Below the pieces are notes generated by a model. The model was not told the DNA's origin. It was given only the letters and a program-made list of their open reading frames with translations, and did not search any database. Positions 1 to 64,000 of a DNA stretch of 64,000 bases are shown piece by piece. The stretch is taken from NCBI GenBank assembly GCA_015680905.1, contig CM027377.1, forward strand, positions 61,649,501-61,713,500. The letters run 5' to 3'. The stretch comes from Coptis chinensis (lineage: Eukaryota > Streptophyta > Magnoliopsida > Ranunculales > Ranunculaceae). Positions within the stretch are counted from its first letter, which is position 1, and every line of letters begins with the position of its first letter. The translations under genes and the position numbers were made by a program.

Positions 1-949
1 ATTCCCACTCATTTCGTCCTTATTCACGCGGGGCTTTCTCTTTCTTGCCCCCATGTGTGATCCCCGCCCTCTCTTTGGGAACTCTCTTTTCCCTTTGGAG
101 TCACTCGTTGACTCTAGGTTCCATCGGGGCAGCTCGACCTGCCGTGGGCCCGATTTGAACCATTCGACCGCGGAAGGCTCATCCCCACCGCAGCCTCTAG
201 TTAGAGTGGCCTCGCTTTCCGTTGGGCCTCTCTCTTTGCCCCCGGTGTAGCGTACGCCTTTCTTCCGCGGGCGGCTCTCCCCGACCCGCGGCTCTATCTT
301 GAGATGGACCTCTCGTCCTCGGGCGTCTCTTGCCCTCACCTATGTTTCGTCTGACTGTTGCAGTTTACGTAGAATGGTGAAATTTGTTCCCCCAAAAGTG
401 CCATTGTATTATATATTTACAAATAGCTCCAGTGTATCATTCTGGATTTTCATTACATTCAAACATGAAACTTTTTTAGCATTCTCACATTCCATGGCTT
501 TTCCAGCACCTTTCCTCCCGCTGTTCTTAGCTTGTACGTACCGGCTCCTCCCACATCGACCACTGTATAGGGCCCCTCCCAGTTCGGCCCAAGCTTTCCA
601 TCATTCTCTCTCTTGGTACTTTCTCCTTTCGTCGCGCCACGGCATCCCTATCCCGAGCGCGCCGGCTTGACTCTCTTGTTATACCGATCTCTGCGGTCAG
701 CGGTGGTATTCCTCTAGTCGATCCGGCGCCGTCTCTTCTCTCTTACGCTAAAGATCATATCCGTTGCCAAGTATGCCCTCGTTCAGCCCGTCTCCACCGC
801 CTTTTGTCGTCGTTGGCTGCGACCATTTCCGTGGGAATCACGGCCTCTACCCCGTAAGCCAAAGCGAAGGGGTTTCCTTTGTTGATGTCCTAGGGCGTGG
901 CCTGTAATGAAGCCCAGAACATGACCTGAGTTCATCCCATACTCCTTTC

Positions 950-1374
950 TTATCCTCTAGCTTCCTCTTGAGAGTGTTCATAATGGCCTTGTTGGAAGAT
1001 TACGCCGCCCATTGCCGAGATTGTATGGGCCGAGAACCCCGCTTTAACCTTGTATGCTTGTAAGAACGCCTTCACCTTGGACCGGTGAACTGGGTTCCAT
1101 TGTCTGCTATGATAATATATGGCAACCCAAATCGGATGATGTTCTCCCACACAAACTTGATCACGTGAGTCTCCTTAACTTGTTCCGGGGCCCTTTGCCT
1201 CAATCCATTTGGTAAAATAATCCGTGGCGCCAACATGAATCTCCTTTTTTGTAGCCATGGGCGTGGACCCACTATATCCATTGCCCACATTGCGAAAAGG
1301 CCACGGACTTGACACCTGCGTGTAATGGTTCGGTTGGTGCAAAGATCATCTCGGCGAACCGGCACTTCTCGCAT
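950..1374 (-). mobile_element. integrase region of the gypsy fossil
   Basis: An integrase core-like segment contains the WAMDIVGP motif and the I-x-D-N-G-x-Q-F motif, which hold the first two catalytic acids of the gypsy integrase family. It lies downstream of RNase H as expected. Low-identity element sequence continues from here to the left edge of the window without another domain I can name. Confidence 0.85.
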
Positions 1375-2257
1375 CGTTTAGCATAGTCCCGGCGTCCCTT
1401 TCATATATCGGCCAAAAGTAGCCTGTGATATCGGTCGGTGTCTTTGTTGCCTGCCATTGGTGACTCCTACGTCTCCCCTCATGCAACTCCGCTAACACTT
1501 TCAAGGGGCTAATCTCGCCCGAGACACTTTAACAAAGGCCCACAGGAAATTCCGATCGATATAGCTCCCCATCTATGAGCCGCATTATCTCAGAGATATG
1601 CGATTTTCGGTCTCCTTTTCTCCCCTTTATCTTCCACCACGTCCCCGACAAAAACTCTTGATGGAGTACGATCCATCCCCTTCGTCCTCCTCTACATGAC
1701 ATACCTCCACCCTCTTTCCTCTCCCTCCTCGTGCTAAGGCTTCTCCAATCGCTTTACCTTTATCATTCTTTCTTCGATTCAGGGGATGCGGCCGCCACAT
1801 AGGCTAGGCGTCGGCATGTCCATTTTCACCGCGACCCAAATGTATGAATCTAACAACCGAAACTGGCAGCCCTCTTTTGCGGCACTTCCGGATATTTTTG
1901 CCATGCGTGGGCACGGGCCACGAACCCTCCCTTTGCACGACACACCACCCGATTTGAGTCGGAATAAACCATCAACTCTTTCACCCTACCTCTTACGCCA
2001 TTCTCATGCCCGCTATTCGCCACCATTATTACGCCCGTTATTTGATGCGCGAACCCCAACTTCATAGTTAACTCTATACATTTGTTTTCGCGTGACCAAC
2101 ACCGCCTTTATCCGTTGAATTTATGCGTGGCTGACCCATCGGCGAAGACTCTCCACCCATTCTTCCGATCCGGGGGTCCGGCCAATCCTGTTCCGTGATC
2201 CTTTCCGCCCCATGACCACCATCGTTTCCCCATGTGGGGTCCTCCATTGGAAACTCG

Positions 2258-3705
2258 CTAAGAATTCGCCACCGCTGCGCCTTTTTCTGGCGTTACGATA
2301 TCGCGTATCTCGTAAGAACTCAACATCACTGCCCATTTCAGCATCCTTCCCGACTTCTCAGCTTTCAATGCTTGCTTTAGCGGCAAATTGGTCACCACCA
2401 CTACAGAGTGCGCCTCAAAGTACGGTTTCAACTTCAGGGCCGAGAACACCAAAGCCAAAGCATATTTCTCTATTCTGCTATATCTGGTCTCGGCTTCCAG
2501 CAGTGTTTTACTTTGGAAGTATACCGGCTTTTCCAATTTACCCACAATTCTGACTAGTACCGAGCTAATGGCATATTCCGTGACCCCCAAATATAGGTAC
2601 AACCTCTCTCCCGATGCCAGTGGCGATTAGCATATGGGGCCTTGCCTAAGTAATCCTTCAACTCTTGGGCGCCCTTTCGCACTCCGGGGTCCATTCGAAA
2701 TCCAGTATTCCTCGGCCCGGCCCGGTATAGCGGGCCTACACTTATCGGCGACCGAGATGAATCTATTCAAAGCCGCGACCCCTTCCGCAGCAAGTCTACG
2801 CACCTCCTTGACGACATCGGAGGCGACGGCATCTCCACTAGGGCCCTTATAAATGCGGGGTTGGCTTCTATTCCCGGTGAGTAACTATGTATCCGGGGAA
2901 CTTTCCCGTAGTGACGCCGAACGTACATTTCTCTGGATTAAGTTTTAAATTGTACAACCGCAGTATTCTAAATGTCTCTTTCAAACCCTCCAGATGTTCT
3001 TCCTCCGACATACTCTTCTCTACCATGTCGTCTATGTAAATCTCAATCCCCTTTCGGATCTTGCTTTCGAACATTTTCTCCCCTAGCCGCTGAAAGGTGG
3101 CCCCGGCGTTTTTCAATCCAAACGGCATTCTTGTGTAACAGTACGTCCCGCCTTCCACCACGAAAGCTGTCTTTTCCTGATCTGGCCCGTACATGGCCAC
3201 GGTGGTTATATCCCATTGGCGCATCCATGAAAGAAAACACTTTAAACCCTGCAGGTTCTATCCACCATTTCGTCTACTCGGCATGGGGTAGCTATCTTTG
3301 GGGCACTCTGAATCACGTCCGTGAAGTCGGCCACATCCGCCTTGCCTTGCCATTCTTCTTAGGTACCGCTACCACATTTGACAGCCAGTCGGTAAAGGAC
3401 ACCTCTCGTATTATCCCTGCCCCCTTCAACCTCGCGACCTCTTCGCGAATTCCTTCGGCGTACCTTGGTCTAATCCCTCGCATCTTCTGTCTTACTGGTT
3501 TAGCGTCCCCCCTCATATGTAACTTATGACATGCGAACTCCGGGTCTAATCCGGTGACTTCCTCGATCATCCAGGCAAATACATCTCGGTTAGCAGATAA
3601 GAACAGTACTAATTTGCTCTTCCATTCCTCAGACAAACTGGACCCCACTGATGTGAACTTCTCTTCACCGTTCTCCCCCAAGTTTACTACCTCTATCTCA
3701 TCCAA
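2258..3705 (-). mobile_element. reverse transcriptase and RNase H regions of the gypsy fossil
   Basis: The reverse transcriptase is recognised by MPFGLKNAGATFQR and the YIDDM active-site box near 3030. RNase H follows downstream at about 2258-2602, with the Y-F-x-S-K-x-L and R-Y-x-x-x-E-K segments. Order and spacing are those of Ty3/gypsy pol. It is part of the broken element at 1-6184. Confidence 0.9.
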
Positions 3706-3904
3706 GGTCTTCGGTCCTTCTACTAACTCCGCCGATCCCTCCCCGACGGGGCACTGTAATTGCTATGCCTGCCTCTTCCTGGACCGCGAGGTCTCTTCCT
3801 CTGACCCACGGATCAATCTCTTCACCGTTACTCACGGTGGCTATTTTTTTGCCGACACCTGATCCCCATGGACCTCGTATACCCCGGTCGGGTAGGGAAC
3901 CGAA

Positions 3905-4339
3905 TCACTTGGTAGTAAGTGGAGGAACCGCTTTCATCTCGTGAATCCATCGCCTCCCCAGGATGGCGTTGTACTGCGAGTCGGCATCCACCACCTTAAA
4001 CCTGGAAAACACCGTAACAGGTCCCGCAGTCACTGGGAGCAGTAGCTCCCCCAAGGGTTCCGTCATGCTCCCGTTGAACCCATACAAATTTGTTGGCGAG
4101 GGTCTCAGCTGCTTCCTTTCTATGTTCATTTCTTCCATTGCCCCTCTAAATAGTAAATCCACAGCACTGCCGCAATCCACCAACACCCTCTTTACTATGT
4201 AATTTCCCATAGTCACCGTGATCACCAACGCGTCCTCATGCGGGGGAGTCGATGGTTTCGGAGGTCGCGTCGGAGAAGCGTGATGCTCTTCCTCCCCACT
4301 GCGACCCGAAAATCGTCGCGCGACTGCCCTGCATCTCAT
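3905..4339 (-). mobile_element. aspartic protease region of the gypsy fossil
   Basis: A retropepsin-like segment lies between gag and reverse transcriptase, as expected for gypsy elements. Its HEDALVITVTMG and RVLVDCGSAVDLLF stretches match the flap and active-site context typical of the plant Tat lineage. It is part of the broken element at 1-6184. Confidence 0.8.
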
Positions 4340-4630
4340 GTTTGCTGTATGCTTGCATTTCGCCTTATTATGTCGCGGTGTGCATTATGGCTCAATATCT
4401 CTCCACCGAAGATCACATTGATCGTTCCTAGTATCCTCCACGGGTGGCGCTGCTCCCCTTTGTCCCCTTCCGCTACAAACTCCTTCAATAATCCCCTTGC
4501 TATCATCCTCTGAATTAGCCACCTTAACGCATAACAGCCGTCCGTCTCGTGATTGTGTATTTGATGATAAGCACAATAAGGTCTGCCTTGTACCTCCAGC
4601 GGGCTTGGCGGACCCTCATACCCCCGGAGG

Positions 4631-5787
4631 TTACGGATCAGCGGTAGTATTTAATTTCAGCGGCTTATTCAGTGGCACTTGCTCTTCCTCGCGGTAAGGC
4701 TTTTTGTCTCGACCTTCCCTTCTAACCTCTTCGCGGTCCCTGTAGGGCCGCGATGAAGACTTTCGATACCCGCTGCCCCCTTTATCAGAGGGTTCATATT
4801 GCCGACGCCCCTCCGTTTTATCCAACGATAACACCGCCTTTCCCGGCCTTCTCACCTCCTTCTGCATGGTGTCCTCATACCTAATGTACTTTTCCACCCT
4901 CGGATGCAAGTCCTGTAGAGTTGCTATCTCATTCTTTGCTACCGATTCATGTACTCTAGTTCCCGGGAGCAACCCTCTCTCGAAAGCTATCACCGCCGTC
5001 CTTTCATCTAGATTCTCCACTTTCAAAGTCTCCGCCTTGAATCTGCACAAGAAATCTCTCACTGATTCCGCCGACCTCTGCCTTACGTTGAACAAGGCCG
5101 CGATGTCCACCACACGCTTCTTTTGATGTATGAAGTGATCAATGAACGCCTGCTCCAACTCCTGAAAGTTATTAATACTCTTCGAAGGTAACCTGTAATA
5201 CCAATCGGATGCTCCCCCTTTTAAGCTTGCCGGGAACATCATACATCTTAGTCTGTCATACCGCGACTCTTGCCACAGCGGCATCTGCCGGAAATGGTGA
5301 ATGTGGTCCATTTGGGTCTCTGTTCCATCATACCTCTCAAACCTTGGCTGATTGAACCTCTTGGCACTTCCGACTTCCATATCAAATCTGCGGTGGGTTG
5401 CGATTCAACCCGCCACCACTTTTCGCCCAGCGCCTCCTGCTCCCTTGAGTGCCGTCCAAGCTAGCCCGGATCGTTGGCTATCATTTCCTGACTTGTTCCT
5501 TAGTGAGCCCCACCGTTTTTGTTCTTCGCATCCGTTCCCCTTCCTCCTCTTTCTGCTCTAGACCCTCCCTTTCCGACTCCTCTATAGTTTCTCTCTCCCT
5601 TCTCAACCCCCTCATTTTCCTCCCTCAACCTCGATATTTCCTCATGCAACAACCTTGTTTCCTCTGCTCCGGACATTATTGTCTCTTCCCCTGTCCCAGC
5701 TCCTCCCCGCCCGGCTTCTTGTTGACTCCCCGTCCCTCGGGCGGTATCGTCTTCTTTGGTTAAGCCCACTCTTCTTTTTGTTGCCAT
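4631..5787 (-). mobile_element. gag region of the gypsy fossil
   Basis: The segment encodes a retrotransposon gag-like region. It includes the typical stretch with W-Y-x-L followed by F-x-x-F and R-x-x-E-S-V-R-D-F, which belongs to the plant gypsy capsid domain. A charged, Glu/Arg-rich N-terminal part precedes it toward 5787. It belongs to the fossil at 1-6184. Confidence 0.85.
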
Positions 5788-5841
5788 TTCACTATTTTTC
5801 TTTTCTCTTTCTTTTTTCTCTCCCCATGGGACGGAGCCAAA

Positions 5842-6184
5842 TGTTGTGACCTACCTCTTCTCCTCCTCTCCTCTTCTATTTATAATTCCCCTCCTCTCTT
5901 TTGGACCCATCCATCTGTCCACCCATCTTACGGTCTTTGAACCGCCATGTGTTAAGTTCGTGACGACGTTAGGGTTTCACCCTTCCTCCGCTAGGCATGC
6001 CAAATGGTTCGATTCCATGTCGGCTAGCCTTCATATTTGCGGTTCTCCTTGTCGGTTCGGTTTTCGGCCTCCATACTTGGCTTCCCGCCTTGCGGTCTCG
6101 ATGCCCGCGCGTCGTCCCCCCCACATCCTCTCCCGGCTTCCTTATCCGATAGATTCTCGGCCCTCATACACTTTGGTCGCCACA
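5842..6184 (-). mobile_element. LTR of the gypsy fossil
   Basis: The segment has related inverted ends: TGTGGCGACC at the upstream end on the minus strand and GGTCACAACA at the downstream end. A TATAAATA box lies on the minus strand near 5880. Directly internal to it, at 5821-5841, is a primer-binding-like sequence of the TTTGGCNCCG type common in plant gypsy elements. The outer boundary at 6184 rests on the TG/CA ends only, because the partner LTR is not in the window. Confidence 0.65.
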
Positions 6185-6824
6185 ATTTGCTTACGTCTTT
6201 GGGGATTTGATGTTAAATTCTTGGTGAAGTGTGTTTTAGAAATGAACGCGTGGTTGGAGAGTTTGGAGTTGGATTTGGTGAGATTGAAAATGGACAACAT
6301 CAAATTGTGTGCAACCTGTCATGATAAATAAAAAGACCGTGTAAGCGTGATAAAAGAAAGTCCGAGATGCAAACAAATGCTCTGCAAGGTCCTTTATCGC
6401 GAGGTTTGATAATGGTTATGCCAAAAGGAATGTTGTTATGAGAGGTTTACTTTTCATTTCGTTTGCATGCCAATGGGCATTTGAGATGCGGTTTCTGCAG
6501 TTAGATTCTTTCGTGCCTTCTGTGAGTTGCTTTCTAAGTTTGACATTCCCGGATATTACTAGAGCCCCTGTTTTCCATGATGAACAACCCCCACAAGAAT
6601 TCCTCCCTCGAAATTTTAAGAAGGTCATTTTCACTATATTGTGGCGCATGGTGCTTCTTTATTTATTTTCATATTTTCATTGTCGAGTTTGGCAATGACA
6701 TTGTATCATGAGATGTCGGGTGTATCATGAGATGTCTTGGTGTAGTTATTGCTAGGGTATATTGCATCATCGACGGTTGTACATTAGTTATTTTCATTGT
6801 CGTTTATGGTCATTACATTGCAGC
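6185..6824. other. unassigned stretch with a possible exon remnant
   Basis: This is non-repetitive sequence between the gypsy LTR and a LINE-type insertion. A plus-strand reading frame near 6190-6331 has a coding-like tail (NAWLESLELDLVRLKMDN), and another short frame lies at 6438-6698. I recognise neither. They could be remnants of a host gene whose 3' part continues past the LINE insertion to about 7880, but nothing confirms this. Confidence 0.3.
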
Positions 6825-6843
6825 AAGAACCATTAGTTACCCT

Positions 6844-7490
6844 ATTGCAGACAACTAACCCTTCATACATGCGAAACATGTATGAAGGGTTAGTTGTTTG
6901 AAATGAGGATGTAGATGCGATCTCTCGGAGAGTGAATCTGAGTTGTTTGGGGATGGTCCAACGCTTGCATTGCCAAAGAGCACATCAAAGTATCAGCTGA
7001 CTTCGAGAATCAATGGACTCTTGTGAAGCCAAAAAAGCAAAAAGGATCAAGAGCGTTCTTGAGGGAGAAATAGAGCCTACACTTGCAATGATGAAGAAGG
7101 TTAAGTTGTTAACCAAAACAAAAAGATGAGACATCTTGAGGACTACACAAAAGAGTTTTGGGATGACACTTTGGGACTTACTTATGTGTGTTGTGCTTGC
7201 GAAGGTTTCTTTTGTAATTATGATGAAAGCCTTGGACTCATCTTAGGAAAGATCATCCTAAGATTGTAAAGGAAATCATGACTAGAAAGTAGGATTTCTA
7301 GCTCTACTTTCTTAGGGTTCGATTGTAGCATGTCTAGTGATCTCTCAGGTATGTTAGGCTATAGTATGTTGATTTGCGTCTTTGTGTGCCTCCTTATAAT
7401 GATCTAACTCTTAGGGAGGCTTGTAAGGTTTACCCCTTTTGCAATATAAACCGGTGGGGGTCTGCCTTAACCCCATAACTTTTCAAAAAA
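6844..7490 (+). mobile_element. LINE-type insertion with 19-bp target duplication
   Basis: The 19-bp sequence AAGAACCATTAGTTACCCT occurs at 6825-6843 and again at 7491-7509. The right copy follows an A-rich tail. This is the signature of target-primed reverse transcription. The 647-bp insert has no long open frame, so it is a 5'-truncated LINE or another retroposed sequence. Its left end carries a perfect 21-bp inverted repeat, described separately. Confidence 0.8.
6851..6897. repeat. perfect 21-bp inverted repeat, 5-nt loop
   Basis: Arms at 6851-6871 and 6877-6897 are exact reverse complements separated by CGAAA. The structure lies seven bases inside the left end of the retroposed insert at 6844-7490. 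It may have formed during insertion, for example by template switching at the 5' junction. Confidence 0.9.
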
Positions 7491-7509
7491 AAGAACCATT
7501 AGTTACCCT

Positions 7510-8183
7510 TATTGGTATGTGGAGGTGTATTCATTGTCATGTTTAATCTGTATATTGTGTGTAGATGGACATTCTTATTGTATTTATTACTTGTTCCCTT
7601 AATTTGCGACTGCAGAGAGTTGGCCCTTGCACACCAAAGAAGGAGGCCGGTTAGATTTTATTTGTCTTAATTTGGAGTGCATACTTAAGCAGCTCAGGGC
7701 GACACTTCATCGAGATAGTTCGTCTTGAAAATGTGTAACATGGTAGCCTCTTGGTGGGCATTGTGAAGAAAATAATTCAATTTAGTTGTGGGGGGTTCAT
7801 TTGCTTGTTTGTTTAATGTTGGGATATTTGTAGATGTGATGGTTCTTGTCGTTATCATCGACTAGTTTATGCAAGTGCTAATGTTTTGGGTCCGTAATGT
7901 TTTTCCCTAATGTTTTCCATAATGTAAATGAGTGCTTTGAATGTATGCATCTGTTTAGGGTTGGACATCCAAATCTATTCTGGGCCATCTCTAATTTGTG
8001 TAGATTTCTTTGAACACGGAACCATTGGCAACATTGCGTTCTTCTTGACTTTGGGCAATGCATCAAAAAAACTTTCCTTTTGGATTTGATGATTTGAGAT
8101 AGAAGTGATCCCCCTCGGTACCTGCAAATTACTTCAATAAAGTTTAACTCAAAGCACTCCAACAAACAGGTCTAATTGCATGA
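7510..8183. other. unassigned non-coding stretch
   Basis: I see no convincing coding sequence or known repeat here. The composition looks like 3'-UTR or intergenic DNA. The small minus-strand frame at 7878-8165 has no recognisable domain. Confidence 0.3.
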
Positions 8184-8391
8184 TCGAAAGTGAGCGGGAG
8201 CTAAACGATTTTTGGTGGAAGGGAGGGCTATGCGGACAAAAACCAACTTAACTTGGTTGGTTTCTGTCTGTCTGTCCTCACTTCTCTCTCATTTTTTCTC
8301 CTTCTCCTTCACCCATCTCTCCCTCTCCCCTGCATCACCCAACTCTCTCTCTCTCTCTCCCCACAGACAAAAACCACATGCAGTATACTAG
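8184..8391 (+). mobile_element. short Helitron-like element, copy 1
   Basis: The element starts A|TCGAAAGTGAGCGGGAGC and ends with TATACTAG|T. Its middle has a CT-rich tract and a GCGGACAAAAACC segment shared with copy 2. The TC start, CTAG end and A/T insertion site fit a short non-autonomous Helitron. This copy is more diverged and lacks the left arm of the 3' hairpin seen in copies 2 and 3. Confidence 0.5.
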
Positions 8392-8394
8392 TAA

Positions 8395-8585
8395 TCGAGT
8401 GAGCGGAGCGAACGATCTTGGCGTAGGGGGTATCTGCGGACAAAAACCTAGTTGGTTGGTTGGTTTCTGTCTGTCCTCAACTTCTCTCTCATTTTTTTCT
8501 TAGCCCCAATACCCTTTCTCCTTCACCCAACTCTCTCTCTCTCCCCAGCGGCTCGGCCACTCCCCACTGCCATGCAGTATACTAG
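8395..8585 (+). mobile_element. short Helitron-like element, copy 2 (191 bp)
   Basis: The element begins A|TCGAGTGAGCGGAGCGAACG and ends in the hairpin ACTGC-CAT-GCAGT followed by ATACTAG|T. A small hairpin a few bases before a CTRR end, a 5' TC and an A/T target are Helitron hallmarks. It lies three bases after copy 1. A 190-bp copy on the minus strand at 51593-51782 confirms the two boundaries. Confidence 0.6.
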
Positions 8586-8662
8586 TATCATCTAAGAGGT
8601 AGTTAAAGTAAAATCCATGTAACCACAAATCTAATCAACATGAATCAAAACATAAAGAACTG

Positions 8663-8684
8663 ATCGTTCACTCCGCTCACTCGA
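8663..8684 (-). mobile_element. 5'-end fragment of the same Helitron-like family
   Basis: The 22 bases are the reverse complement of the family's 5' end, with one substitution, starting at 8684 and again preceded by A. No 3' end follows within the next few hundred bases in the expected direction, so this is a broken fragment. Confidence 0.5.
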
Positions 8685-9170
8685 TTAACTTGATAATGAG
8701 CGTGCACCCATTTGTTACGCGCCTTTTTGCTCTGGGGAGTACGGTATATGTTTTACCATGGAAATCCAAAGTTGAGATGAACAACTTGGAATAAGACAAT
8801 TTGCACGGGTAGTTGTATAAATAGGCATTTCCAAACCAAATTCATTAAGGATGGATTTGCAATAGGTCATATCTTGCAATAGTGACAAAACAAATAATAA
8901 AAGGCTAGATGTATGGTAAAAGGGTGCGAGATGTATGGTGCGCCATTACATCTCGCCACTCATAAAAATATATAACCTAAGTTACATTGACACGGACACA
9001 CACACACATGCATGCATGCAACACGCCTCATCTATTATTGGACATCCTTCGTCTTTGACCTTCTTCAATATAGAAGAGCAACTTTTAGCGATTAGATTGC
9101 GCCTCTTTCTTATGCAGAAATGTCTCAACCGACATATAATTTAGGGTCTTTTAAATAAATGGGCGTTGAG
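8685..9170. other. non-coding stretch with short AC/ATGC repeats
   Basis: There is no convincing gene. A small (AC)n and (ATGC)n microsatellite lies near 8996-9019. A segment near 8925-8965 resembles the subterminal sequence of the MULE-like ends at 9656 and 43460. Confidence 0.3.
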
Positions 9171-9405
9171 CTATGAACAATGAGTGTTCATAGTCCATAC
9201 AAGACGCGTCTATGAACAATCAATGTTCATAGTCATGAGCTATGAATATTCTTTGTTCATACCACAATTGGACTATGAACAATGATTGTTCATATCACAA
9301 TGGACTATGTTCATACCACAATTGATTGTTCATAGTTCGGTGGAGCTATGAACACTCATTGTTGAACTATTGTTATGAGCTATGAACAATGAGTGTTCAT
9401 AGTCC
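9171..9405. repeat. palindromic array P1 (type II units)
   Basis: The array holds about eight units of the imperfect palindrome TATGAACA-N5-TGTTCATA, or degraded forms of it. Type II spacers are ATGAG, CTCAT, ATCAA and ATGAT. Linkers resemble CCACAATTGG and GTCATGAGC. Units occur in both orientations. Confidence 0.9.
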
Positions 9406-9655
9406 ATACTCTCATCCACCGTCTCCAAAGAGGAAGATGGCGAAGCCTCATCACCACTACTCACTTACGGTTCTCTCTCTCCATTCATTAACTTCAGCCC
9501 CACCACTCAAACTATCACTAGTCATAGACATTGCACAATCAAAGAAAGAAAGAAAGCTCAAATTTGTAAAGTTGAAAAGGCTAACCCGCTTCAAGTTGGA
9601 CGAGAGTTTTTTTTCTTTTCTTTCTTTCTTCTCTCTTTCTTTCTTTTTGGTATTT

Positions 9656-9703
9656 GGGTAAATCTATGGTGCGCAGGGTGTATGTCATCTGGACCACTCA
9701 CAC
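9656..9703 (+). repeat. MULE-like terminal repeat, left end
   Basis: The sequence starts GGGTAAATCTATGGTGCGCA and is matched in inverted orientation at 43413-43460 with one mismatch over 48 bp. Length and GGG start suit a Mutator-like terminal inverted repeat. Flanking bases do not show a clear 8-11 bp target duplication. Confidence 0.6.
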
Positions 9704-10091
9704 ACAAAAAGCTTCTAACAAGTCAAAAAACCCTCAACTGCCCAAACACCTCGAGACAATCAAAACGTTTCGTGTTCCCAAAACCTAAATCATTACACGC
9801 CCACAAATCGCCGTAACTTCGGGCCCACAAATCCAGCCCAAACAGTTCGCGCACATTCCCCAAAACCTTATTTCAAAACAAAACAGCTGTCAGACACGTG
9901 TTTTCAAATCTTTACTTTTTAAACCGTTCTTTCCACATGCAACAAATGTCCACATGCACCCTAGATTTACCCAAAAATAAAGGGGGCTGTGTAAGTACCC
10001 TCCGTTCTACACTACAGAGCACGTGTCCACAAGGCAGACGCGTCTTGCCCATTTCGTCCCACCACATCGGATCGTACCAACGACCCAACAA
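9704..10091. other. non-coding stretch inside the MULE-like end
   Basis: This is subterminal sequence next to the terminal repeat at 9656, moderately rich in C on this strand. I see no coding frame with a recognisable domain and no repeat shared with the rest of the window. Confidence 0.3.
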
Positions 10092-10150
10092 GAGTATGAA
10101 CATTCAGTGTTCATACTCCTAGTGAACTATGAACACGAAAGTATGAACAA
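10092..10150. repeat. palindromic array P2 (type I units)
   Basis: The array has two units, one complete with spacer TTCAG and one degraded, immediately upstream of repeat R-A copy 1. The same array-to-R-A junction recurs at 22146, 32631 and 35054. Confidence 0.85.
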
Positions 10151-11351
10151 CAAAGGAAAGGAAGGAGAGAGAAGAAATGGGACCCATGATTGTCCTTAAG
10201 ACCTTAACTCATTACTAGATTCGGCTCGAGTTGTAGACTCAAGCTCAAAGCCATTTTCCTTCTGAACAAAGTACATGGCTGTCCACCTAAGCAAAAAACT
10301 GGCCATTAGATTAATTGATCCAACACGCTATTTAGAGTAGAAAGTGAAAGTGAGTAAACCGATCCCTTCCCCTATATCTATATTTCTTGCCGTTTGAGAG
10401 TCGGTTGATTTGTGAATTTGTTCTTTACTTAAATAGTTCAATTTTTATTTCGGTATATTTCCGACATCGATATATTTCAGTTCAATTTGTTATGGTGGTA
10501 TATTGCATCCAAGATATGAGGGCCTTTGGATCAATTACATCGGATTGCAATACACATATGAGTGCCCCCAGATGTGAGGGCACACCATACATATAGCACC
10601 ATAGATTTAGCCAATAGCTAAAGACAATATAGTGTTCTTAATTGTATTTTATTGTTTTTCACATATACTGATGTTCTGAGGCATCCAGCTCCATTGCCTA
10701 ATTCCACAATTGTCAAGGAAACACAAGCAGGTGCAACGACAGTGCAAGGGGCATCAGATTTTCAGCAAGAAGGACCTCGGTGCAGCAACTACAAAGAGAT
10801 GTAGTTGACGTTGGCAAACAAAAGAAGGAGAATAAGCGGAAGCTTGGTGTTGAAGAGTCAAATTCCACTCCTAAAGTTGCCAGGATTACAAGATCGATGA
10901 AGCGCCCGGAGGGTGACATTTGTGGAGTTTTACGCCAAAGCAATGTTACATTGGGTGTAGTCTTTCTATTCATAAACAGCCGAAAGTGTTTCTCTTCATC
11001 AAGTATTTTGGCAATGTAAATAATCGGTGACAAAGTTACAATCTGAGTTTGAAGTAGCCGATGCAAATCCGGAAGATTGTAAGCTTCTTCAAGACTTGGA
11101 AACTAAAGAAAGATGTTTAATCAATGCAGAATCAAATAGATTCCATGGCAACTATGTCCCAATCGAAATTCAATTACGTTACTATTGAGACATCTCGCAT
11201 GCCTAAGCCATGAAAATCCATGAAAACCTATAATCAATCAATCAATTAGTATATGACATTTACGTTAACTTAATGCGAAATCCGCGGCAATGAATCCTCC
11301 CTACATCAATTGTACCAGTCATTTACCAAAAAACCAAACCCAACAGAGACT
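10151..11351 (+). repeat. dispersed repeat R-A, copy 1
   Basis: This is the first of four closely similar copies (others at 22147-23130, 32632-33737 and 35055-35570). All begin right after a palindromic array with AACAACAAAGGAAAGG, then share a stretch with coding-like fragments such as NSTPKVARITRSMKR and SNRFHGNYVPIEIQ. I do not recognise the source gene. This copy carries an extra insert of roughly 120 bp that ends in a degraded MULE-like terminal sequence near 10570-10612. The repeat may be a non-autonomous element with captured exons. Confidence 0.75.
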
Positions 11352-11399
11352 TCATTTGTATTTAAATGAAAAGTAGCCTTGATTGCATACATACAATTG

Positions 11400-11583
11400 G
11401 ACTATGAACAATAATTGTTCATATCACAATTGGACTATGAACAGTGATTGTTCATAGTTCGGTAGCTATGAACACTCATTGTTCATACCTCATAGCTATG
11501 AACAATGAGTGCTCATAGTCCATATTGTACGTACTATGAACAATCAATGTTCATAGTCATGAGCTATGAATATTCTTTGCTCA
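11400..11583. repeat. palindromic array P3 (type II units)
   Basis: Six or so units of TATGAACA-N5-TGTTCATA lie here, with the ATGAG/CTCAT/ATCAA spacers and the same linkers as P1. P3 follows R-A copy 1 by about 50 bases. Confidence 0.85.
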
Positions 11584-11698
11584 AGAACTCTAAAGGACTG
11601 TTATCTCGATTCATTCATGCATACATTGATTAGGCTATTTCATTAAGGACTATTATTTGATTAGCACTGCTAAAAAGTAAAAACTAAGAAAATTGCAT

Positions 11699-12265
11699 TC
11701 ATATGTTTATATGTTTATTCATTACAGGGATATGGCACTCATATCTTGATTCATTCATGCATACATTACTTTTAAGACACATTTTTGCAAAGTCTGATAG
11801 TGCCATCTTTATGGTAATCGTTGGGTCAAATTTTTCAGTCTTTTGTCTTGCCTCCCTCATTGCATCAGACAGCCACTCAAAACTTAAACATAGTGAGCAT
11901 TTTAAGTACTTCCTCCCAGTGTTCAACCCATATTGAGTAGTCTTGAGTGACCTCTCTCCACCACACATCTTGTTATTGCAGACACAATCGTTCCATGGGC
12001 ATTGTATCTTCCAGTGGCTTGTATCTCCCCACTTGTGACATCCATTTGTTGAATCATTTTTAACATCTAAAATAGCCTCATCAAGGCATTTTAATCCACT
12101 TTGACAGTTCCCATATAGGCACTTTAGATACTTTCTATCGGGATTTCTTGATGTTAGAGAGAGCTGCAACATAAGAAACCCATCACATTTAGGATCTTTG
12201 CAGGGGGTTTACACCCAAGGACATCTATAAGCTGGATGTCCTACTTCATCGCAAATTTGGCACTG
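11699..12265 (-). CDS. duplicated zinc-knuckle plus GRF zinc-finger ORF, partial
   Basis: Two tandem modules are visible on the minus strand. Each has a CCHC-like knuckle (C-Q-I-C-D-E-V-G-H-P-A-Y-R-C in the first) followed by a GRF-type finger with N-x-G/D-R-K-Y-L-K-C. The second finger continues to C-L-S-F-E-W-L-S-D, the usual GRF ending. One stop separates the first knuckle from its GRF finger; the rest is open to 11699. GRF fingers bind nucleic acid and occur in plant DNA-processing proteins and transposon ORFs. With a Ulp1-type ORF upstream on the same strand, it may be the tail of that element's gene, but no splice link is proven. Confidence 0.6.
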
Positions 12266-12825
12266 AATCAGGAAAAATATATAATTTCAAGAGAATTTTA
12301 GATGGCTCATTTTAGATACCCCCTTAAATCACCGAAATCATTTGAAAAATCCCCCTGTTGCAGAAAAACGAAAAAGATGACAATATTGAAAATGTTGAAC
12401 TTACTAACATTAGTTGAAGAAGAAGACATCGGTTTTCTGATTTTTTTTTTTTAGTTTTCACTCACTTTTAAGGCTCCACTTTTAAAGGTTAAATTTGAAG
12501 CAATTCTTGACAAAGATGATCTGAACGACTCTCCAACGGTTACTCAATGACAACCGTTAGATTAATCTCATAGTGATAAAGGTGAGTTAGTTGCACGTGG
12601 ACTAGTGAAGCCACGTTGGAAGATGCAAAACTAGGTTAAAGGGAAATAACATCTAACACTAACACTCGAACAAAAAAGTATTACAAAACAAAGTGCTTCA
12701 TTTACTGCGACAACATCTAACAAAGTACTTAATCAGACAAGTACTTCAACAACATCTAACACTCAAACGAAAAAGGGAAACAAAAATTACAACAGTATAT
12801 AAGAATAAAAATGATTCGCCAATTT
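12266..12825. other. non-coding stretch
   Basis: AT-rich sequence between the GRF ORF and the HAD phosphatase fragment. I see no domain and no clear repeat other than a short poly-T at about 12443. Confidence 0.3.
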
Positions 12826-13832
12826 TCACAATCCAGGGTCTGAAGGAGCATGCAAACGAGAATTGATGAGTTGCAGATAATGTGGCCAAGATGGATCGCT
12901 CTCCGTAAGAGCTTGCTGGCCAAAAGGATGTTGCTCAATGTACTTTTGGACATTTTTACTTGTCGCTAATCCTTCCAAATACATCCTAATATCACCCCCA
13001 GGTCCTAAGGAATTATCGTTTTCATTCTGAAAATCGTATGAAGTCGGGAATATGGCAGTGTGTGCGGAATTAAACAATGCTTTATACGGAGAATCATCCA
13101 ACATCAACGTGTTTGATTCATTATACTCTCCTCTCCCAAGGAAGATTTGGGTCGTTCTTATCCCAAAGTTTGACCAGTTCTTTTAACATGACGGGCTTGT
13201 CAATGTTGTCAACGATGTGCAACTTCGGTGGTAGTGCAATGGGATTGGTCCCAACAAAATGCCAACCTGGTACCTTCTTTTCGGGCATAATGAAATCGAA
13301 AGCAGACGGACCAAATTAAGTTTTTCCTTGATGACCATACACCCACATAGAACCTTTCAAAACAAAACTTCAGAAAATCATCATAGAATGGCCTCCTTAT
13401 AATTGCCTTTCCCGAAATGAATGTGTCGGCTTGAATCCGAAAGTGGCAGGGTCGAGCTTGTTAGCTAGGTGAACAAGCACACCATTGAGATCAAGAATGA
13501 GAAGTATTCGGTTTGGTTTACTCATTGGTGGTCTATGAATGACCACGCCTTTTTTACGCAGAGATTGGACGTCTTCCTTTTTGCTGAGAAACTGTCTCTC
13601 TGTAATTCCACAATCTAGAAGGTCCTTCGCTATTGTCATCCTAATATGGGCAGCGTCCCTTCCAAATTGGACGTGTGCACCCCGCAAAGAATCGATGCAA
13701 GATAAGCTAGTACGAAAACACCGCAATTCCATGAATCATGTTGTTTTAGCGCGGTCGAAGAAGAATTTCCCAACTCTCTGCAGAATCGCGGACCGATGTA
13801 TGCACCGAGGATCATGTACTAACAACCCATAA
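12826..13832 (-). pseudogene. FCP1-like HAD phosphatase (NLI-interacting factor) fragment
   Basis: The minus strand encodes much of a plant NLI-interacting-factor (FCP1/SCP-like) phosphatase domain. ILLILDLNGVLVHLANK near 13490 is the HAD motif 1, and LMLDDSPYKALF near 13107 is the late DD motif of the family. LVKLWDKNDPNLPWERGEYN, LGPGGDIRMYLEGLA and a final EQHPFGQQAL also fit plant members. The coding parts lie in different frames with stops between them, so it is broken or spliced in a way I cannot resolve. It sits directly downstream of the Ulp1-type ORF on the same strand, inside mobile DNA, so capture of a host gene is likely. Confidence 0.75.
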
Positions 13833-14365
13833 GGTAGCATTGCACCTATCATCTTCAAAGTTGGTAGAGTGTCGAACATTACCGATTCTAAGGAATCATA
13901 TAGAAGACACTTCCAAGTAGAAAAGTCAAAACAGCAAGAACCCGGTGTTTGTTCATTCCCACACTCAAAGCCATCATTACTCCTTTAGATTTGGATTTCG
14001 TGGGGTACATCACTTTTTTTTCAAAACCATATCTCGAAGAGCATGGTCGCTCCATGGCATTAGGGACGCAGTTTACGAAATCTTTTGCTCAGTAGTCGGA
14101 CTTCCATCATTTAACTTGCCCTCTAGGGTTCCATATAATATAAGGTAAGTAGGGAAACCTCAGTATAACTCAAAAATTCCAATTGTTAAGTATCTGGTTG
14201 CTAAAAATATGAGAATGAGGTGGAGAGTGACATAACTAACGGAATGAGCGTGTCCGCAATAATAGTGTACTTTCCGAATCCCGAAGTTTTATACCGAGAT
14301 TGCCCTTCCTCAAATTTTGCCACCTTCTCGAGTAATTCCATGTAGATGGAGACAACCTTAAAGGG

Positions 14366-14396
<31 letters not shown>

Positions 14397-14995
14397 GGAA
14401 ACAGTGGTAAAATAGAGGAAGAGGGTGACTAACTGGTAAGAGAATCAACAACATATATATTTTGCAAAGCAGTATAGACCTCATCGTTCAGCCATCCTTG
14501 GTGCTTGAGAAAGGAGAAGCTTCTCAGATTTAGTTCTAAATCATGTCCATAGCGCCTGACTATGACAGTGGATGCAACAGCCCTGACCCTTTCATCTTCC
14601 TCATACTGGCTCCAGTAATGTGCAGTCAGTTCTCCAGACGTTGTGCATTTATCGCGGTCACTAGGCAATTCATTCACTGTGGGTATTGAGTAGTTCCTCC
14701 CTACCAATGGAATTTCATCAAATTTTGCATGAATTTTGTCTTCGCAAATGGTATATATTGCTTCTTCAAGGTGAGAAAATTTGTTCCACTGCCTACTCTT
14801 CGAAGTATACCATTGCTTCCCCTGCAGAAATCAGTCGGCAGAAACATCACATATTCTATGCGAATGGATGGAAAAATAACTCCTGCAGGCAAATTTTATG
14901 CCGAGATTGGCAACTGTAGATTACAATGTTTAACAGACGCACCCTGCAATGTTAACTCTTGCAAAAATACTTGTAACTTAAGATAAAGGTGTTCA

Positions 14996-15503
14996 GAACA
15001 ATGCACAAACCACTTTTCCATCAGTTGTGTTAACGTCCAAATCTTCTTCAATGGTTGTATCCTCAATTTCAAAATTTGTTTCATCTGCGAGTGGGTGTAC
15101 AATATCGTCCGGATTCTGTAAGAGCATATTCACGCCATCCGCCAATGTCATTAAGTCGAGCTCCCCTATGGTACTCTCAAGCAAGTTGGAGTGTTGGCTG
15201 CCCCATCATTTGCAAACACACGCCGATCGCGATAACTCTTTCTCAAAATTTTCATTCCTCAAAGAGTCCAAGTATTTCAGGGTCAAAACTTGCTGCATCT
15301 TCGGGTGGGTGTACAATATCGGCCGGATATTGTAATAGCATATTCACGCCATTTCCCAAAGTCATGAAGTCATGTTCCACTACATTGTCGACCACATCTA
15401 GAAGTTCCCCATGGTACTCAGCAAGTGCGAGAGTGTTGGCCGCTCCATCATTTGCAAATAGCAGAGGATCGGATGTACTATTAATTTCATTGACTGTTTG
15501 CAT
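14996..15503 (-). repeat. in-gene duplication in the acidic region of the Ulp1-type ORF
   Basis: Two acidic segments on the minus strand share the pattern MTL-x2-GVNMLLQ-x-P-x-DIVHP. One lies around 15060-15160 and one around 15290-15380. They look like an internal tandem duplication of about 230 bp that has diverged. The function is unknown. Confidence 0.7.
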
Positions 15504-15650
15504 AACCGTGAACGTGGCCTCGCCACAATCGCGTCAGATTTTTCAGGAGCCTTTTCGAAAAGTAAGAAGGCCCTAGCGGTTCACGACTGTTCCCCCAATC
15601 CGCTCGCTACAATATTGATTCTCCCACTGCTTGCTTGTTGGAATAGACTT

Positions 15651-17357
15651 TTCTTTGGGACTGTTCTTAGTTGAAGGTTTGTTGTGGTTTTTGGTTGGTG
15701 GTCTTGTCTGTTTTCCGCTCTTAGTTGATTTATTCTCACATTGTGTTATTGCCCTCCTCTTTGGAGGCTGAACAAAATCATTATCACTACTATTCTCACC
15801 ATCACCCCTTCTTTTAGCACAAGGCCCGCTTCCTTCAATTAACTACAAATATGAAAGTACATATAAATTTACCAAGACACTATATCTGCTTCCAAAAAAA
15901 CATTTAAGGGATGTAATCGGAGTACAAGAGTACTTAATTAATTACCAATGGTTGTCGATCTTCTACAGAACATTTTCTTCTTTTCGCATGTTCCACTAAT
16001 ACCTGCAAGGGCTGAATCCAAGGGAAAATTTTATTCATCTCGCATTTTTTGTAGTGCAAATAATAACATACATTCAATAACACAAAAATCACCACATTTT
16101 CTTCATCATCCAGGACCAAATTTATTCCTATTTTAGTAGGCACCTTCCTCACTTCCTTAGCAGGCACCCGATTTAAATTCTACCAGTACAGGAGCACAAA
16201 ACATTAGGTTTACTCATAACTACATTGTGGCAATATGAAGATACATCGCAGTACACATTACCACAGTTCGTTGCTCCACATGACCACTTTCAATTATTAG
16301 GAGATTGCTCTAAGAACAACTTTGCGGCCTGGGCTACGACTGCAATTACGAGATCACGGATGACAAGCTTTGTCAAGATCTAAAATTCTCAATATCAATA
16401 AAAAGTGCAACACGCCAAAATTAACCTCATTATGCTTCTTACGTTCGCTCACGAGAAAATGTCCAAAGAAAGAAGCTTCTTATCATCGGGTTCTTCTTTG
16501 TAACAAACCATGAAATTCAAAGCACCAATTCAGTAAAAATAATAATAACAGAACAACCATCCATCAAATCCAAAGTAACAAGACTTATAAACCTTTTAGC
16601 CTTTTCGTAGACTCCCTCGCTTGCCGTTGGAGGAATATGTAACTTACCCAAAGGTTTCTTGGGGTTGTTTAATTTGGTCTCCCAAAGTTCTCCCCGGTGG
16701 TTTTCCGTGGAAACCCACCCAACTTCAAAACCAGGGGAATATCTCCCCATCCACCCGGTGGACATTCAAAGTGGGCACATGAAGGAAAACCCAACACTCG
16801 AATGCTAGTGCACACCCATATAGGGTGTGGGTAAACGGCTTTTTCCGGTTGAACCGAAAGTGCTTCTCCATATCTGTATGTAGAGCCTCAACACCACCAC
16901 TTAATGCCTTCAAACGTCGATACCCCCAAGGGAATTTGTCAAACTTCTTCAAATCAGCTGCAATATCAATATGTTTGACATCAACGCCCTTCGAACCGCT
17001 TTGGCAAGAGGAAAGCCCGAAAGCACAAACAAACGGTTAAGTCGGTGGATGTCATCCACGTGTGTTCGGATCACTACGCATTTAAACTCTCTTAGCTTTT
17101 TTTTTTTCCTTTGTGCCGCAAACTCGGTCAAGATAACGCCCCAAGCGAGTCGAAAGCGTCTTCCTCGGGCTGAAAATACCTTAGACGAAAATCGGAAGGG
17201 TCAAACACGTCCATTTTGTAAAACCACCGAGGTGGTGGCTCGTGGATAGACCCGGTAAGGAGGGCCACATCGGAAGGATTGAAAGTCAAATAATCGGTTT
17301 CCTATGTTGAAAGTCATTGGCAAAATCTTCTTTTCCAAAACCTCAACAATCAAATTT
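15651..17357. repeat. 1.7-kb segment duplicated at 45531-47236
   Basis: Starting at TTCTTTGGGACTGTTCTTAG, the sequence runs collinear with 45531-47236 on the same strand, with small indels and substitutions. It covers the N-terminal half of the Ulp1-type ORF. It shows that two insertions of the same element family lie in the window. Confidence 0.85.
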
Positions 17358-17689
17358 GGGTGGGTAACCAAATGAGTTTTCTCACCGCCTTCCACACCAA
17401 CTGAACTCATATCAAGGAGAAAACCAAATGGAGACTTTTTGAAATGTTCGGTTTCATCGTTGTCGAATGTGGAAAACAGTTGCTCTTCCAGCATTTTTGG
17501 AGAACATCGACAAGTAACTTTGATGTTTCTTTGCGGAGGAGGTTTCGGCTTTTCCTTTTTCTTCGAAACAACCTTCTTCTTCACCTCCTTCTCTTTCTCC
17601 ACATAGTTCCAATTAGGCACTACTTTCTTCTTGCCCCCACCCTTTTTCATTCTACACAAGAAAATTAAATTTTCAATTTCGAACATTGT

Positions 17690-18280
17690 AACCTAAATAT
17701 GAAAGTAGTAAAATTAAAAGTAGTAACGGAATACTCTGTTTCGAACATTCGAGTCAATTACAAATTTTCAACTATAGAAATTAGGGTACAATTAAGGAAA
17801 ACAAATATGGTCAAATTAACCGATATAGTTCAGTAAAGTTCATACCTTTAAGGAAAAACCAAATCACGTTGTTCCAAAATTTAAATCCGATTTAAACGAC
17901 AGAAATTTGGGTTGAAAAGTTGACTTCAATGTTAAGCTTTCGAGAGAGAACTTACTTAAAAGACAGGATAGAGAGGAACATAAACTTTCCTACTTCTTGT
18001 TTCCCAAAAAAACTTAAGGAAAGGAACTAAATATTTGGGATTGCTGAGGTGGTCCCCATGAAGCAGGCAGAAACTGAGTCCGAATTTGTTAACCACCAAT
18101 TATATTGCTAAATTCCATCAGCACTCTCACCAAAAGAGCATTCTCATTATTTTCTAATTAATAATTAAACGCTTTATTCAATTTAAAAAGTTTAAAATTA
18201 GTCCATCTTCTTCTCTCCACAATTAAGTTGGCTCTATTAGACAATCAAGTTTGAATAGTTCTTTGAACAGCGAGTTTCAA
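17690..18280. other. non-coding, 5' flank of the Ulp1-type ORF
   Basis: The stretch is AT-rich and lies upstream of the minus-strand Ulp1-type ORF, so it may hold its promoter and leader. I see no specific site that I can name. Confidence 0.3.
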
Positions 18281-18405
18281 CAAAAATAGATACATGAAGG
18301 TTTAATTACTGAATCAATTCCCAATGGTCTATTTCGGGTTCGTTTAGATAATGAGGATCTTCTTCTAGGTTATGTTTTAGGTAGGATCCGATGTAGTTTT
18401 ATACA
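18281..18405 (+). pseudogene. infA: plastid infA fragment in nuclear DNA
   Basis: On the plus strand the frame reads [20 protein letters not shown] then [18 protein letters not shown], which is the core of plastid translation initiation factor IF-1 (infA). The Trp codon expected just before IHEGL is TAG here. The plastid start and the C-terminal end are missing, and neighbouring plastid genes (rpl36, rps8) are not seen. It is best read as a decayed plastid-derived insertion, or the remnant of an infA transfer. Many rosids have lost infA from the plastid, so its presence here is of interest. Confidence 0.85.
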
Positions 18406-19530
18406 TCTTATTTATATAGTCTTTACGATTACCAATTATGAATCTAGGTAGAAATAAAATGGATCTGGAGGAAATAATAAAAAGTTATTATCAAAAACTT
18501 CGGATCCTTTATACTTAGAATTTGATTACTATAACTAAATTAAATACTTATGCACCTCAAAAAACTGAATTACAACCGCATTTTAAGAGACATTGTGGAC
18601 TAAACCAGATTTAAACACGGACTAAACATTCTTCTCATCATCCTCTTTCATAAATTCTACAAGGGTATCCGATTGCCAACACTTCATTTCCAAATCAAAA
18701 TGAAACATCTTGACATCAAAGTTCTTATGCTCTTATCCTATTTATTGAAAGCTACCGATTCGTGGGTTGGTGTTTGAGCCGGTATACTTGCCAATATAGC
18801 CTTATTAGGACTTCCGACGGTTGATCAAGATCAACAAGATAGAATTCTTAAATATAAGGATAAAAATTACAACAAAGATATAAGATAAATGTGAGTTAGT
18901 TGCACATAGAATAGACCTTATACTACATTGTCACATACGGGTAATCTACATTGTTTGAGAAAAAAATAAATATTTGATTTGCAAATACAATTGGTTTTGA
19001 GTTTTTCCCAAATTGTACAGAGATAGTATCACATCCTAGTTCTTCAAGTGTAGCATTCCTTCACCTGTAGTACAAATCATCCATGAGAATAGCCTGTTGC
19101 TTTCCCCTCAACTGAGTCAACGGCTATGAAACGGTAGCTGCGATAAAATAGTTTCATAACCAGCCTACACTACATTGCCTCATACGTACAATACAGTGTC
19201 TCACTTAAAATTTACTCACCCCTCAAAAAATGTAACACGAAGTAATGTTTACTCTTAAATACAAGGATCCGTAACTATAATTGCATTTGGGAAGTACATT
19301 ATACGCATACTTAAAAGTGCTCCACTTTTAAACAAATATTTTTGTTGTCAGCATCATCACGGTTGTCACCATCATCAACCTTTTCAGCTTCTCCGTCCTA
19401 TTAATAGATGAAGAAAATATGGATACAATTAGTACAAATAAGTGCGTGAGTCAAAATATGTCATTCCTAGTCGTCTTATTCCTCCATACCGACTTTGTCT
19501 TAGCTAACATCCTTGCCATCAAAATCTCCG
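18406..19530. other. non-coding stretch, possibly more organelle-derived DNA
   Basis: I see no intact gene. A segment near 18745-18850 has a plus-strand frame (ANIALLGLPTVDQDQQDRIL) that looks coding but that I could not place; it may be organelle-derived like the infA piece upstream. The rest is AT-rich. Confidence 0.35.
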
Positions 19531-19979
19531 TTAGCAAAACATCGCCACAAGAATCCGCCGGAAGTTTGGTTGTCTGAAATACCTTAATTGGAAGGCAGTA
19601 GGCACCGTTGAATCCATCCGGAAATACCAGTCAGGAGGTCGATCGTGGGACGATCCAAGAAGAAGGGCCACGTCCGACTCCTTGAAAGTTAAGTATACCT
19701 CTTTTAATTTGTAAGTCGGTGGTAAAATCCTCTTTGCAACACTTCCACAAATCAGATTGCAATGGGCAAGCATAGTATACCTTTTTTCTTGTCGTCGGAT
19801 CTTGTATTAATATCTAGAAGAAAACCAAAAGGTGATTTCCTGAAATCAACCCTTTCATCTATATCAAATGTCGAAAACAACTTATCCTCGAGCATTTTCG
19901 GACAGCATCGACTGGTAACCTTGATACCACCTCGAGGTCGACCGTCTTCAACTTTTTTTAGGCTTATATTTATACACAT
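19531..19979 (-). pseudogene. second partial copy of the Ulp1-type ORF N-terminus
   Basis: The minus strand encodes VTSRCCPKMLEDKLFSTFDI and FRKSPFGFLLDI, closely matching the N-terminus of the ORF at 17686. After a frame change it continues with a segment ending in YLTFKESDVALLLGS. Only this part is present. It is a diverged relative rather than a recent duplicate, because identity is high only around the conserved motifs. Confidence 0.7.
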
Positions 19980-20303
19980 CTTTCTTCATCCTAAAAAAAA
20001 ATAACATAAAACATAATAACATTTTTCTTCCTAATTAGCCAACAGTTTCACCAATCTAAAATAGTAAACATTGTTTCCCCAATCAAAATACCTTCTCCAC
20101 CTCTACCAATAACTACAATAAGATATCTCATGATCAAATGTAATTACCAAATTCGACAATGAAAATAACTAAAAAACTGCCTTATGTGATGTATCACGTG
20201 TGGCAGATATTTATCTATATCTATGGAACAACCTTGTACCAAAACTTAACCTAAAACGTAAAAGAAATAATTGAAAACTTGGACATGAAAGAGTTACCTA
20301 CCT
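19980..20303. other. non-coding AT-rich stretch
   Basis: There is no gene. A 20-bp sequence (about 20239-20258) recurs near 20475, on the other side of the hairpin at 20304-20397. Confidence 0.4.
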
Positions 20304-20397
20304 CCGGTGGATGATATAGTTATAATGATCTATCCTCTCAAATTGAAAGTTTTTTTCAAATTGAGAAGACAGATCATTATAACCGAACACCCACCGG
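20304..20397. repeat. 94-bp hairpin (MITE-like or small-RNA precursor-like)
   Basis: Two imperfectly complementary arms of about 45 bp meet around an A/T-rich loop near 20350. Ends are CCGGTGG and CCACCGG. The best-paired core is ATAATGATCT against AGATCATTAT. It could be a small foldback transposon or a small-RNA hairpin; no target duplication is obvious. Confidence 0.7.
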
Positions 20398-20666
20398 GAT
20401 AGCCAACTCTATCATAACCTTCCTTTCAAATATTTTTCCCTTATTATATTTGTCACGATGCTAAACCTTTTACCCAAACTTAACCTAAAACGTAAGTAAA
20501 TAACACTACACATTTGTTCAAGAAAAAAATATATGGGAAAATGGTGAAAATATAAGGGTTCCGAAAATATAATTGCACAAATACGAATACAATCACGTCA
20601 AATTAAAATAAAAACTTGAAGTGTACCTTCCACTGCAGATGCAAATCAGGTATACAATTTCGTTTT

Positions 20667-20760
20667 CAATTTAGGGTTTGAGTTTGGTGTTTCATTAGGG
20701 GGTTTTAATTTAGGGTTTGAGTCTGGTGTTTCATTAGGGGGTTTCAATTTAGGGTTCTTG
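20667..20760 (+). repeat. 39-bp tandem repeat, about 2.4 units
   Basis: The unit begins CAATTTAGGGTTTGAG and repeats twice with few changes, then partly a third time. Single TTTAGGG words occur in each unit, but they are not tandem, so this is not telomeric DNA. Confidence 0.85.
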
Positions 20761-21941
20761 AAAATTGAAGAGAGAAAGCCTCAAATAAAGGTTTTCGGGT
20801 TGGAGAGAGAAAAGGTCATTTTGGACATTTGAGAGAGAATATGTGAATCAATTTCTCTTCGACTTTTGGGACTTCAAATCCAAATCTAGGGTTTGGGGAT
20901 TTAATGTGGACCACTCAAGTCGTTTGGGACTTAGTCCAAACGACCATAAATTAGGGTCGTTTAAGTTTGGGGTTTCAATTCAATTTTTGGAGACCAATGG
21001 CATACTTGTAATAATTTTTTTTTAGATTTTTTGGGACCAATGGCACCCTTGTAATAATAGTTTTTTTGTGGGAGTATCACACATGTCCAACACAAATTGC
21101 CTAAAAAATATGGCGTGGCTTAAAACTTAAAAAAAAAATAATAAAAAAGGAGAAATTGAGATAACCAAAAAGAGAGAGAGAAATAAAACAGACCGATCCT
21201 AAACAAAGACAAGTTCACTTTCTTTCTTCCTTGGGATTTCCTAAGTTGAAACAAATTTGATACACAAGGATAGAGAAAAAAGTTGGGAAGAAGTTAAAAG
21301 CTAGAGTTAAGGCTAGGTCCACAAGGCCGGGGAAGATGAAAGAGACGAAGTTAATGTGTTATGCTTGGTGTTAATGTGTTATGCTTCTAAAACTTACAAC
21401 AAGAACAATACTTGGTTGATTAACAATGATGGGGCTATTTTCGTCTCCATGTAGCACTAGTCCTGTAAATACTCAAAGAATGATTATGAATTCATCTTAC
21501 GTTCATCAAGATCCATCGTGTTGCAATATGTTTTCTATCCCTTTCAGGTTGTCCTTCATCATTTATGTTAAATAAGATTTTGGTGAATCAATGTGAGAGA
21601 TCAAACTCTGAATATAACATACAAACACCAACGAAGATCAACGTATTTAGTGAATAAAAGAGAGAGATTAGTAAAAGGAGATAGAATGAACTCACCGTGA
21701 TATTTACCTTTACTTTTCTATCTATTTCTCGTTTTAGTTATCTATTCTCACCATGTCATTTTTCTAAACCAATCAGGCTTGACTTCAGTAATCGCCGCCA
21801 TGTGTGTGTGATTGTCAAACTCCATTCAAATGATCTTGCTCGCTCGGCCATAATCCATTCAAACACTAACAATATTAGCCACTAATAGTCAAGTCGATCC
21901 TTTGCACGCTCTTTTGGTATTGGAAGAAATCCGATCCATTC
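20761..21941. other. long non-coding stretch
   Basis: No gene is recognised. The last ~60 bases before the array (about 21885-21945) are duplicated at 43852-43915, where a palindromic array also follows, at 44081. This ties the two places to the same repeat family. Confidence 0.4.
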
Positions 21942-22146
21942 TCATAGTCCAACAAGAGTATGAACATTCTATGTTCTTAGTCCACTAGGAGTATGAACAC
22001 TGAATGTTCATAGTCCAACAAGAGTATGAACATTCAATGTTCATAGTCCACTAAGAGTATGAACACTTAATGTTCATAGTCCAACAATAGTACGAACATT
22101 CAGTGTTCATACTCCTAGTGGACTATGAACACTGAGTATGAACAAC
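21942..22146. repeat. palindromic array P4 (type I units)
   Basis: About seven type I units alternate between spacer TTCAG/TTCAA and its complement CTGAA, with linkers GTCCAACAAGAG and GTCCACTAGGAG. The array abuts R-A copy 2. Confidence 0.95.
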
Positions 22147-23130
22147 AAAGGAAAGGAATGAGAGAGAAGAAATGGGACCCATGATTGTCCTTAACTCATT
22201 ACTAGTTTCGGCTCTTGAGTTCTCGACTCAAGCTCAAAGCCATATTCCTTCTGAACAAAGTACATGGCTGCCCACCTAAGCAAAAAACTGGCCATTAGAT
22301 TAATTGATACGACACGCTATTTAGAGTACGAAAGTGAGTAAACCGATCCATTCCCTATATCTATATTTCTTCGGCCGTTTGAGAGTCAGTTGACTGTGAA
22401 TTTGTTCTTTACTTAAATAGTTCAATTTGTTATTTCGGTATATTAAAGGACATCTGATATATTTGACAATATAGCTAAAGACAATATAGTGTTCTTAATT
22501 GTATTTTATTGTTTTTCACATATACTAATGTTTTGAGGCATCCAGCTCTATTGCCTAATTCCACAATTGTCAAGGAAACACAAGCAAAAGTAACGACAAA
22601 AAGGCAAGGGCATCGATTTTCAGCTAGAAGGACCCTCGGTGCAGCAACTACAAAGAGATGTAGTTGACGTTGGCAAACAAATTAAAAGAAGGGGAATAAG
22701 CGGAAGCTTGGTGTTAAAGAGTCAAATTCCACTCCTAAAGTTGCCAGGATTACAAGATCGATGAAGGGTCTGGAAGGCTGACATTTGTGGAGTTTTATGC
22801 CAAAGCAATGTTACATTGGCGTAGTGTTTTCTCTTCATAAACAGACGAAAGTGTTTCTCTTCATCAAGTATTTTGGCAATGTAAATAATCAAGTGACAAA
22901 GTTACAATCTGAGTTTGAGTTTGTGTGCAAAATCCGTAAGATTGTAAGCTTCTTCAAGACTTGGAAACTAAAGAAAGATGTTTAATCAAGCAGAGTCAAA
23001 AGATTCCATGGATGTTTAAGGATAGAATCAAATAGATTCCATGGCAACTATGTCCCAATCGAAATTCAATTTGTTACTATTGAGACATCGCTTTTGACCT
23101 AAGCCATGAAAATCCATGAAAACCTATAAT
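22147..23130 (+). repeat. dispersed repeat R-A, copy 2
   Basis: It is collinear with R-A copy 1 from AACAACAAAGGAAAGG to the CCATGAAAATCCATGAAAACC segment. Unlike the other copies it runs into an F-box-associated ORF instead of the tail that ends in CCCAACAGAGACT. Confidence 0.8.
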
Positions 23131-23706
23131 CACTCAATCATCATGTATGTTGAATTGTTCGATTCCCGAAGTTTGAAATGGAGAAGGTTGAACGACTTGG
23201 AGTTGTCATTTAATGATGAACACATCAAGAACCAGCCCGCAGTGGCTGCAAAAGGATCTCTTCACTGGTCTCTTTATAATGCAGGCATATTGGTATTTAA
23301 CATTGCCCTCGAATCTTGGACGAGAATTGGGCTACCGCAGACTAAATCCCCACCAAAGTCGTACAAACTATTTCAGTTTAATGGTACTATTGCTATTATG
23401 TTCAGGTTCTGGGGTGAGGAGAACATTGCTACTGTGAAATTAGAACTTAGGGTTTTACATGAATACGACAACAGGTTATGGAGTGAACCGAGGACGTATT
23501 CATTGGACAAATTGTATTCCTCTACTCACCCGTGTTTTGTCAACCTACTCACAGAAAATATTGCCGTTTTTGAATGCAACGACAGGATCCTTTGGTACGA
23601 TTTCAGTCTAGAGAAGTTGGTATTTGTCAAAAAAATCCCAACCTTTGGCAATCACTCCATTCTCCCATTCATGTCAGACTTCACTGCAACTCGGTTTAAG
23701 CCGTAG
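23116..23706 (+). CDS. F-box-associated (FBA) domain protein, C-terminal part
   Basis: The frame is open for 196 codons and matches the C-terminal interaction domain of plant F-box/FBA proteins. Landmarks are YVELFDSRSLKWRRL, GSLHWSLYNAGILVFNI, LRVLHEYDNRLWSEP, NDRILWYDFSLEKLVFVKKI and HSILPFMSDF. These proteins recruit substrates to SCF ubiquitin ligases. The N-terminal F-box is absent; sequence upstream is repeat R-A. The natural start is unclear: 23116 is the first ATG, and YVELFD is where similarity begins. It is probably a captured or truncated host gene. Its open frame suggests recent acquisition or some constraint. Confidence 0.75.
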   Translation: MKTYNHSIIMYVELFDSRSLKWRRLNDLELSFNDEHIKNQPAVAAKGSLHWSLYNAGILVFNIALESWTRIGLPQTKSPPKSYKLFQFNGTIAIMFRFWGEENIATVKLELRVLHEYDNRLWSEPRTYSLDKLYSSTHPCFVNLLTENIAVFECNDRILWYDFSLEKLVFVKKIPTFGNHSILPFMSDFTATRFKP

Positions 23707-24021
23707 TTGATGTCACCATTCATGTTATATTTAACAGAGCTTATATTTTTATTTAAAATGAAGTAATATCTTGTAATGTACTACATATATTTAGGGTGAC
23801 ATCAATCTTTCTAGTTTATGCAAGTGTTGATGTTCATGTTACCTTCGAATTTATTCTTTGTAGGTTTATGCTGGTTTCTGTGTCAGTAATGTTTATTACC
23901 TACTTCAACTACCTATTTCTGATGAGAAAAACTTACAAAAACTTATCACCATAGTTAGCACACAAATTTAGGTTCGACAAAAGTTCCTAAGAAGGACAGT
24001 ACTACCCGCAATGTAGTAATT
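23707..24021. other. 3' flank of the FBA ORF
   Basis: AT-rich sequence that could be the 3' UTR of the F-box-associated ORF. I see nothing else in it. Confidence 0.35.
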
Positions 24022-24114
24022 CAACAAGAGTATGAACATTTAGTGTTCGTAGTTCCATTGTATGAACACTGAATGTTCATAGTCCAACAAGAGTATGAAC
24101 ATTCAGTGTTCACA
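24022..24114. repeat. palindromic array P5 (type I units)
   Basis: Three type I units in alternating orientation with the GTCCAACAAGAG linker. Confidence 0.9.
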
Positions 24115-24599
24115 CTTGTAAGACATGAGTTTATAATAGTTTCAAATAAGAAAATAAAGATTAAGAGAACACATGATAAACATCAATAATAGTTCACTTT
24201 CATAACAACTGATATACAGATATACAGATTTTTATTTGTCTTTCATAACAACGATATTCATGCACATTCATACATGTCAAAATATAATGTTTTATCCTTC
24301 CTACATTAATTCTTCATTAAACAACCCCTTTCAAAATTTTGCATAAACAAATGATGTTCTATAGTCCAGCTTCTTGGTTTGGTTTCATGCAAGAAGTAGC
24401 ATGCATGCAAGTTAGAGCATCTTTAGCGTTTTTTTGCTTTTGCTACTTTAGGGATATCCCATCGACCATTTAAAAAAAAAGTTTCCATAATTTTGCAAAC
24501 AATGAGTCCACAATTAGTGCTGCAATTTACAAAATACAAATGTCGGGTTAATTATAATTTTCTTAATGTAGAAGTTTATAAGAATTTCAGTGAATAATT
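24115..24599. other. non-coding stretch
   Basis: AT-rich DNA between array P5 and the Ulp1-type gene on the minus strand. It would contain that gene's last exon if one existed, but I do not find the expected DCG motif here. Confidence 0.35.
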
Positions 24600-25204
24600 A
24601 TGCATTTACCTATTGGTTTGCTGCGGACATTTTGGAGACTGTATTCTTACTAGACTACTGAGCATATTAATTGTCAATTTCTCCTTTTTGATCCGAAGAT
24701 TTATTTTCTCAACCAGTTTTGTCTTCTGCAAAATAACAAGAAGTTATTCCTTTATTTATGTTAGAAGATACAAAAGTTTCTTCTCATTTTAGTGTGGAAA
24801 TTACCATGTCTTTTGCAATTTTGAATGACTTTTCCTCGTGTTTTAAGGAGTTGAAATGTAACCATTTCTCTTGTTGTCCCATTACGAACTCCACAACCAG
24901 TAGTGTCCAATGGTTTTCTGAATGTATTGGAATCGCCAAGAATTTGGCACTCAAGTCGATTGTGTCCACTATTTTTGCAATGCCTCCTTCCAGTATATGC
25001 TGTGACATTGAGTGCGTGAAATAATAAGAATGTGAGACCAACCACAAAATAGATATGAAACAATAATTTGAAATAAATAATTCACCTTTGAGTTGGCAGA
25101 CAGTAGACATGTTTCTTTTTTGGTTGGGAACCTTTTGCAAAGTTGGAGAGACCACCAGTCGATGACCTGTTGAATTGAGCATTTTTTAGATTCAAAACAA
25201 AGTA

Positions 25205-25430
25205 TAAATGAAGTAAGTTCTACAAATAAATGAAGGTCAGATATCAAAATTAAAAAATAGCAAAGTATAAACATTATTCGGTTGTTGTAAGGTCAGGTAT
25301 GAACATTCGTTGTTCATAGTTCAATGGTATGAACATTCATTGTTCATAGTCCACTAGGTGTATGAAGTATGAACACTGAATGTTCATAGCCCAACATGAG
25401 TATGAACATTCATTATTCATAGTCAAGAAA
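25205..25430. repeat. intron repeat with palindromic array P6
   Basis: The stretch CTACAAATAAATGAAGGTCA through AAATAGCAAAG followed by array P6 (25298-25422, type I) is repeated at 28602-28852 before array P9. Both copies lie in introns of the Ulp1-type gene, so an intron block with its array was duplicated. Confidence 0.85.
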
Positions 25431-26159
25431 GGGGTATCAGAATTTACCTGATAATCAATTTCCCTATCAAACAAAAGGTCTTCTACTAGAGAACCAACTA
25501 TTTGGAAATTGTCACCATCTCCCCATGCGATTATGCTTCAAAAACCCTAAGAAATTAGCATCAGTAAAAAATGCTATTTGATGTCATTTTAAACTAGTAA
25601 AACACTTACAGTCTTCCTAGATTTACCTGGTGCTTGCCATTTTGAAGAAAGTGTCAATAATTTGTCTATTGCTTTCTTCTAATCCATGATAGTAGGGACT
25701 TGTCTTAGGGTCTAGTAGTGGCCCACTGTCAATATCTCTGACTTGCTTCCCCTTATCAAGAATTTCTTTGCCATTGTCAAGGCTCATTACTTTTTTTTGA
25801 GTGGTTTCGTCTTCCCTTCTTTGGTGAAATTGGGGTCCATCTACATAGTTTTCCTATCTCTGTTGTTGTTTCACTTTCCGATTATGGAAGTCATTTTAAT
25901 TTCTTTTCTCGGCTTCTTTCTCCCCATCATTTTCTCGTTCTTTTTCTTTCTCCTTGGGTATAGGTGTGAGAGGAATACGGATGGAAATTGATGGACCTCT
26001 AAAGTCCGGAGACTCATTTGGCACCATTTCTACACACTCATTTGGCACCATTTTGCATCCTTATTGAACACCATTTCTGCATCCTCATTCGATTACATGA
26101 TGGTGGACTACTTTTTTCAGTTTGAGGTTGCACTTCTTCCTTATCCCCTCTTTGCCGGT

Positions 26160-26520
26160 CCTTCTTTTTTCAAGTCTTCCTTGAACTTTTCATTTTCTTC
26201 TTTGCACAACAGAAGTTCTTGTTCGAGTGTGTTCACCTTCTTTTTCAACTCTTCCTTCAACTTTCCATTTTCTTCTTTGCACAAAAGAAGTTCTTGTTCA
26301 AGTGTATTGACCTTCTCCCTCAACTCTGCCTTGAACTTTTCATTTTCTTCTTTCCACAACTGAATGTCTTGTTCGAGTGTGTTGACCTTCTTTTTCAACT
26401 CTTCCTTCAACTTTGCACAAAAGAAGTTCTTGTTCAAGTGTGTTGACCTTCTCCCTCAACTCTTCCTTCAATTGTTTTCTTTTCTTCTTTGCACAATTGA
26501 GAAGGTCTTGTTCGAAAGAA
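26160..26520 (-). repeat. coding minisatellite, 78-bp unit, coiled coil
   Basis: About four and a half copies of a 26-residue unit are encoded on the minus strand, with core LKKKVNTLEQELLLCKEEN. Heptad spacing of Leu and Val and the charge pattern fit a coiled coil. Units differ by a few residues and some are shortened. Confidence 0.9.
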
Positions 26521-26618
26521 GGTCTTGTTGACCTTCTCCCTCAAAATTTGGTTCTCCAATCTTATTGACATGGCCTCATCATCTTCTTCAGTCATAGGCT
26601 GGACAATCATTTCTTGAT

Positions 26619-27345
26619 CAGAGGGTACAACGCCACTAGATATGTTCTGCAGCAATGCTATTTCATCATCTGTTATACCTTCGACATCAACAATTACCGA
26701 TAAAGTTCAAAGATCAACAATTAGTGTTTGAAATTTGGACCATGAACAATCAATGTTCATACTCTTATTAGACTATGAACATTCAGTGTTCATTCCTATT
26801 TGGGGGTATGAACAATGATTGTTCATAACCAGTTTAGTGGTATGAACAATATTTGTTCATAACTATTTTTGGATATTAATAATACTAATACTACAGTATA
26901 TTTATACACTAATACTATAGTGTGTATTTATACACTTCATATAGGTTGAAATCTACCTGATCAGAGGGTACAACGTCACTAGATATGTTCTGCAGCAATG
27001 CTATTTTCTCATTTGTTAAAGCGAATTTGCACCATGGCAATCAACAATTATCGATAAAGTTCAAAGATCAACAATTAGTGTTTGAAATTTGCACCATGAA
27101 CAATCAATATTCATACTCTTATTGGACTATGAACATTCAATGTTCATGCCTATTTGGGGGTATGAACATTCAGTGTTCATGCCTATTTAGGGGTATGAAC
27201 ACTGATTATTCATAGCCAGTTTAGTGGTATGAACAATATTTGTTCATAACTACTATTGGATATTAATAATACTAATACTATAGTATATTTATACACTAAT
27301 ACTATAGTGTGTATTTATACACTTCATATAGGTTGAAATCTACCT
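26619..27345. repeat. tandem duplication carrying palindromic arrays P7 and P8
   Basis: Two units (26619-26956 and 26957-27345) share GATCAGAGGGTACAACG, a middle part with array P7 (26740-26863) or P8 (27095-27250), and an end with TATAGTGTGTATTTATACAC. Each array has four or five units with mixed spacers. The duplication came after the arrays had formed. Confidence 0.85.
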
Positions 27346-28601
27346 GATCAGCTTTTAACATGTTGTCTTTGTTGCCGAATTGTCCAATCAATTTCTTGAT
27401 TCCATCTCGCACACCTTGGGAATTTTCTTTCATGATTTTCCACCTTTTTAATGAGTGTGGTGTGCTCACATATCCAAAACTGCAATGTGTGTGATGAAAC
27501 CCATATTTAGTGCTAAAAATGTTATACAAACAGGCATTTACAAAGATTTCATATATGAAAAATCATTGTTCATACTCCACCAATTGTTATACAAACATAC
27601 AAACATATATATTAAGGAGATGCAGTTGAAATACTATACCATAAACATTATTGTGCATCCACTGATCGTCTTTATCTTTGTCTTTTTGTGCTTTTTGGCT
27701 GCAGCAATCAATTCGTCGTGTATGGCATTGGGCCAAGACAACTTTCTCAATGATTCCAAGTTTTCTACAGCCTTGATTAAGGGCCAAGTTACTCTGGAAT
27801 TGGCGTTAGCAAAGAAGCAAGTGGTGAACATATAAAGCGACATCAACCTTGAGAAATCTTCAGCTGCATGTTCATCATTTGTCTCATTCAAGGTCTGCAG
27901 TATTGCACCCCTTATATCAGCCTTGTTGATTATTGATTTCTCCCCACCACCCAAGTACTTTGATATGAATCTTGTTTGTTTATCTTTAGAACCAATAGTC
28001 TCCGTTGGATTAAAAAACATTTCTGTTACAGGCAGCCCAAACATTAGATTTATCTCCTCATAAGTCAGCTTTAAACTTTTTCCATCTATCTGAAATTCAT
28101 TAGAGTTGAAATAATATTTGTCCAAGAGATTAAATATTTCTTTGTTGGGCTTGTTTACGTTACCTTCTACAATCTCCCCTTCCCACAATGCTTTAAACAA
28201 CAACCAGAATGGTGTCTTCTTCATTGCCTCAACATAATTTTCTGGAATTTTCTTTTCCTTTAGAAGTTTTACTAGTTTTATCATACAGGAGAGGCTGCTT
28301 CGCAGTTGAGGTGCCTGTACCTTGGTCGATACTAGTTCCTTTCCCTGATCTTCCTTCTCCTCCTCTTCATTCTCCTTTTCACTCTCCTATTCTGCCTTCT
28401 TTTTAGAAACTATTTTCCTACTCTTCTTTTTAGGAACTACTTTGCTGCTTGACTCTTTCTTCCTTTTCTTGGTAGGAGTGCTACTCGATTCTGGCTTCTG
28501 TTGCTTAGTTGCAGATTTCGAACATGCTCTTTTCCCTGGGGACTTATTTTTCTTTGATTTGTTCTTCCTCTTTGATTTGCTTTTCATCCCTTGGAATAAT
28601 T

Positions 28602-28852
28602 CCTACAAATAAATGAACAAATAAATGAACGTCAGATATCGAAATTAAAAAATAGCAAAGTACCTTACAAACATTAGTCTGTTGATGTATGGTCAGGTAT
28701 GAACATTCACTGTTTATAGTTCAATGGTATGAACACTGAATGTTCATAGTCCAACAAGAGTATGATCATTCAATGTTCATAGTCCACTAAGAGTATGAAC
28801 ACTGAATGCTCATAGTCCAACAAGAGTATGAACAATGAATGTTCATACATAT
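28602..28852. repeat. intron repeat with palindromic array P9 (type I)
   Basis: This partner of the block at 25205 contains five type I units at 28698-28852, in alternating orientation. One isolated degraded unit follows at 28917-28938. Confidence 0.85.
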
Positions 28853-28939
28853 ATTTCCTAACATTCATATCCTAACATGTAAACTGTGCAAGTTACCATG
28901 AAAATCCAAATAGTGATATGAACAAATAATGTTCATATC

Positions 28940-29880
28940 TTTTTCTAGAAAAAAAAAATCACGAATTTCAATAATTATAACATGAAAAATATAATTCAAC
29001 ATCATTGAAATGTACCCATAATGGTAGTTCGCCTTCTTCCCCGTCCTCAAGTTGTGAAAATAACACAATTTGTTGGTCTAATTTATCTTGGTGTTCTTCA
29101 CAATAAATTTGATTTTGAAGGACCTATTGTGTAATTTTCAGTGTTGCATGTGTTCTCTTCAGTCCGCAACGGTGATTTTGACATTTTGTTTTGTTTTGAT
29201 GGAAATTTGAGATTTTGTTTAGGTTTTCGGTTTGTCGAGAGTTTTTTGCGGGAGTTTGTGGAGCATTTTTTTTTTGCGGGGGTTTTTTATTGTGTACACG
29301 TATTCAAGGGAAAACTTGAACTTTCCCCATCCCTGTCCTTGAGAGTGATTATGAAATAAGCTTGGGTTTGGGAGTGATTATTTCACTCGGTCTCTCATTT
29401 ATGCGCCAGAAACTCTTCTCCAAACTCTACCGGCTTTCAAAAGGTAACAAGTATTCTCTTTAGTCTCTTAATTATTTTTCACTCTTCTTGTTTCTAAACA
29501 TATATACTTGGAATTAGGGATTTGGAGATATCACCTGCGACCATTCCGAACTCTTTTTTTATTTTATTTTTTTCTTTTGTTGCATTGTTTTTATTAACAT
29601 ACGAGGGCATTAACTTATTAACTTATTTGGTTGATTATTTTTCCTCTTATTTTTGTTTGCCCCTGTTAATGTGTTTTTTTGTGTTACATATAAGCATCCA
29701 AACTGATCGTTCATTTTAAGATAGTTTCATTGGAGTATACTCAATCTTTTAATTATTATTTATTTTATGTGGTTGCACAATTTAAACTATGTTTTAATAT
29801 AAACAGTAAACACCTACAAATACGATTATGCATCACAAAATTATTGTAAACGTTCTAGTGATGGGAGATGATCCTCACTT
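28940..29880. other. intergenic region between divergent element genes
   Basis: This stretch separates the minus-strand Ulp1-type gene from the plus-strand plant mobile domain gene. A 5'-leader-like segment at 29380-29445 ends in AAAAG|GTAACA, a possible donor site of a non-coding first exon. T-rich tracts follow. No other gene is seen. Confidence 0.35.
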
Positions 29881-31990
29881 GGTTCTGGTGACATCTAAAT
29901 GATTACGTTGCAGCTTCTACTAGAACCAAAAGAAAGTGGTCCGCGACGAAATGGGAAACGGTCATACCGGAAGGGACCAGTGATCCTTTCGAATATGCAA
30001 GATGACCATATATCGTCGTTACTTGTGGAGGGAGTGGTAATTTATTTCGATTTCTACTCTGCTTTAATTTTATTGCACATATCGATTCACAACCAATAAC
30101 TTCGTGTAAATGATAAACAGGATCGCCCATTGGTTCGTACCCATGAGCACTAAAAATTTACATCGAGTGGAAGTTATCCGGAAACCAAAAGAAGATGGTT
30201 TCAAAATGGGGTTTCAATACCTTAGAAAAATTCAACATTTCCAAGGGGACAGAGAGTTGATATCTGCTCTGGTTGACCGATAAAGACCTGAAACCAATTC
30301 TTTCCACTTCCCGTCGTTTGAACTTACAATTACTCTTCAGGATGTAGGTCATATATTAGGCTTGAACATCTTTGGGAATGCCCTTGTTGACAACTTGGAC
30401 TGGAATGCAGAAAAGGCTTGCTCAAAAAATTTGGGCGTTTCACCCCCTAAAGACAAAGTAAGAGGGAAAAGCGTTGATATCCGATGGTTGACAGATACCT
30501 TTTCCAATGTTGGATCTGAACATCAGACAAGGGCCACAATTGCATATGTCATGTACTTCATTGGAAGCACCATATTTTCTGAAGGAGGGGGCAACCGTGG
30601 TCCATACCAAAGTACCTACAATTTCTGAACAATATTGAGTCTTGTGCCATGTATGCTTGGGCTAGTCTTTGCTTTTGCGTATTTATTTAAGGCCCTAAAG
30701 GGAGCATCAATCTGCCAGACACCAAATGAGTGCAAGAGAGGAACAAAATCAAATTTTTGACTCAACTTGTATGGTTCTTCTACATTGTTGTTGGTGTGCG
30801 TATTGTTGGGTATTGTTGAACTTTTTGGATTAATTGTAGAGCATGTCTTGCGCATGCATATGTTGTATATGTGCATAAGATGTATGGGCCTTTAGATTTA
30901 GCCTTAATTGTATATTGTGGAATTGATGTAACTTTTAAAATTTTGATTGTAGACTTGGTTTTATGAGAGGTTTCGCTTTGTATCTATTGACTCATGAACC
31001 AAAAGTTGGTATTCTCCTGGGCTTTGCGGATGGAAATATATCAGGGATCGACCTCACAGAAAGCAATTGTATCAAGTTATCGAGATGAGTTGAACACACT
31101 CCTTGAGGATCGGGTTAGCATCTTATCGGTGCACCAACAATTTATAAAACACATTATGTCCGCATCTTCGTTACTAATATTAATTTCTTTCTTAGGTTGT
31201 CTGGCAGCCATGGGATAAGTGGTTGAATACTCCTGATTTTGCCTTTTTGTCTTCACTCTTGGTCTCGACACCTACATGGCTGATCCACTTCGATTATGTA
31301 GTGAAGTATATGCCTGATCGTTGTATGAGGCAATTTTGGTTTCAACAACATATACCAGCCCCACCAGATAGATGGGACCGTGAAGCGAAATCAGAATTCA
31401 TGGAAAGATGTGTTAGGGAGTGGAATGATTGGTGGATGGGTCATTATGAACAGTAGTAGACTACCCACAGGATACGAGTGAAGTGTATCTGGATTGGTAC
31501 CTGGATCACTGTTTGACTCGAGTTACACCACTGGCTTCTGGTGAGTTGTTGTTCATGGATAGATGGCATCGAGAGGTGATATTTTGTGAATCTATTAGTT
31601 TGCTCTATACCCCAACTTCTACTATGATGTGACGAATGACTTGAAAAAAAAATTAAAATTGGTGTTCAAATAAATAGTCCGATGGTGACCTACCCATGCC
31701 CTATTGTTGTCAATCTATGATGGACTTGTCATTACAATAGTCTCGTTATTTTTGTTTACTTATGGTTATTTCTATAATTGATGTAATCGTTAACAGGTTA
31801 TTGTAAGTTTTGTCTTTCTTGTAGAGGGAGCGCTCTGTTCAGTTTGCAAAGTTGGTTGAACCAATACTGCTAAATACTCGTGATCAAGAAATCCCTCCAC
31901 AGTTGCGTTCGATGCTTGCAGAGATATTAAAAAATTCCTCAATACAGCAAAACCCACGTACGAGTAGTGAGCAATGTGACCTGACTGCAA
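29880..31990 (+). pseudogene. plant mobile domain (MAIN-like) gene, copy 1
   Basis: Exons on the plus strand match the plant mobile domain family (PF10536; MAIN and 'phosphatase 7 long form homolog' proteins). KGPVILSNMQDDHISSLL is near 29968-30021. FHFPSFELTITLQDVGHILG is near 30302, and IGSTIFSEGGG near 30561-30593. VSTPTWLIHFDYVVKYMPDR lies near 31262-31320, followed by a WNDWW block. MAIN proteins act in meristem maintenance and TE silencing, and the domain is often carried by transposons. Stops and frame changes lie in several exons, so this copy is a pseudogene. It shares exon order with copy 2 at 37585. Confidence 0.85.
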
Positions 31991-32002
31991 ACCGATCCTA
32001 GA

Positions 32003-32525
32003 TTGGTATCAACTTATACAAGCTCGAGAGTGGGTGGTGGACGGACGGAGGAGGGTCAAGATGATAGTGATGATGATGCTCCAACTGGTGGCACTTTAGC
32101 CACTCATCTTGATAGCAAATTCATTAGGGCCCATTATGGAGGGATTTGGGTTGGTAAAAAGATGAGAGGGATGAAAGTGTGGGTGTACAATGGTGGTCAA
32201 GTTGTTGATTCTCCAGAGATGCAGCTTAATGAAATGACAAGAGCGAAGTTGTTTGATTAGATACGAGAAGTTATTAAATGTCCCTCTGATGAAAATGTTA
32301 TTGTTTGTTGGCTGGTTAGGGGCATGAAAATTACACTAGAGACTGACGACGCGGTGATAGAGTTCTTTGCCAATTCGGCTCCTCACGAAGATGGGCTCGT
32401 TCATATTTATGTGGACTTTGTGCAAGATCTGACAGAGACGGTGCTACCAAGAATTCAACCAACCAGCCAAGATGGTGAGTATTCCTTTTCCATCTTCACT
32501 TGTCATTGTCACATGATTTTCCTAC
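32003..32525 (+). pseudogene. MuDR-like N-terminal exon, first copy
   Basis: The frames contain MKVWVYNGGQVVDSPEMQLN and CWLVRGMKITLETDDAVIEF, a pattern like the N-terminal PB1-like region of MuDR-type transposases or of related element proteins. An in-frame stop lies between the two halves at 32258-32260. A splice donor follows PTSQDG. It is either the 3' part of the plant mobile domain gene upstream or the 5' part of a lost MuDR transposase. The second half recurs at 34603. Confidence 0.5.
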
Positions 32526-32631
32526 GTTCATAGTCCACTAAGAGTATGAACACTCAATGTTCATAGTCCAACAATAGTATGAACATTCAGTGTTCAAACT
32601 CGTAGTGGACTATGAACACTGAGTATGAACA
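32526..32631. repeat. palindromic array P10 (type I units)
   Basis: Four units between the MuDR-like exon and R-A copy 3; the linkers are those of P4. Confidence 0.9.
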
Positions 32632-33737
32632 ATAAAGGAAAGGAAGGAGAGAGAAGAAATGGGACCCATGATTGTCCTTAACTCATTACTAGTTTTTCAG
32701 TTCTTGAGTTCTCCTCGAACAAAGACTCAAGCTCAAAGCCATATTCCTCATTTTAACAAAGTACATCATTTGAGTGATGTAAAAAAAAAATCCTCAAAGT
32801 TGGAAAAACTAATATTTTGGCCATTAGATTAATTGATCCGACACGCTATTTAGAGTACGAAAGTGAGTAAACCGATCCCTTCCCTATATCTATATTTCTT
32901 CGACCGTTTAAGAGTCAGTTGACTGTGAATTTGTTCTTTACTTAAATAGTTCAATTTGTTATTTCGGTATATTAGAGAACATCTGATATATTTGACAATA
33001 TAGCTAAAGACAATATAGTGTTCTTAATTGTATGTTATTGCTTTTCACATATACTAATGTTCTGAGGCATCCAACTCCATTGCCTAATTCCACAATTGTC
33101 AAGGAAAACAGGTGTGCATCGGCGATTGTAAGGGGCATCAGATTTTCAGCAAGAAGGACCCTCGGTGCAGCAACTACAAAGAGATGTAGTTGATGTTGGC
33201 AAACAAAAGAAGGAGAATAAGCGGAAGCTTGGTGTTAAAGAGTCAAATTCCACTCCTAAAGTTTCCAGGATTACAAGATTGATGAAGCGTCTGGAAGGCT
33301 GACATTTGTGGAGTTTTATGCCAAAGCAATGTTACATTGGTGTAGTGTTTCTCTTCATAAACAGACGAGTGTTTCTCTTCATCAAGTATTTTGGCAATGT
33401 AAATAATTAGGTGACAAAGTTACAATCTGAGTTTGAAGTAGCCCATGCAAATCCAGAAGATTGTAAGCTTCTTCAAGACTTGGAAACTAAAGAAAGATGT
33501 TTAATCAATGCATAATCAAATAGATTCCATGGCAACTATATGTCCCAATCGAAATTCAATTCTGTTACTATTGAGACATCTACAAAGCCTAAGCCATGAA
33601 AATCCATGAAAACCTATAATCAATCAGTCATCATGTATATGACTTTTACGTTAACTTAATGCGAAATCCGCGGCAATCAATCTTCCCTACATCAATTGTA
33701 CCAGTCATTTACCAAAAAACCAAACCCAACAGAGACT
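32632..33737 (+). repeat. dispersed repeat R-A, copy 3
   Basis: It is collinear with copy 1 through the tail ending CCCAACAGAGACT, so copies 1 and 3 define the right boundary near 11351 and 33737. Confidence 0.8.
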
Positions 33738-34595
33738 CAGACTGTACCATCAAGGATCTCCAATGCGCTTTCCCTCTGGGTGATGGTAATCAGATTGAAG
33801 AAAATACAAGATGGAAGCGGAGAAATAATGAAAAGCGGTGATTAGGGTGGCTCTCTTCCGAAAACGGGGTGAAAAGAGAGAATGCAACGGAAGATGACAA
33901 AATCTCGGTGGTGGACTATGGAAAGGATGAGTGGAATTTTAAAAGCTTGGCTTTCACAGGTAAAATAGGATCTTTTCAAGAAACAAAGGTAAAAATGGTT
34001 ACTGTCATCGATCTTCTCACAAGTGATGAGGAGAGTAATAGTGAGACGGAGGAGGACAAAGCGAATGCAAAAAAGGCTAAAGGGAAAGTAGTGGTGGATG
34101 ATCCTGATACCTTGATGAATCAAGAGGGGGAGTCTGAGGAGGACGAACCATGGGAGGACTGCGAATCTGATACGTTCCAATGCACTGAGGATTTACCCCA
34201 AGCCAAGATTCTCGGAAAGCTAGGAGAAGGTAGCCGGAGAGTGAAAAGTGGGGGGACTTTTACTATGGCTATTCCTTAACAGCCGCCTCTGTTTTAATGA
34301 TGGCCCGGATGTGCCGTGGGATTGGCACCAACACGGCGGTTCGATCTCTAGAAGGCCACATCCGAGAACACAAGTCGGATGTCTAGAGGGCCACATCCGA
34401 GAACCCGATCTGGATCTCTATAGGGCCACATCCGATTACAAAACCCAAAGAAAGCTAACTGGAGGATGCAAGCGGTTTTCATGGCCACCATCAGTGTTCT
34501 AGATAGTTGTTCTCCCTGTAACTTCTTTTGGATTCCTAGGAATCTTAATAGCCATGCCCATGAACTAGCAAAATGGGCAGCAAGGCATTTGGATA
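33738..34595 (+). mobile_element. LINE fragment
   Basis: A plus-strand frame at 33869-34279 encodes an acidic 136-residue segment with EESNSETEEDK. Near the right end, WIPRNLNSHAHELAKWAARH (about 34530-34590) matches the RNase H tail of plant L1-type LINEs. The reverse transcriptase between them is missing, so this is an internally deleted or composite fragment. No poly-A tail or target duplication is clear. Confidence 0.55.
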
Positions 34596-34850
34596 CGAGA
34601 AGTTATTGAATGTCCCTCTGATGAAAATGTTACTGTTTGTTGGCTGGTTAAGGGCATGAAAATTACACTAGAGACTGACGACGCGGTGATAGAGTTCTTT
34701 GCCAATTCGGCTCCTCACGAAGATGGGCCCGTTCATATTTATGTGGACTTTGTGCAAGATCTGACAGAGACAGTCCTACCAAGAATTCAACCAACCAACC
34801 AAGACGGTGAGTATTCCTTTTCCATCTTCACTTGTCATTGTCATATGATT
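34596..34850 (+). repeat. MuDR-like exon, tandem second copy
   Basis: This copy matches 32262-32515 with only scattered substitutions, including MKITLETDDAVIEFFANSAP. It is followed, like the first, by a palindromic array and an R-A copy. The two blocks form a tandem duplication with a period of about 2.33 kb. Confidence 0.85.
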
Positions 34851-34893
34851 TTCCTAAGTATAATGGGTGAAACTAAGAAGGACTGAAAAACTA

Positions 34894-35054
34894 AGAGTAT
34901 GAACATTCAGTGTTCATAGTCCACTAGGAGTATGAACACTGAATGTTCATAGTCCAACTAAGAGTATGAACACTGAATGTTCATAGTCCAACAAGAGTAT
35001 GAACACCATTCAGTGTTCATACTCCTAGTGAACTATGAACACTGAGTATGAACC
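34894..35054. repeat. palindromic array P11 (type I units)
   Basis: Five or six type I units alternate in orientation and abut R-A copy 4. Confidence 0.9.
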
Positions 35055-35570
35055 ACAAAGGAAAGGAATGAGAGAGAAGAAATGGGACCCATGATTGTCC
35101 TTAACTCATTACTAGTTTCAGCTCTTGAGTTCTCGACTCAAGCTCAAAGCCATATTCCTTCTGAACAAAGTACATGGCTGTCCACCAAAGCAAAAAACTG
35201 GCCATTAGATTAATTGATCTGACACGCTATTTAGAGTACGAAAGTGAGTAAATTGTGGTGAATAAACTGATCCCTTCCCTATATCTATATTTCTTTGGCC
35301 GTTTGAGAGTCAGTTGATTGTGAATTTGTTCTTTACTTAAATAGTTCAATTTGTTATTTCGGTATATTAGAGGACATCTGATATATTTGACAATATAGCT
35401 AAAGACAATTTAGTGTTCTTAATTGTATTTTATTGTTTTTCACATATATATACTGATGTTCTGAGGCATCCAGCTCCATTGCCTAATTCCACAATTGTCA
35501 AGGAAACACAAGTAGGTGCAACGACAGTGCGAGGGGCATCAGATTTTCAGCAAGAAGGACCCTCGGTTGT
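35055..35570 (+). repeat. dispersed repeat R-A, copy 4 (5' part)
   Basis: It follows copy 1 from the array edge to CAAGAAGGACCCTCGG and then ends; unrelated sequence follows. It is a truncated copy. Confidence 0.8.
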
Positions 35571-36420
35571 GAGAAGTTTGTGAATGGACGTGGCCTTTAA
35601 TGTTATAGGCGCGAAAAGGAACAAAGTTGATGGGAAGTGTTTGTGTTGGTACTGATGCAATGCTAACGGGTGCACGATCTAACTTGATTACACTGATCTA
35701 AATGAAGGAAACTGTGCCAGCAAACAATCTCATCTAAAGTACTTCCCACATGGTCTACATATAAGTTACTAGGTCAGTAGATCATTTGGTGCCTGCTGTA
35801 GCATATCATTCTATAATTTTGATTGTAATGATTACATATCCAATTACATACTCCCTATTTTCTGCATATGTCAGTTAACTAGAACCACTTACCACGTCCT
35901 AACCTAACACGCGCCCAAAATGCCAATCCATTTGACACACACTCTCTTCCTAGTTGAAATCGTACATATGAATGCTCTACTCTTAGCATAGTTTAGTTTG
36001 TAATATGTTGGTGATGGCAAAATAGATACTCATGAGACTAGTCAAAATTGAGTGACCATTTCTTTAGATTAAATCGAAGTCATAAAGCGACTAAGCAAGA
36101 GTTAGGCATAAGAGGATCACAGGCATTATCTTAAGTTATGTGCACATACATGCATTCCTTCAAAATTATACATACATGACAAAATTCAATTGATAAATTA
36201 ATTTCGAGAAGTAATCGTATATAATTCGAGGAGTTCGAGATCCTGCACAAAAATTATATGCTAGGTTTTTGGTTTAGGTCCTATTTATAGTCTATAGCAG
36301 TATAGCATATAGTCATCAAAATATCTATATTGTACCCTGATGCCTATTTTTTTTTATAATCTAGGAAATAATATCTGCAGTGAGTGAAATGTTCCATCGC
36401 TCTCCTGAATAAAGTAAGTA
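35571..36420. other. non-coding stretch
   Basis: No gene or repeat shared with the rest of the window is seen. It probably forms the promoter-side flank of the plant mobile domain gene copy 2. Confidence 0.3.
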
Positions 36421-36705
36421 ACAATTTCAACAGAAATTCCCCACCCCTCAAATCAAATCCATGTAATCACTCAAATTTCCCTCCAGTCTCTGACCACGTC
36501 AGCAAATTTTCATTTCCTCTTTTCATAATCCCTCTATGAAACTTCTCCAACACTCCTCCTGCTGCAAAAGTCAAAAACCGTCCCTCACTTTTTCGATAAA
36601 CACAAAACCTCCCTCACACTCCACCGAGCACCACGTCCGCCACCACCAGCGTCTTAGAACCCACCATCTCCACCGTCTAAAGTCACGTTGTTTTGGTAAC
36701 ATGTT
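36421..36705 (+). promoter_or_regulatory. 5' leader of the plant mobile domain gene copy 2
   Basis: A C-rich segment (CCCCACCCCTCAAATC onward) ends in GTTTTG|GTAACATG, a good donor site. A similar leader sequence recurs at 44510-44735, ending TTTCCG|GTAAGC, where no downstream coding exons remain. The recurrence suggests a conserved non-coding first exon for this gene family. Confidence 0.5.
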
Positions 36706-37584
36706 TTCGTCTTATATCTTACATATTTTTACCAAAACTTGTATGCAAAATTCACGTATTGCCTATTAACTGTTAAATACAAATCAAAAACATTTCACAA
36801 GCATGCACTAAGCTGGAATTGATGGTACAATTGATAAAATTTTGCAAGGTTTTTTGTGATTTGGCCACTAGGGTATGTGTTCAAATTATTAGTAGTTTTG
36901 TTGTTTTGATAATGTCTCGGGTATTTCCCCTACTATGAAATTAAGAAAAGAGTCACTAGCGTCAAGAATTAAAGTATTTATGGAGAGTTGCTAACTTATG
37001 TGTGATTCATGAAGTAATATATCATATTCTTTCGCACCATCAGCTTCTGTCAAAAGCCAACATTTTAAACAATGAAGTAGCATACTTAGTGAACTCAAAT
37101 GGACACATGGCAAAGTTATATAAGCTCCGATCACTTCACGGTTTAAATTAATGTAGTGATCCTCTTTAGAAAGACTGACTTATCTAAAATGGAGTGTTGC
37201 AACAATGAAATTTATTTAATAGTTTTTCAATCGTGCTTCCAGTTTGGAAAAGACTTCCAATCATTCTTCTGACACACATCGCTAATCTGAAAGAGGAGTT
37301 TTTGGGATACCTCTTTACATGCAGTGGTTGTGGTTGAGAGCGTGATTTGGTTGCACTTGTCGAGAACTCACCTTCGTTACCTCCACACATGTTTATAGTT
37401 CACTGTTATCTCTTACAAACATTCAATATATGAGAACGATGATTTTGCTGCATATTGTTTTATACATTGTAGAGTGTAGACATTTGTTTTTCTGAAAGGG
37501 GTTTACATTTATTGTCATCTGTGTATATATTATCTTAGTTTGATTCTACTTACTAATCTATTGCTTTATTTTAATATATCTCCA

Positions 37585-40500
37585 GACGAGATGGGGACGG
37601 TGAGAGGGGCAACAAATAATTAATACTTGTATATGCAGAGCCGCCACATATCTTCTTTACTAATGCATGGAGAGGTAATTTTTTGGTATTTATTACTCCG
37701 GTTTCAATTTGCTTATTTGACTTCACAACCAATAACAAGTGTAAGTGGTGAATAGGAGCGTCGGATTCATGAGCACAACCGAAAATTGAAAGAATGGAAG
37801 TTGAGTTGTAGCCAGAAGAAGCTTATCTCTACAATGGGTTTCAAACACATCAGGAAAATTGGACATTTCCAAGCTGATAGAGACCTGATTTCTGCTCTGG
37901 TTGACCGTTGGAGGCCAGAAACAAATACTTTCCACTTCCCGTCATTTGAAATGACAATTACACTTCAAGATGTGGCCCACATATTGGGCTTGAATGCCTT
38001 TGGGGAAGCAATCGTCAACACCTCAGAATTGAGTGCCGAACAAGCTTGTTTAAAATATTTGGGAGTATCTCCTCTAGAAGATAAAATCAGAGGGAAGTCC
38101 ATTTGTGTCTCCTGGTTGAGAGATACATTTAAGGGCACTAGAATTATTGTTGACGAGGAAAAACGCACAATCGCATATATGTTGTACCTCATTGGGAGCA
38201 CAATATTTTCAGAAGGTGGCGGCAATTGTGTGCACACCAAGTACCTAAAATTCCTAGCTAATACAGAGGTGTGTGCTACCTATGCTTGGGCTGCTGCTGT
38301 TCTTGCATATCTATTTAAAGCGCTCAGTCGAGTGTCACTTTGTCGTAAATCCACAACAAAGAAAAGGAACAAGCTAGAAAAGGAATCTAATTTTGTGCAA
38401 AATATTTGTGGTTCGTCTACATTGTTGTTGGTACGTATAGCCCGTTTATACTTGATGATTTTTGATTCTGTATATCTTACTGTTTTTTATTAACTTTTGA
38501 AAACTTGCTTGTAGGCATGGTTCTATGAAAGGTTCCGCGATACACCCATTTGAAATGGGAACCGAAAATTGTGTTCCCCGCTTGCTGTGATGGAAAAATC
38601 CCAAATTCGGACTTGTACAAAACAAGTGTATAAGGTCCTAAGCAAAGAGTTGGATTCACTTGGTGAAGATCAGGTTAGTATAAAATTAGTACCCACAACT
38701 CATCAAACTGTACCAAACTATTGTCTACTTTCTTACTAGTATTGATTCTATTCTATTAGGTTATCTGGCAGCCGTGGGATAAATGGGTACATGCTCCTCA
38801 TTTTGCCTCTGCCGCCATTCTCACGCGTCTTGCCTCTCTACATGGATGATCCATTTCAATTCCAGAGAGGTATATATGCCGATCGATGTATGCGTCAATT
38901 TGGGCTTGACCAACACATACCAGAGCAGCCACTCAGGTGGGATCCTAAAGCAAATAGTTCTTTTTTGGAAAGATGTATTACGGAGTGGAATGTTTGGTGG
39001 AAGGGTGGTTGTGAAGTAGAAGTCAACTTTCCTTTTGCTTCAAATGAAGCTTATCTAGATTGGTATTAGGAGCATTGTATGAGTCGCACTCAACCATTTT
39101 CCTTAAGGGAGTTGTTCCTCATGAATCAGTGCCCCAAAGAGGTAAATTTTCAATGAATTGCTTATTTTGTTTTACCACTATTTTTTTTTTTTAATCTGTT
39201 GACTGTAATTATCCCCTCCATTTAGTTTAGACTTCAAAGTAATTATTGTAAGCGTAACCTACTAATGCCTTTTTGTTGGAAAGCTAAAAAGGTGGCTATT
39301 ATTTATTCTTTTTGCTGAATTTTTGACGGCATAGGTTCTCATCAGCTCAATATGTTATTTTTTATGAAGTAATGTAATAAAAACATGTCGTTATCTATGT
39401 TTTCATAGAATTGCTTGTATTTAATTCAGTGGAAGGAATTTATTCTAATCGGAACGTACAATTGTATTTTATGTGGTGTAGGTAGATAAGAAGTACACAA
39501 GATATTACTTTAGCCACCACCAATCTGCCTTCCCAATTCCCATAGCAGTATCTTCCATGCGTAGATTAAGTATTTATTGACAACTGACTTGAAAACATAG
39601 ATGAGGTTTTTTTAGTTTATATATCTTCAACGTTGTTTTCATTATCTGCTTATTGTTAGCGTTGGATTTGTTGTAGAAGGTGTGCCGTTATGACTATCAA
39701 GAGTTGGTTGAACCATTACTGAAAACAATTCCTGATGAAGAAATCCCACAAGAGTTACAACTGTTGCGTGCAGAGATATTGAAAAATGGTCGACTAGTTG
39801 AAATGGGCGGTGGCAATGGTTTGAGTAATAATCACAATGAATTTGAACAAGAAGATCCATTTCGGGCATTAACATATTCAAGTGCAGATAGTGGCAGTGA
39901 CTTGGAAGAATCTGGCCAAAAAGACAATATTGCGGAAGCTCAACCGGATATTTTTGAAGATATTTCACCATCTACAGGGACTCGGGGAAGGCAAACCATG
40001 CCTTCAGGTAATGGGGTCCAACTATAAATTTGATTCAGACATGATTTATATTGTCATTGTAGTTAAATCTTGGTCGGTACGTATACTTGAAAAGAAAAAA
40101 TGGATGGAGTGGTATTGTTAAAACTTATCATTCTAACATGCCTTTTTCCTTATTGTTATGCAGGAAGTTGGTCTAGTCCGAGAGCTATGCATTTTTCTCC
40201 TTTAGCTGATAATATTGTCGTTACTGTAACAGAACCTAGTCCTCGCCCTGAATATGGTAGGTGCATGCCGACAACCAATAAATATTGGAGTTGCTCACCT
40301 TTTTTTTACCGTATATGAATTAAATTTTATTGGTGTAGATAATATTAGTAGAGGTTGTGCAAGTGGCATAGAAGAAGTCGAGGAGGAGGTGATCGAAGGT
40401 AAATTAGTCAAGGATGACTATGTTTTGACGTAAATGGGTTACTTGTAACGCACGTTTCTCTCCATTGGTTTTGCAGGTACTTGTGGTTGCCCGGATGCAA

Positions 40501-43283
40501 ACATGTTGAAGTCGGTGTTTGAAGGAACGGAGATGTCGGACATATGTGCGTAGTAAAGCGGGTTTTATTGCAACTATTTGGGTACATCTATGTTAATGCA
40601 ATTATAAAGAAAAAATTATACACAATGGTATTGCTATGCTATATATCTATTAAATTAGGAAAATACTCGTAATTATACTAAATACTTGTAAATTAATAAT
40701 ATTTGTGCTAAATACTTGTAATTGGTATATAATGGTAATTGCTGGTGGGTAGTTTATTTTAGAATCGAAATGGAACACGATTCTTCGGAGGGAGCAAACC
40801 ACCAAAGGTAGTGCACAACCATATCTAATAACCTTAGGTTGTCCTTGAGACTGTGTATGTGATAGTAACCGATGTACTAGTACCGTTTTGTGATATGCAA
40901 CCTGGACCTACATAGTACTATTAGGTCTTACAATCAACTCAACAATGTCTAAATTTAACATCCACGCAATGTTAGCATTTAATATATGTTGTGTAGGTCT
41001 TGATTGGTTATGCAGGTAGTCGCTCTGGCCCGGATGTAAACATGTTGAACTTGGTGCATGAAGATAGTGCGAAGAGGGACATGCATGAAGGTAGCAAGTT
41101 TTATTTGCGTTATTTGGTTTATATCTCAATAATATTACACCCTCACATCCGTGCTTTCTTTCGAGGTAGCATGTTGACATTAACAGTGTTCGCAGATACA
41201 TGAATGGGTTTGTTTGTAAAATTTGAAGTACTTTAATTTGTATATTTGACATAAGTTCTTAATCTTCATGTACTTTGGTCATCAAAAATCATCCACTGAA
41301 CCAATGTACTTTGGTGAAAACATGAGGATTAGGAGACAACTCTGTGACGGCACAATATTCTTAAAAAAGGTTGAAAAATAGAGAGGGAACAGAGAGAATA
41401 CTTTTTCTTGCGTATTAAATGTGAACTTCCCATGTATACACCAACTGAAGTTTTCTTGTATTCTTACGGGGTATGACCATGCTATGCGAAAGAGCCAACG
41501 AGGGGTAGCTCGCTAGCATTTCTCTATTATTATATTATATTAACTAATTTGCCATAGTAATTTTATTGTGCATAATTTCAAATATTTAACTTAGAAATTT
41601 GTTCCGTATGTGCATTAAATAACGAATTTATGTGTAGACAACAATAATGGAGGTGGTGCGAGGGTGAATGTGATCGAGGATAAAGGTAAAGGGGTTACCT
41701 TTGCTGTCATTGCATTATTGCACTTGTGCTCAATATTGATATTTGTCGTTAAATAATGCCGGAACCATAATGGAACATCGTATATTCCTAGGGCGGACTC
41801 TATCACCAAAAAGTAGTTAAGAAATGTTGTATCAAATAACTTTTGCCACCCTTCATACGAGGTGATGGTTAAAGATATATTATTAGCACCATTTTCTTCG
41901 TGATGTGCAACCATTCCCATTAGACATTGTGCTAAATTAATAATTAATAATATAGACAAGATTGTTCAAATTTTTATTAAAGGCGCATTGAATCACATAT
42001 ATGTTATGAAATCATAGTCATAGCATTTAATATATATGATTTGTGTGCTTATAGATGTTCCCATGAAGAAATGGTTTATAGATGTTCCCGTCTTTGAGAC
42101 AACGGTCGGGCTTTGTAATCAAAGTCAAAATTCACCCTTGTTGTACTCCACAAACTCTAGCTCCTTTTGTGGCTCAAGTTCAAGCCAGATTGGATTGTGT
42201 TATAGGTAAGTCGACTATATATTGATCACGCGTTTATCTTATCATTCAACTTTTCCCCGTGGTCGTATTGTCATGTAAAGTAATTTTTCACTGTGTGTTT
42301 TTATTTTGTTCATTCATATTTAGATGGCCCAATGAACAAGAAACCAAAGAAAGACCTGCAGAGAGAAACAATTACTGCGGTTAAAGTAGCTCTCCCCAAC
42401 AAGATTTGCCTTCGCCGACGAGCGGGTCATGTTTCTGATGGCGTTACTCCAGGTAATTTTTTGTCTAAAAACCCCTATATAAATCATCCTAAATGACTAT
42501 TATCTTTAGTACTAACTACTTAGGGCTATTATATGCTACATCAAACTTCCCGGGCATCCATATTGGTAGATTTCTTGATGTGTATTCCAAATCCATGCAG
42601 AATTGATTATGCCTAACAACAACATCACTGTTGAGTACCATCGTTTTGGTCGTACTTACGATCGGAAACAAGTTAGAAAAGCAGGGGTAAATGGAGCTTA
42701 TGAGGGAACACAATCAGGTGAACTATATTGGAACACAATTAGGTTATGAGGGTTTTTAACCCTTTTTTGTCAATTTATGATTTTTCTGTTTCTCCTGTGT
42801 AAGAATTGACACTACCAAAGTTGAAGTGCTTGTAGAATTGTATGCATTGATCTGTTACTCTAGCATAACAGACTTTGAAAACTCTTTAATCTACCATACC
42901 AAGCTGCCTTATGGTTTGCTGGTAGTTTGGTTTGATTGGTTTCGTACGTTTTCTGTTTTAATATTTTTTTCAATAGATCGATCAAAGGCCTAACATACAT
43001 AGCTTCTATAGTCGTAAAGTTGATATGTAATTGTTCAGAGATTTATCATGGGCGTCGGTATGTACCAGGATCTGAAGCGCAAGAACAGCTACTGCAGCAG
43101 CAACTACTATCTTCAATGCAAGAGCCATCTAATGTGGACAAACAAGTACGACCGTCACTGCAGAAACAAGATACTATACGAGTGCAGCGACCACGAAGAG
43201 ACATACTTGCAAAAAACGAGACCCATGCTGTGGAAGATGCACAAAAGAGCAAGCCCAAATGTCAGAGTAACCAGGTGGAATAA
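37585..43283 (+). pseudogene. plant mobile domain (MAIN-like) gene, copy 2, multi-exon
   Basis: An upstream exon ends EPPHIFFTNAWRG near 37672. The main exon (37756-38430) is open and encodes RKIGHFQADRDLISALVDRW, FHFPSFEMTITLQDVAHILG and IGSTIFSEGGG, the core of the plant mobile domain (PF10536). Exons at 38515 and 38761 continue the family pattern (AWFYERFRD, VIWQPWDKW, RCMRQFGLDQHIPEQPLRW), but frames are broken there. A further exon lies at 39677-40007. Several short exons then follow between GT/AG sites (40164-40256, near 40340, 40477, 41017, 41639, 42054, 42325, 42603). The last ends at 43283 with a Gln-rich stretch. MULE-like ends follow at 43330-43460. Confidence 0.75.
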
Positions 43284-43329
43284 GAATATGCAAGGCACAT
43301 TTGAAGTAGGAATCTGCGGGTCTGGCTTA

Positions 43330-43460
43330 AACCCTGTGCACCATAGATTTACCATTAATTAATATGCTAATTAAAGAGGCACTAATTAAAGAGCATGTCT
43401 TCAGTGCGCGAGATGTGAGTGGCCCAGATGACATACACCCTGCGCACCATAGATTTACCC
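43330..43460 (-). repeat. MULE-like terminal repeat, right end, in two copies
   Basis: The outer end at 43413-43460 is the reverse complement of 9656-9703 with one mismatch. A second partial copy ending CACCATAGATTTACC lies about 100 bp inside, at 43330-43354. They terminate the block that holds the plant mobile domain gene. Confidence 0.7.
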
Positions 43461-44080
43461 ATAAATTTTACTCACTAGTGTAGTAGTAAACTAGTAATGT
43501 ATGGGTGCAATACTTTAAGTAGGTGTAATTATTTAAGTTAGCAATTGCATTTAATTAGGGGTAAATGCTTTTACGTTATTGCTATTTATATCCCGAATCA
43601 ATTCCATATCATAGTTTACAAAATAATATATGGGATCAAAGGTGCCCGAATTAAGAAAAGCCCTACCAAGTTGAGATTTTAAAGTTGTACTTTCCCATAA
43701 TCGGATTTTGTACTATTGCTTGATCCCAAACCTCGTTGCTAGTTATGATCTTCTGTTCGTCATAACTCCATTCAAACCCTTGCTGTATAGTTACACTAGC
43801 AATATTGCGTGTTATCCATCGTAATTAAGGTCTTCATTTGCTAAGTTACATGACTAATAGCCAAGTCGATCCTTTTCACGCTCTTTTGGTATTGAAAGAA
43901 ATCTATTCTCATTCTTATCACCTAGAAGTAGCTTGCTATGGAATGTATGGATAAGAACATTGTCCATCTCATTTGTCCATTGCATTGCCATATCTAATTA
44001 ATAAGCATACAAGTCAAGTTAAGTGAATCAATATATTAGAATGAAAAATAAATTGGCTTTTGAAATCAAATAGTATATAA
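43461..44080. other. non-coding stretch with a segment shared with 21885
   Basis: No gene. Bases 43852-43915 repeat 21885-21945 (AAGTCGATCC through CTCTTTTGGTATTG). Confidence 0.5.
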
Positions 44081-44298
44081 TCAATGTTCATAGTCCAATT
44101 GTGGTATGAACAAAGAATATTCATAGCTCATGACTATGAACATTGATTGTTCTTAGTACGTACAATATGGACTATGAAAACTCATTGTTCATAGCATTGC
44201 ACTCATTGTTCATAGCTATGAACAATGAGTGTTCATAGTTACCGAACTATGAACAATCACTGTTCGTAGTTAACTTTCGGTATGTTTTTGTTCAAACT
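44081..44298. repeat. palindromic array P12 (type II units)
   Basis: Six or more type II units with linkers such as GTCCAATTGTGG and GTTACCGAAC. The array runs straight into repeat R-B. Confidence 0.9.
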
Positions 44299-44460
44299 CC
44301 CTTTCTCCCCACGCATTACAATCAAGAATTCGTTTCTTAATCTCATTACTGTCATTAGAACTAATCAGGCAAGTCTTCATCCTACGAGGTGGAACCAGCA
44401 GGTATATTCACAATAATTTTAGCCTAATTTTATATCTTCCGAACTCCTAGGATTAAATCA
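44286..44460 (+). repeat. repeat R-B, copy 1
   Basis: From CTCCCTTTCTCCCCAC to CTCCTAGGA it matches 56445-56602, again directly after a type II array. Like R-A it is a module joined to a palindromic array. Confidence 0.85.
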
Positions 44461-44978
44461 AGAATCAAAAAATTCCAGGTTAATTTTCTTCCATTAACCA
44501 ACGCTTGAGATTCCCCACCCCCCTAACACATGATATTTTGCAAAATTTCCTTCCCCTGAAATCACTAAAATTTCACTCCTCTCTCTCTCCAGTCTCCACC
44601 ACGTCACCAAACTTCTCGAACACAAAATTGTCTCACTCCAACTGTACAAACCCCTAGTCCCTTCCCACCAACCACCACCGCCTGTCTAGCCTCCACCTTC
44701 GAACGAAACACCACTACCTAAAAACGTCTTTCCGGTAAGCTGCTTTCATCTGGAACTAGAAGTCGAAAAAAGCAATAGTTTGTAGAGCTTTATTATTTAA
44801 TTAAGTAATATATCAAGCCATATATCATTATGGAAATAATTTTATTTTGGAGCATTTGTACAGCTTTATAGAGCTTTAGTAGAGGTAGGGTGGTTGATTG
44901 GTACCTCAGAGAGTTATAAAAACTTTTTATTTTAGGTTTCATATGGCTCAGACAAATCGAAGTGGAAATGGTCTGAAC
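44461..44978. other. orphan 5'-leader-like segment and flank
   Basis: Bases 44510-44735 resemble the leader at 36421-36705 (C-rich, then a GTAAGC donor), but no coding exons follow. It is probably the remains of a third plant mobile domain gene. Confidence 0.4.
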
Positions 44979-45276
44979 TGTTAGGTTAATGGTAGAGACA
45001 AGGAGATAGATTTTTTACTCTAAAGAGACTCTCTCGTATTTCATTCACTCTCAATAATCCCTTATATACTGGGTACAACTTACGATAGATTTTACATTAT
45101 AACTGTCATACTTACATCTTATGTCACTTACAACTTACAACATACACTACTCAAAAAACTACTCAAAACATTTTTTTCGTTCATATGAACATATGAACCT
45201 TAGTTCAAAAACTTTTGTTCATAGAGCGAGCGGTACCATTTCTACATATGACAACTTAAGTTACATATCTCTAACA
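44979..45276 (-). mobile_element. probable solo LTR fossil
   Basis: The segment has TGTTAG and CTAACA ends, a TATATAAGGG box on the minus strand, and the layout typical of a short LTR of about 300 bp. No internal retrotransposon sequence adjoins it. The flanking pentamers TGAAC and CTAAC are similar but not identical. Family not determined; it is a remnant only. Confidence 0.5.
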
Positions 45277-45530
45277 CTAACATTACATTAGTTAACATGA
45301 ACTTTCAAGAAAGAAATCAACGTATCATGCATAATATGCAGTCTTTGTACGAGGTGCTGATTCTTGAGGAATCAAAATATCAGACAAAGGCAAAGAAGAG
45401 AGCCCGAAGCGGAGAGGCTTTGTGACTCCTCCCCCAAATGCAGCAGTGATCAACTTAGTAGATGAAGAATTAGCTGCTTTGGGCCATGGTAAGTCGGTGG
45501 ATGTCGTCACAAGTGTTCAGATCGCTACGT
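45277..45530. other. short stretch with a displaced copy of element sequence
   Basis: Bases 45490-45529 duplicate 46923-46962 from inside the neighbouring Ulp1-type copy. A minus-strand frame (45510-45325) encodes a Ser/Leu-rich peptide that I do not recognise. Confidence 0.4.
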
Positions 45531-47236
45531 TGTTCTTTGGGACTGTTCTTAGTTGAAGGTTTGTTGTGGTTTTTGGTTGGAGGTCTTGTCTGTTTTCCGC
45601 TCTTAGTTAATTTATTCTCACATTGTGCTATTGCCCTCCTCTTTGAAGGCTGAACAAAATCATTATCACTACTATTCTCATCATCACCCCTTCTTTTAGC
45701 ACAAGGCCTGCTTCCTTCAATTAACTACAAATATGAAAGCACATATAAATTTACCAAGACACTATATCTGATTCCCAAAAAACATTTAAGGGATGGACTG
45801 GAGTACAAGAGTACTTGATTAATTACCAATGGTTGTCGATCTTCTACAGAACATTTTCTTCTTTTTGCATGTTCCACTAATACCTGCTAGGGTTGAATCC
45901 AAGGGAAAATTTTATTCATCTTGCATTTTTGTAGTGCAAATAATAACATACATTCAATAACACATAAAAATCACCACATTTTCTTCATCATCCAGGACCA
46001 AATTTATTCCTATTTTAGTAGGCACCTTCCTCACTTCCTTAACAGGCACCCGATTTAAATTCTACCAGTACAGGAGCACAAAACATTAGGTTTACTCATA
46101 ACTACATTGTGGCAATATGAAGACACATCGCAGTACACATTACCACAGTTCGTTGCTCCACATGACCACTTCCAGTATTATGAGATTGCTCTAAGAACAA
46201 CTTTGCAGCCTTGTTTACGACCTGCAATTACGAGATCACAGATGACAAGCTTTGTTAGTATTGAAATTCTCAATATCAATAAAAAGTGCAACACGCAAAA
46301 ATTAACCTCATTCTGCTTCTTCTGTTCAAAGAAAATGTCCAATGAAAGAAGCTTTTTATCATCAGGTTCTTGCTGTAACAAACCATGAAATTCAGCACCA
46401 ATTCAGCAATAAAAATAACAGAAAAACCATCCATCAAATATTCGAATCCAAAGTAGCAAGACTTATAAACCTTTAGCGCTTTTCTGTAGACTCCCTCTAC
46501 TTGCACCGTCGGAAGAATATGTAACTTACCCAGCACAGTCAGTTTCTTGGGGTTGTTTAATTTGGTCTCCCAAGTTCTCCCCGGGTGGTTTTCGTGGAAA
46601 CCCACCCAACTTTGAAACTAGGGGAATATCTCCCCATCCCCTCGGTGGACATTCAAAGTGGGCACATGAAGGAAAACCCAACACTCGAATGCTAGTGCAC
46701 ACCCATATAGGGTGTGGGTAAACGGCTTTTCGGTTGAACCGAAAGTGCTTCTCCATATATGTATGTAGAGCCTCAACACCACCACCACGAATGCCTTCAA
46801 ACGCCGGATACCCCAAGGGAATTTGTCAAACTTCTTCAAATCAGCTGCAATATCAATATGTTTGACATCAACGCCCTTCGAACCGCTTGGCAAGAGGAAA
46901 GCCCCGAGCACAAACAAACGGTTAAGTCGGTGGATGTCGTCACAGGTGTTCGGATCGCTACGTACAGAAACTCTCTTAGCTTTTTTCCTTGTTGCCGCAA
47001 ACTCGGTCAGCATAACGGCCCCAAGCGGAGTCGGGCGTCTTCGCTCCGGCTGAAAATACCTTGGACGAAAATCATAAGGGTCAAACACGTCCATTTTGTA
47101 AAACTACTAAGGTGGTGGCTCTGTGGATAGACCGGTAAGGAGGGCCACATCGGAAGGATTGAAAGTCAAATATCGGTTTCCAATATTGAAAGTCATTGCC
47201 AAAATCTTCTTTTCCAAAACCTCAACAATCAAATTT
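45531..47236 (-). pseudogene. Ulp1-type ORF, copy 3 (N-terminal half only)
   Basis: This is the partner of 15651-17357. It encodes VMLTEFAATRKKAKRVS, DDIHRLNRLFVLGAFLLP, KKFDKFPWGIRRLKAF and ALAFECWVFLHVP on the minus strand. The longest frame (46618-47094) is less broken than in copy 1. The Lys-rich N-terminus and the protease domain are both missing; at 47236 it joins repeat R2. Confidence 0.7.
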
Positions 47237-47261
47237 CACATAGACAAATGTATATATATCA

Positions 47262-47475
47262 TTCTGTTTGACATACATGATAGTATGTCATCCGAATAGT
47301 CAGCCAAGAAAGTATGTCATAAGTAACACCTTTCGAAGGTACTATGTAAACATAACGTTATATGTGATTATAAAGAACATACATAGTATAGTATGTCATG
47401 AAAAATATCATAGCATACCGTCATACATAACAAACTATATACCCAACGCGGTACGAATGTATTATGTAAAAATAA
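47262..47475. repeat. repeat R2, copy 1 (left part)
   Basis: CATACATGATAGTATGTCAT through ACGCGGTACGAATGTATTAT matches 50571-50766 closely. Only the left part of R2 is here; its right part is at 55324-55470. Confidence 0.85.
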
Positions 47476-47551
47476 TTAATGGAGCGATAATTAAGAGAAT
47501 AATTAATTGTTAGATCTTAATTGTTTGTAGTTTATATGGGCTTATAAATAA

Positions 47552-47572
47552 GAGTAATACTCGTCACACTCC
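47552..47572 (+). repeat. 21-bp inverted terminal repeat, left
   Basis: GAGTAATACTCGTCACACTC plus one base matches the reverse complement of 55292-55312 at 19 of 21 positions. The pair encloses 7.76 kb that contain the FAR1-related and MULE-OTU genes. Flanking bases are similar but give no clean target duplication. Confidence 0.5.
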
Positions 47573-48167
47573 GAACTATGATCAATCATTGTTCATAGTC
47601 CAATTGTGATATGAACAAAGAATGTTCATAGCTCATAATATGATTAACTCAAAATGATTAACTCTTAATATCACTGTTCATAGTCCAATTGTGGTAACTC
47701 TTAATATGATTAACTCAAAACCAAAACTGAAAACTCTAATACATACTACCAGCCTTTATATAGGCGAAATACCCTGATTACCACAAAACTTGAAATTTTT
47801 CAAAAATGGAAAGTTTTGGGATAACCACATATTAAGAAACTACTAATCAAAATATAACTAACACAGCTGACCAAATAAAAAACGGACTCTCCTATCAAAA
47901 GATATAGCAAAAACAAAACTTTCCTAAAATGGCAAAAACGTGATTTTGAATGCCTAAACGATGGATTTAAGGCCCGAGAGGGTGGTGCCCATGGCAAAGC
48001 AGTGGGTTATGCTTATTTTGATGTTTCCAATCAAATATGGCCGCGTCCATGTCTTTCCGACTTTGTTGCCCGCTTTTCCAGTTCATTGACATATGCATTG
48101 GCAACCTGTACTGCATCACATATGCCAAGTTCAATGACATATGCATTGGCTAATGCATCATCAATGG
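47573..48167. other. array P13 and unassigned stretch
   Basis: Palindromic array P13 (two or three type II units) lies at 47571-47635. The rest is AT-rich with CTTTATATAGGCG near 47754, which looks promoter- or LTR-like, but I find no partner ends. No gene. Confidence 0.45.
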
Positions 48168-48288
48168 TTGTTCATATGAACAATGAGTGTTCATAGGTCA
48201 TGTTAAGATATGAACAATGAGTGTTCATAGCTCATATTGGGGTTTGAACAGTGATTGTTCATACCCCAAATAGGTATGAACAACCACA
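48168..48288. repeat. palindromic array P14 (type II units)
   Basis: Three complete units and one half unit with spacers ATGAG and GTGAT. It lies just past the 3' end of the FAR1-related gene. Confidence 0.9.
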
Positions 48289-48685
48289 GCATAATCACTT
48301 TCATATATCAAGTAGAGGGTCAGAAAAATACCAAAATGCACAAAGCATGTGCACCCTTCTAACATATCATAGATTATGTATTAACCTACAAACCAAGCAA
48401 CCTAGCAACCAAAAATACTTACATTTCACAAATTACGTCTTATTTTTCTCTAGACAATTTCTCGAGTCTTATTTTCCACAGTTTCTACACATTCTTCTTG
48501 AATTGTTTAGGGCTATTTCTCTGAGGGATTTCCATCCCTCTGCTTTCTTCTTCCTCCCTTTTGTTTGAGAAATGTTGGGATTCAAAATCAATATCTGAAA
48601 TAAAGATTTGGAAGTCAAAATATGTATATATATATTTTTATCAAATTAAACATTATAATAAATCAAATAACATTAAACACTAAAC

Positions 48686-50480
48686 CTATATCAAATTAAA
48701 CATTAATATCACAATCATAACCTGTGAGGTATCAAAGAAAGACTCTTCAACTTCATTATCTTCGTCTCCTTCGTTCGAAGATATATTCAATGTTGAGACA
48801 TGCTTAGCCATTTCATCCATCTTTTCTATAAAATATGAATAAGCATCAACACTACTCCCCGCATCGTAAGCCACTTGAGAAGCAACCTTGATACAATGAG
48901 CCACTCTCAAAAGTTCATGGTTTTCATGGCCGCCACTAATCCAAAGATGAAACTCCGCTTTATATCGTGTTTGCCTTTTGCATCCACCGCTTCAAAAGAA
49001 AATGCCTTGGAATCTCTTCAATTTCGTAACGCTGAAAAATCTTTAACATGTGACCACAAAGTAACCCCATAAACTGAAAATACTTACATTCACAGTCTCC
49101 CTTTAAGGTTCCTCTATTGAAACTCACTTTCCAAACGGACTTCTTCTGTGGGTCTCTGAATTTCACCATGTAGCTTCCAGTTCCATTGTTAACAATCTCG
49201 TCCCCATCAATTTTGTACTCCATCTTTGCCTTCTCTAATTGCTCCTTAAATATATTGAATGCATTAATCGTATAGACCTTCGCAGCATGCATAAGGAGGA
49301 AAGCATCTTTAGCCACAATTCGTGAATTATGCTCAGTGCGGTAATCAGCATCTCTTTCATTCCTAGTAATCAAAGACAAAGATCTCTCATTACCATGTAC
49401 AAACTCCATCAGCATAGTGCTCGAATTCATGAATTGGTCTTAACGAGAATTCATCGATTCACTCCTCCCAGTCGTATGCATACCAGCAAAAAATGTGTCA
49501 CTGAGATAACAAGGAACCCATTTCTCTCGCATATTATACATTTTTGTCAACCAAGGATTTGTAGACAACTCATTCTTCTCTATTATTGTACACCATCTTC
49601 TTTCAAAACCAGCAATCTTATACGAGGAGAGACCCTAGCAAAAGGTCAGAAGCAATGGTGGGAGAATAGACCTAATTTTGTTTATAGGTTAGAGAATCAA
49701 CACTCTACTTATTTCAGATTTATTTCTTAAAAATTTAGGAAATGTATGTTGGAGTGGTCTACCCAGGGCCCTCACAAAATGTATACTGTTTGTTCTTTGC
49801 TATCTAATACAAGAGCTTACCCTTTAGCAAAAAAAATATACGAGGAGAGAAATAGTGTTATTCAGGTCAGTTACCAGTGTCTTAATTTTAGTAAAGGATA
49901 GCTTCTCTTGAAATTTCTGCATAATATGCCAAAGACAGTAACGATGATGAGTATCAGGGAACACTTTTGCAATGGCTACAGTCATCGCTCTATCCTGGTA
50001 AGTGATGATTGTAGTTGGCGCACGACCACCCATGGCTGCAAGCCAGGCCTTAAACAACCATATGAATGTATCTTCTGTCTCATCAAGTAACAGCGCGCAA
50101 CCAAATAAATGAATCAACTGCATGCTGATTGACTCCAGTAAAAGGGGCAAAAGGCATAGAGTATGCATTCATACGTTATGTGGTATTAAAAGAGACAACA
50201 TCCCCGAAATACTTATACTGCACTCGAGACCTCCCATCAACCTAGAAAAAGTTTACTACAGTCCCATTTTGATCTAGATCAATAGCGTAGTAAAACTGGG
50301 GATTCTCGGCACTCTTCTGCATAAAATATTTAAGCACGGCAGTTGCATCACCTTCTTTAGGCATCTTTCTAATCAAACCATAATGATGGTTCCAACAATC
50401 CTTATTTGTAATGCTAACCCAACTTCTTCCCCACTAAAAACAGCTGCAACTTTACTGACAGGTAAACCGTGTTCACCAAA
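48686..50480 (-). pseudogene. FAR1-related sequence (MULE transposase) gene, disrupted
   Basis: The minus strand encodes most of a FAR1-RELATED SEQUENCE protein, a transcription-factor family derived from Mutator-like transposases. FYYAIDLDQNGTVVNFF is near 50290. SRVQYKYFGDVVSFNTT lies near 50200, where Asn stands in place of the catalytic Asp. LLLDETEDTFIWLFKAWLA and FPDTHHRYCLWHIMQKF are at 50090-49900. HTTGRSESMNSR, with the Glu, is near 49470. The SWIM finger CECKYFQFMGLLCGHMLKIF is near 49080, and the C-terminal helical region is at 48910-48690. The N-terminal FAR1 zinc finger is absent; repeat R2 begins there. A LINE insertion splits the transposase domain, and extra stops exist, so it is a pseudogene. 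Confidence 0.85.
49633..49836 (+). mobile_element. 5'-truncated LINE insertion with 14-bp target duplication
   Basis: TATACGAGGAGAGA occurs at 49619-49632 and 49837-49850. The 204-bp insert ends with CCTTTAGC and an A tract, a typical plant L1 3' end. It lies in the coding part of the FAR1-related gene, on the opposite strand. Confidence 0.9.
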
Positions 50481-50568
50481 AATCCTAGCTCATACGTAGT
50501 AAAGTATGTCATTAAAAACGTTTCACTAAAAATTAGTATAAACAAATAATTGTCTATATCAATATGTT

Positions 50569-50960
50569 GACATACATGATAGTATGTCATCCGAATAGTC
50601 ATAGCCAAGAAAGTATGTCATAAGTAACACCTTACGAAGGTACTATGTAAAAATAACGATATATGTGATTATAAATAACATACATAGTATAGTATGCCAT
50701 GGAAAATATCATAGCATACCGTCATACATAACAAAGTACATACCCAACGCGGTACGAATGTATTATGTAAAATTTTTACATAATACATAGTATTATGTAA
50801 TGTGCTTTTAATTAACATACATAGTATAGTATGTTATGCAAAATTTCATAGAGTACAGAGTACGTGGTCTACTACCCGGTACATAAGAATTAAGGATAGT
50901 TTTATAAACAGAAAGTATATCATACTTTATGCCAAATATATGCAACTAGAAATGGCATTG
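50569..50960. repeat. repeat R2, fullest copy
   Basis: It contains the left part found at 47262-47475 and the right part found at 55324-55470 in one continuous run. TATGTCAT words and a palindrome TTTTACATAATACATAGTATTA near 50775 are in the middle. Confidence 0.8.
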
Positions 50961-51210
50961 TGGAAGCATGCGACATATGCAGTGAGATGTCAACGATTGG
51001 AGTTTTTACCTTGTGAAAGTATGTCACTTAAAGTAAGTGACATATCGGCCCGTCAGTTTTGTAAGAAGTGACATAACATATAAGTATGACAGTTATAGTG
51101 TCATATCTACTCACAGAGCTTATATACGACATTATTTGGACGACACTGAATAAGCTATGCACAACACTAAATAACAAATAAAGTTTATATACGACAATGT
51201 ATAAGCTGTC
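50961..51210. other. non-coding stretch
   Basis: AT-rich sequence with scattered TATGTCA words. No gene is seen. Confidence 0.35.
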
Positions 51211-51452
51211 CAACAAGAGTATGAACATTCGTTGTTCATAGTCCGACAAGAATATGAACATTCATTGTTCATAGTCCAACAAGAGTATGAACATTCACTG
51301 TTCATAATTCAATGGTATGAACACTGAATGTTCATAGTCCAACAAGAGTATGAACATTCAGTGTTCATAGTCCACTAGGAGTATGAACACTGAATATTCA
51401 TGGGTCAATTTGAGATACCCCCCTGTTTGAGCCACTAGGAGTATGAACACTT
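51211..51452. repeat. palindromic array P15 (type I units)
   Basis: Seven or more type I units with GTCCAACAAGAG and GTCCACTAGGAG linkers, the last ones degraded. Confidence 0.95.
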
Positions 51453-51592
51453 GAAGTCCACTATGTAGTATGGAGGACAATAGAGTAGCATTGAAGATAA
51501 GATAAGAGAGTGAAGATAAGATAAGGGTATAAAATATATTTCGACCAGTTATAAAATTTTGGCAGAGAACAACAAATTCTAAGAACATTCAA

Positions 51593-51782
51593 CTAGTATA
51601 CTACATGGCAGTGGGGAGTGAGCGGAGCTGCGGGGAGAGAGAGTTGGGTGAAGGAGAAAGGGTATTGGGGGCGAATAAAAAATGAGAGAGAAGTTGAGGA
51701 CAGAGACAGAAACCAACCAACTTGGTTTTGTCCAAGATACCCCCTCCCCCTTCGTTAAGATCGTTAAGCTCCGCTCACTCGA
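51593..51782 (-). mobile_element. short Helitron-like element, copy 3 (190 bp)
   Basis: On the minus strand it starts TCGAGTGAGCGGAGC at 51782 and ends with a degraded hairpin and TATACTAG|T at 51593. It aligns with the 191-bp copy at 8395-8585 along its whole length. The base before TC is G here rather than A. Confidence 0.6.
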
Positions 51783-52679
51783 CAAGCATGAAAAATGTCA
51801 TAACTAAATCAAAATGAAAGAGAGATGAACTTACTCTAAGCCTACGATGGTTGGTAATGAAATTTCTAGTAGAGGAGTTGTCAACAATGGGAATTGGTGG
51901 CACTTCGTTACATTTTCTTTTTCGGGTTTGGGTGTTTGATCCTCCTCGTGTTCGTGTAGGCATGTTTAAAATGACGGTTTAGAACATTGATAGTTAGGGT
52001 TTAATGATAATTGTAATCTCCATGAAATCATTGCTACATATGATATCCCAAACTTTATAAAAAAATGTTAGAAGAGAATGTTTGAAACAAAAGTTTGTGC
52101 AAAACGTGATTAAGAAACATTGTCAGAGATTAAGATGTGTATTGGAGTCTGGGTTGCTTGTTCCATTGCCAATTCACTAAATTAATGCAAGTTCAAACAA
52201 GTGCCAAAATTAGCTATAAAAATAGGATTCAGAGTACACTGCAGAGCATCATAAACATACTCTGACTTATGTTTATAAGAGGAAAAAAAATCTCTTTGCA
52301 TTTACTGTATGACAGGAATATCCTTGCTAGTTTGCCAGTCCTGAATTCTTATTACGAATTAAGATAGCTTGTTCTAGAACCCATCAGTCCCTCGTTCACT
52401 TTGTCTTTGTAAAAGGCATTTGGTGTTCTTTTGTCACAACACAAGTGATAAAGCTCACCTGAAGCTCGATATGCCTTTGGTTCCTACCTTAAACCGACAA
52501 AGCACTTACCATATTCTTGCATTTTAATACTATTTACAGAGCACTTAACAAAAACTAGTTAATACCATTTCTGACATATTCTAATACATTCTCGCAATTT
52601 ATGACCGGTATATACACATACACAAAATAGATATTAAAGCCAAAAAATCCTGTCAGTACAAGGATAGTTACGAAAGGTC
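51783..52679. other. flank with a possible short first exon
   Basis: A minus-strand frame at 51963-51836 (MPTRTRGGSN..., basic) ends at a GTAAGT donor and could be a first exon of an element gene now interrupted by the Helitron-like insertion. The remainder up to 52679 shows no coding sequence. Confidence 0.3.
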
Positions 52680-54960
52680 TAAATCCATAACATTTTTTGG
52701 AACCCTTTTATACCACTTCACGATCCTTGGTTCCATTATAGTTGCCCAATCCCAAGCTTTTGTCTATGCAAATGACTCCCACCCTGGAGCAAGTGGCGGA
52801 ATAGGACTATCATCTTCAAGCACGAGTTTCACAAAATGTGTGCCTCCTCCAATGTGGCCTATTGCCGCTTATCCGACACGAAGTTGGATCGGGAGCAGTC
52901 CACAAAGGAAAGTATGACATACATTCTTTCTCTCCAATGACGACAAGGACACACTGAAAAGTATTAGCGGCTAAAAATCCCATTGAAGGAAGTTCAAACC
53001 ATTCTTTAGGGTTCATCGTATATGGAAATGTACATCGTAGATTTGTCTGGACCGCTTCTTTTCATTCTTCTCCACCCATCATTAAAGTATAATCTGCCTC
53101 ATGGGAAATCAACTCTGTCAACATAAGAGCCTTCACAGTAATCCATGCATCATCTCCATTAGACCCTAAGCATCGTGCAATAGCGCTAAATCCACAATGT
53201 CCATTCGGTTCAACATCTTGCCAATCCACAATGAAGTCTCGTATCAATGGATTTAAGTCACGTAGCCCATCATCCCAATTAGACCCAATTTCAGGTAAAT
53301 CTATAAACACTTGAATATGAGTTCTTCTTGGTTTTCTTTTGCATGGTACCAACTTTTTGGCTTTACTATTCTTGCTTTCTTGAGTTACAATTTGTTCCTC
53401 AACTGTTTGTGCATACTTGAAAGCTGAAGGCTCTCTCTTTGTGTCCCTTTTATCTTTACAAGTCTTCACACCAATTTTTATTCCAGGTGGCCTACCCCTC
53501 ACATTGGTGTTGACCCGAGGCTCTCGCATGAAAGTTGCCTTTGGATCACCTAGTTCTACACACTTTTTCAGCATCAAAACCTTGTGTTCATCTGAGAGCA
53601 ACTGAAACTTCTTCTGAATTTGTGCAAGCTCGGGATGAATATCAAAGGACCCATTAGGAAGATCAATCAGAGTGCTACTAAGCTATCTCCACCTAGGGTG
53701 TATCAAAGATAAGGGGATGCTTCCCCTACCAATTAGAACAATTTCACATAACTCATGCGCACAAGGAAGCCCATACATACTTTTGTAAACACAACGACAA
53801 CGAATTTCATCTGTCCCAACTCTAACAGACCTTATTATCTCTTTTGCTATCAAATCCAATGCATCTCTAGAAATGTACCCTCTAAGTTGCACATATGTGT
53901 TTTGTTTGTAACGATGATCCCAGAGATTCAAGCTCCTATTAAAAGAACTTTCAATTTCTGTCACTTGGTTTGTCAGGAGATTATTAATCAAATTAAAGTT
54001 TCGGCAGAAGTTACCATTATTGCTAGAACGCAAATGTCTCTTCAAAGAGGAATGCATACTTTCAATTCGGTTACTGCTCGAAGTACCAAAATGCATATGG
54101 AGATCTATCCAAGCTGAAACAAACCTTTCTTTGTACTTCAAAAGCCACTAGTCTTCTACATATTCCACAACACCATAATGATCTCCGTACTCAAGTTTAA
54201 AACAACATAGGTGTTCCAAGTACTCAACTTCAGTACAAGCTGTTATCACTATTTCGAACATAAACATAAATTGTTCATACTCAACAAATTTCTCAAATAT
54301 TTTTTTGGCCTTTGTCTCGATGTTCCTCCTGATGTGCTGCACGACCTATAAGATGCTCCCCAATATTATGATTATGAGTTCCACACATAACACTCAGTAT
54401 CCACCCACCTTCGTTTCGTAATTCCCCTTTCAACACAAATGGGATGACCACATTTTTCTTGATTTGGATTGCCTATATTCTTTTCGTTTTTGTTCAATAT
54501 TTTCGGCTTTACGGATGGTCTAAATTTTCCACTCCTTCCGCAACTCAAGAAAACTCTAGGTCTTCGCCTAAGTCCCGAATTATCAGACCTTGATATCACA
54601 ACCACAACTCCAACAGTCATACCAACTGTCGAACACCATCGGATCAACGAGTGACAATCTTCGAAGACCCGCGTAAACCCTTGATCTTAGATACTATTGA
54701 CGAAAATTGTTTTTTGCTAAGTTATTGATAAAATAAATAAAAAATACAAGCTTTCAAATTACATTATTACCTCAATTGTTGTAAATGATTCGGTCATATC
54801 GGGATAGCTAATTTCAACATTGTTGTAAAGTTCATCATCGGAATAATAATTTGATTGCAGTAGTGTTAAAGCTGACTCCATGTCACTTTTAACACTAATC
54901 AAAGTTATCATTTTGATTTTGGGGGGAGAATTTATCTTAAATGTTGCTTCCAGCACATGA
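52680..54960 (-). pseudogene. MULE transposase gene with OTU cysteine protease domain, core deleted
   Basis: The minus strand starts with an acidic N-terminus (54956), then RRPRVFLSCGRSGKFRPS and KCGHPICVERG near 54400-54560, the N-terminal zinc-binding region of this MULE type. The gene then jumps to KKIFEKFVEYEQFM, YKERFVSAWIDLHMHFGTS and NRIESMHSSLKRHLRSS, downstream of the catalytic core. A SWIM-like CRCVYKSMYGLPCAHEL lies near 53770. VEPNGHCGFSAIARCLG near 53210 is an OTU protease motif with Asp/Cys context. The matching His appears in a THFVKLVLEDDSP segment near 52820. The DDE core is missing by internal deletion, and frames are interrupted in the OTU part. OTU domains are deubiquitinase folds; their role in MULEs is unknown to me. 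Confidence 0.8.
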
Positions 54961-55130
54961 GTCCATTCTTAAAGTGAAAATTTGGTGGGAATAACAACAA
55001 TTTTGTGGGTGACTCAAGACTAACCTAAGAGAACAACAGAGGGAGGGGGAGAAATTTCAGAGAGCATGAGTGGTAGGAGTGTTCGTGGAGTAAAAAGTAC
55101 GGTGAAGAGCTTGTTTGAATTACAATGGGG

Positions 55131-55240
55131 TGTGGAGAGAGTTATTTAAGGTTATAATGGTCATATTAACAAAAAAATGGGGTGTGGAGAGAGTTATTTA
55201 AAGTTATAATGGTCATATTAACAAAAATGGGGTGTGGAGA
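55131..55240. repeat. subterminal tandem repeat, about 52-bp unit
   Basis: GGGGTGTGGAGAGAGTTATT through GGTCATATTAAC repeats twice, then the first 15 bases appear a third time. It lies upstream of the MULE-OTU gene, between it and the terminal repeat at 55292, a usual place for MULE subterminal repeats. Confidence 0.9.
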
Positions 55241-55291
55241 GAGAGCACTAGGTTTTTTTGGAATAAACTTGCCGTGTGTAGAGAGACAATC

Positions 55292-55312
55292 GGGGTGTGA
55301 CGAGTTTTACTC
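55292..55312 (-). repeat. 21-bp inverted terminal repeat, right
   Basis: Partner of 47552-47572 (19 of 21 matches). On the minus strand it reads GAGTAAAACTCGTCACACCC plus one base. Repeat R2's right part starts a few bases outside it. Confidence 0.55.
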
Positions 55313-55323
55313 ATAAGTTAATA

Positions 55324-55470
55324 TTTCATAGAGTACAGAGTACGTGACCTACTACCCGGTACATAAGATTGCATTGTAAAAATATGGATACATGTTATAA
55401 AAAATATCATATAAGCTGTAGTATGTAATTAATAGTTCTATAAACAGAAAGTATATCATACTTTATGGGT
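55324..55470. repeat. repeat R2, copy 3 (right part)
   Basis: TTTCATAGAGTACAGAGTAC through AGTATATCATACTTTATG matches the right part of the R2 copy at 50838-50937. Confidence 0.85.
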
Positions 55471-55479
55471 GGTCCAATG

Positions 55480-56150
55480 GTTCAATGTAAAACAATTGTT
55501 TAATTTAATAAGAGTTTTATACGTTTGATAGTATGTCATAAGCGCTACAATCACTGATATGACTATACTCATATATGTTATACTCGAATGTTATGTCACT
55601 TTTTATAAGATATGTCAATAAGAGTTTTATATGTTGGGTCTAATCACAGATAGATATGACACTATATATGTCATACTCAAATATTATGTTACTATAATAT
55701 ATGATATTATAATATATGCTAGTAAGAGTTTTATATGATATATATGACACTATATATGTCATACTCTAATGTTATGTCACTTTTTATAACATAATTCAAT
55801 AATATACGTTGGCTATATGTCATACTCAAATGTATGTCTCTTTTTATAATATATGTGAATTAGAGATTTATACATTCGGTAGTTGAATCACATATATATG
55901 ACACTATATATGTCATACTCAAATGTTATGTCACTATTTATAATATATGCTAATAAGAGTTTTATACTTTTGGTAGTATTATTAGCGCTAGAATCGCTGA
56001 TAGATATGACACTATATATGTTATACTCGAATGTTATGTCACTTTTTATAATATATTCGTTTGGTAGTATATCATAAGAATCACAGATAGATATAACACT
56101 ATATTTGTCATACTAGAATATTATGTTAACATATGACATATTCCTCTACA
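55480..56150. repeat. AT-rich satellite with TATGACA/TGTCATA palindrome
   Basis: About six diverged units of roughly 90-120 bp each contain TATGACACTATATATGTCAT, an imperfect palindrome, followed by ACTCRAATGTTATGTCACT and GAGTTTTATAC. The same satellite continues at 56605-56755, beyond array P16 and R-B copy 2, so those were inserted into it. Confidence 0.85.
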
Positions 56151-56171
56151 ACCGCTCCAACCTTCTGTTAT

Positions 56172-56458
56172 GTTTATAGTCCAATTGTGGTATGAACAAA
56201 GAATGTTCATAGCTCATGACTATGAACAATCATTGTTCATAGTCAATTGTGGTATGAACACTCATTGTTCATAGCATTGAGTGTTCATAGCTACCGAACT
56301 ATGAACAATGAATTGTGGTATGAACAAAGAATATTCATAGCTCATGACTATGAGCATTGATTGTTCGTAGTACGTACAGTATGGACTATGAACATCTCAT
56401 TGTTCATAGCTACCGAACTATGAACAATTCTACTTTCCGGTATGTTTCTGTTCATACT
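56172..56458. repeat. palindromic array P16 (type II units)
   Basis: Eight or so type II units, some degraded, interrupt the satellite and run into R-B copy 2. Confidence 0.9.
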
Positions 56459-56602
56459 CCCTTTCTCCCCACACATTACAATCAAGAATTGGTTTCTTAA
56501 TCTCATTACTATCATTAGTACTAATCAGGCAAGTCCTCATCATACGAGGAGGAACCAGCAGGCATATTCATAATAATTTTAGATCTTCCGACCTCCTAGG
56601 AG
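56445..56602 (+). repeat. repeat R-B, copy 2
   Basis: It matches 44286-44460 with small differences and ends near CTCCTAGGAG, where the satellite resumes. Confidence 0.85.
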
Positions 56603-56760
56603 TTAATACTCATTGATAGATATGACACTATATATGTCATACTCGAATGTTATGTGACTTTTTATAATATATATACGTTTGGTAGTATACTACAATCACA
56701 GATATATATGACACTATATTTGTCATACCGGAATGTTATATTACTGTTTATGGCATATTC

Positions 56761-57306
56761 CTCTGTTCGGCGCTGTAAAAACGAACATATCCATTTATGA
56801 ACATATCAATGTCACACTAACTGACATATGTCTGCTGATGGTCTTGTCTCATGCTGAGGGACAACCCCAACATCCCAACAATAAGAAACAACAGAATATA
56901 CAAACAATGCTTGTCAATATAGCGTATAGAATATTGCTCTATTTCATTGATTAAACCAAAGAAAATAAGAAAATAACACCATAGATCTTGCTACAAAATA
57001 ATTTAGAAGCCAATCTTGAAATCTTCACCATTGTGCGATATTATTAAAAATGCTTACAAAAATCTTGTTAGAAGATTAGCAACAATTGCTCTAAAGCTTA
57101 GCAAAGATTGTACTCCTCTTTCCTAACGTCAACCATCCGTAATACGGAAAAAGACTCTCCCGTCGTCACTATAAAACTTTCCAACATTGAATTTCTCTGA
57201 AACCTTCCTCCCAACCTCATCCACGGAAAACGCTATAAGTTCAACAGGAGAAAAATAGTCACTCTAATGGTACAATCTAAGTTTAGTTTACTCCCTACTA
57301 GAAAAA
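56761..57306. other. non-coding 3' flank of the FAR1-related gene
   Basis: I see no coding sequence. It lies downstream of the minus-strand FAR1-related gene and probably holds its 3' UTR. Confidence 0.35.
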
Positions 57307-60013
57307 TTACGTCGGTAAAAATTGTGTCATACCTTCCAAATCAGGACACCTACACTTTGTGTGCTCCGTAGATCGACACTTGCTACATTGCTTGGTCTTT
57401 CGAGATCCTCCTACTTCATTACCAACTTCCACTACGCCCACCAAACAAGCAACATTACTTTGAACCCCATGAAAATAACAAACAAGAAACATTTTCTTAC
57501 GTTTATAAAAAGAAGATAACGCGCAAAATTATCACTTACATCCAGTATCTCTATTTAACCCGTCATCATCCTCACTCACATCGGCAACTCCTGCAGCACG
57601 CTCGACATAGTTGCACTTAGCACTTGGACCTGTAAAACAGTGCACCACAAGAAAGATATTGACGAATACAAATCAGAATCAACAAACTTTTGTAACTATT
57701 TAATGTTAACAGACAAGTGAAATATGGCAACGGTATAAGAAACTTACCCCCATCGTTTGGATGCAAAAGTGGACATGTGGGCCTTGTGTGCCCGACAATA
57801 CCACAGTGGCCACACTTCTTTTTTCTTGTCTCATTATGACCTTTCAATCTACTACGTTTATGCGGCCTACCCTTCGATTTTACGTGTGGTGGATCATTAA
57901 CAAATGGACGATGGGTAGTTTTAGGTGGGGTGAAAGGCATCTCTACCTCGGCGGTGCCTTTAGAAGACGGAATGCCATCCATTGTACCACTTTCTGGTGG
58001 AATATAAGGCATTTCAAAGGGAACTTGTGGACTGCCTTTAGAAGCTCTAGAAAAAGATGATAACATGGATTTAAAAGCTTCACTGTTTTTGGCTGTTTGA
58101 GAGGCCCACAAACATATCTTCTTGCATTTCCCTATAAGCTCACTGTGACGAATAATGGAAGCAGCCTGCGAAGAAAAACTTGGATCGTTATTTGGAATGA
58201 TAGATTTAGCAACTCGTGTCCATCTCCTTAAAAAACAGCTCTGGGGTATTTCACGAAGGTCTTCATGTTTGTAAACTGAAATGATATGTCTACATGGGAA
58301 TCCAAACGACTGAAATAGCCCACATGAACATCTAGCATCCTACTCTAAAAGGTTGTATTCCACACTCGTCTTTTTTTGCCTGTTCAGATGACGGCTGATG
58401 GTGTATACACGAATATTGTCACCCACATCACATTTATCTTCTGCAGTGTACATCGATTCCTCCTGTAACTGCTTCATAAAAGCAAGAAAAGCAGCTCGAG
58501 TATAGATGGATTCTGCCTGCTTTGCATATTCAATCAAGTGGCTACCAATGAAAGGCTTTGTCATTGCACTCCTTACCTCTTCTTCGTGCTCTCGGTGACG
58601 GATATTTGCAACTACCAATTCCATTTTCCCAAATAGCTCAAACAGCCGCATCCCGGGCTTAACATGATGTCTTATAACAGAGTTAATAGACTCGCAACGT
58701 TGGTTGCTTCTGCAACCGCCAAAGAACTCACCATGAAGATACGATTCTGCCCACCTCGCCCGTTTCTTCTGTACCTTCATCACCCATGTGTTATGACTAA
58801 CTTCGTATTTTTCCACTAGTTGTCTCCACCTTTCTTCGAACTCTCCCCGAGAACATTTCATAAACATAATAGAGTTGAACTCTGTTGCAAATCCAGGGAT
58901 TTTGACATTGGTTATGCAAATTTTCAATACGTGCCAAGAGCACAGCCGGTGTTTCGAATTTGGAAAAATAGATTTCAAAGCTTTACGAATCGATGCGTCA
59001 CCATCAGTAATGACTGATTTAGGGTGTTCACCACACATTGCGTCAATAAATGATTTCAATACCCACTTATAAGCGTCGTCGCACTCACTTATGATCAAAG
59101 CAAAACCAAAAACTATAGTTTATAGGTGGTTGTTGATTCCAGCAAACACAACGATCGGCATCTGGTACTGATTGCTCCTATACGTTGAATCAAACAACAA
59201 CACATCACCAAAGCTACAGTAATCCAGGCGAGAGGTGGAATCCACCCAAAATAGCCCAGCCAACTGCCCACTCGCATTTAACTCATAGTTGTAATGAAAT
59301 AAAGGATCTAACTTCACCTTGTCCTCTAAGTTGGCAAGCAGTGTGTTGGCGTCGCCATCAATACAGCGACTTCTCCTCTCTTTTCCCATTTTATTATACA
59401 AGTCTTTTTTTCAAAACCAATATTAAGAAAACCTCCAGCTATATGTGCATAGTGACCCATCACTTGGCATTTACAAACATCGACATCATTTAGGCACGTA
59501 GCAAATTCCAACGCTTCTCGACTCACATTTCTATGTAACCGAAGAAACATTGAACTCAGATATGGTACAAGTGGATGTGTGTGTTCCCCAATAAACTCTT
59601 TCACAGTCCACAACTTTGCTTCAGAATAAAAAACAACAACAATGTAGGCTTTACAATTGAACCTAGTGACCTGTCTGGGTGTTCTTTTGGGTGTCATCGA
59701 TTGGAGTTTATCTGCATGTCGTTAACCTTCAGATGAACACACAAATCTCCTCTTAATAGCAACTCCATTTGGATGAATTCTATAAACATCCTTATGAACA
59801 CCAAAGCCAACTGATTTGGCATACTCATTATAAATAGTGTAGGCCTCGTCCGAGGTCTTGAACTATTGCTTTGTCTTCTATATAAGCCCTATATGTATCA
59901 GACTCTTCAGCATCACTATCACTACTGTCAATATTTTCATTCTCCATCAGGGAAACAGTTGATTCCACATCCAGAGAATCACTTTCATCATAATGCATAA
60001 AACTTTGAAACAT
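57307..60013 (-). pseudogene. FAR1-related sequence / MULE transposase gene, near-complete but broken
   Basis: In order on the minus strand: an acidic Ser/Asp-rich N-terminus (60013); a FAR1 zinc-finger part with RIHPNGVAIKRRFVCSSEG near 59750 and KLWTVKEFIGEHTHPL near 59590; and a MULE domain from 59400. All three catalytic acids are visible, in GDVLLFDSTY near 59190, ITDGDASIRK near 59000 and NQRCESINSV near 58690. A SWIM finger CSCGLFQSFGFPCRHI lies near 58310. Two CCHC knuckles follow: CGHCGIVGHTRPTC near 57800 and CSKCRSTEHTKCRC near 57380. One stop lies between NNHL and TIVFGFAL, one before the SWIM finger, one after CSSEG, and frame changes lie near 59390 and 59860. FRS proteins are DNA-binding factors domesticated from such transposases; this copy lies in TE-rich DNA and is not intact. 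Confidence 0.85.
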
Positions 60014-61033
60014 AGACTTCTAAGAAACTCTTCGTCATCATCGAGCCTTATTTGATTAAATCATAGGGAGCCTACCTAAATAAAGAAAACTTTTTTTTAG
60101 TACAAACGACCTAAATATGAAAAATTATAATGTATCTTAAAGAGAAGAGGAAAGATTAAATCGACTTCAGTGATTGGATGATAAACTAACCTCAATGTTC
60201 GAACGTATTCAAACCGTGTAGTGTTGTTGGTTGCTGTCACTCTTTTTTGTTCTACTTCCTTGCTGTAAACTTTAGAGAGTGAAAGAAATAAATGATTGAC
60301 CATGAATTTAAGAAGATGTGAAAGGGGTGAGAAGATTTGGGCGTGTAATCTAATTGAGAAGAATAGAAAATACGATAAATTGGGAATGAATGAAAATATG
60401 TGAAATGCCAACGCTACCCTTAGGTGGGCACTTCGGCTACCGGTTACGGGTCAGAAAATATGTGGTCAGGAATTGTGCGTAGCCATACATCACGCACACT
60501 GAAGACTTTCTCATAAAAGAAAAAGAAAGATTGGACTGTGGAAATATTAATGAGAAGGAAGAATGAACAAACAAAGTGGTGGGTTATATAAGTATTTTCG
60601 TTTTATTTTGGTGGAACTCTCATTAATATCTCTGTATTTATTATTTCCACCTTATTCATATTTCTCAAATTTTTGAAATAATGGCGATAACTTGATTAAA
60701 AAGAGGTTGCCTTCGAAATTGAGAAATGCGACTAACCTTTGGATCTTTGGAAATTGAGAAATTTGACTAATGGTTGGATCTTTCTGTGCTCATAGACACA
60801 CCTTTAATTTCGGGGTTAATGGAGTTTATCATAAGAAGAGATCAAAATGCAAAATTAGAAAGAACTTTCAAACAAAATAATTTCTTTGAAAAACAAAAAA
60901 TAAAGATACGATAGAGAGACAGCAGAATGACGAGCTCTCTAATTTTTTGACCTTTTTTTCATATTATTTTTGTATTTTTGTCCGTCTAATAGATGTGGTC
61001 TCTACGTAGATCCAACTAGCTAATCGTGATGCA
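60014..61033. other. intergenic region between the FAR1-related gene and VPS26
   Basis: The first part is the 5' flank of the minus-strand FAR1-related gene. Near 60445-60520 a segment resembles the subterminal part of the MULE-like ends (CGCACACTGAAGACTTTCT compared with CGCGCACTGAAGACATGCT at 43400). The rest is AT-rich, with no gene. Confidence 0.4.
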
Positions 61034-61175
61034 CACGATCCGACGCTAAATTGAGATAACTAGTGCCTGTGTGTCTATAAATTGTGTTTCTACTTTCCTA
61101 CAAGCTATCTGCATCACGATCCAACGCTAAACTGAGATAACTAGTAGCTGTGTTTCTACTTTCCTACAAGCTATC
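61034..61175 (+). repeat. tandem duplication upstream of VPS26
   Basis: CACGATCCRACGCTAAAYTGAGATAACTAGT followed by TTTCTACTTTCCTACAAGCTATCTG occurs twice. The first copy has about 20 extra bases in the middle. It lies 300-450 bp upstream of the VPS26 start codon. Confidence 0.85.
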
Positions 61176-61389
61176 TGTCTACGAAGTTGTAGCATTCATT
61201 GGCTCCGCCAGTCGTTGCTAATGTTGCACCTCGAATGCATGGTAGATTGGTAGTTAACTAAAATGTCTTGTATTCCGTTTCTTTCTTTCAAATTATCTAC
61301 CGATATTTCAAAGATTACCCTCCATTTCGTGAAGTTTGTACTTTATCGACAAATTCGACGATCGAGATATTGACTTTTCTCAAACTTGG

Positions 61390-61397
61390 TATATAAA
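61390..61397 (+). promoter_or_regulatory. TATA box of VPS26
   Basis: TATATAAA lies 86-93 bases upstream of the inferred VPS26 start codon, a plausible distance for a transcription start near 61420 and a leader of about 60 bases. Confidence 0.5.
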
Positions 61398-61482
61398 AGA
61401 GATGAGCCTTCTTATTTCAAACTCAAATCAATAGAGTAATATTCCTCGATCTTAAAACTGTGTGTGTATATATATAAGCAAA

Positions 61483-64000
61483 ATGGTAAGCTCTCAAAAC
61501 CATTTCATTCTTGTTGTTTCAAGTTATGATCTGCCCCGTTCTTATGTTAATGCTAAAAATACATATACATATACATATATTTTTTTCCTTCAGAATTTTA
61601 TTGTTGGAGCTTTCAAGCCACCATGCAACGTTATGATTACATTTGTTGATGGAGCTACACGTAAGCAGGTATATATATTCCATTAACTCACCATGTTTGT
61701 TTATATATATAATAATTCATTTAACTGTCTACATGTTTTTTACAGGTTCCACTTAAGAAGGAAAATGGTCAAACAGTGATGGTACCTCTTTTTCAAAGTC
61801 AAGAGAACATTGTTGGAAAGGTAACATGCATAAGTTAAGTTTATGAGTGTTTGATCACTTTCTAGTGATTGTTTATGGTATAGGATAACTGTTTTGTGTT
61901 TTTTGTGTTCAGGTATGTATAGAACCATTTCAAGGGAAGAAGTTGGAACACAATGGTGTCAAAATTGAGCTCTTGGGTCAAATCGGTATGCGTTTCATTC
62001 GTTTTTGGTTCTTTATTTTTATATGCTGGTTCTGTGTTTATTAGATCTTTCTAGGATGTTTCTCAACTGAATTGATTCAGTTCTTTTTTATCTTTGGTAA
62101 CCTTGCAAGTGAATGGGGTTCTTCGTTGAGTAGTCTCATTTTGCCCATCAACTAGTTCAATTTAATTTCTCATCAATAATATATATCCATTGTAGGATTA
62201 AAAGGAGAAATTAGATATTTATTCAAGTTAATTTAGTTTGACATAGATGTTCATAGTCATTTGCCACAAAGACTTTTTGGTTTGACGTACATGTTTATAG
62301 CCAGTATCCAATGGTTGTACTTTTTCTTCTTTCATTTTATGGATTCCCAGCTTTTTATGGTCCCTCTTACTATAGCGTCTATATTTGCTTAAAAGAAATA
62401 GTAATGTCTAGGTAAGAGTGGTCAGATCTTGGAATTGTTCTTTGTCCGGTAGCAAAGCGAGTGGGGGAATTGTTCTTATCTTCGTTCAATAGATCTTGGA
62501 ATGGTGGCTATTGGTGGGGATATTGTCAACCTTACAAACAACGCTAAATGGATTGCAGAGCATCTTCCTACGGCAACAGTGTGGGAGATATGGAATGAGC
62601 TCAACTGGACAGTTTTTGAAAACAAGGAGAAGAAAGTTCATAAAGATTGTCGTGGACATCAAGGAGCTTCTGTATGATTGGTCATTGTCAAGGGGCGTCA
62701 ATCTCTTTAGGGAACTTAGATGTCAAAGTTTCATGTGTAATTCTTGTAACTGTGGTGTGTTGTGGGGATTGTAATTATCTACCATTAGCAACTTGCTAAG
62801 GTTTAGCTACTATGTAAAAATATTCACAATGAATATACCTCTTGTTGATCCAAAAAATAAATAAATAAATAGAGTGGTCAGATCCTATCGTACTAAGTAC
62901 CTTCATTACCTTGTACTTCCATCCATAGTATTTTGTATGCCCATCATAGTTAAAAATAGATGCTCTTTTAAGCCTGCTGCAGATTCTTTTTATACCTCTT
63001 CTATAGTTGCACCAAGTGAAGAGATTACCCCAAGTGTTTTCCATATTAGTGGAAAAAGTTGCAATTTGTTTAGTTTTGGAACCAACCCCCACACACACAC
63101 ACACACGGTGTGTGTGTGTGTTCCTTAAATATGTTTACCTTTGCTTCTTTCCTCCTTTTCATTTCCTCTCCTATTTTCCTGCTAGTGCATGTGGAAACAC
63201 AAGATCCGATCCCATTACCTTCTTTGCTAGGATATAATTTGTATTTACTGTACACCATAACAAATAACGAATGAGTAGTCCAGCCTCATAAGTGTCAGAA
63301 CGAGAAAATCTGACACCGTTCCATTTGTTCTACGAATTGGCTGTCACACATCACTTATATTGGACTTCCGAATAACATTAAGAATGCAGATGCGAAATAT
63401 TTTTTACCTGCTGACAGCATAGGTATTCGTCATCTCTATTATATTCTTAAGCCACATTTTGCAAGTTGAAACTCCTTTGTACAGACCTTACTTGCTTAAA
63501 TATAAAGGAATGCTGACCTCATGCACATTATATGGTCCTTGTTTTTTACGTAATATGCTTGACATGGTTTCTGGTGTACATTTTTTCTTCATAGGACCTG
63601 GTTTCATGTGTTTACAAAGCCTTATGTTTTCAAACTGGCACTCACATCATCTTTTCAGTTTTATTCCGTCTCTTTTAGCAGTATAGGTCTACCACTAGCT
63701 GACATTTGTATTTCAACAGCAGGATTTTAATTATTGTGAAACATTTGGAATCATATTGGCTTCTAATTTTGTTTGCAGAAATGTACTTCGACAGAGGCAA
63801 CTTTTATGACTTTACCTCTCTTGGTGAGTGTAAGAAATTATGCAATCCAATAAGAAGAATTATCGGTTCGCCACTTCATAAGTTTTATGGTGAAGTGTTA
63901 CATGTCTGTTTGTTTAATTAGTAATTTTTCTATGTAGTGCGTGAACTGGAAGTTCCTGGTGACATATATGAGAGGAAATCATATCCATTTGAATTTTCTA
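61483..64000 (+). CDS. VPS26: VPS26 retromer subunit, 5' part (exons 1-6)
   Basis: The exons encode the N-terminus of the arrestin-like retromer subunit VPS26, which with VPS35 and VPS29 recycles vacuolar sorting receptors from endosomes. Coding exons: 61483-61485 (ATG alone), 61594-61668 (NFIVGAFKPPCNVMITFVDG), 61746-61820 (VPLKKENGQTVMVPLFQSQE), 61913-61985 (IEPFQGKKLEHNGVKIELLG), 63779-63823 (MYFDRGNFYDFTSL) and 63938 onward (VRELEVPGDIYERKSYPFEF). Every junction has GT/AG ends and keeps the frame, with no stop. The alignment to plant VPS26A/B is nearly gapless from residue 2. The start is inferred from the donor directly after ATG; the next in-frame ATG would lose the conserved GAFKP segment. 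Intron 4 (1.79 kb) holds a LINE. The gene continues beyond the window. Confidence 0.93.
62429..62870 (+). mobile_element. 5'-truncated LINE in VPS26 intron 4
   Basis: A 14-bp target duplication AGAGTGGTCAGATC flanks the insert at 62415-62428 and 62871-62884. The insert encodes the C-terminal tail of an L1-type ORF2 (LPTATVWEIWNELNWTVFEN, then VNLFRELRCQSFMCNSC after a frame change) and ends with an AAATAAATAAAT tail. The perfect duplication indicates a fairly young insertion. Confidence 0.93.
63090..63121. repeat. (CA)n(TG)n inverted microsatellite
   Basis: A (CA) tract at 63090-63106 is followed by GG and a (TG) tract to 63121, so the two halves can pair as a hairpin. It lies in VPS26 intron 4, about 660 bp before exon 5. 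Confidence 0.9.

Follow-up and report, generated by a model that had tools for sequence, protein, structure and literature searches.

The 64-kb stretch of DNA analysed here (the window) harbors arrays of a constrained 21-bp dyad, TATGAACA-N-T-S-A-N-TGTTCATA, situated in and around genes of Mutator-like elements (MULEs). Our tentative interpretation, which we regard as possible rather than probable, is that the arrays are binding sites of a MULE-encoded protein, most likely a VANC/KIU-like one, with an anti-silencing effect. The motif TATGAACA-N5-TGTTCATA is matched 68 times in the window with up to 3 arm mismatches, 38 copies being mismatch-free, as against a mean of 0.95 and a maximum of 4 matches in 100 shuffles. 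The palindrome described in the first-pass annotation is thus real, and all 16 cluster positions given there carry units within about 25 bp. The variability ascribed there to the linker applies to the recurring spacers, which differ, but only in part to the N5 centre: T occupies position 9 in 62 of the 68 units and A position 11 in 61, and position 10 is either C or G in 61.

Grouping of matches less than 250 bp apart results in 17 clusters, three of which are single matches (10095, 27554 and 54259; the last one, with 2 mismatches, may be a chance occurrence). As can be seen in Table 1, there are 15 arrays of 2–6 units each, with a spacing of mostly 30–34 bp. Among the 47 neighbour distances below 45 bp, 33 bp is found in 23 cases, 30 bp in 9 and 34 bp in 6. 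The spacers between units belong largely to recurring types, and the period of about 33 bp is accompanied by a 66-bp higher-order unit.

Table 1. Positions of the dyad arrays and of the neighbouring coding remnants in the window.
Positions	Strand	Feature
9172..9401	.	array, 6 units, spacer group A
10095..10150	.	one full unit and partial units, edge of repeat 10085-11351
11403..11583	.	array, 5 units and one degenerate, group A, in opposite orientation to 44.1 kb
21942..22150	.	array, 5 units and partials, group B; folding as single strand: -100 kcal/mol
24022..24114	.	array, 3 units, group B
24784..28603	-	Ulp1-like gene (candidate), with weak Peptidase_C48 match
25298..25421	.	array, 4 units
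26741..26861	.	array, 4 units, intron-like stretch
27095..27248	.	array, 5 units, intron-like stretch; tandem duplicate of 26741..26861 array
28698..28937	.	array, 5 units and one at 28917
32526..32638	.	array, 2 units and partials
34898..35045	.	array, 3 units and partials
44081..44268	.	array, 5 units and a partial at start, group A
46618..47103	-	weak DUF1985 ORF (E 0.0064, under the Pfam threshold)
47577..47630	.	array, 2 units, upstream of weak DUF1985 ORF 46618-47103
48156..48283	.	array, 3 units and a poor one (3 mismatches), downstream of SWIM/MULE ORFs
48960..50168	-	further MULE transposase remnant, with MULE and SWIM ORFs
51208..51402	.	array, 6 units, upstream of MULE ORF 49824-50168
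55655..56727	.	second dyad family TATGACA-N7-TGTCATA, also 21 bp, in 76-nt repeats flanking 56.2 kb array
56171..56428	.	array, 5 units and partials, downstream of MULE/SWIM ORFs 57617-59721
57617..59721	-	MULE transposase remnant: FAR1, MULE and SWIM, split over several ORFs

The window is plant-like DNA with MULE remnants, namely transposase, SWIM, FAR1 and PMD sequences together with weak Ulp1 and weak DUF1985 matches. This MULE-type gene context of the arrays was absent from the first-pass annotation. Unit overlap was tested with 20 ORFs picked for matches or length, and none of the 68 units overlaps them, while 15 units touch unmatched stop-to-stop ORFs of at least 75 aa. The tendency to avoid coding ORFs is weak; clusters placed at random also miss the 20 chosen ORFs in 2.4–8.0% of trials.

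Splice-like sites of the Ulp1-like gene enclose three arrays, and a fourth is located immediately before an acceptor; the putative introns are read from the sequence (splice sites are marked below by a slash). On the minus strand, the 25298 array is located between the donor-like CAG/GTAAAT (exon end 25448) and the acceptor-like TTTGTAG/ (25220), and the 26741 array between a donor at 26957 and an acceptor at 26647. The array starting at 27095 is enclosed by a donor at 27344 and an acceptor at 26990; that at 28698 is upstream of the acceptor-like TTTGTAG/ (28603, minus strand), and no donor was located for it. On the plus strand, the 32526 and 34898 arrays are found 3' of the donor-like ATG/GTGAGT (32474) and ACG/GTGAGT (34806), respectively. 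Arrays also flank the MULE/SWIM remnant at about 48.7–50.2 kb (48156 and 51208).

The Ulp1-like gene, in which an exon is duplicated in tandem together with its array (26.7/27.1 kb), has a Peptidase_C48 match with E 0.0053 and 17.1 bits, below the Pfam cut-off of 20.7. It contains 25-residue tandem repeats (75-bp unit, 3.4 copies, 26160–26414) within the open frame 26141–26455. Its N-terminal ORF 27634–28386 has no Pfam match, DUF1985 included; the structure of this ORF predicted without alignment (mean pLDDT 55) yielded nothing usable in a fold search, and PDB sequence searches returned no meaningful match. By its layout only, this gene is a candidate source of the binding protein.

The long-term constraint on the dyad is evident when copies are anchored by one arm (133 anchors): the other arm is 0.68 identical between copies and the spacer 0.31, with 0.264 expected by chance, and for the six arrays only (57 anchors) the values are 0.73 versus 0.32. 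The earlier descriptions of the arms as conserved beside variable spacers, and of the unit as constrained rather than produced by simple slippage, are both borne out, the latter over the long term. The proposed rate comparison turns out differently in recent duplicates. In 12 duplicate pairs, with arm labels derived from motif matching, 28/656 arm sites (4.3%) and 182/3368 sites of flanking DNA (5.4%) are changed, i.e. arms change about as fast as flanks (Fisher p = 0.25). The corresponding values for centres (26/202) and spacers (41/428) are inflated by out-of-register alignment, which the high centre rates suggest for some pairs (25.3/28.7 and Cl/Dl), and were therefore set aside.

The similar rates in duplicates, the ~33-bp periodicity with its 66-bp unit and the array lengths, which vary between duplicates, would suit neutral minisatellites, that is, 33-bp units without function, propagated by slippage and unequal exchange and by hitch-hiking within nested MULEs. 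We consider this explanation unlikely, though quite conceivable: slippage alone would not keep both arms and positions 9 and 11 of the centre (0.68 and 0.71) while the spacers, of various sequences and lengths, diverge (0.31). Nor are all clusters parts of one long repeat, the alternative raised in the first-pass annotation, but one longer repeat is indeed common to the 10.1, 22.0, 32.6 and 34.9 kb clusters and flanks are common to the pairs 25.3/28.7, 26.7/27.1 and 44.1/56.3 kb. Two repeat copies start inside an array (10085 and 21984). This last feature, as well as the arrays flanking the 48.7–50.2 kb remnant and lying downstream of the 57.6–59.7 kb one, would be expected if a FAR1/SWIM-type MULE transposase bound the dyads near element ends to assemble a transposition complex, the intronic arrays being the remains of nested small elements. 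Such a role is unlikely in view of the intron-like position of three arrays in one gene and of the fourth before an acceptor. After masking of the units, the two sides of the 48.2–51.4 kb remnant, whose element ends were not found, share no inverted match above 13 bp, and inspection by eye of the borders of the four repeat copies at 10–35 kb revealed no target-site duplication. The earlier suggestion of a transposition end is weakened by the intron-like arrays and the missing inverted repeat. Missing or degenerate terminal inverted repeats and a 9-bp target duplication are traits of VANDAL and other non-TIR MULEs. In En/Spm, TNPA binds subterminal motifs, at the termini only. The window resembles this system in having a short motif clustered in either orientation, which in En/Spm is bound by an element-encoded protein, but differs from it in that the arrays are also intron-like and the elements are of MULE type.

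Changes in the arms are all one-sided: 38 one-sided and no two-sided changes are found in 544 arm pairs. The absence of compensated changes speaks for a dyad bound by protein rather than a selected hairpin, and hairpin selection as the main cause was rejected on this ground. A foldback source of small RNAs, in which array transcripts would form long hairpins feeding 24-nt siRNAs and so mark the elements for silencing, agrees with the folding of the one array for which it was computed (21942–22150; z = -15.9), a value expected of any palindrome array. This option of the first-pass annotation appears improbable given the uncompensated arms and centre positions 8 and 12, which are complementary in just 13/68 units; furthermore, there is no Rfam match at the gathering threshold.

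Of the three options offered there, a protein-binding dyad is the best one, with the binding itself predicted from sequence. We infer that a dimeric or two-headed DNA-binding protein from a local Mutator-like element would recognise the dyad TATGAACANTSANTGTTCATA, and that several sites set about three helical turns apart would concentrate it. Most probably this protein would be of VANC/KIU type, i.e. a DUF1985-family protein, with an additional Ulp1 protease domain in KIU genes. Bound at arrays in introns and non-coding DNA both upstream and downstream, it would keep the elements from methylation and silencing. The existence of a single cognate protein is an assumption, since the arrays are distributed over several different MULE-type genes.

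The VANC/KIU-like reading is preferred because the apparent array layout matches that published for VANC targets (introns and upstream regions). According to PMC5735166, VANC is the anti-silencing protein of Arabidopsis VANDAL MULEs and its targets are tandem repeats; VANC21 signal is higher in introns and in intergenic and terminal non-coding regions, with sites in tandem repeats within VANC21 and VANB21 introns and also upstream of VANA21. VANC proteins are described as containing DUF1985; tandem peptide motifs are frequent in them, and their exon/intron layouts are associated with tandem repeats. VANDAL21 and VANDAL6 targets share with the window a short motif in tandem repeats, which lies in intronic, upstream and terminal non-coding DNA of MULEs and would be similarly placed here; the window motif differs in being a 21-bp dyad. 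Different families have different motifs, and the elements encode DUF1985 proteins, for which the window has a weak match. Tandem peptide motifs are likewise present in the Ulp1-like gene. The second dyad, of equal length, has 26 matches versus 5.6 expected and a half-site other than that of the main unit, which would be in keeping with diverging specificities, as of VANC21 versus VANC6. Against this reading, the published VANC motifs considered (YAGTATTAY and AGTTGTCC/AC) are by our reading not palindromes, both DUF1985 and Peptidase_C48 matches are below cut-offs, and duplicate arms change no more slowly than flanks. VANC targets are bound by VANC and their elements lose methylation; for the window arrays, both are predicted. 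KIU (Kaonashi) genes, described in a review, are Ulp1-carrying VANC genes of non-TIR MULEs (PMC13317346 and PMC2528002). The likeness is that the window, too, has an Ulp1-like gene among MULE sequences, whose intron-like stretches contain motif arrays here; the difference consists in the sub-threshold peptidase match and the unmatched N-terminal ORF.

If true, the VANC/KIU-like reading would provide a palindromic, dimer-type target of a transposon anti-silencing system with arrays and candidate protein gene adjoining, making co-evolution of protein and target testable within one locus and offering a short DNA tag by which methylation might be steered. If it is wrong, a clear constrained dyad array in and around MULE-type elements is still left.

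Short Interrupted Repeat Cassettes (SIRC) of Arabidopsis are similar in having short direct repeats separated by diverse spacers and are connected by their authors with MITEs, but their description, in the part available, includes no palindromic dyads in MULE introns (PMC10342631). Alone among the matches listed, this text has both "vandal" and "palindromic". Literature containing any of five 12-base unit strings included nothing on plants or transposons by title; among the matches listed, TATGAACA occurs in none and TGTTCATA in work on pneumococcal repeats. Nothing else was recognised in the palindrome-array literature covered, whose scope was without Sasaki 2022 and Fu 2013, the likeliest sources, and the motif may be published. 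In viral, bacterial and archaeal collections, the two-unit pattern is found in no viral sequence and no genome contig, and the single unit has 8 isolated viral matches.

It is conceivable, although decidedly doubtful, that one dyad address is shared in trans by the Ulp1-like, the PMD-linked and two transposase gene sets, so that one element-encoded dimer would protect a non-homologous MULE community and the second 21-bp dyad, with its different half-site, would mark a competing specificity in the same neighbourhood.

The dyad TATGAACA-N5-TGTTCATA is matched 68 times in the window with up to three arm mismatches, and 38 of these units carry no mismatch; shuffled sequences gave 0.95 matches on average and 4 at most. 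All sixteen cluster positions listed by the first-pass annotation contain units. The N5 centre is constrained as well, with T at position 9 in 62, A at position 11 in 61 and C or G at position 10 in 61 of the 68 units, so that the dyad can be written as TATGAACANTSANTGTTCATA; positions 8 and 12 are variable. Distances between neighbouring units (n = 47 below 45 bp) are most often 33 bp (23 cases), followed by 30 bp (9) and 34 bp (6). The spacers mostly belong to recurring types, which we named group A (e.g. GTCCAATTGTGG, GCTCATGAC and GCTACCGAAC) and group B (e.g. GTCCAACAAGAG and GTCCACTAGGAG). CG is scarce in the 15 arrays of at least two units: they hold 15 sites, where random segments of matching length average 44 (sd 8). 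The arms are free of CG and CHG sites, and certain centres, e.g. TTCAG, contain a CHG.

The fairest test of constraint was judged to be anchoring on one arm (133 anchors), as only this arm is then selected. The other arm had a mean pairwise identity of 0.68, centre positions 9 and 11 one of 0.71 and the 12-bp spacer one of 0.31, with chance at 0.264; within six arrays (57 anchors) arm and spacer gave 0.73 and 0.32. The dyad has thus been under long-term constraint. In 12 duplicate pairs, 28 of 656 arm sites (4.3%) and 182 of 3368 flanking sites (5.4%) differ (Fisher p = 0.25), i.e. the arms are not markedly slower, which counts against present constraint within the window. Change was more frequent in centres (26/202) and spacers (41/428), an excess that comes partly from out-of-register pair alignments. 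The earlier claim of conserved arms and variable spacers holds for the comparison anchored on one arm. Both tests are compatible if the site was kept in active elements and the dead copies are now drifting.

The 68 units comprise 544 arm pairs: 506 without change, 38 with a change on one side and none with changes on both. Selection for a hairpin should leave some compensated pairs, while a protein-binding dyad need not. Positions 8 and 12 of the centre could pair with each other in 13 of the 68 units. A single array, 21942–22150, folded as RNA at -100 kcal/mol (z -15.9), as would be expected of any palindrome array. The best-supported reading of the arrays is that of putative protein-bound dyads carried by MULE-type (Mutator-like) elements.

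Coding remnants and arrays at splice-like signals
Feature	Position	Donor-like site	Acceptor-like site	Remark
Retrotransposon gag remnant	4.6–5.4 kb
Plant mobile domain remnants	37.8–38.5 and 30.3–31.5 kb
MULE transposase with SWIM	49.0–50.2 kb
MULE with FAR1 and SWIM	57.6–59.7 kb			weak zinc-knuckle match
Weak Ulp1 peptidase match	24.8–25.2 kb			E 0.0053, under cut-off
Weak DUF1985 match	46.6–47.1 kb			E 0.0064, under cut-off
Array	27095–27248	CAG|GTAGAT, exon end 27344	CTGCAG|, 26990	minus strand
Array	26741–26861	CAG|GTAGAT, 26957	CTGCAG|, 26647	minus strand
Array	25298–25421	CAG|GTAAAT, 25448	TTTGTAG|, 25220	minus strand
Array	28698–28848	none located	TTTGTAG|, 28603 (array upstream)	minus strand

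The families among these remnants suggest plant nuclear DNA. None of the 68 units overlaps the 14 family-matched ORFs (some below cut-off) or 6 other long ORFs. When placed at random, the 17 clusters also miss these sets of 14 and 20 ORFs in 8.0% and 2.4% of trials, and the avoidance is therefore only suggestive. Fifteen units touch 10 of the 168 stop-to-stop ORFs of at least 75 aa, all 10 without a recognised family match; one of them, 27305–27562, holds the lone unit 27554 and borders the inferred Ulp1-like gene. A minus-strand gene remnant is present in two 92% identical copies (15651–17357 and 45533–47236), the second containing the weak DUF1985 ORF; neither holds a unit. An AT-rich segment of 235 bp (47240–47471 and 50538–50772, 92% identical) lies upstream of the DUF1985-like ORF and of a MULE ORF. 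The minus-strand ORFs at 53062–54686 presumably resemble a FAR1-related transposase with an OTU-like protease part; Pfam searches of them gave no FAR1-transposase or OTU-protease match.

The Ulp1-like gene (24.8–28.6 kb, minus strand) is the clearest case of arrays placed between splice-like sites, the introns being deduced from such signals and not from transcripts. A tandem duplication (26615–26964 and 26958–27351, 82% identical) takes in arrays 26741–26861 and 27095–27248, and a 75-bp (25-residue) tandem repeat occupies 26160–26414. The arrays at 32.5 and 34.9 kb lie 3' of a GTGAGT donor-like site closing an open frame that resembles the N-terminal portion of a MULE gene; a Pfam search of this frame returned no family match.

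This placement recalls VANC, the anti-silencing protein of Arabidopsis VANDAL MULEs. According to Hosaka et al. 2017 (PMC5735166), VANC21 gives more signal over the introns, intergenic stretches and terminal non-coding parts of VANDAL21, with the motif YAGTATTAY, and AGTTGTCC/AC is the motif in VANC6 targets. There, the introns of VANC21 and VANB21 and the region upstream of VANA21 harbour the motifs as tandem repeats; DUF1985 is present in VANC proteins, which frequently have tandem peptide motifs too, with exon/intron layouts tied to tandem repeats. The same non-coding regions are also targeted by RdDM (Sasaki 2023, PMC10398659). Motifs in KIU-carrying VANDALs are the targets of KIU, the Ulp1-carrying VANC genes, whose Ulp1 domain is strongly conserved in the eudicot clade, according to a 2026 review (PMC13317346). 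The Ulp1-like gene resembles VANC genes, as portrayed in these papers, by arrays in its own intron-like stretches, by its 25-residue repeat (compare the tandem peptide motifs) and by the tandem duplication of exon plus array. Both VANC motifs quoted here are non-palindromic, whereas our unit is a dyad. Most likely, a VANC/KIU-like protein encoded by the elements would recognise the arrays, binding the dyad and counteracting silencing. Membership of the arrays among VANC/KIU targets is not established, because the DUF1985 and Ulp1 matches are under cut-off and binding is a prediction.

Another dyad, TATGACA-N7-TGTCATA, has 26 matches with up to three mismatches (5.6 expected), including two units of the first family, at 27554 and 44173. 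Both dyads have equal total length and a common outer TATG...CATA. The second could mark another specificity, a reading limited by the origin of its strong copies mostly from one local repeat family: five of the six exact copies are in 76-nt repeats at 55.5–56.8 kb, around the 56.2 kb array. This AT-rich repeat flanks the array in eight copies (55546–56766), several carrying the second dyad.

Arrays are found on either side of the 49.0–50.2 kb MULE remnant, across which no terminal inverted repeat was detected with units masked (best inverted matches 9–13 bp, E at least 0.96). A longer repeat is present in four copies (10085–11351, 21984–23148, 32526–33737 and 34890–35567), each starting in or beside an array, those at 10085 and 21984 inside one. 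The left flanks of these two copies do not match those of the other two, which suggests that breakage or recombination may have occurred at the arrays.
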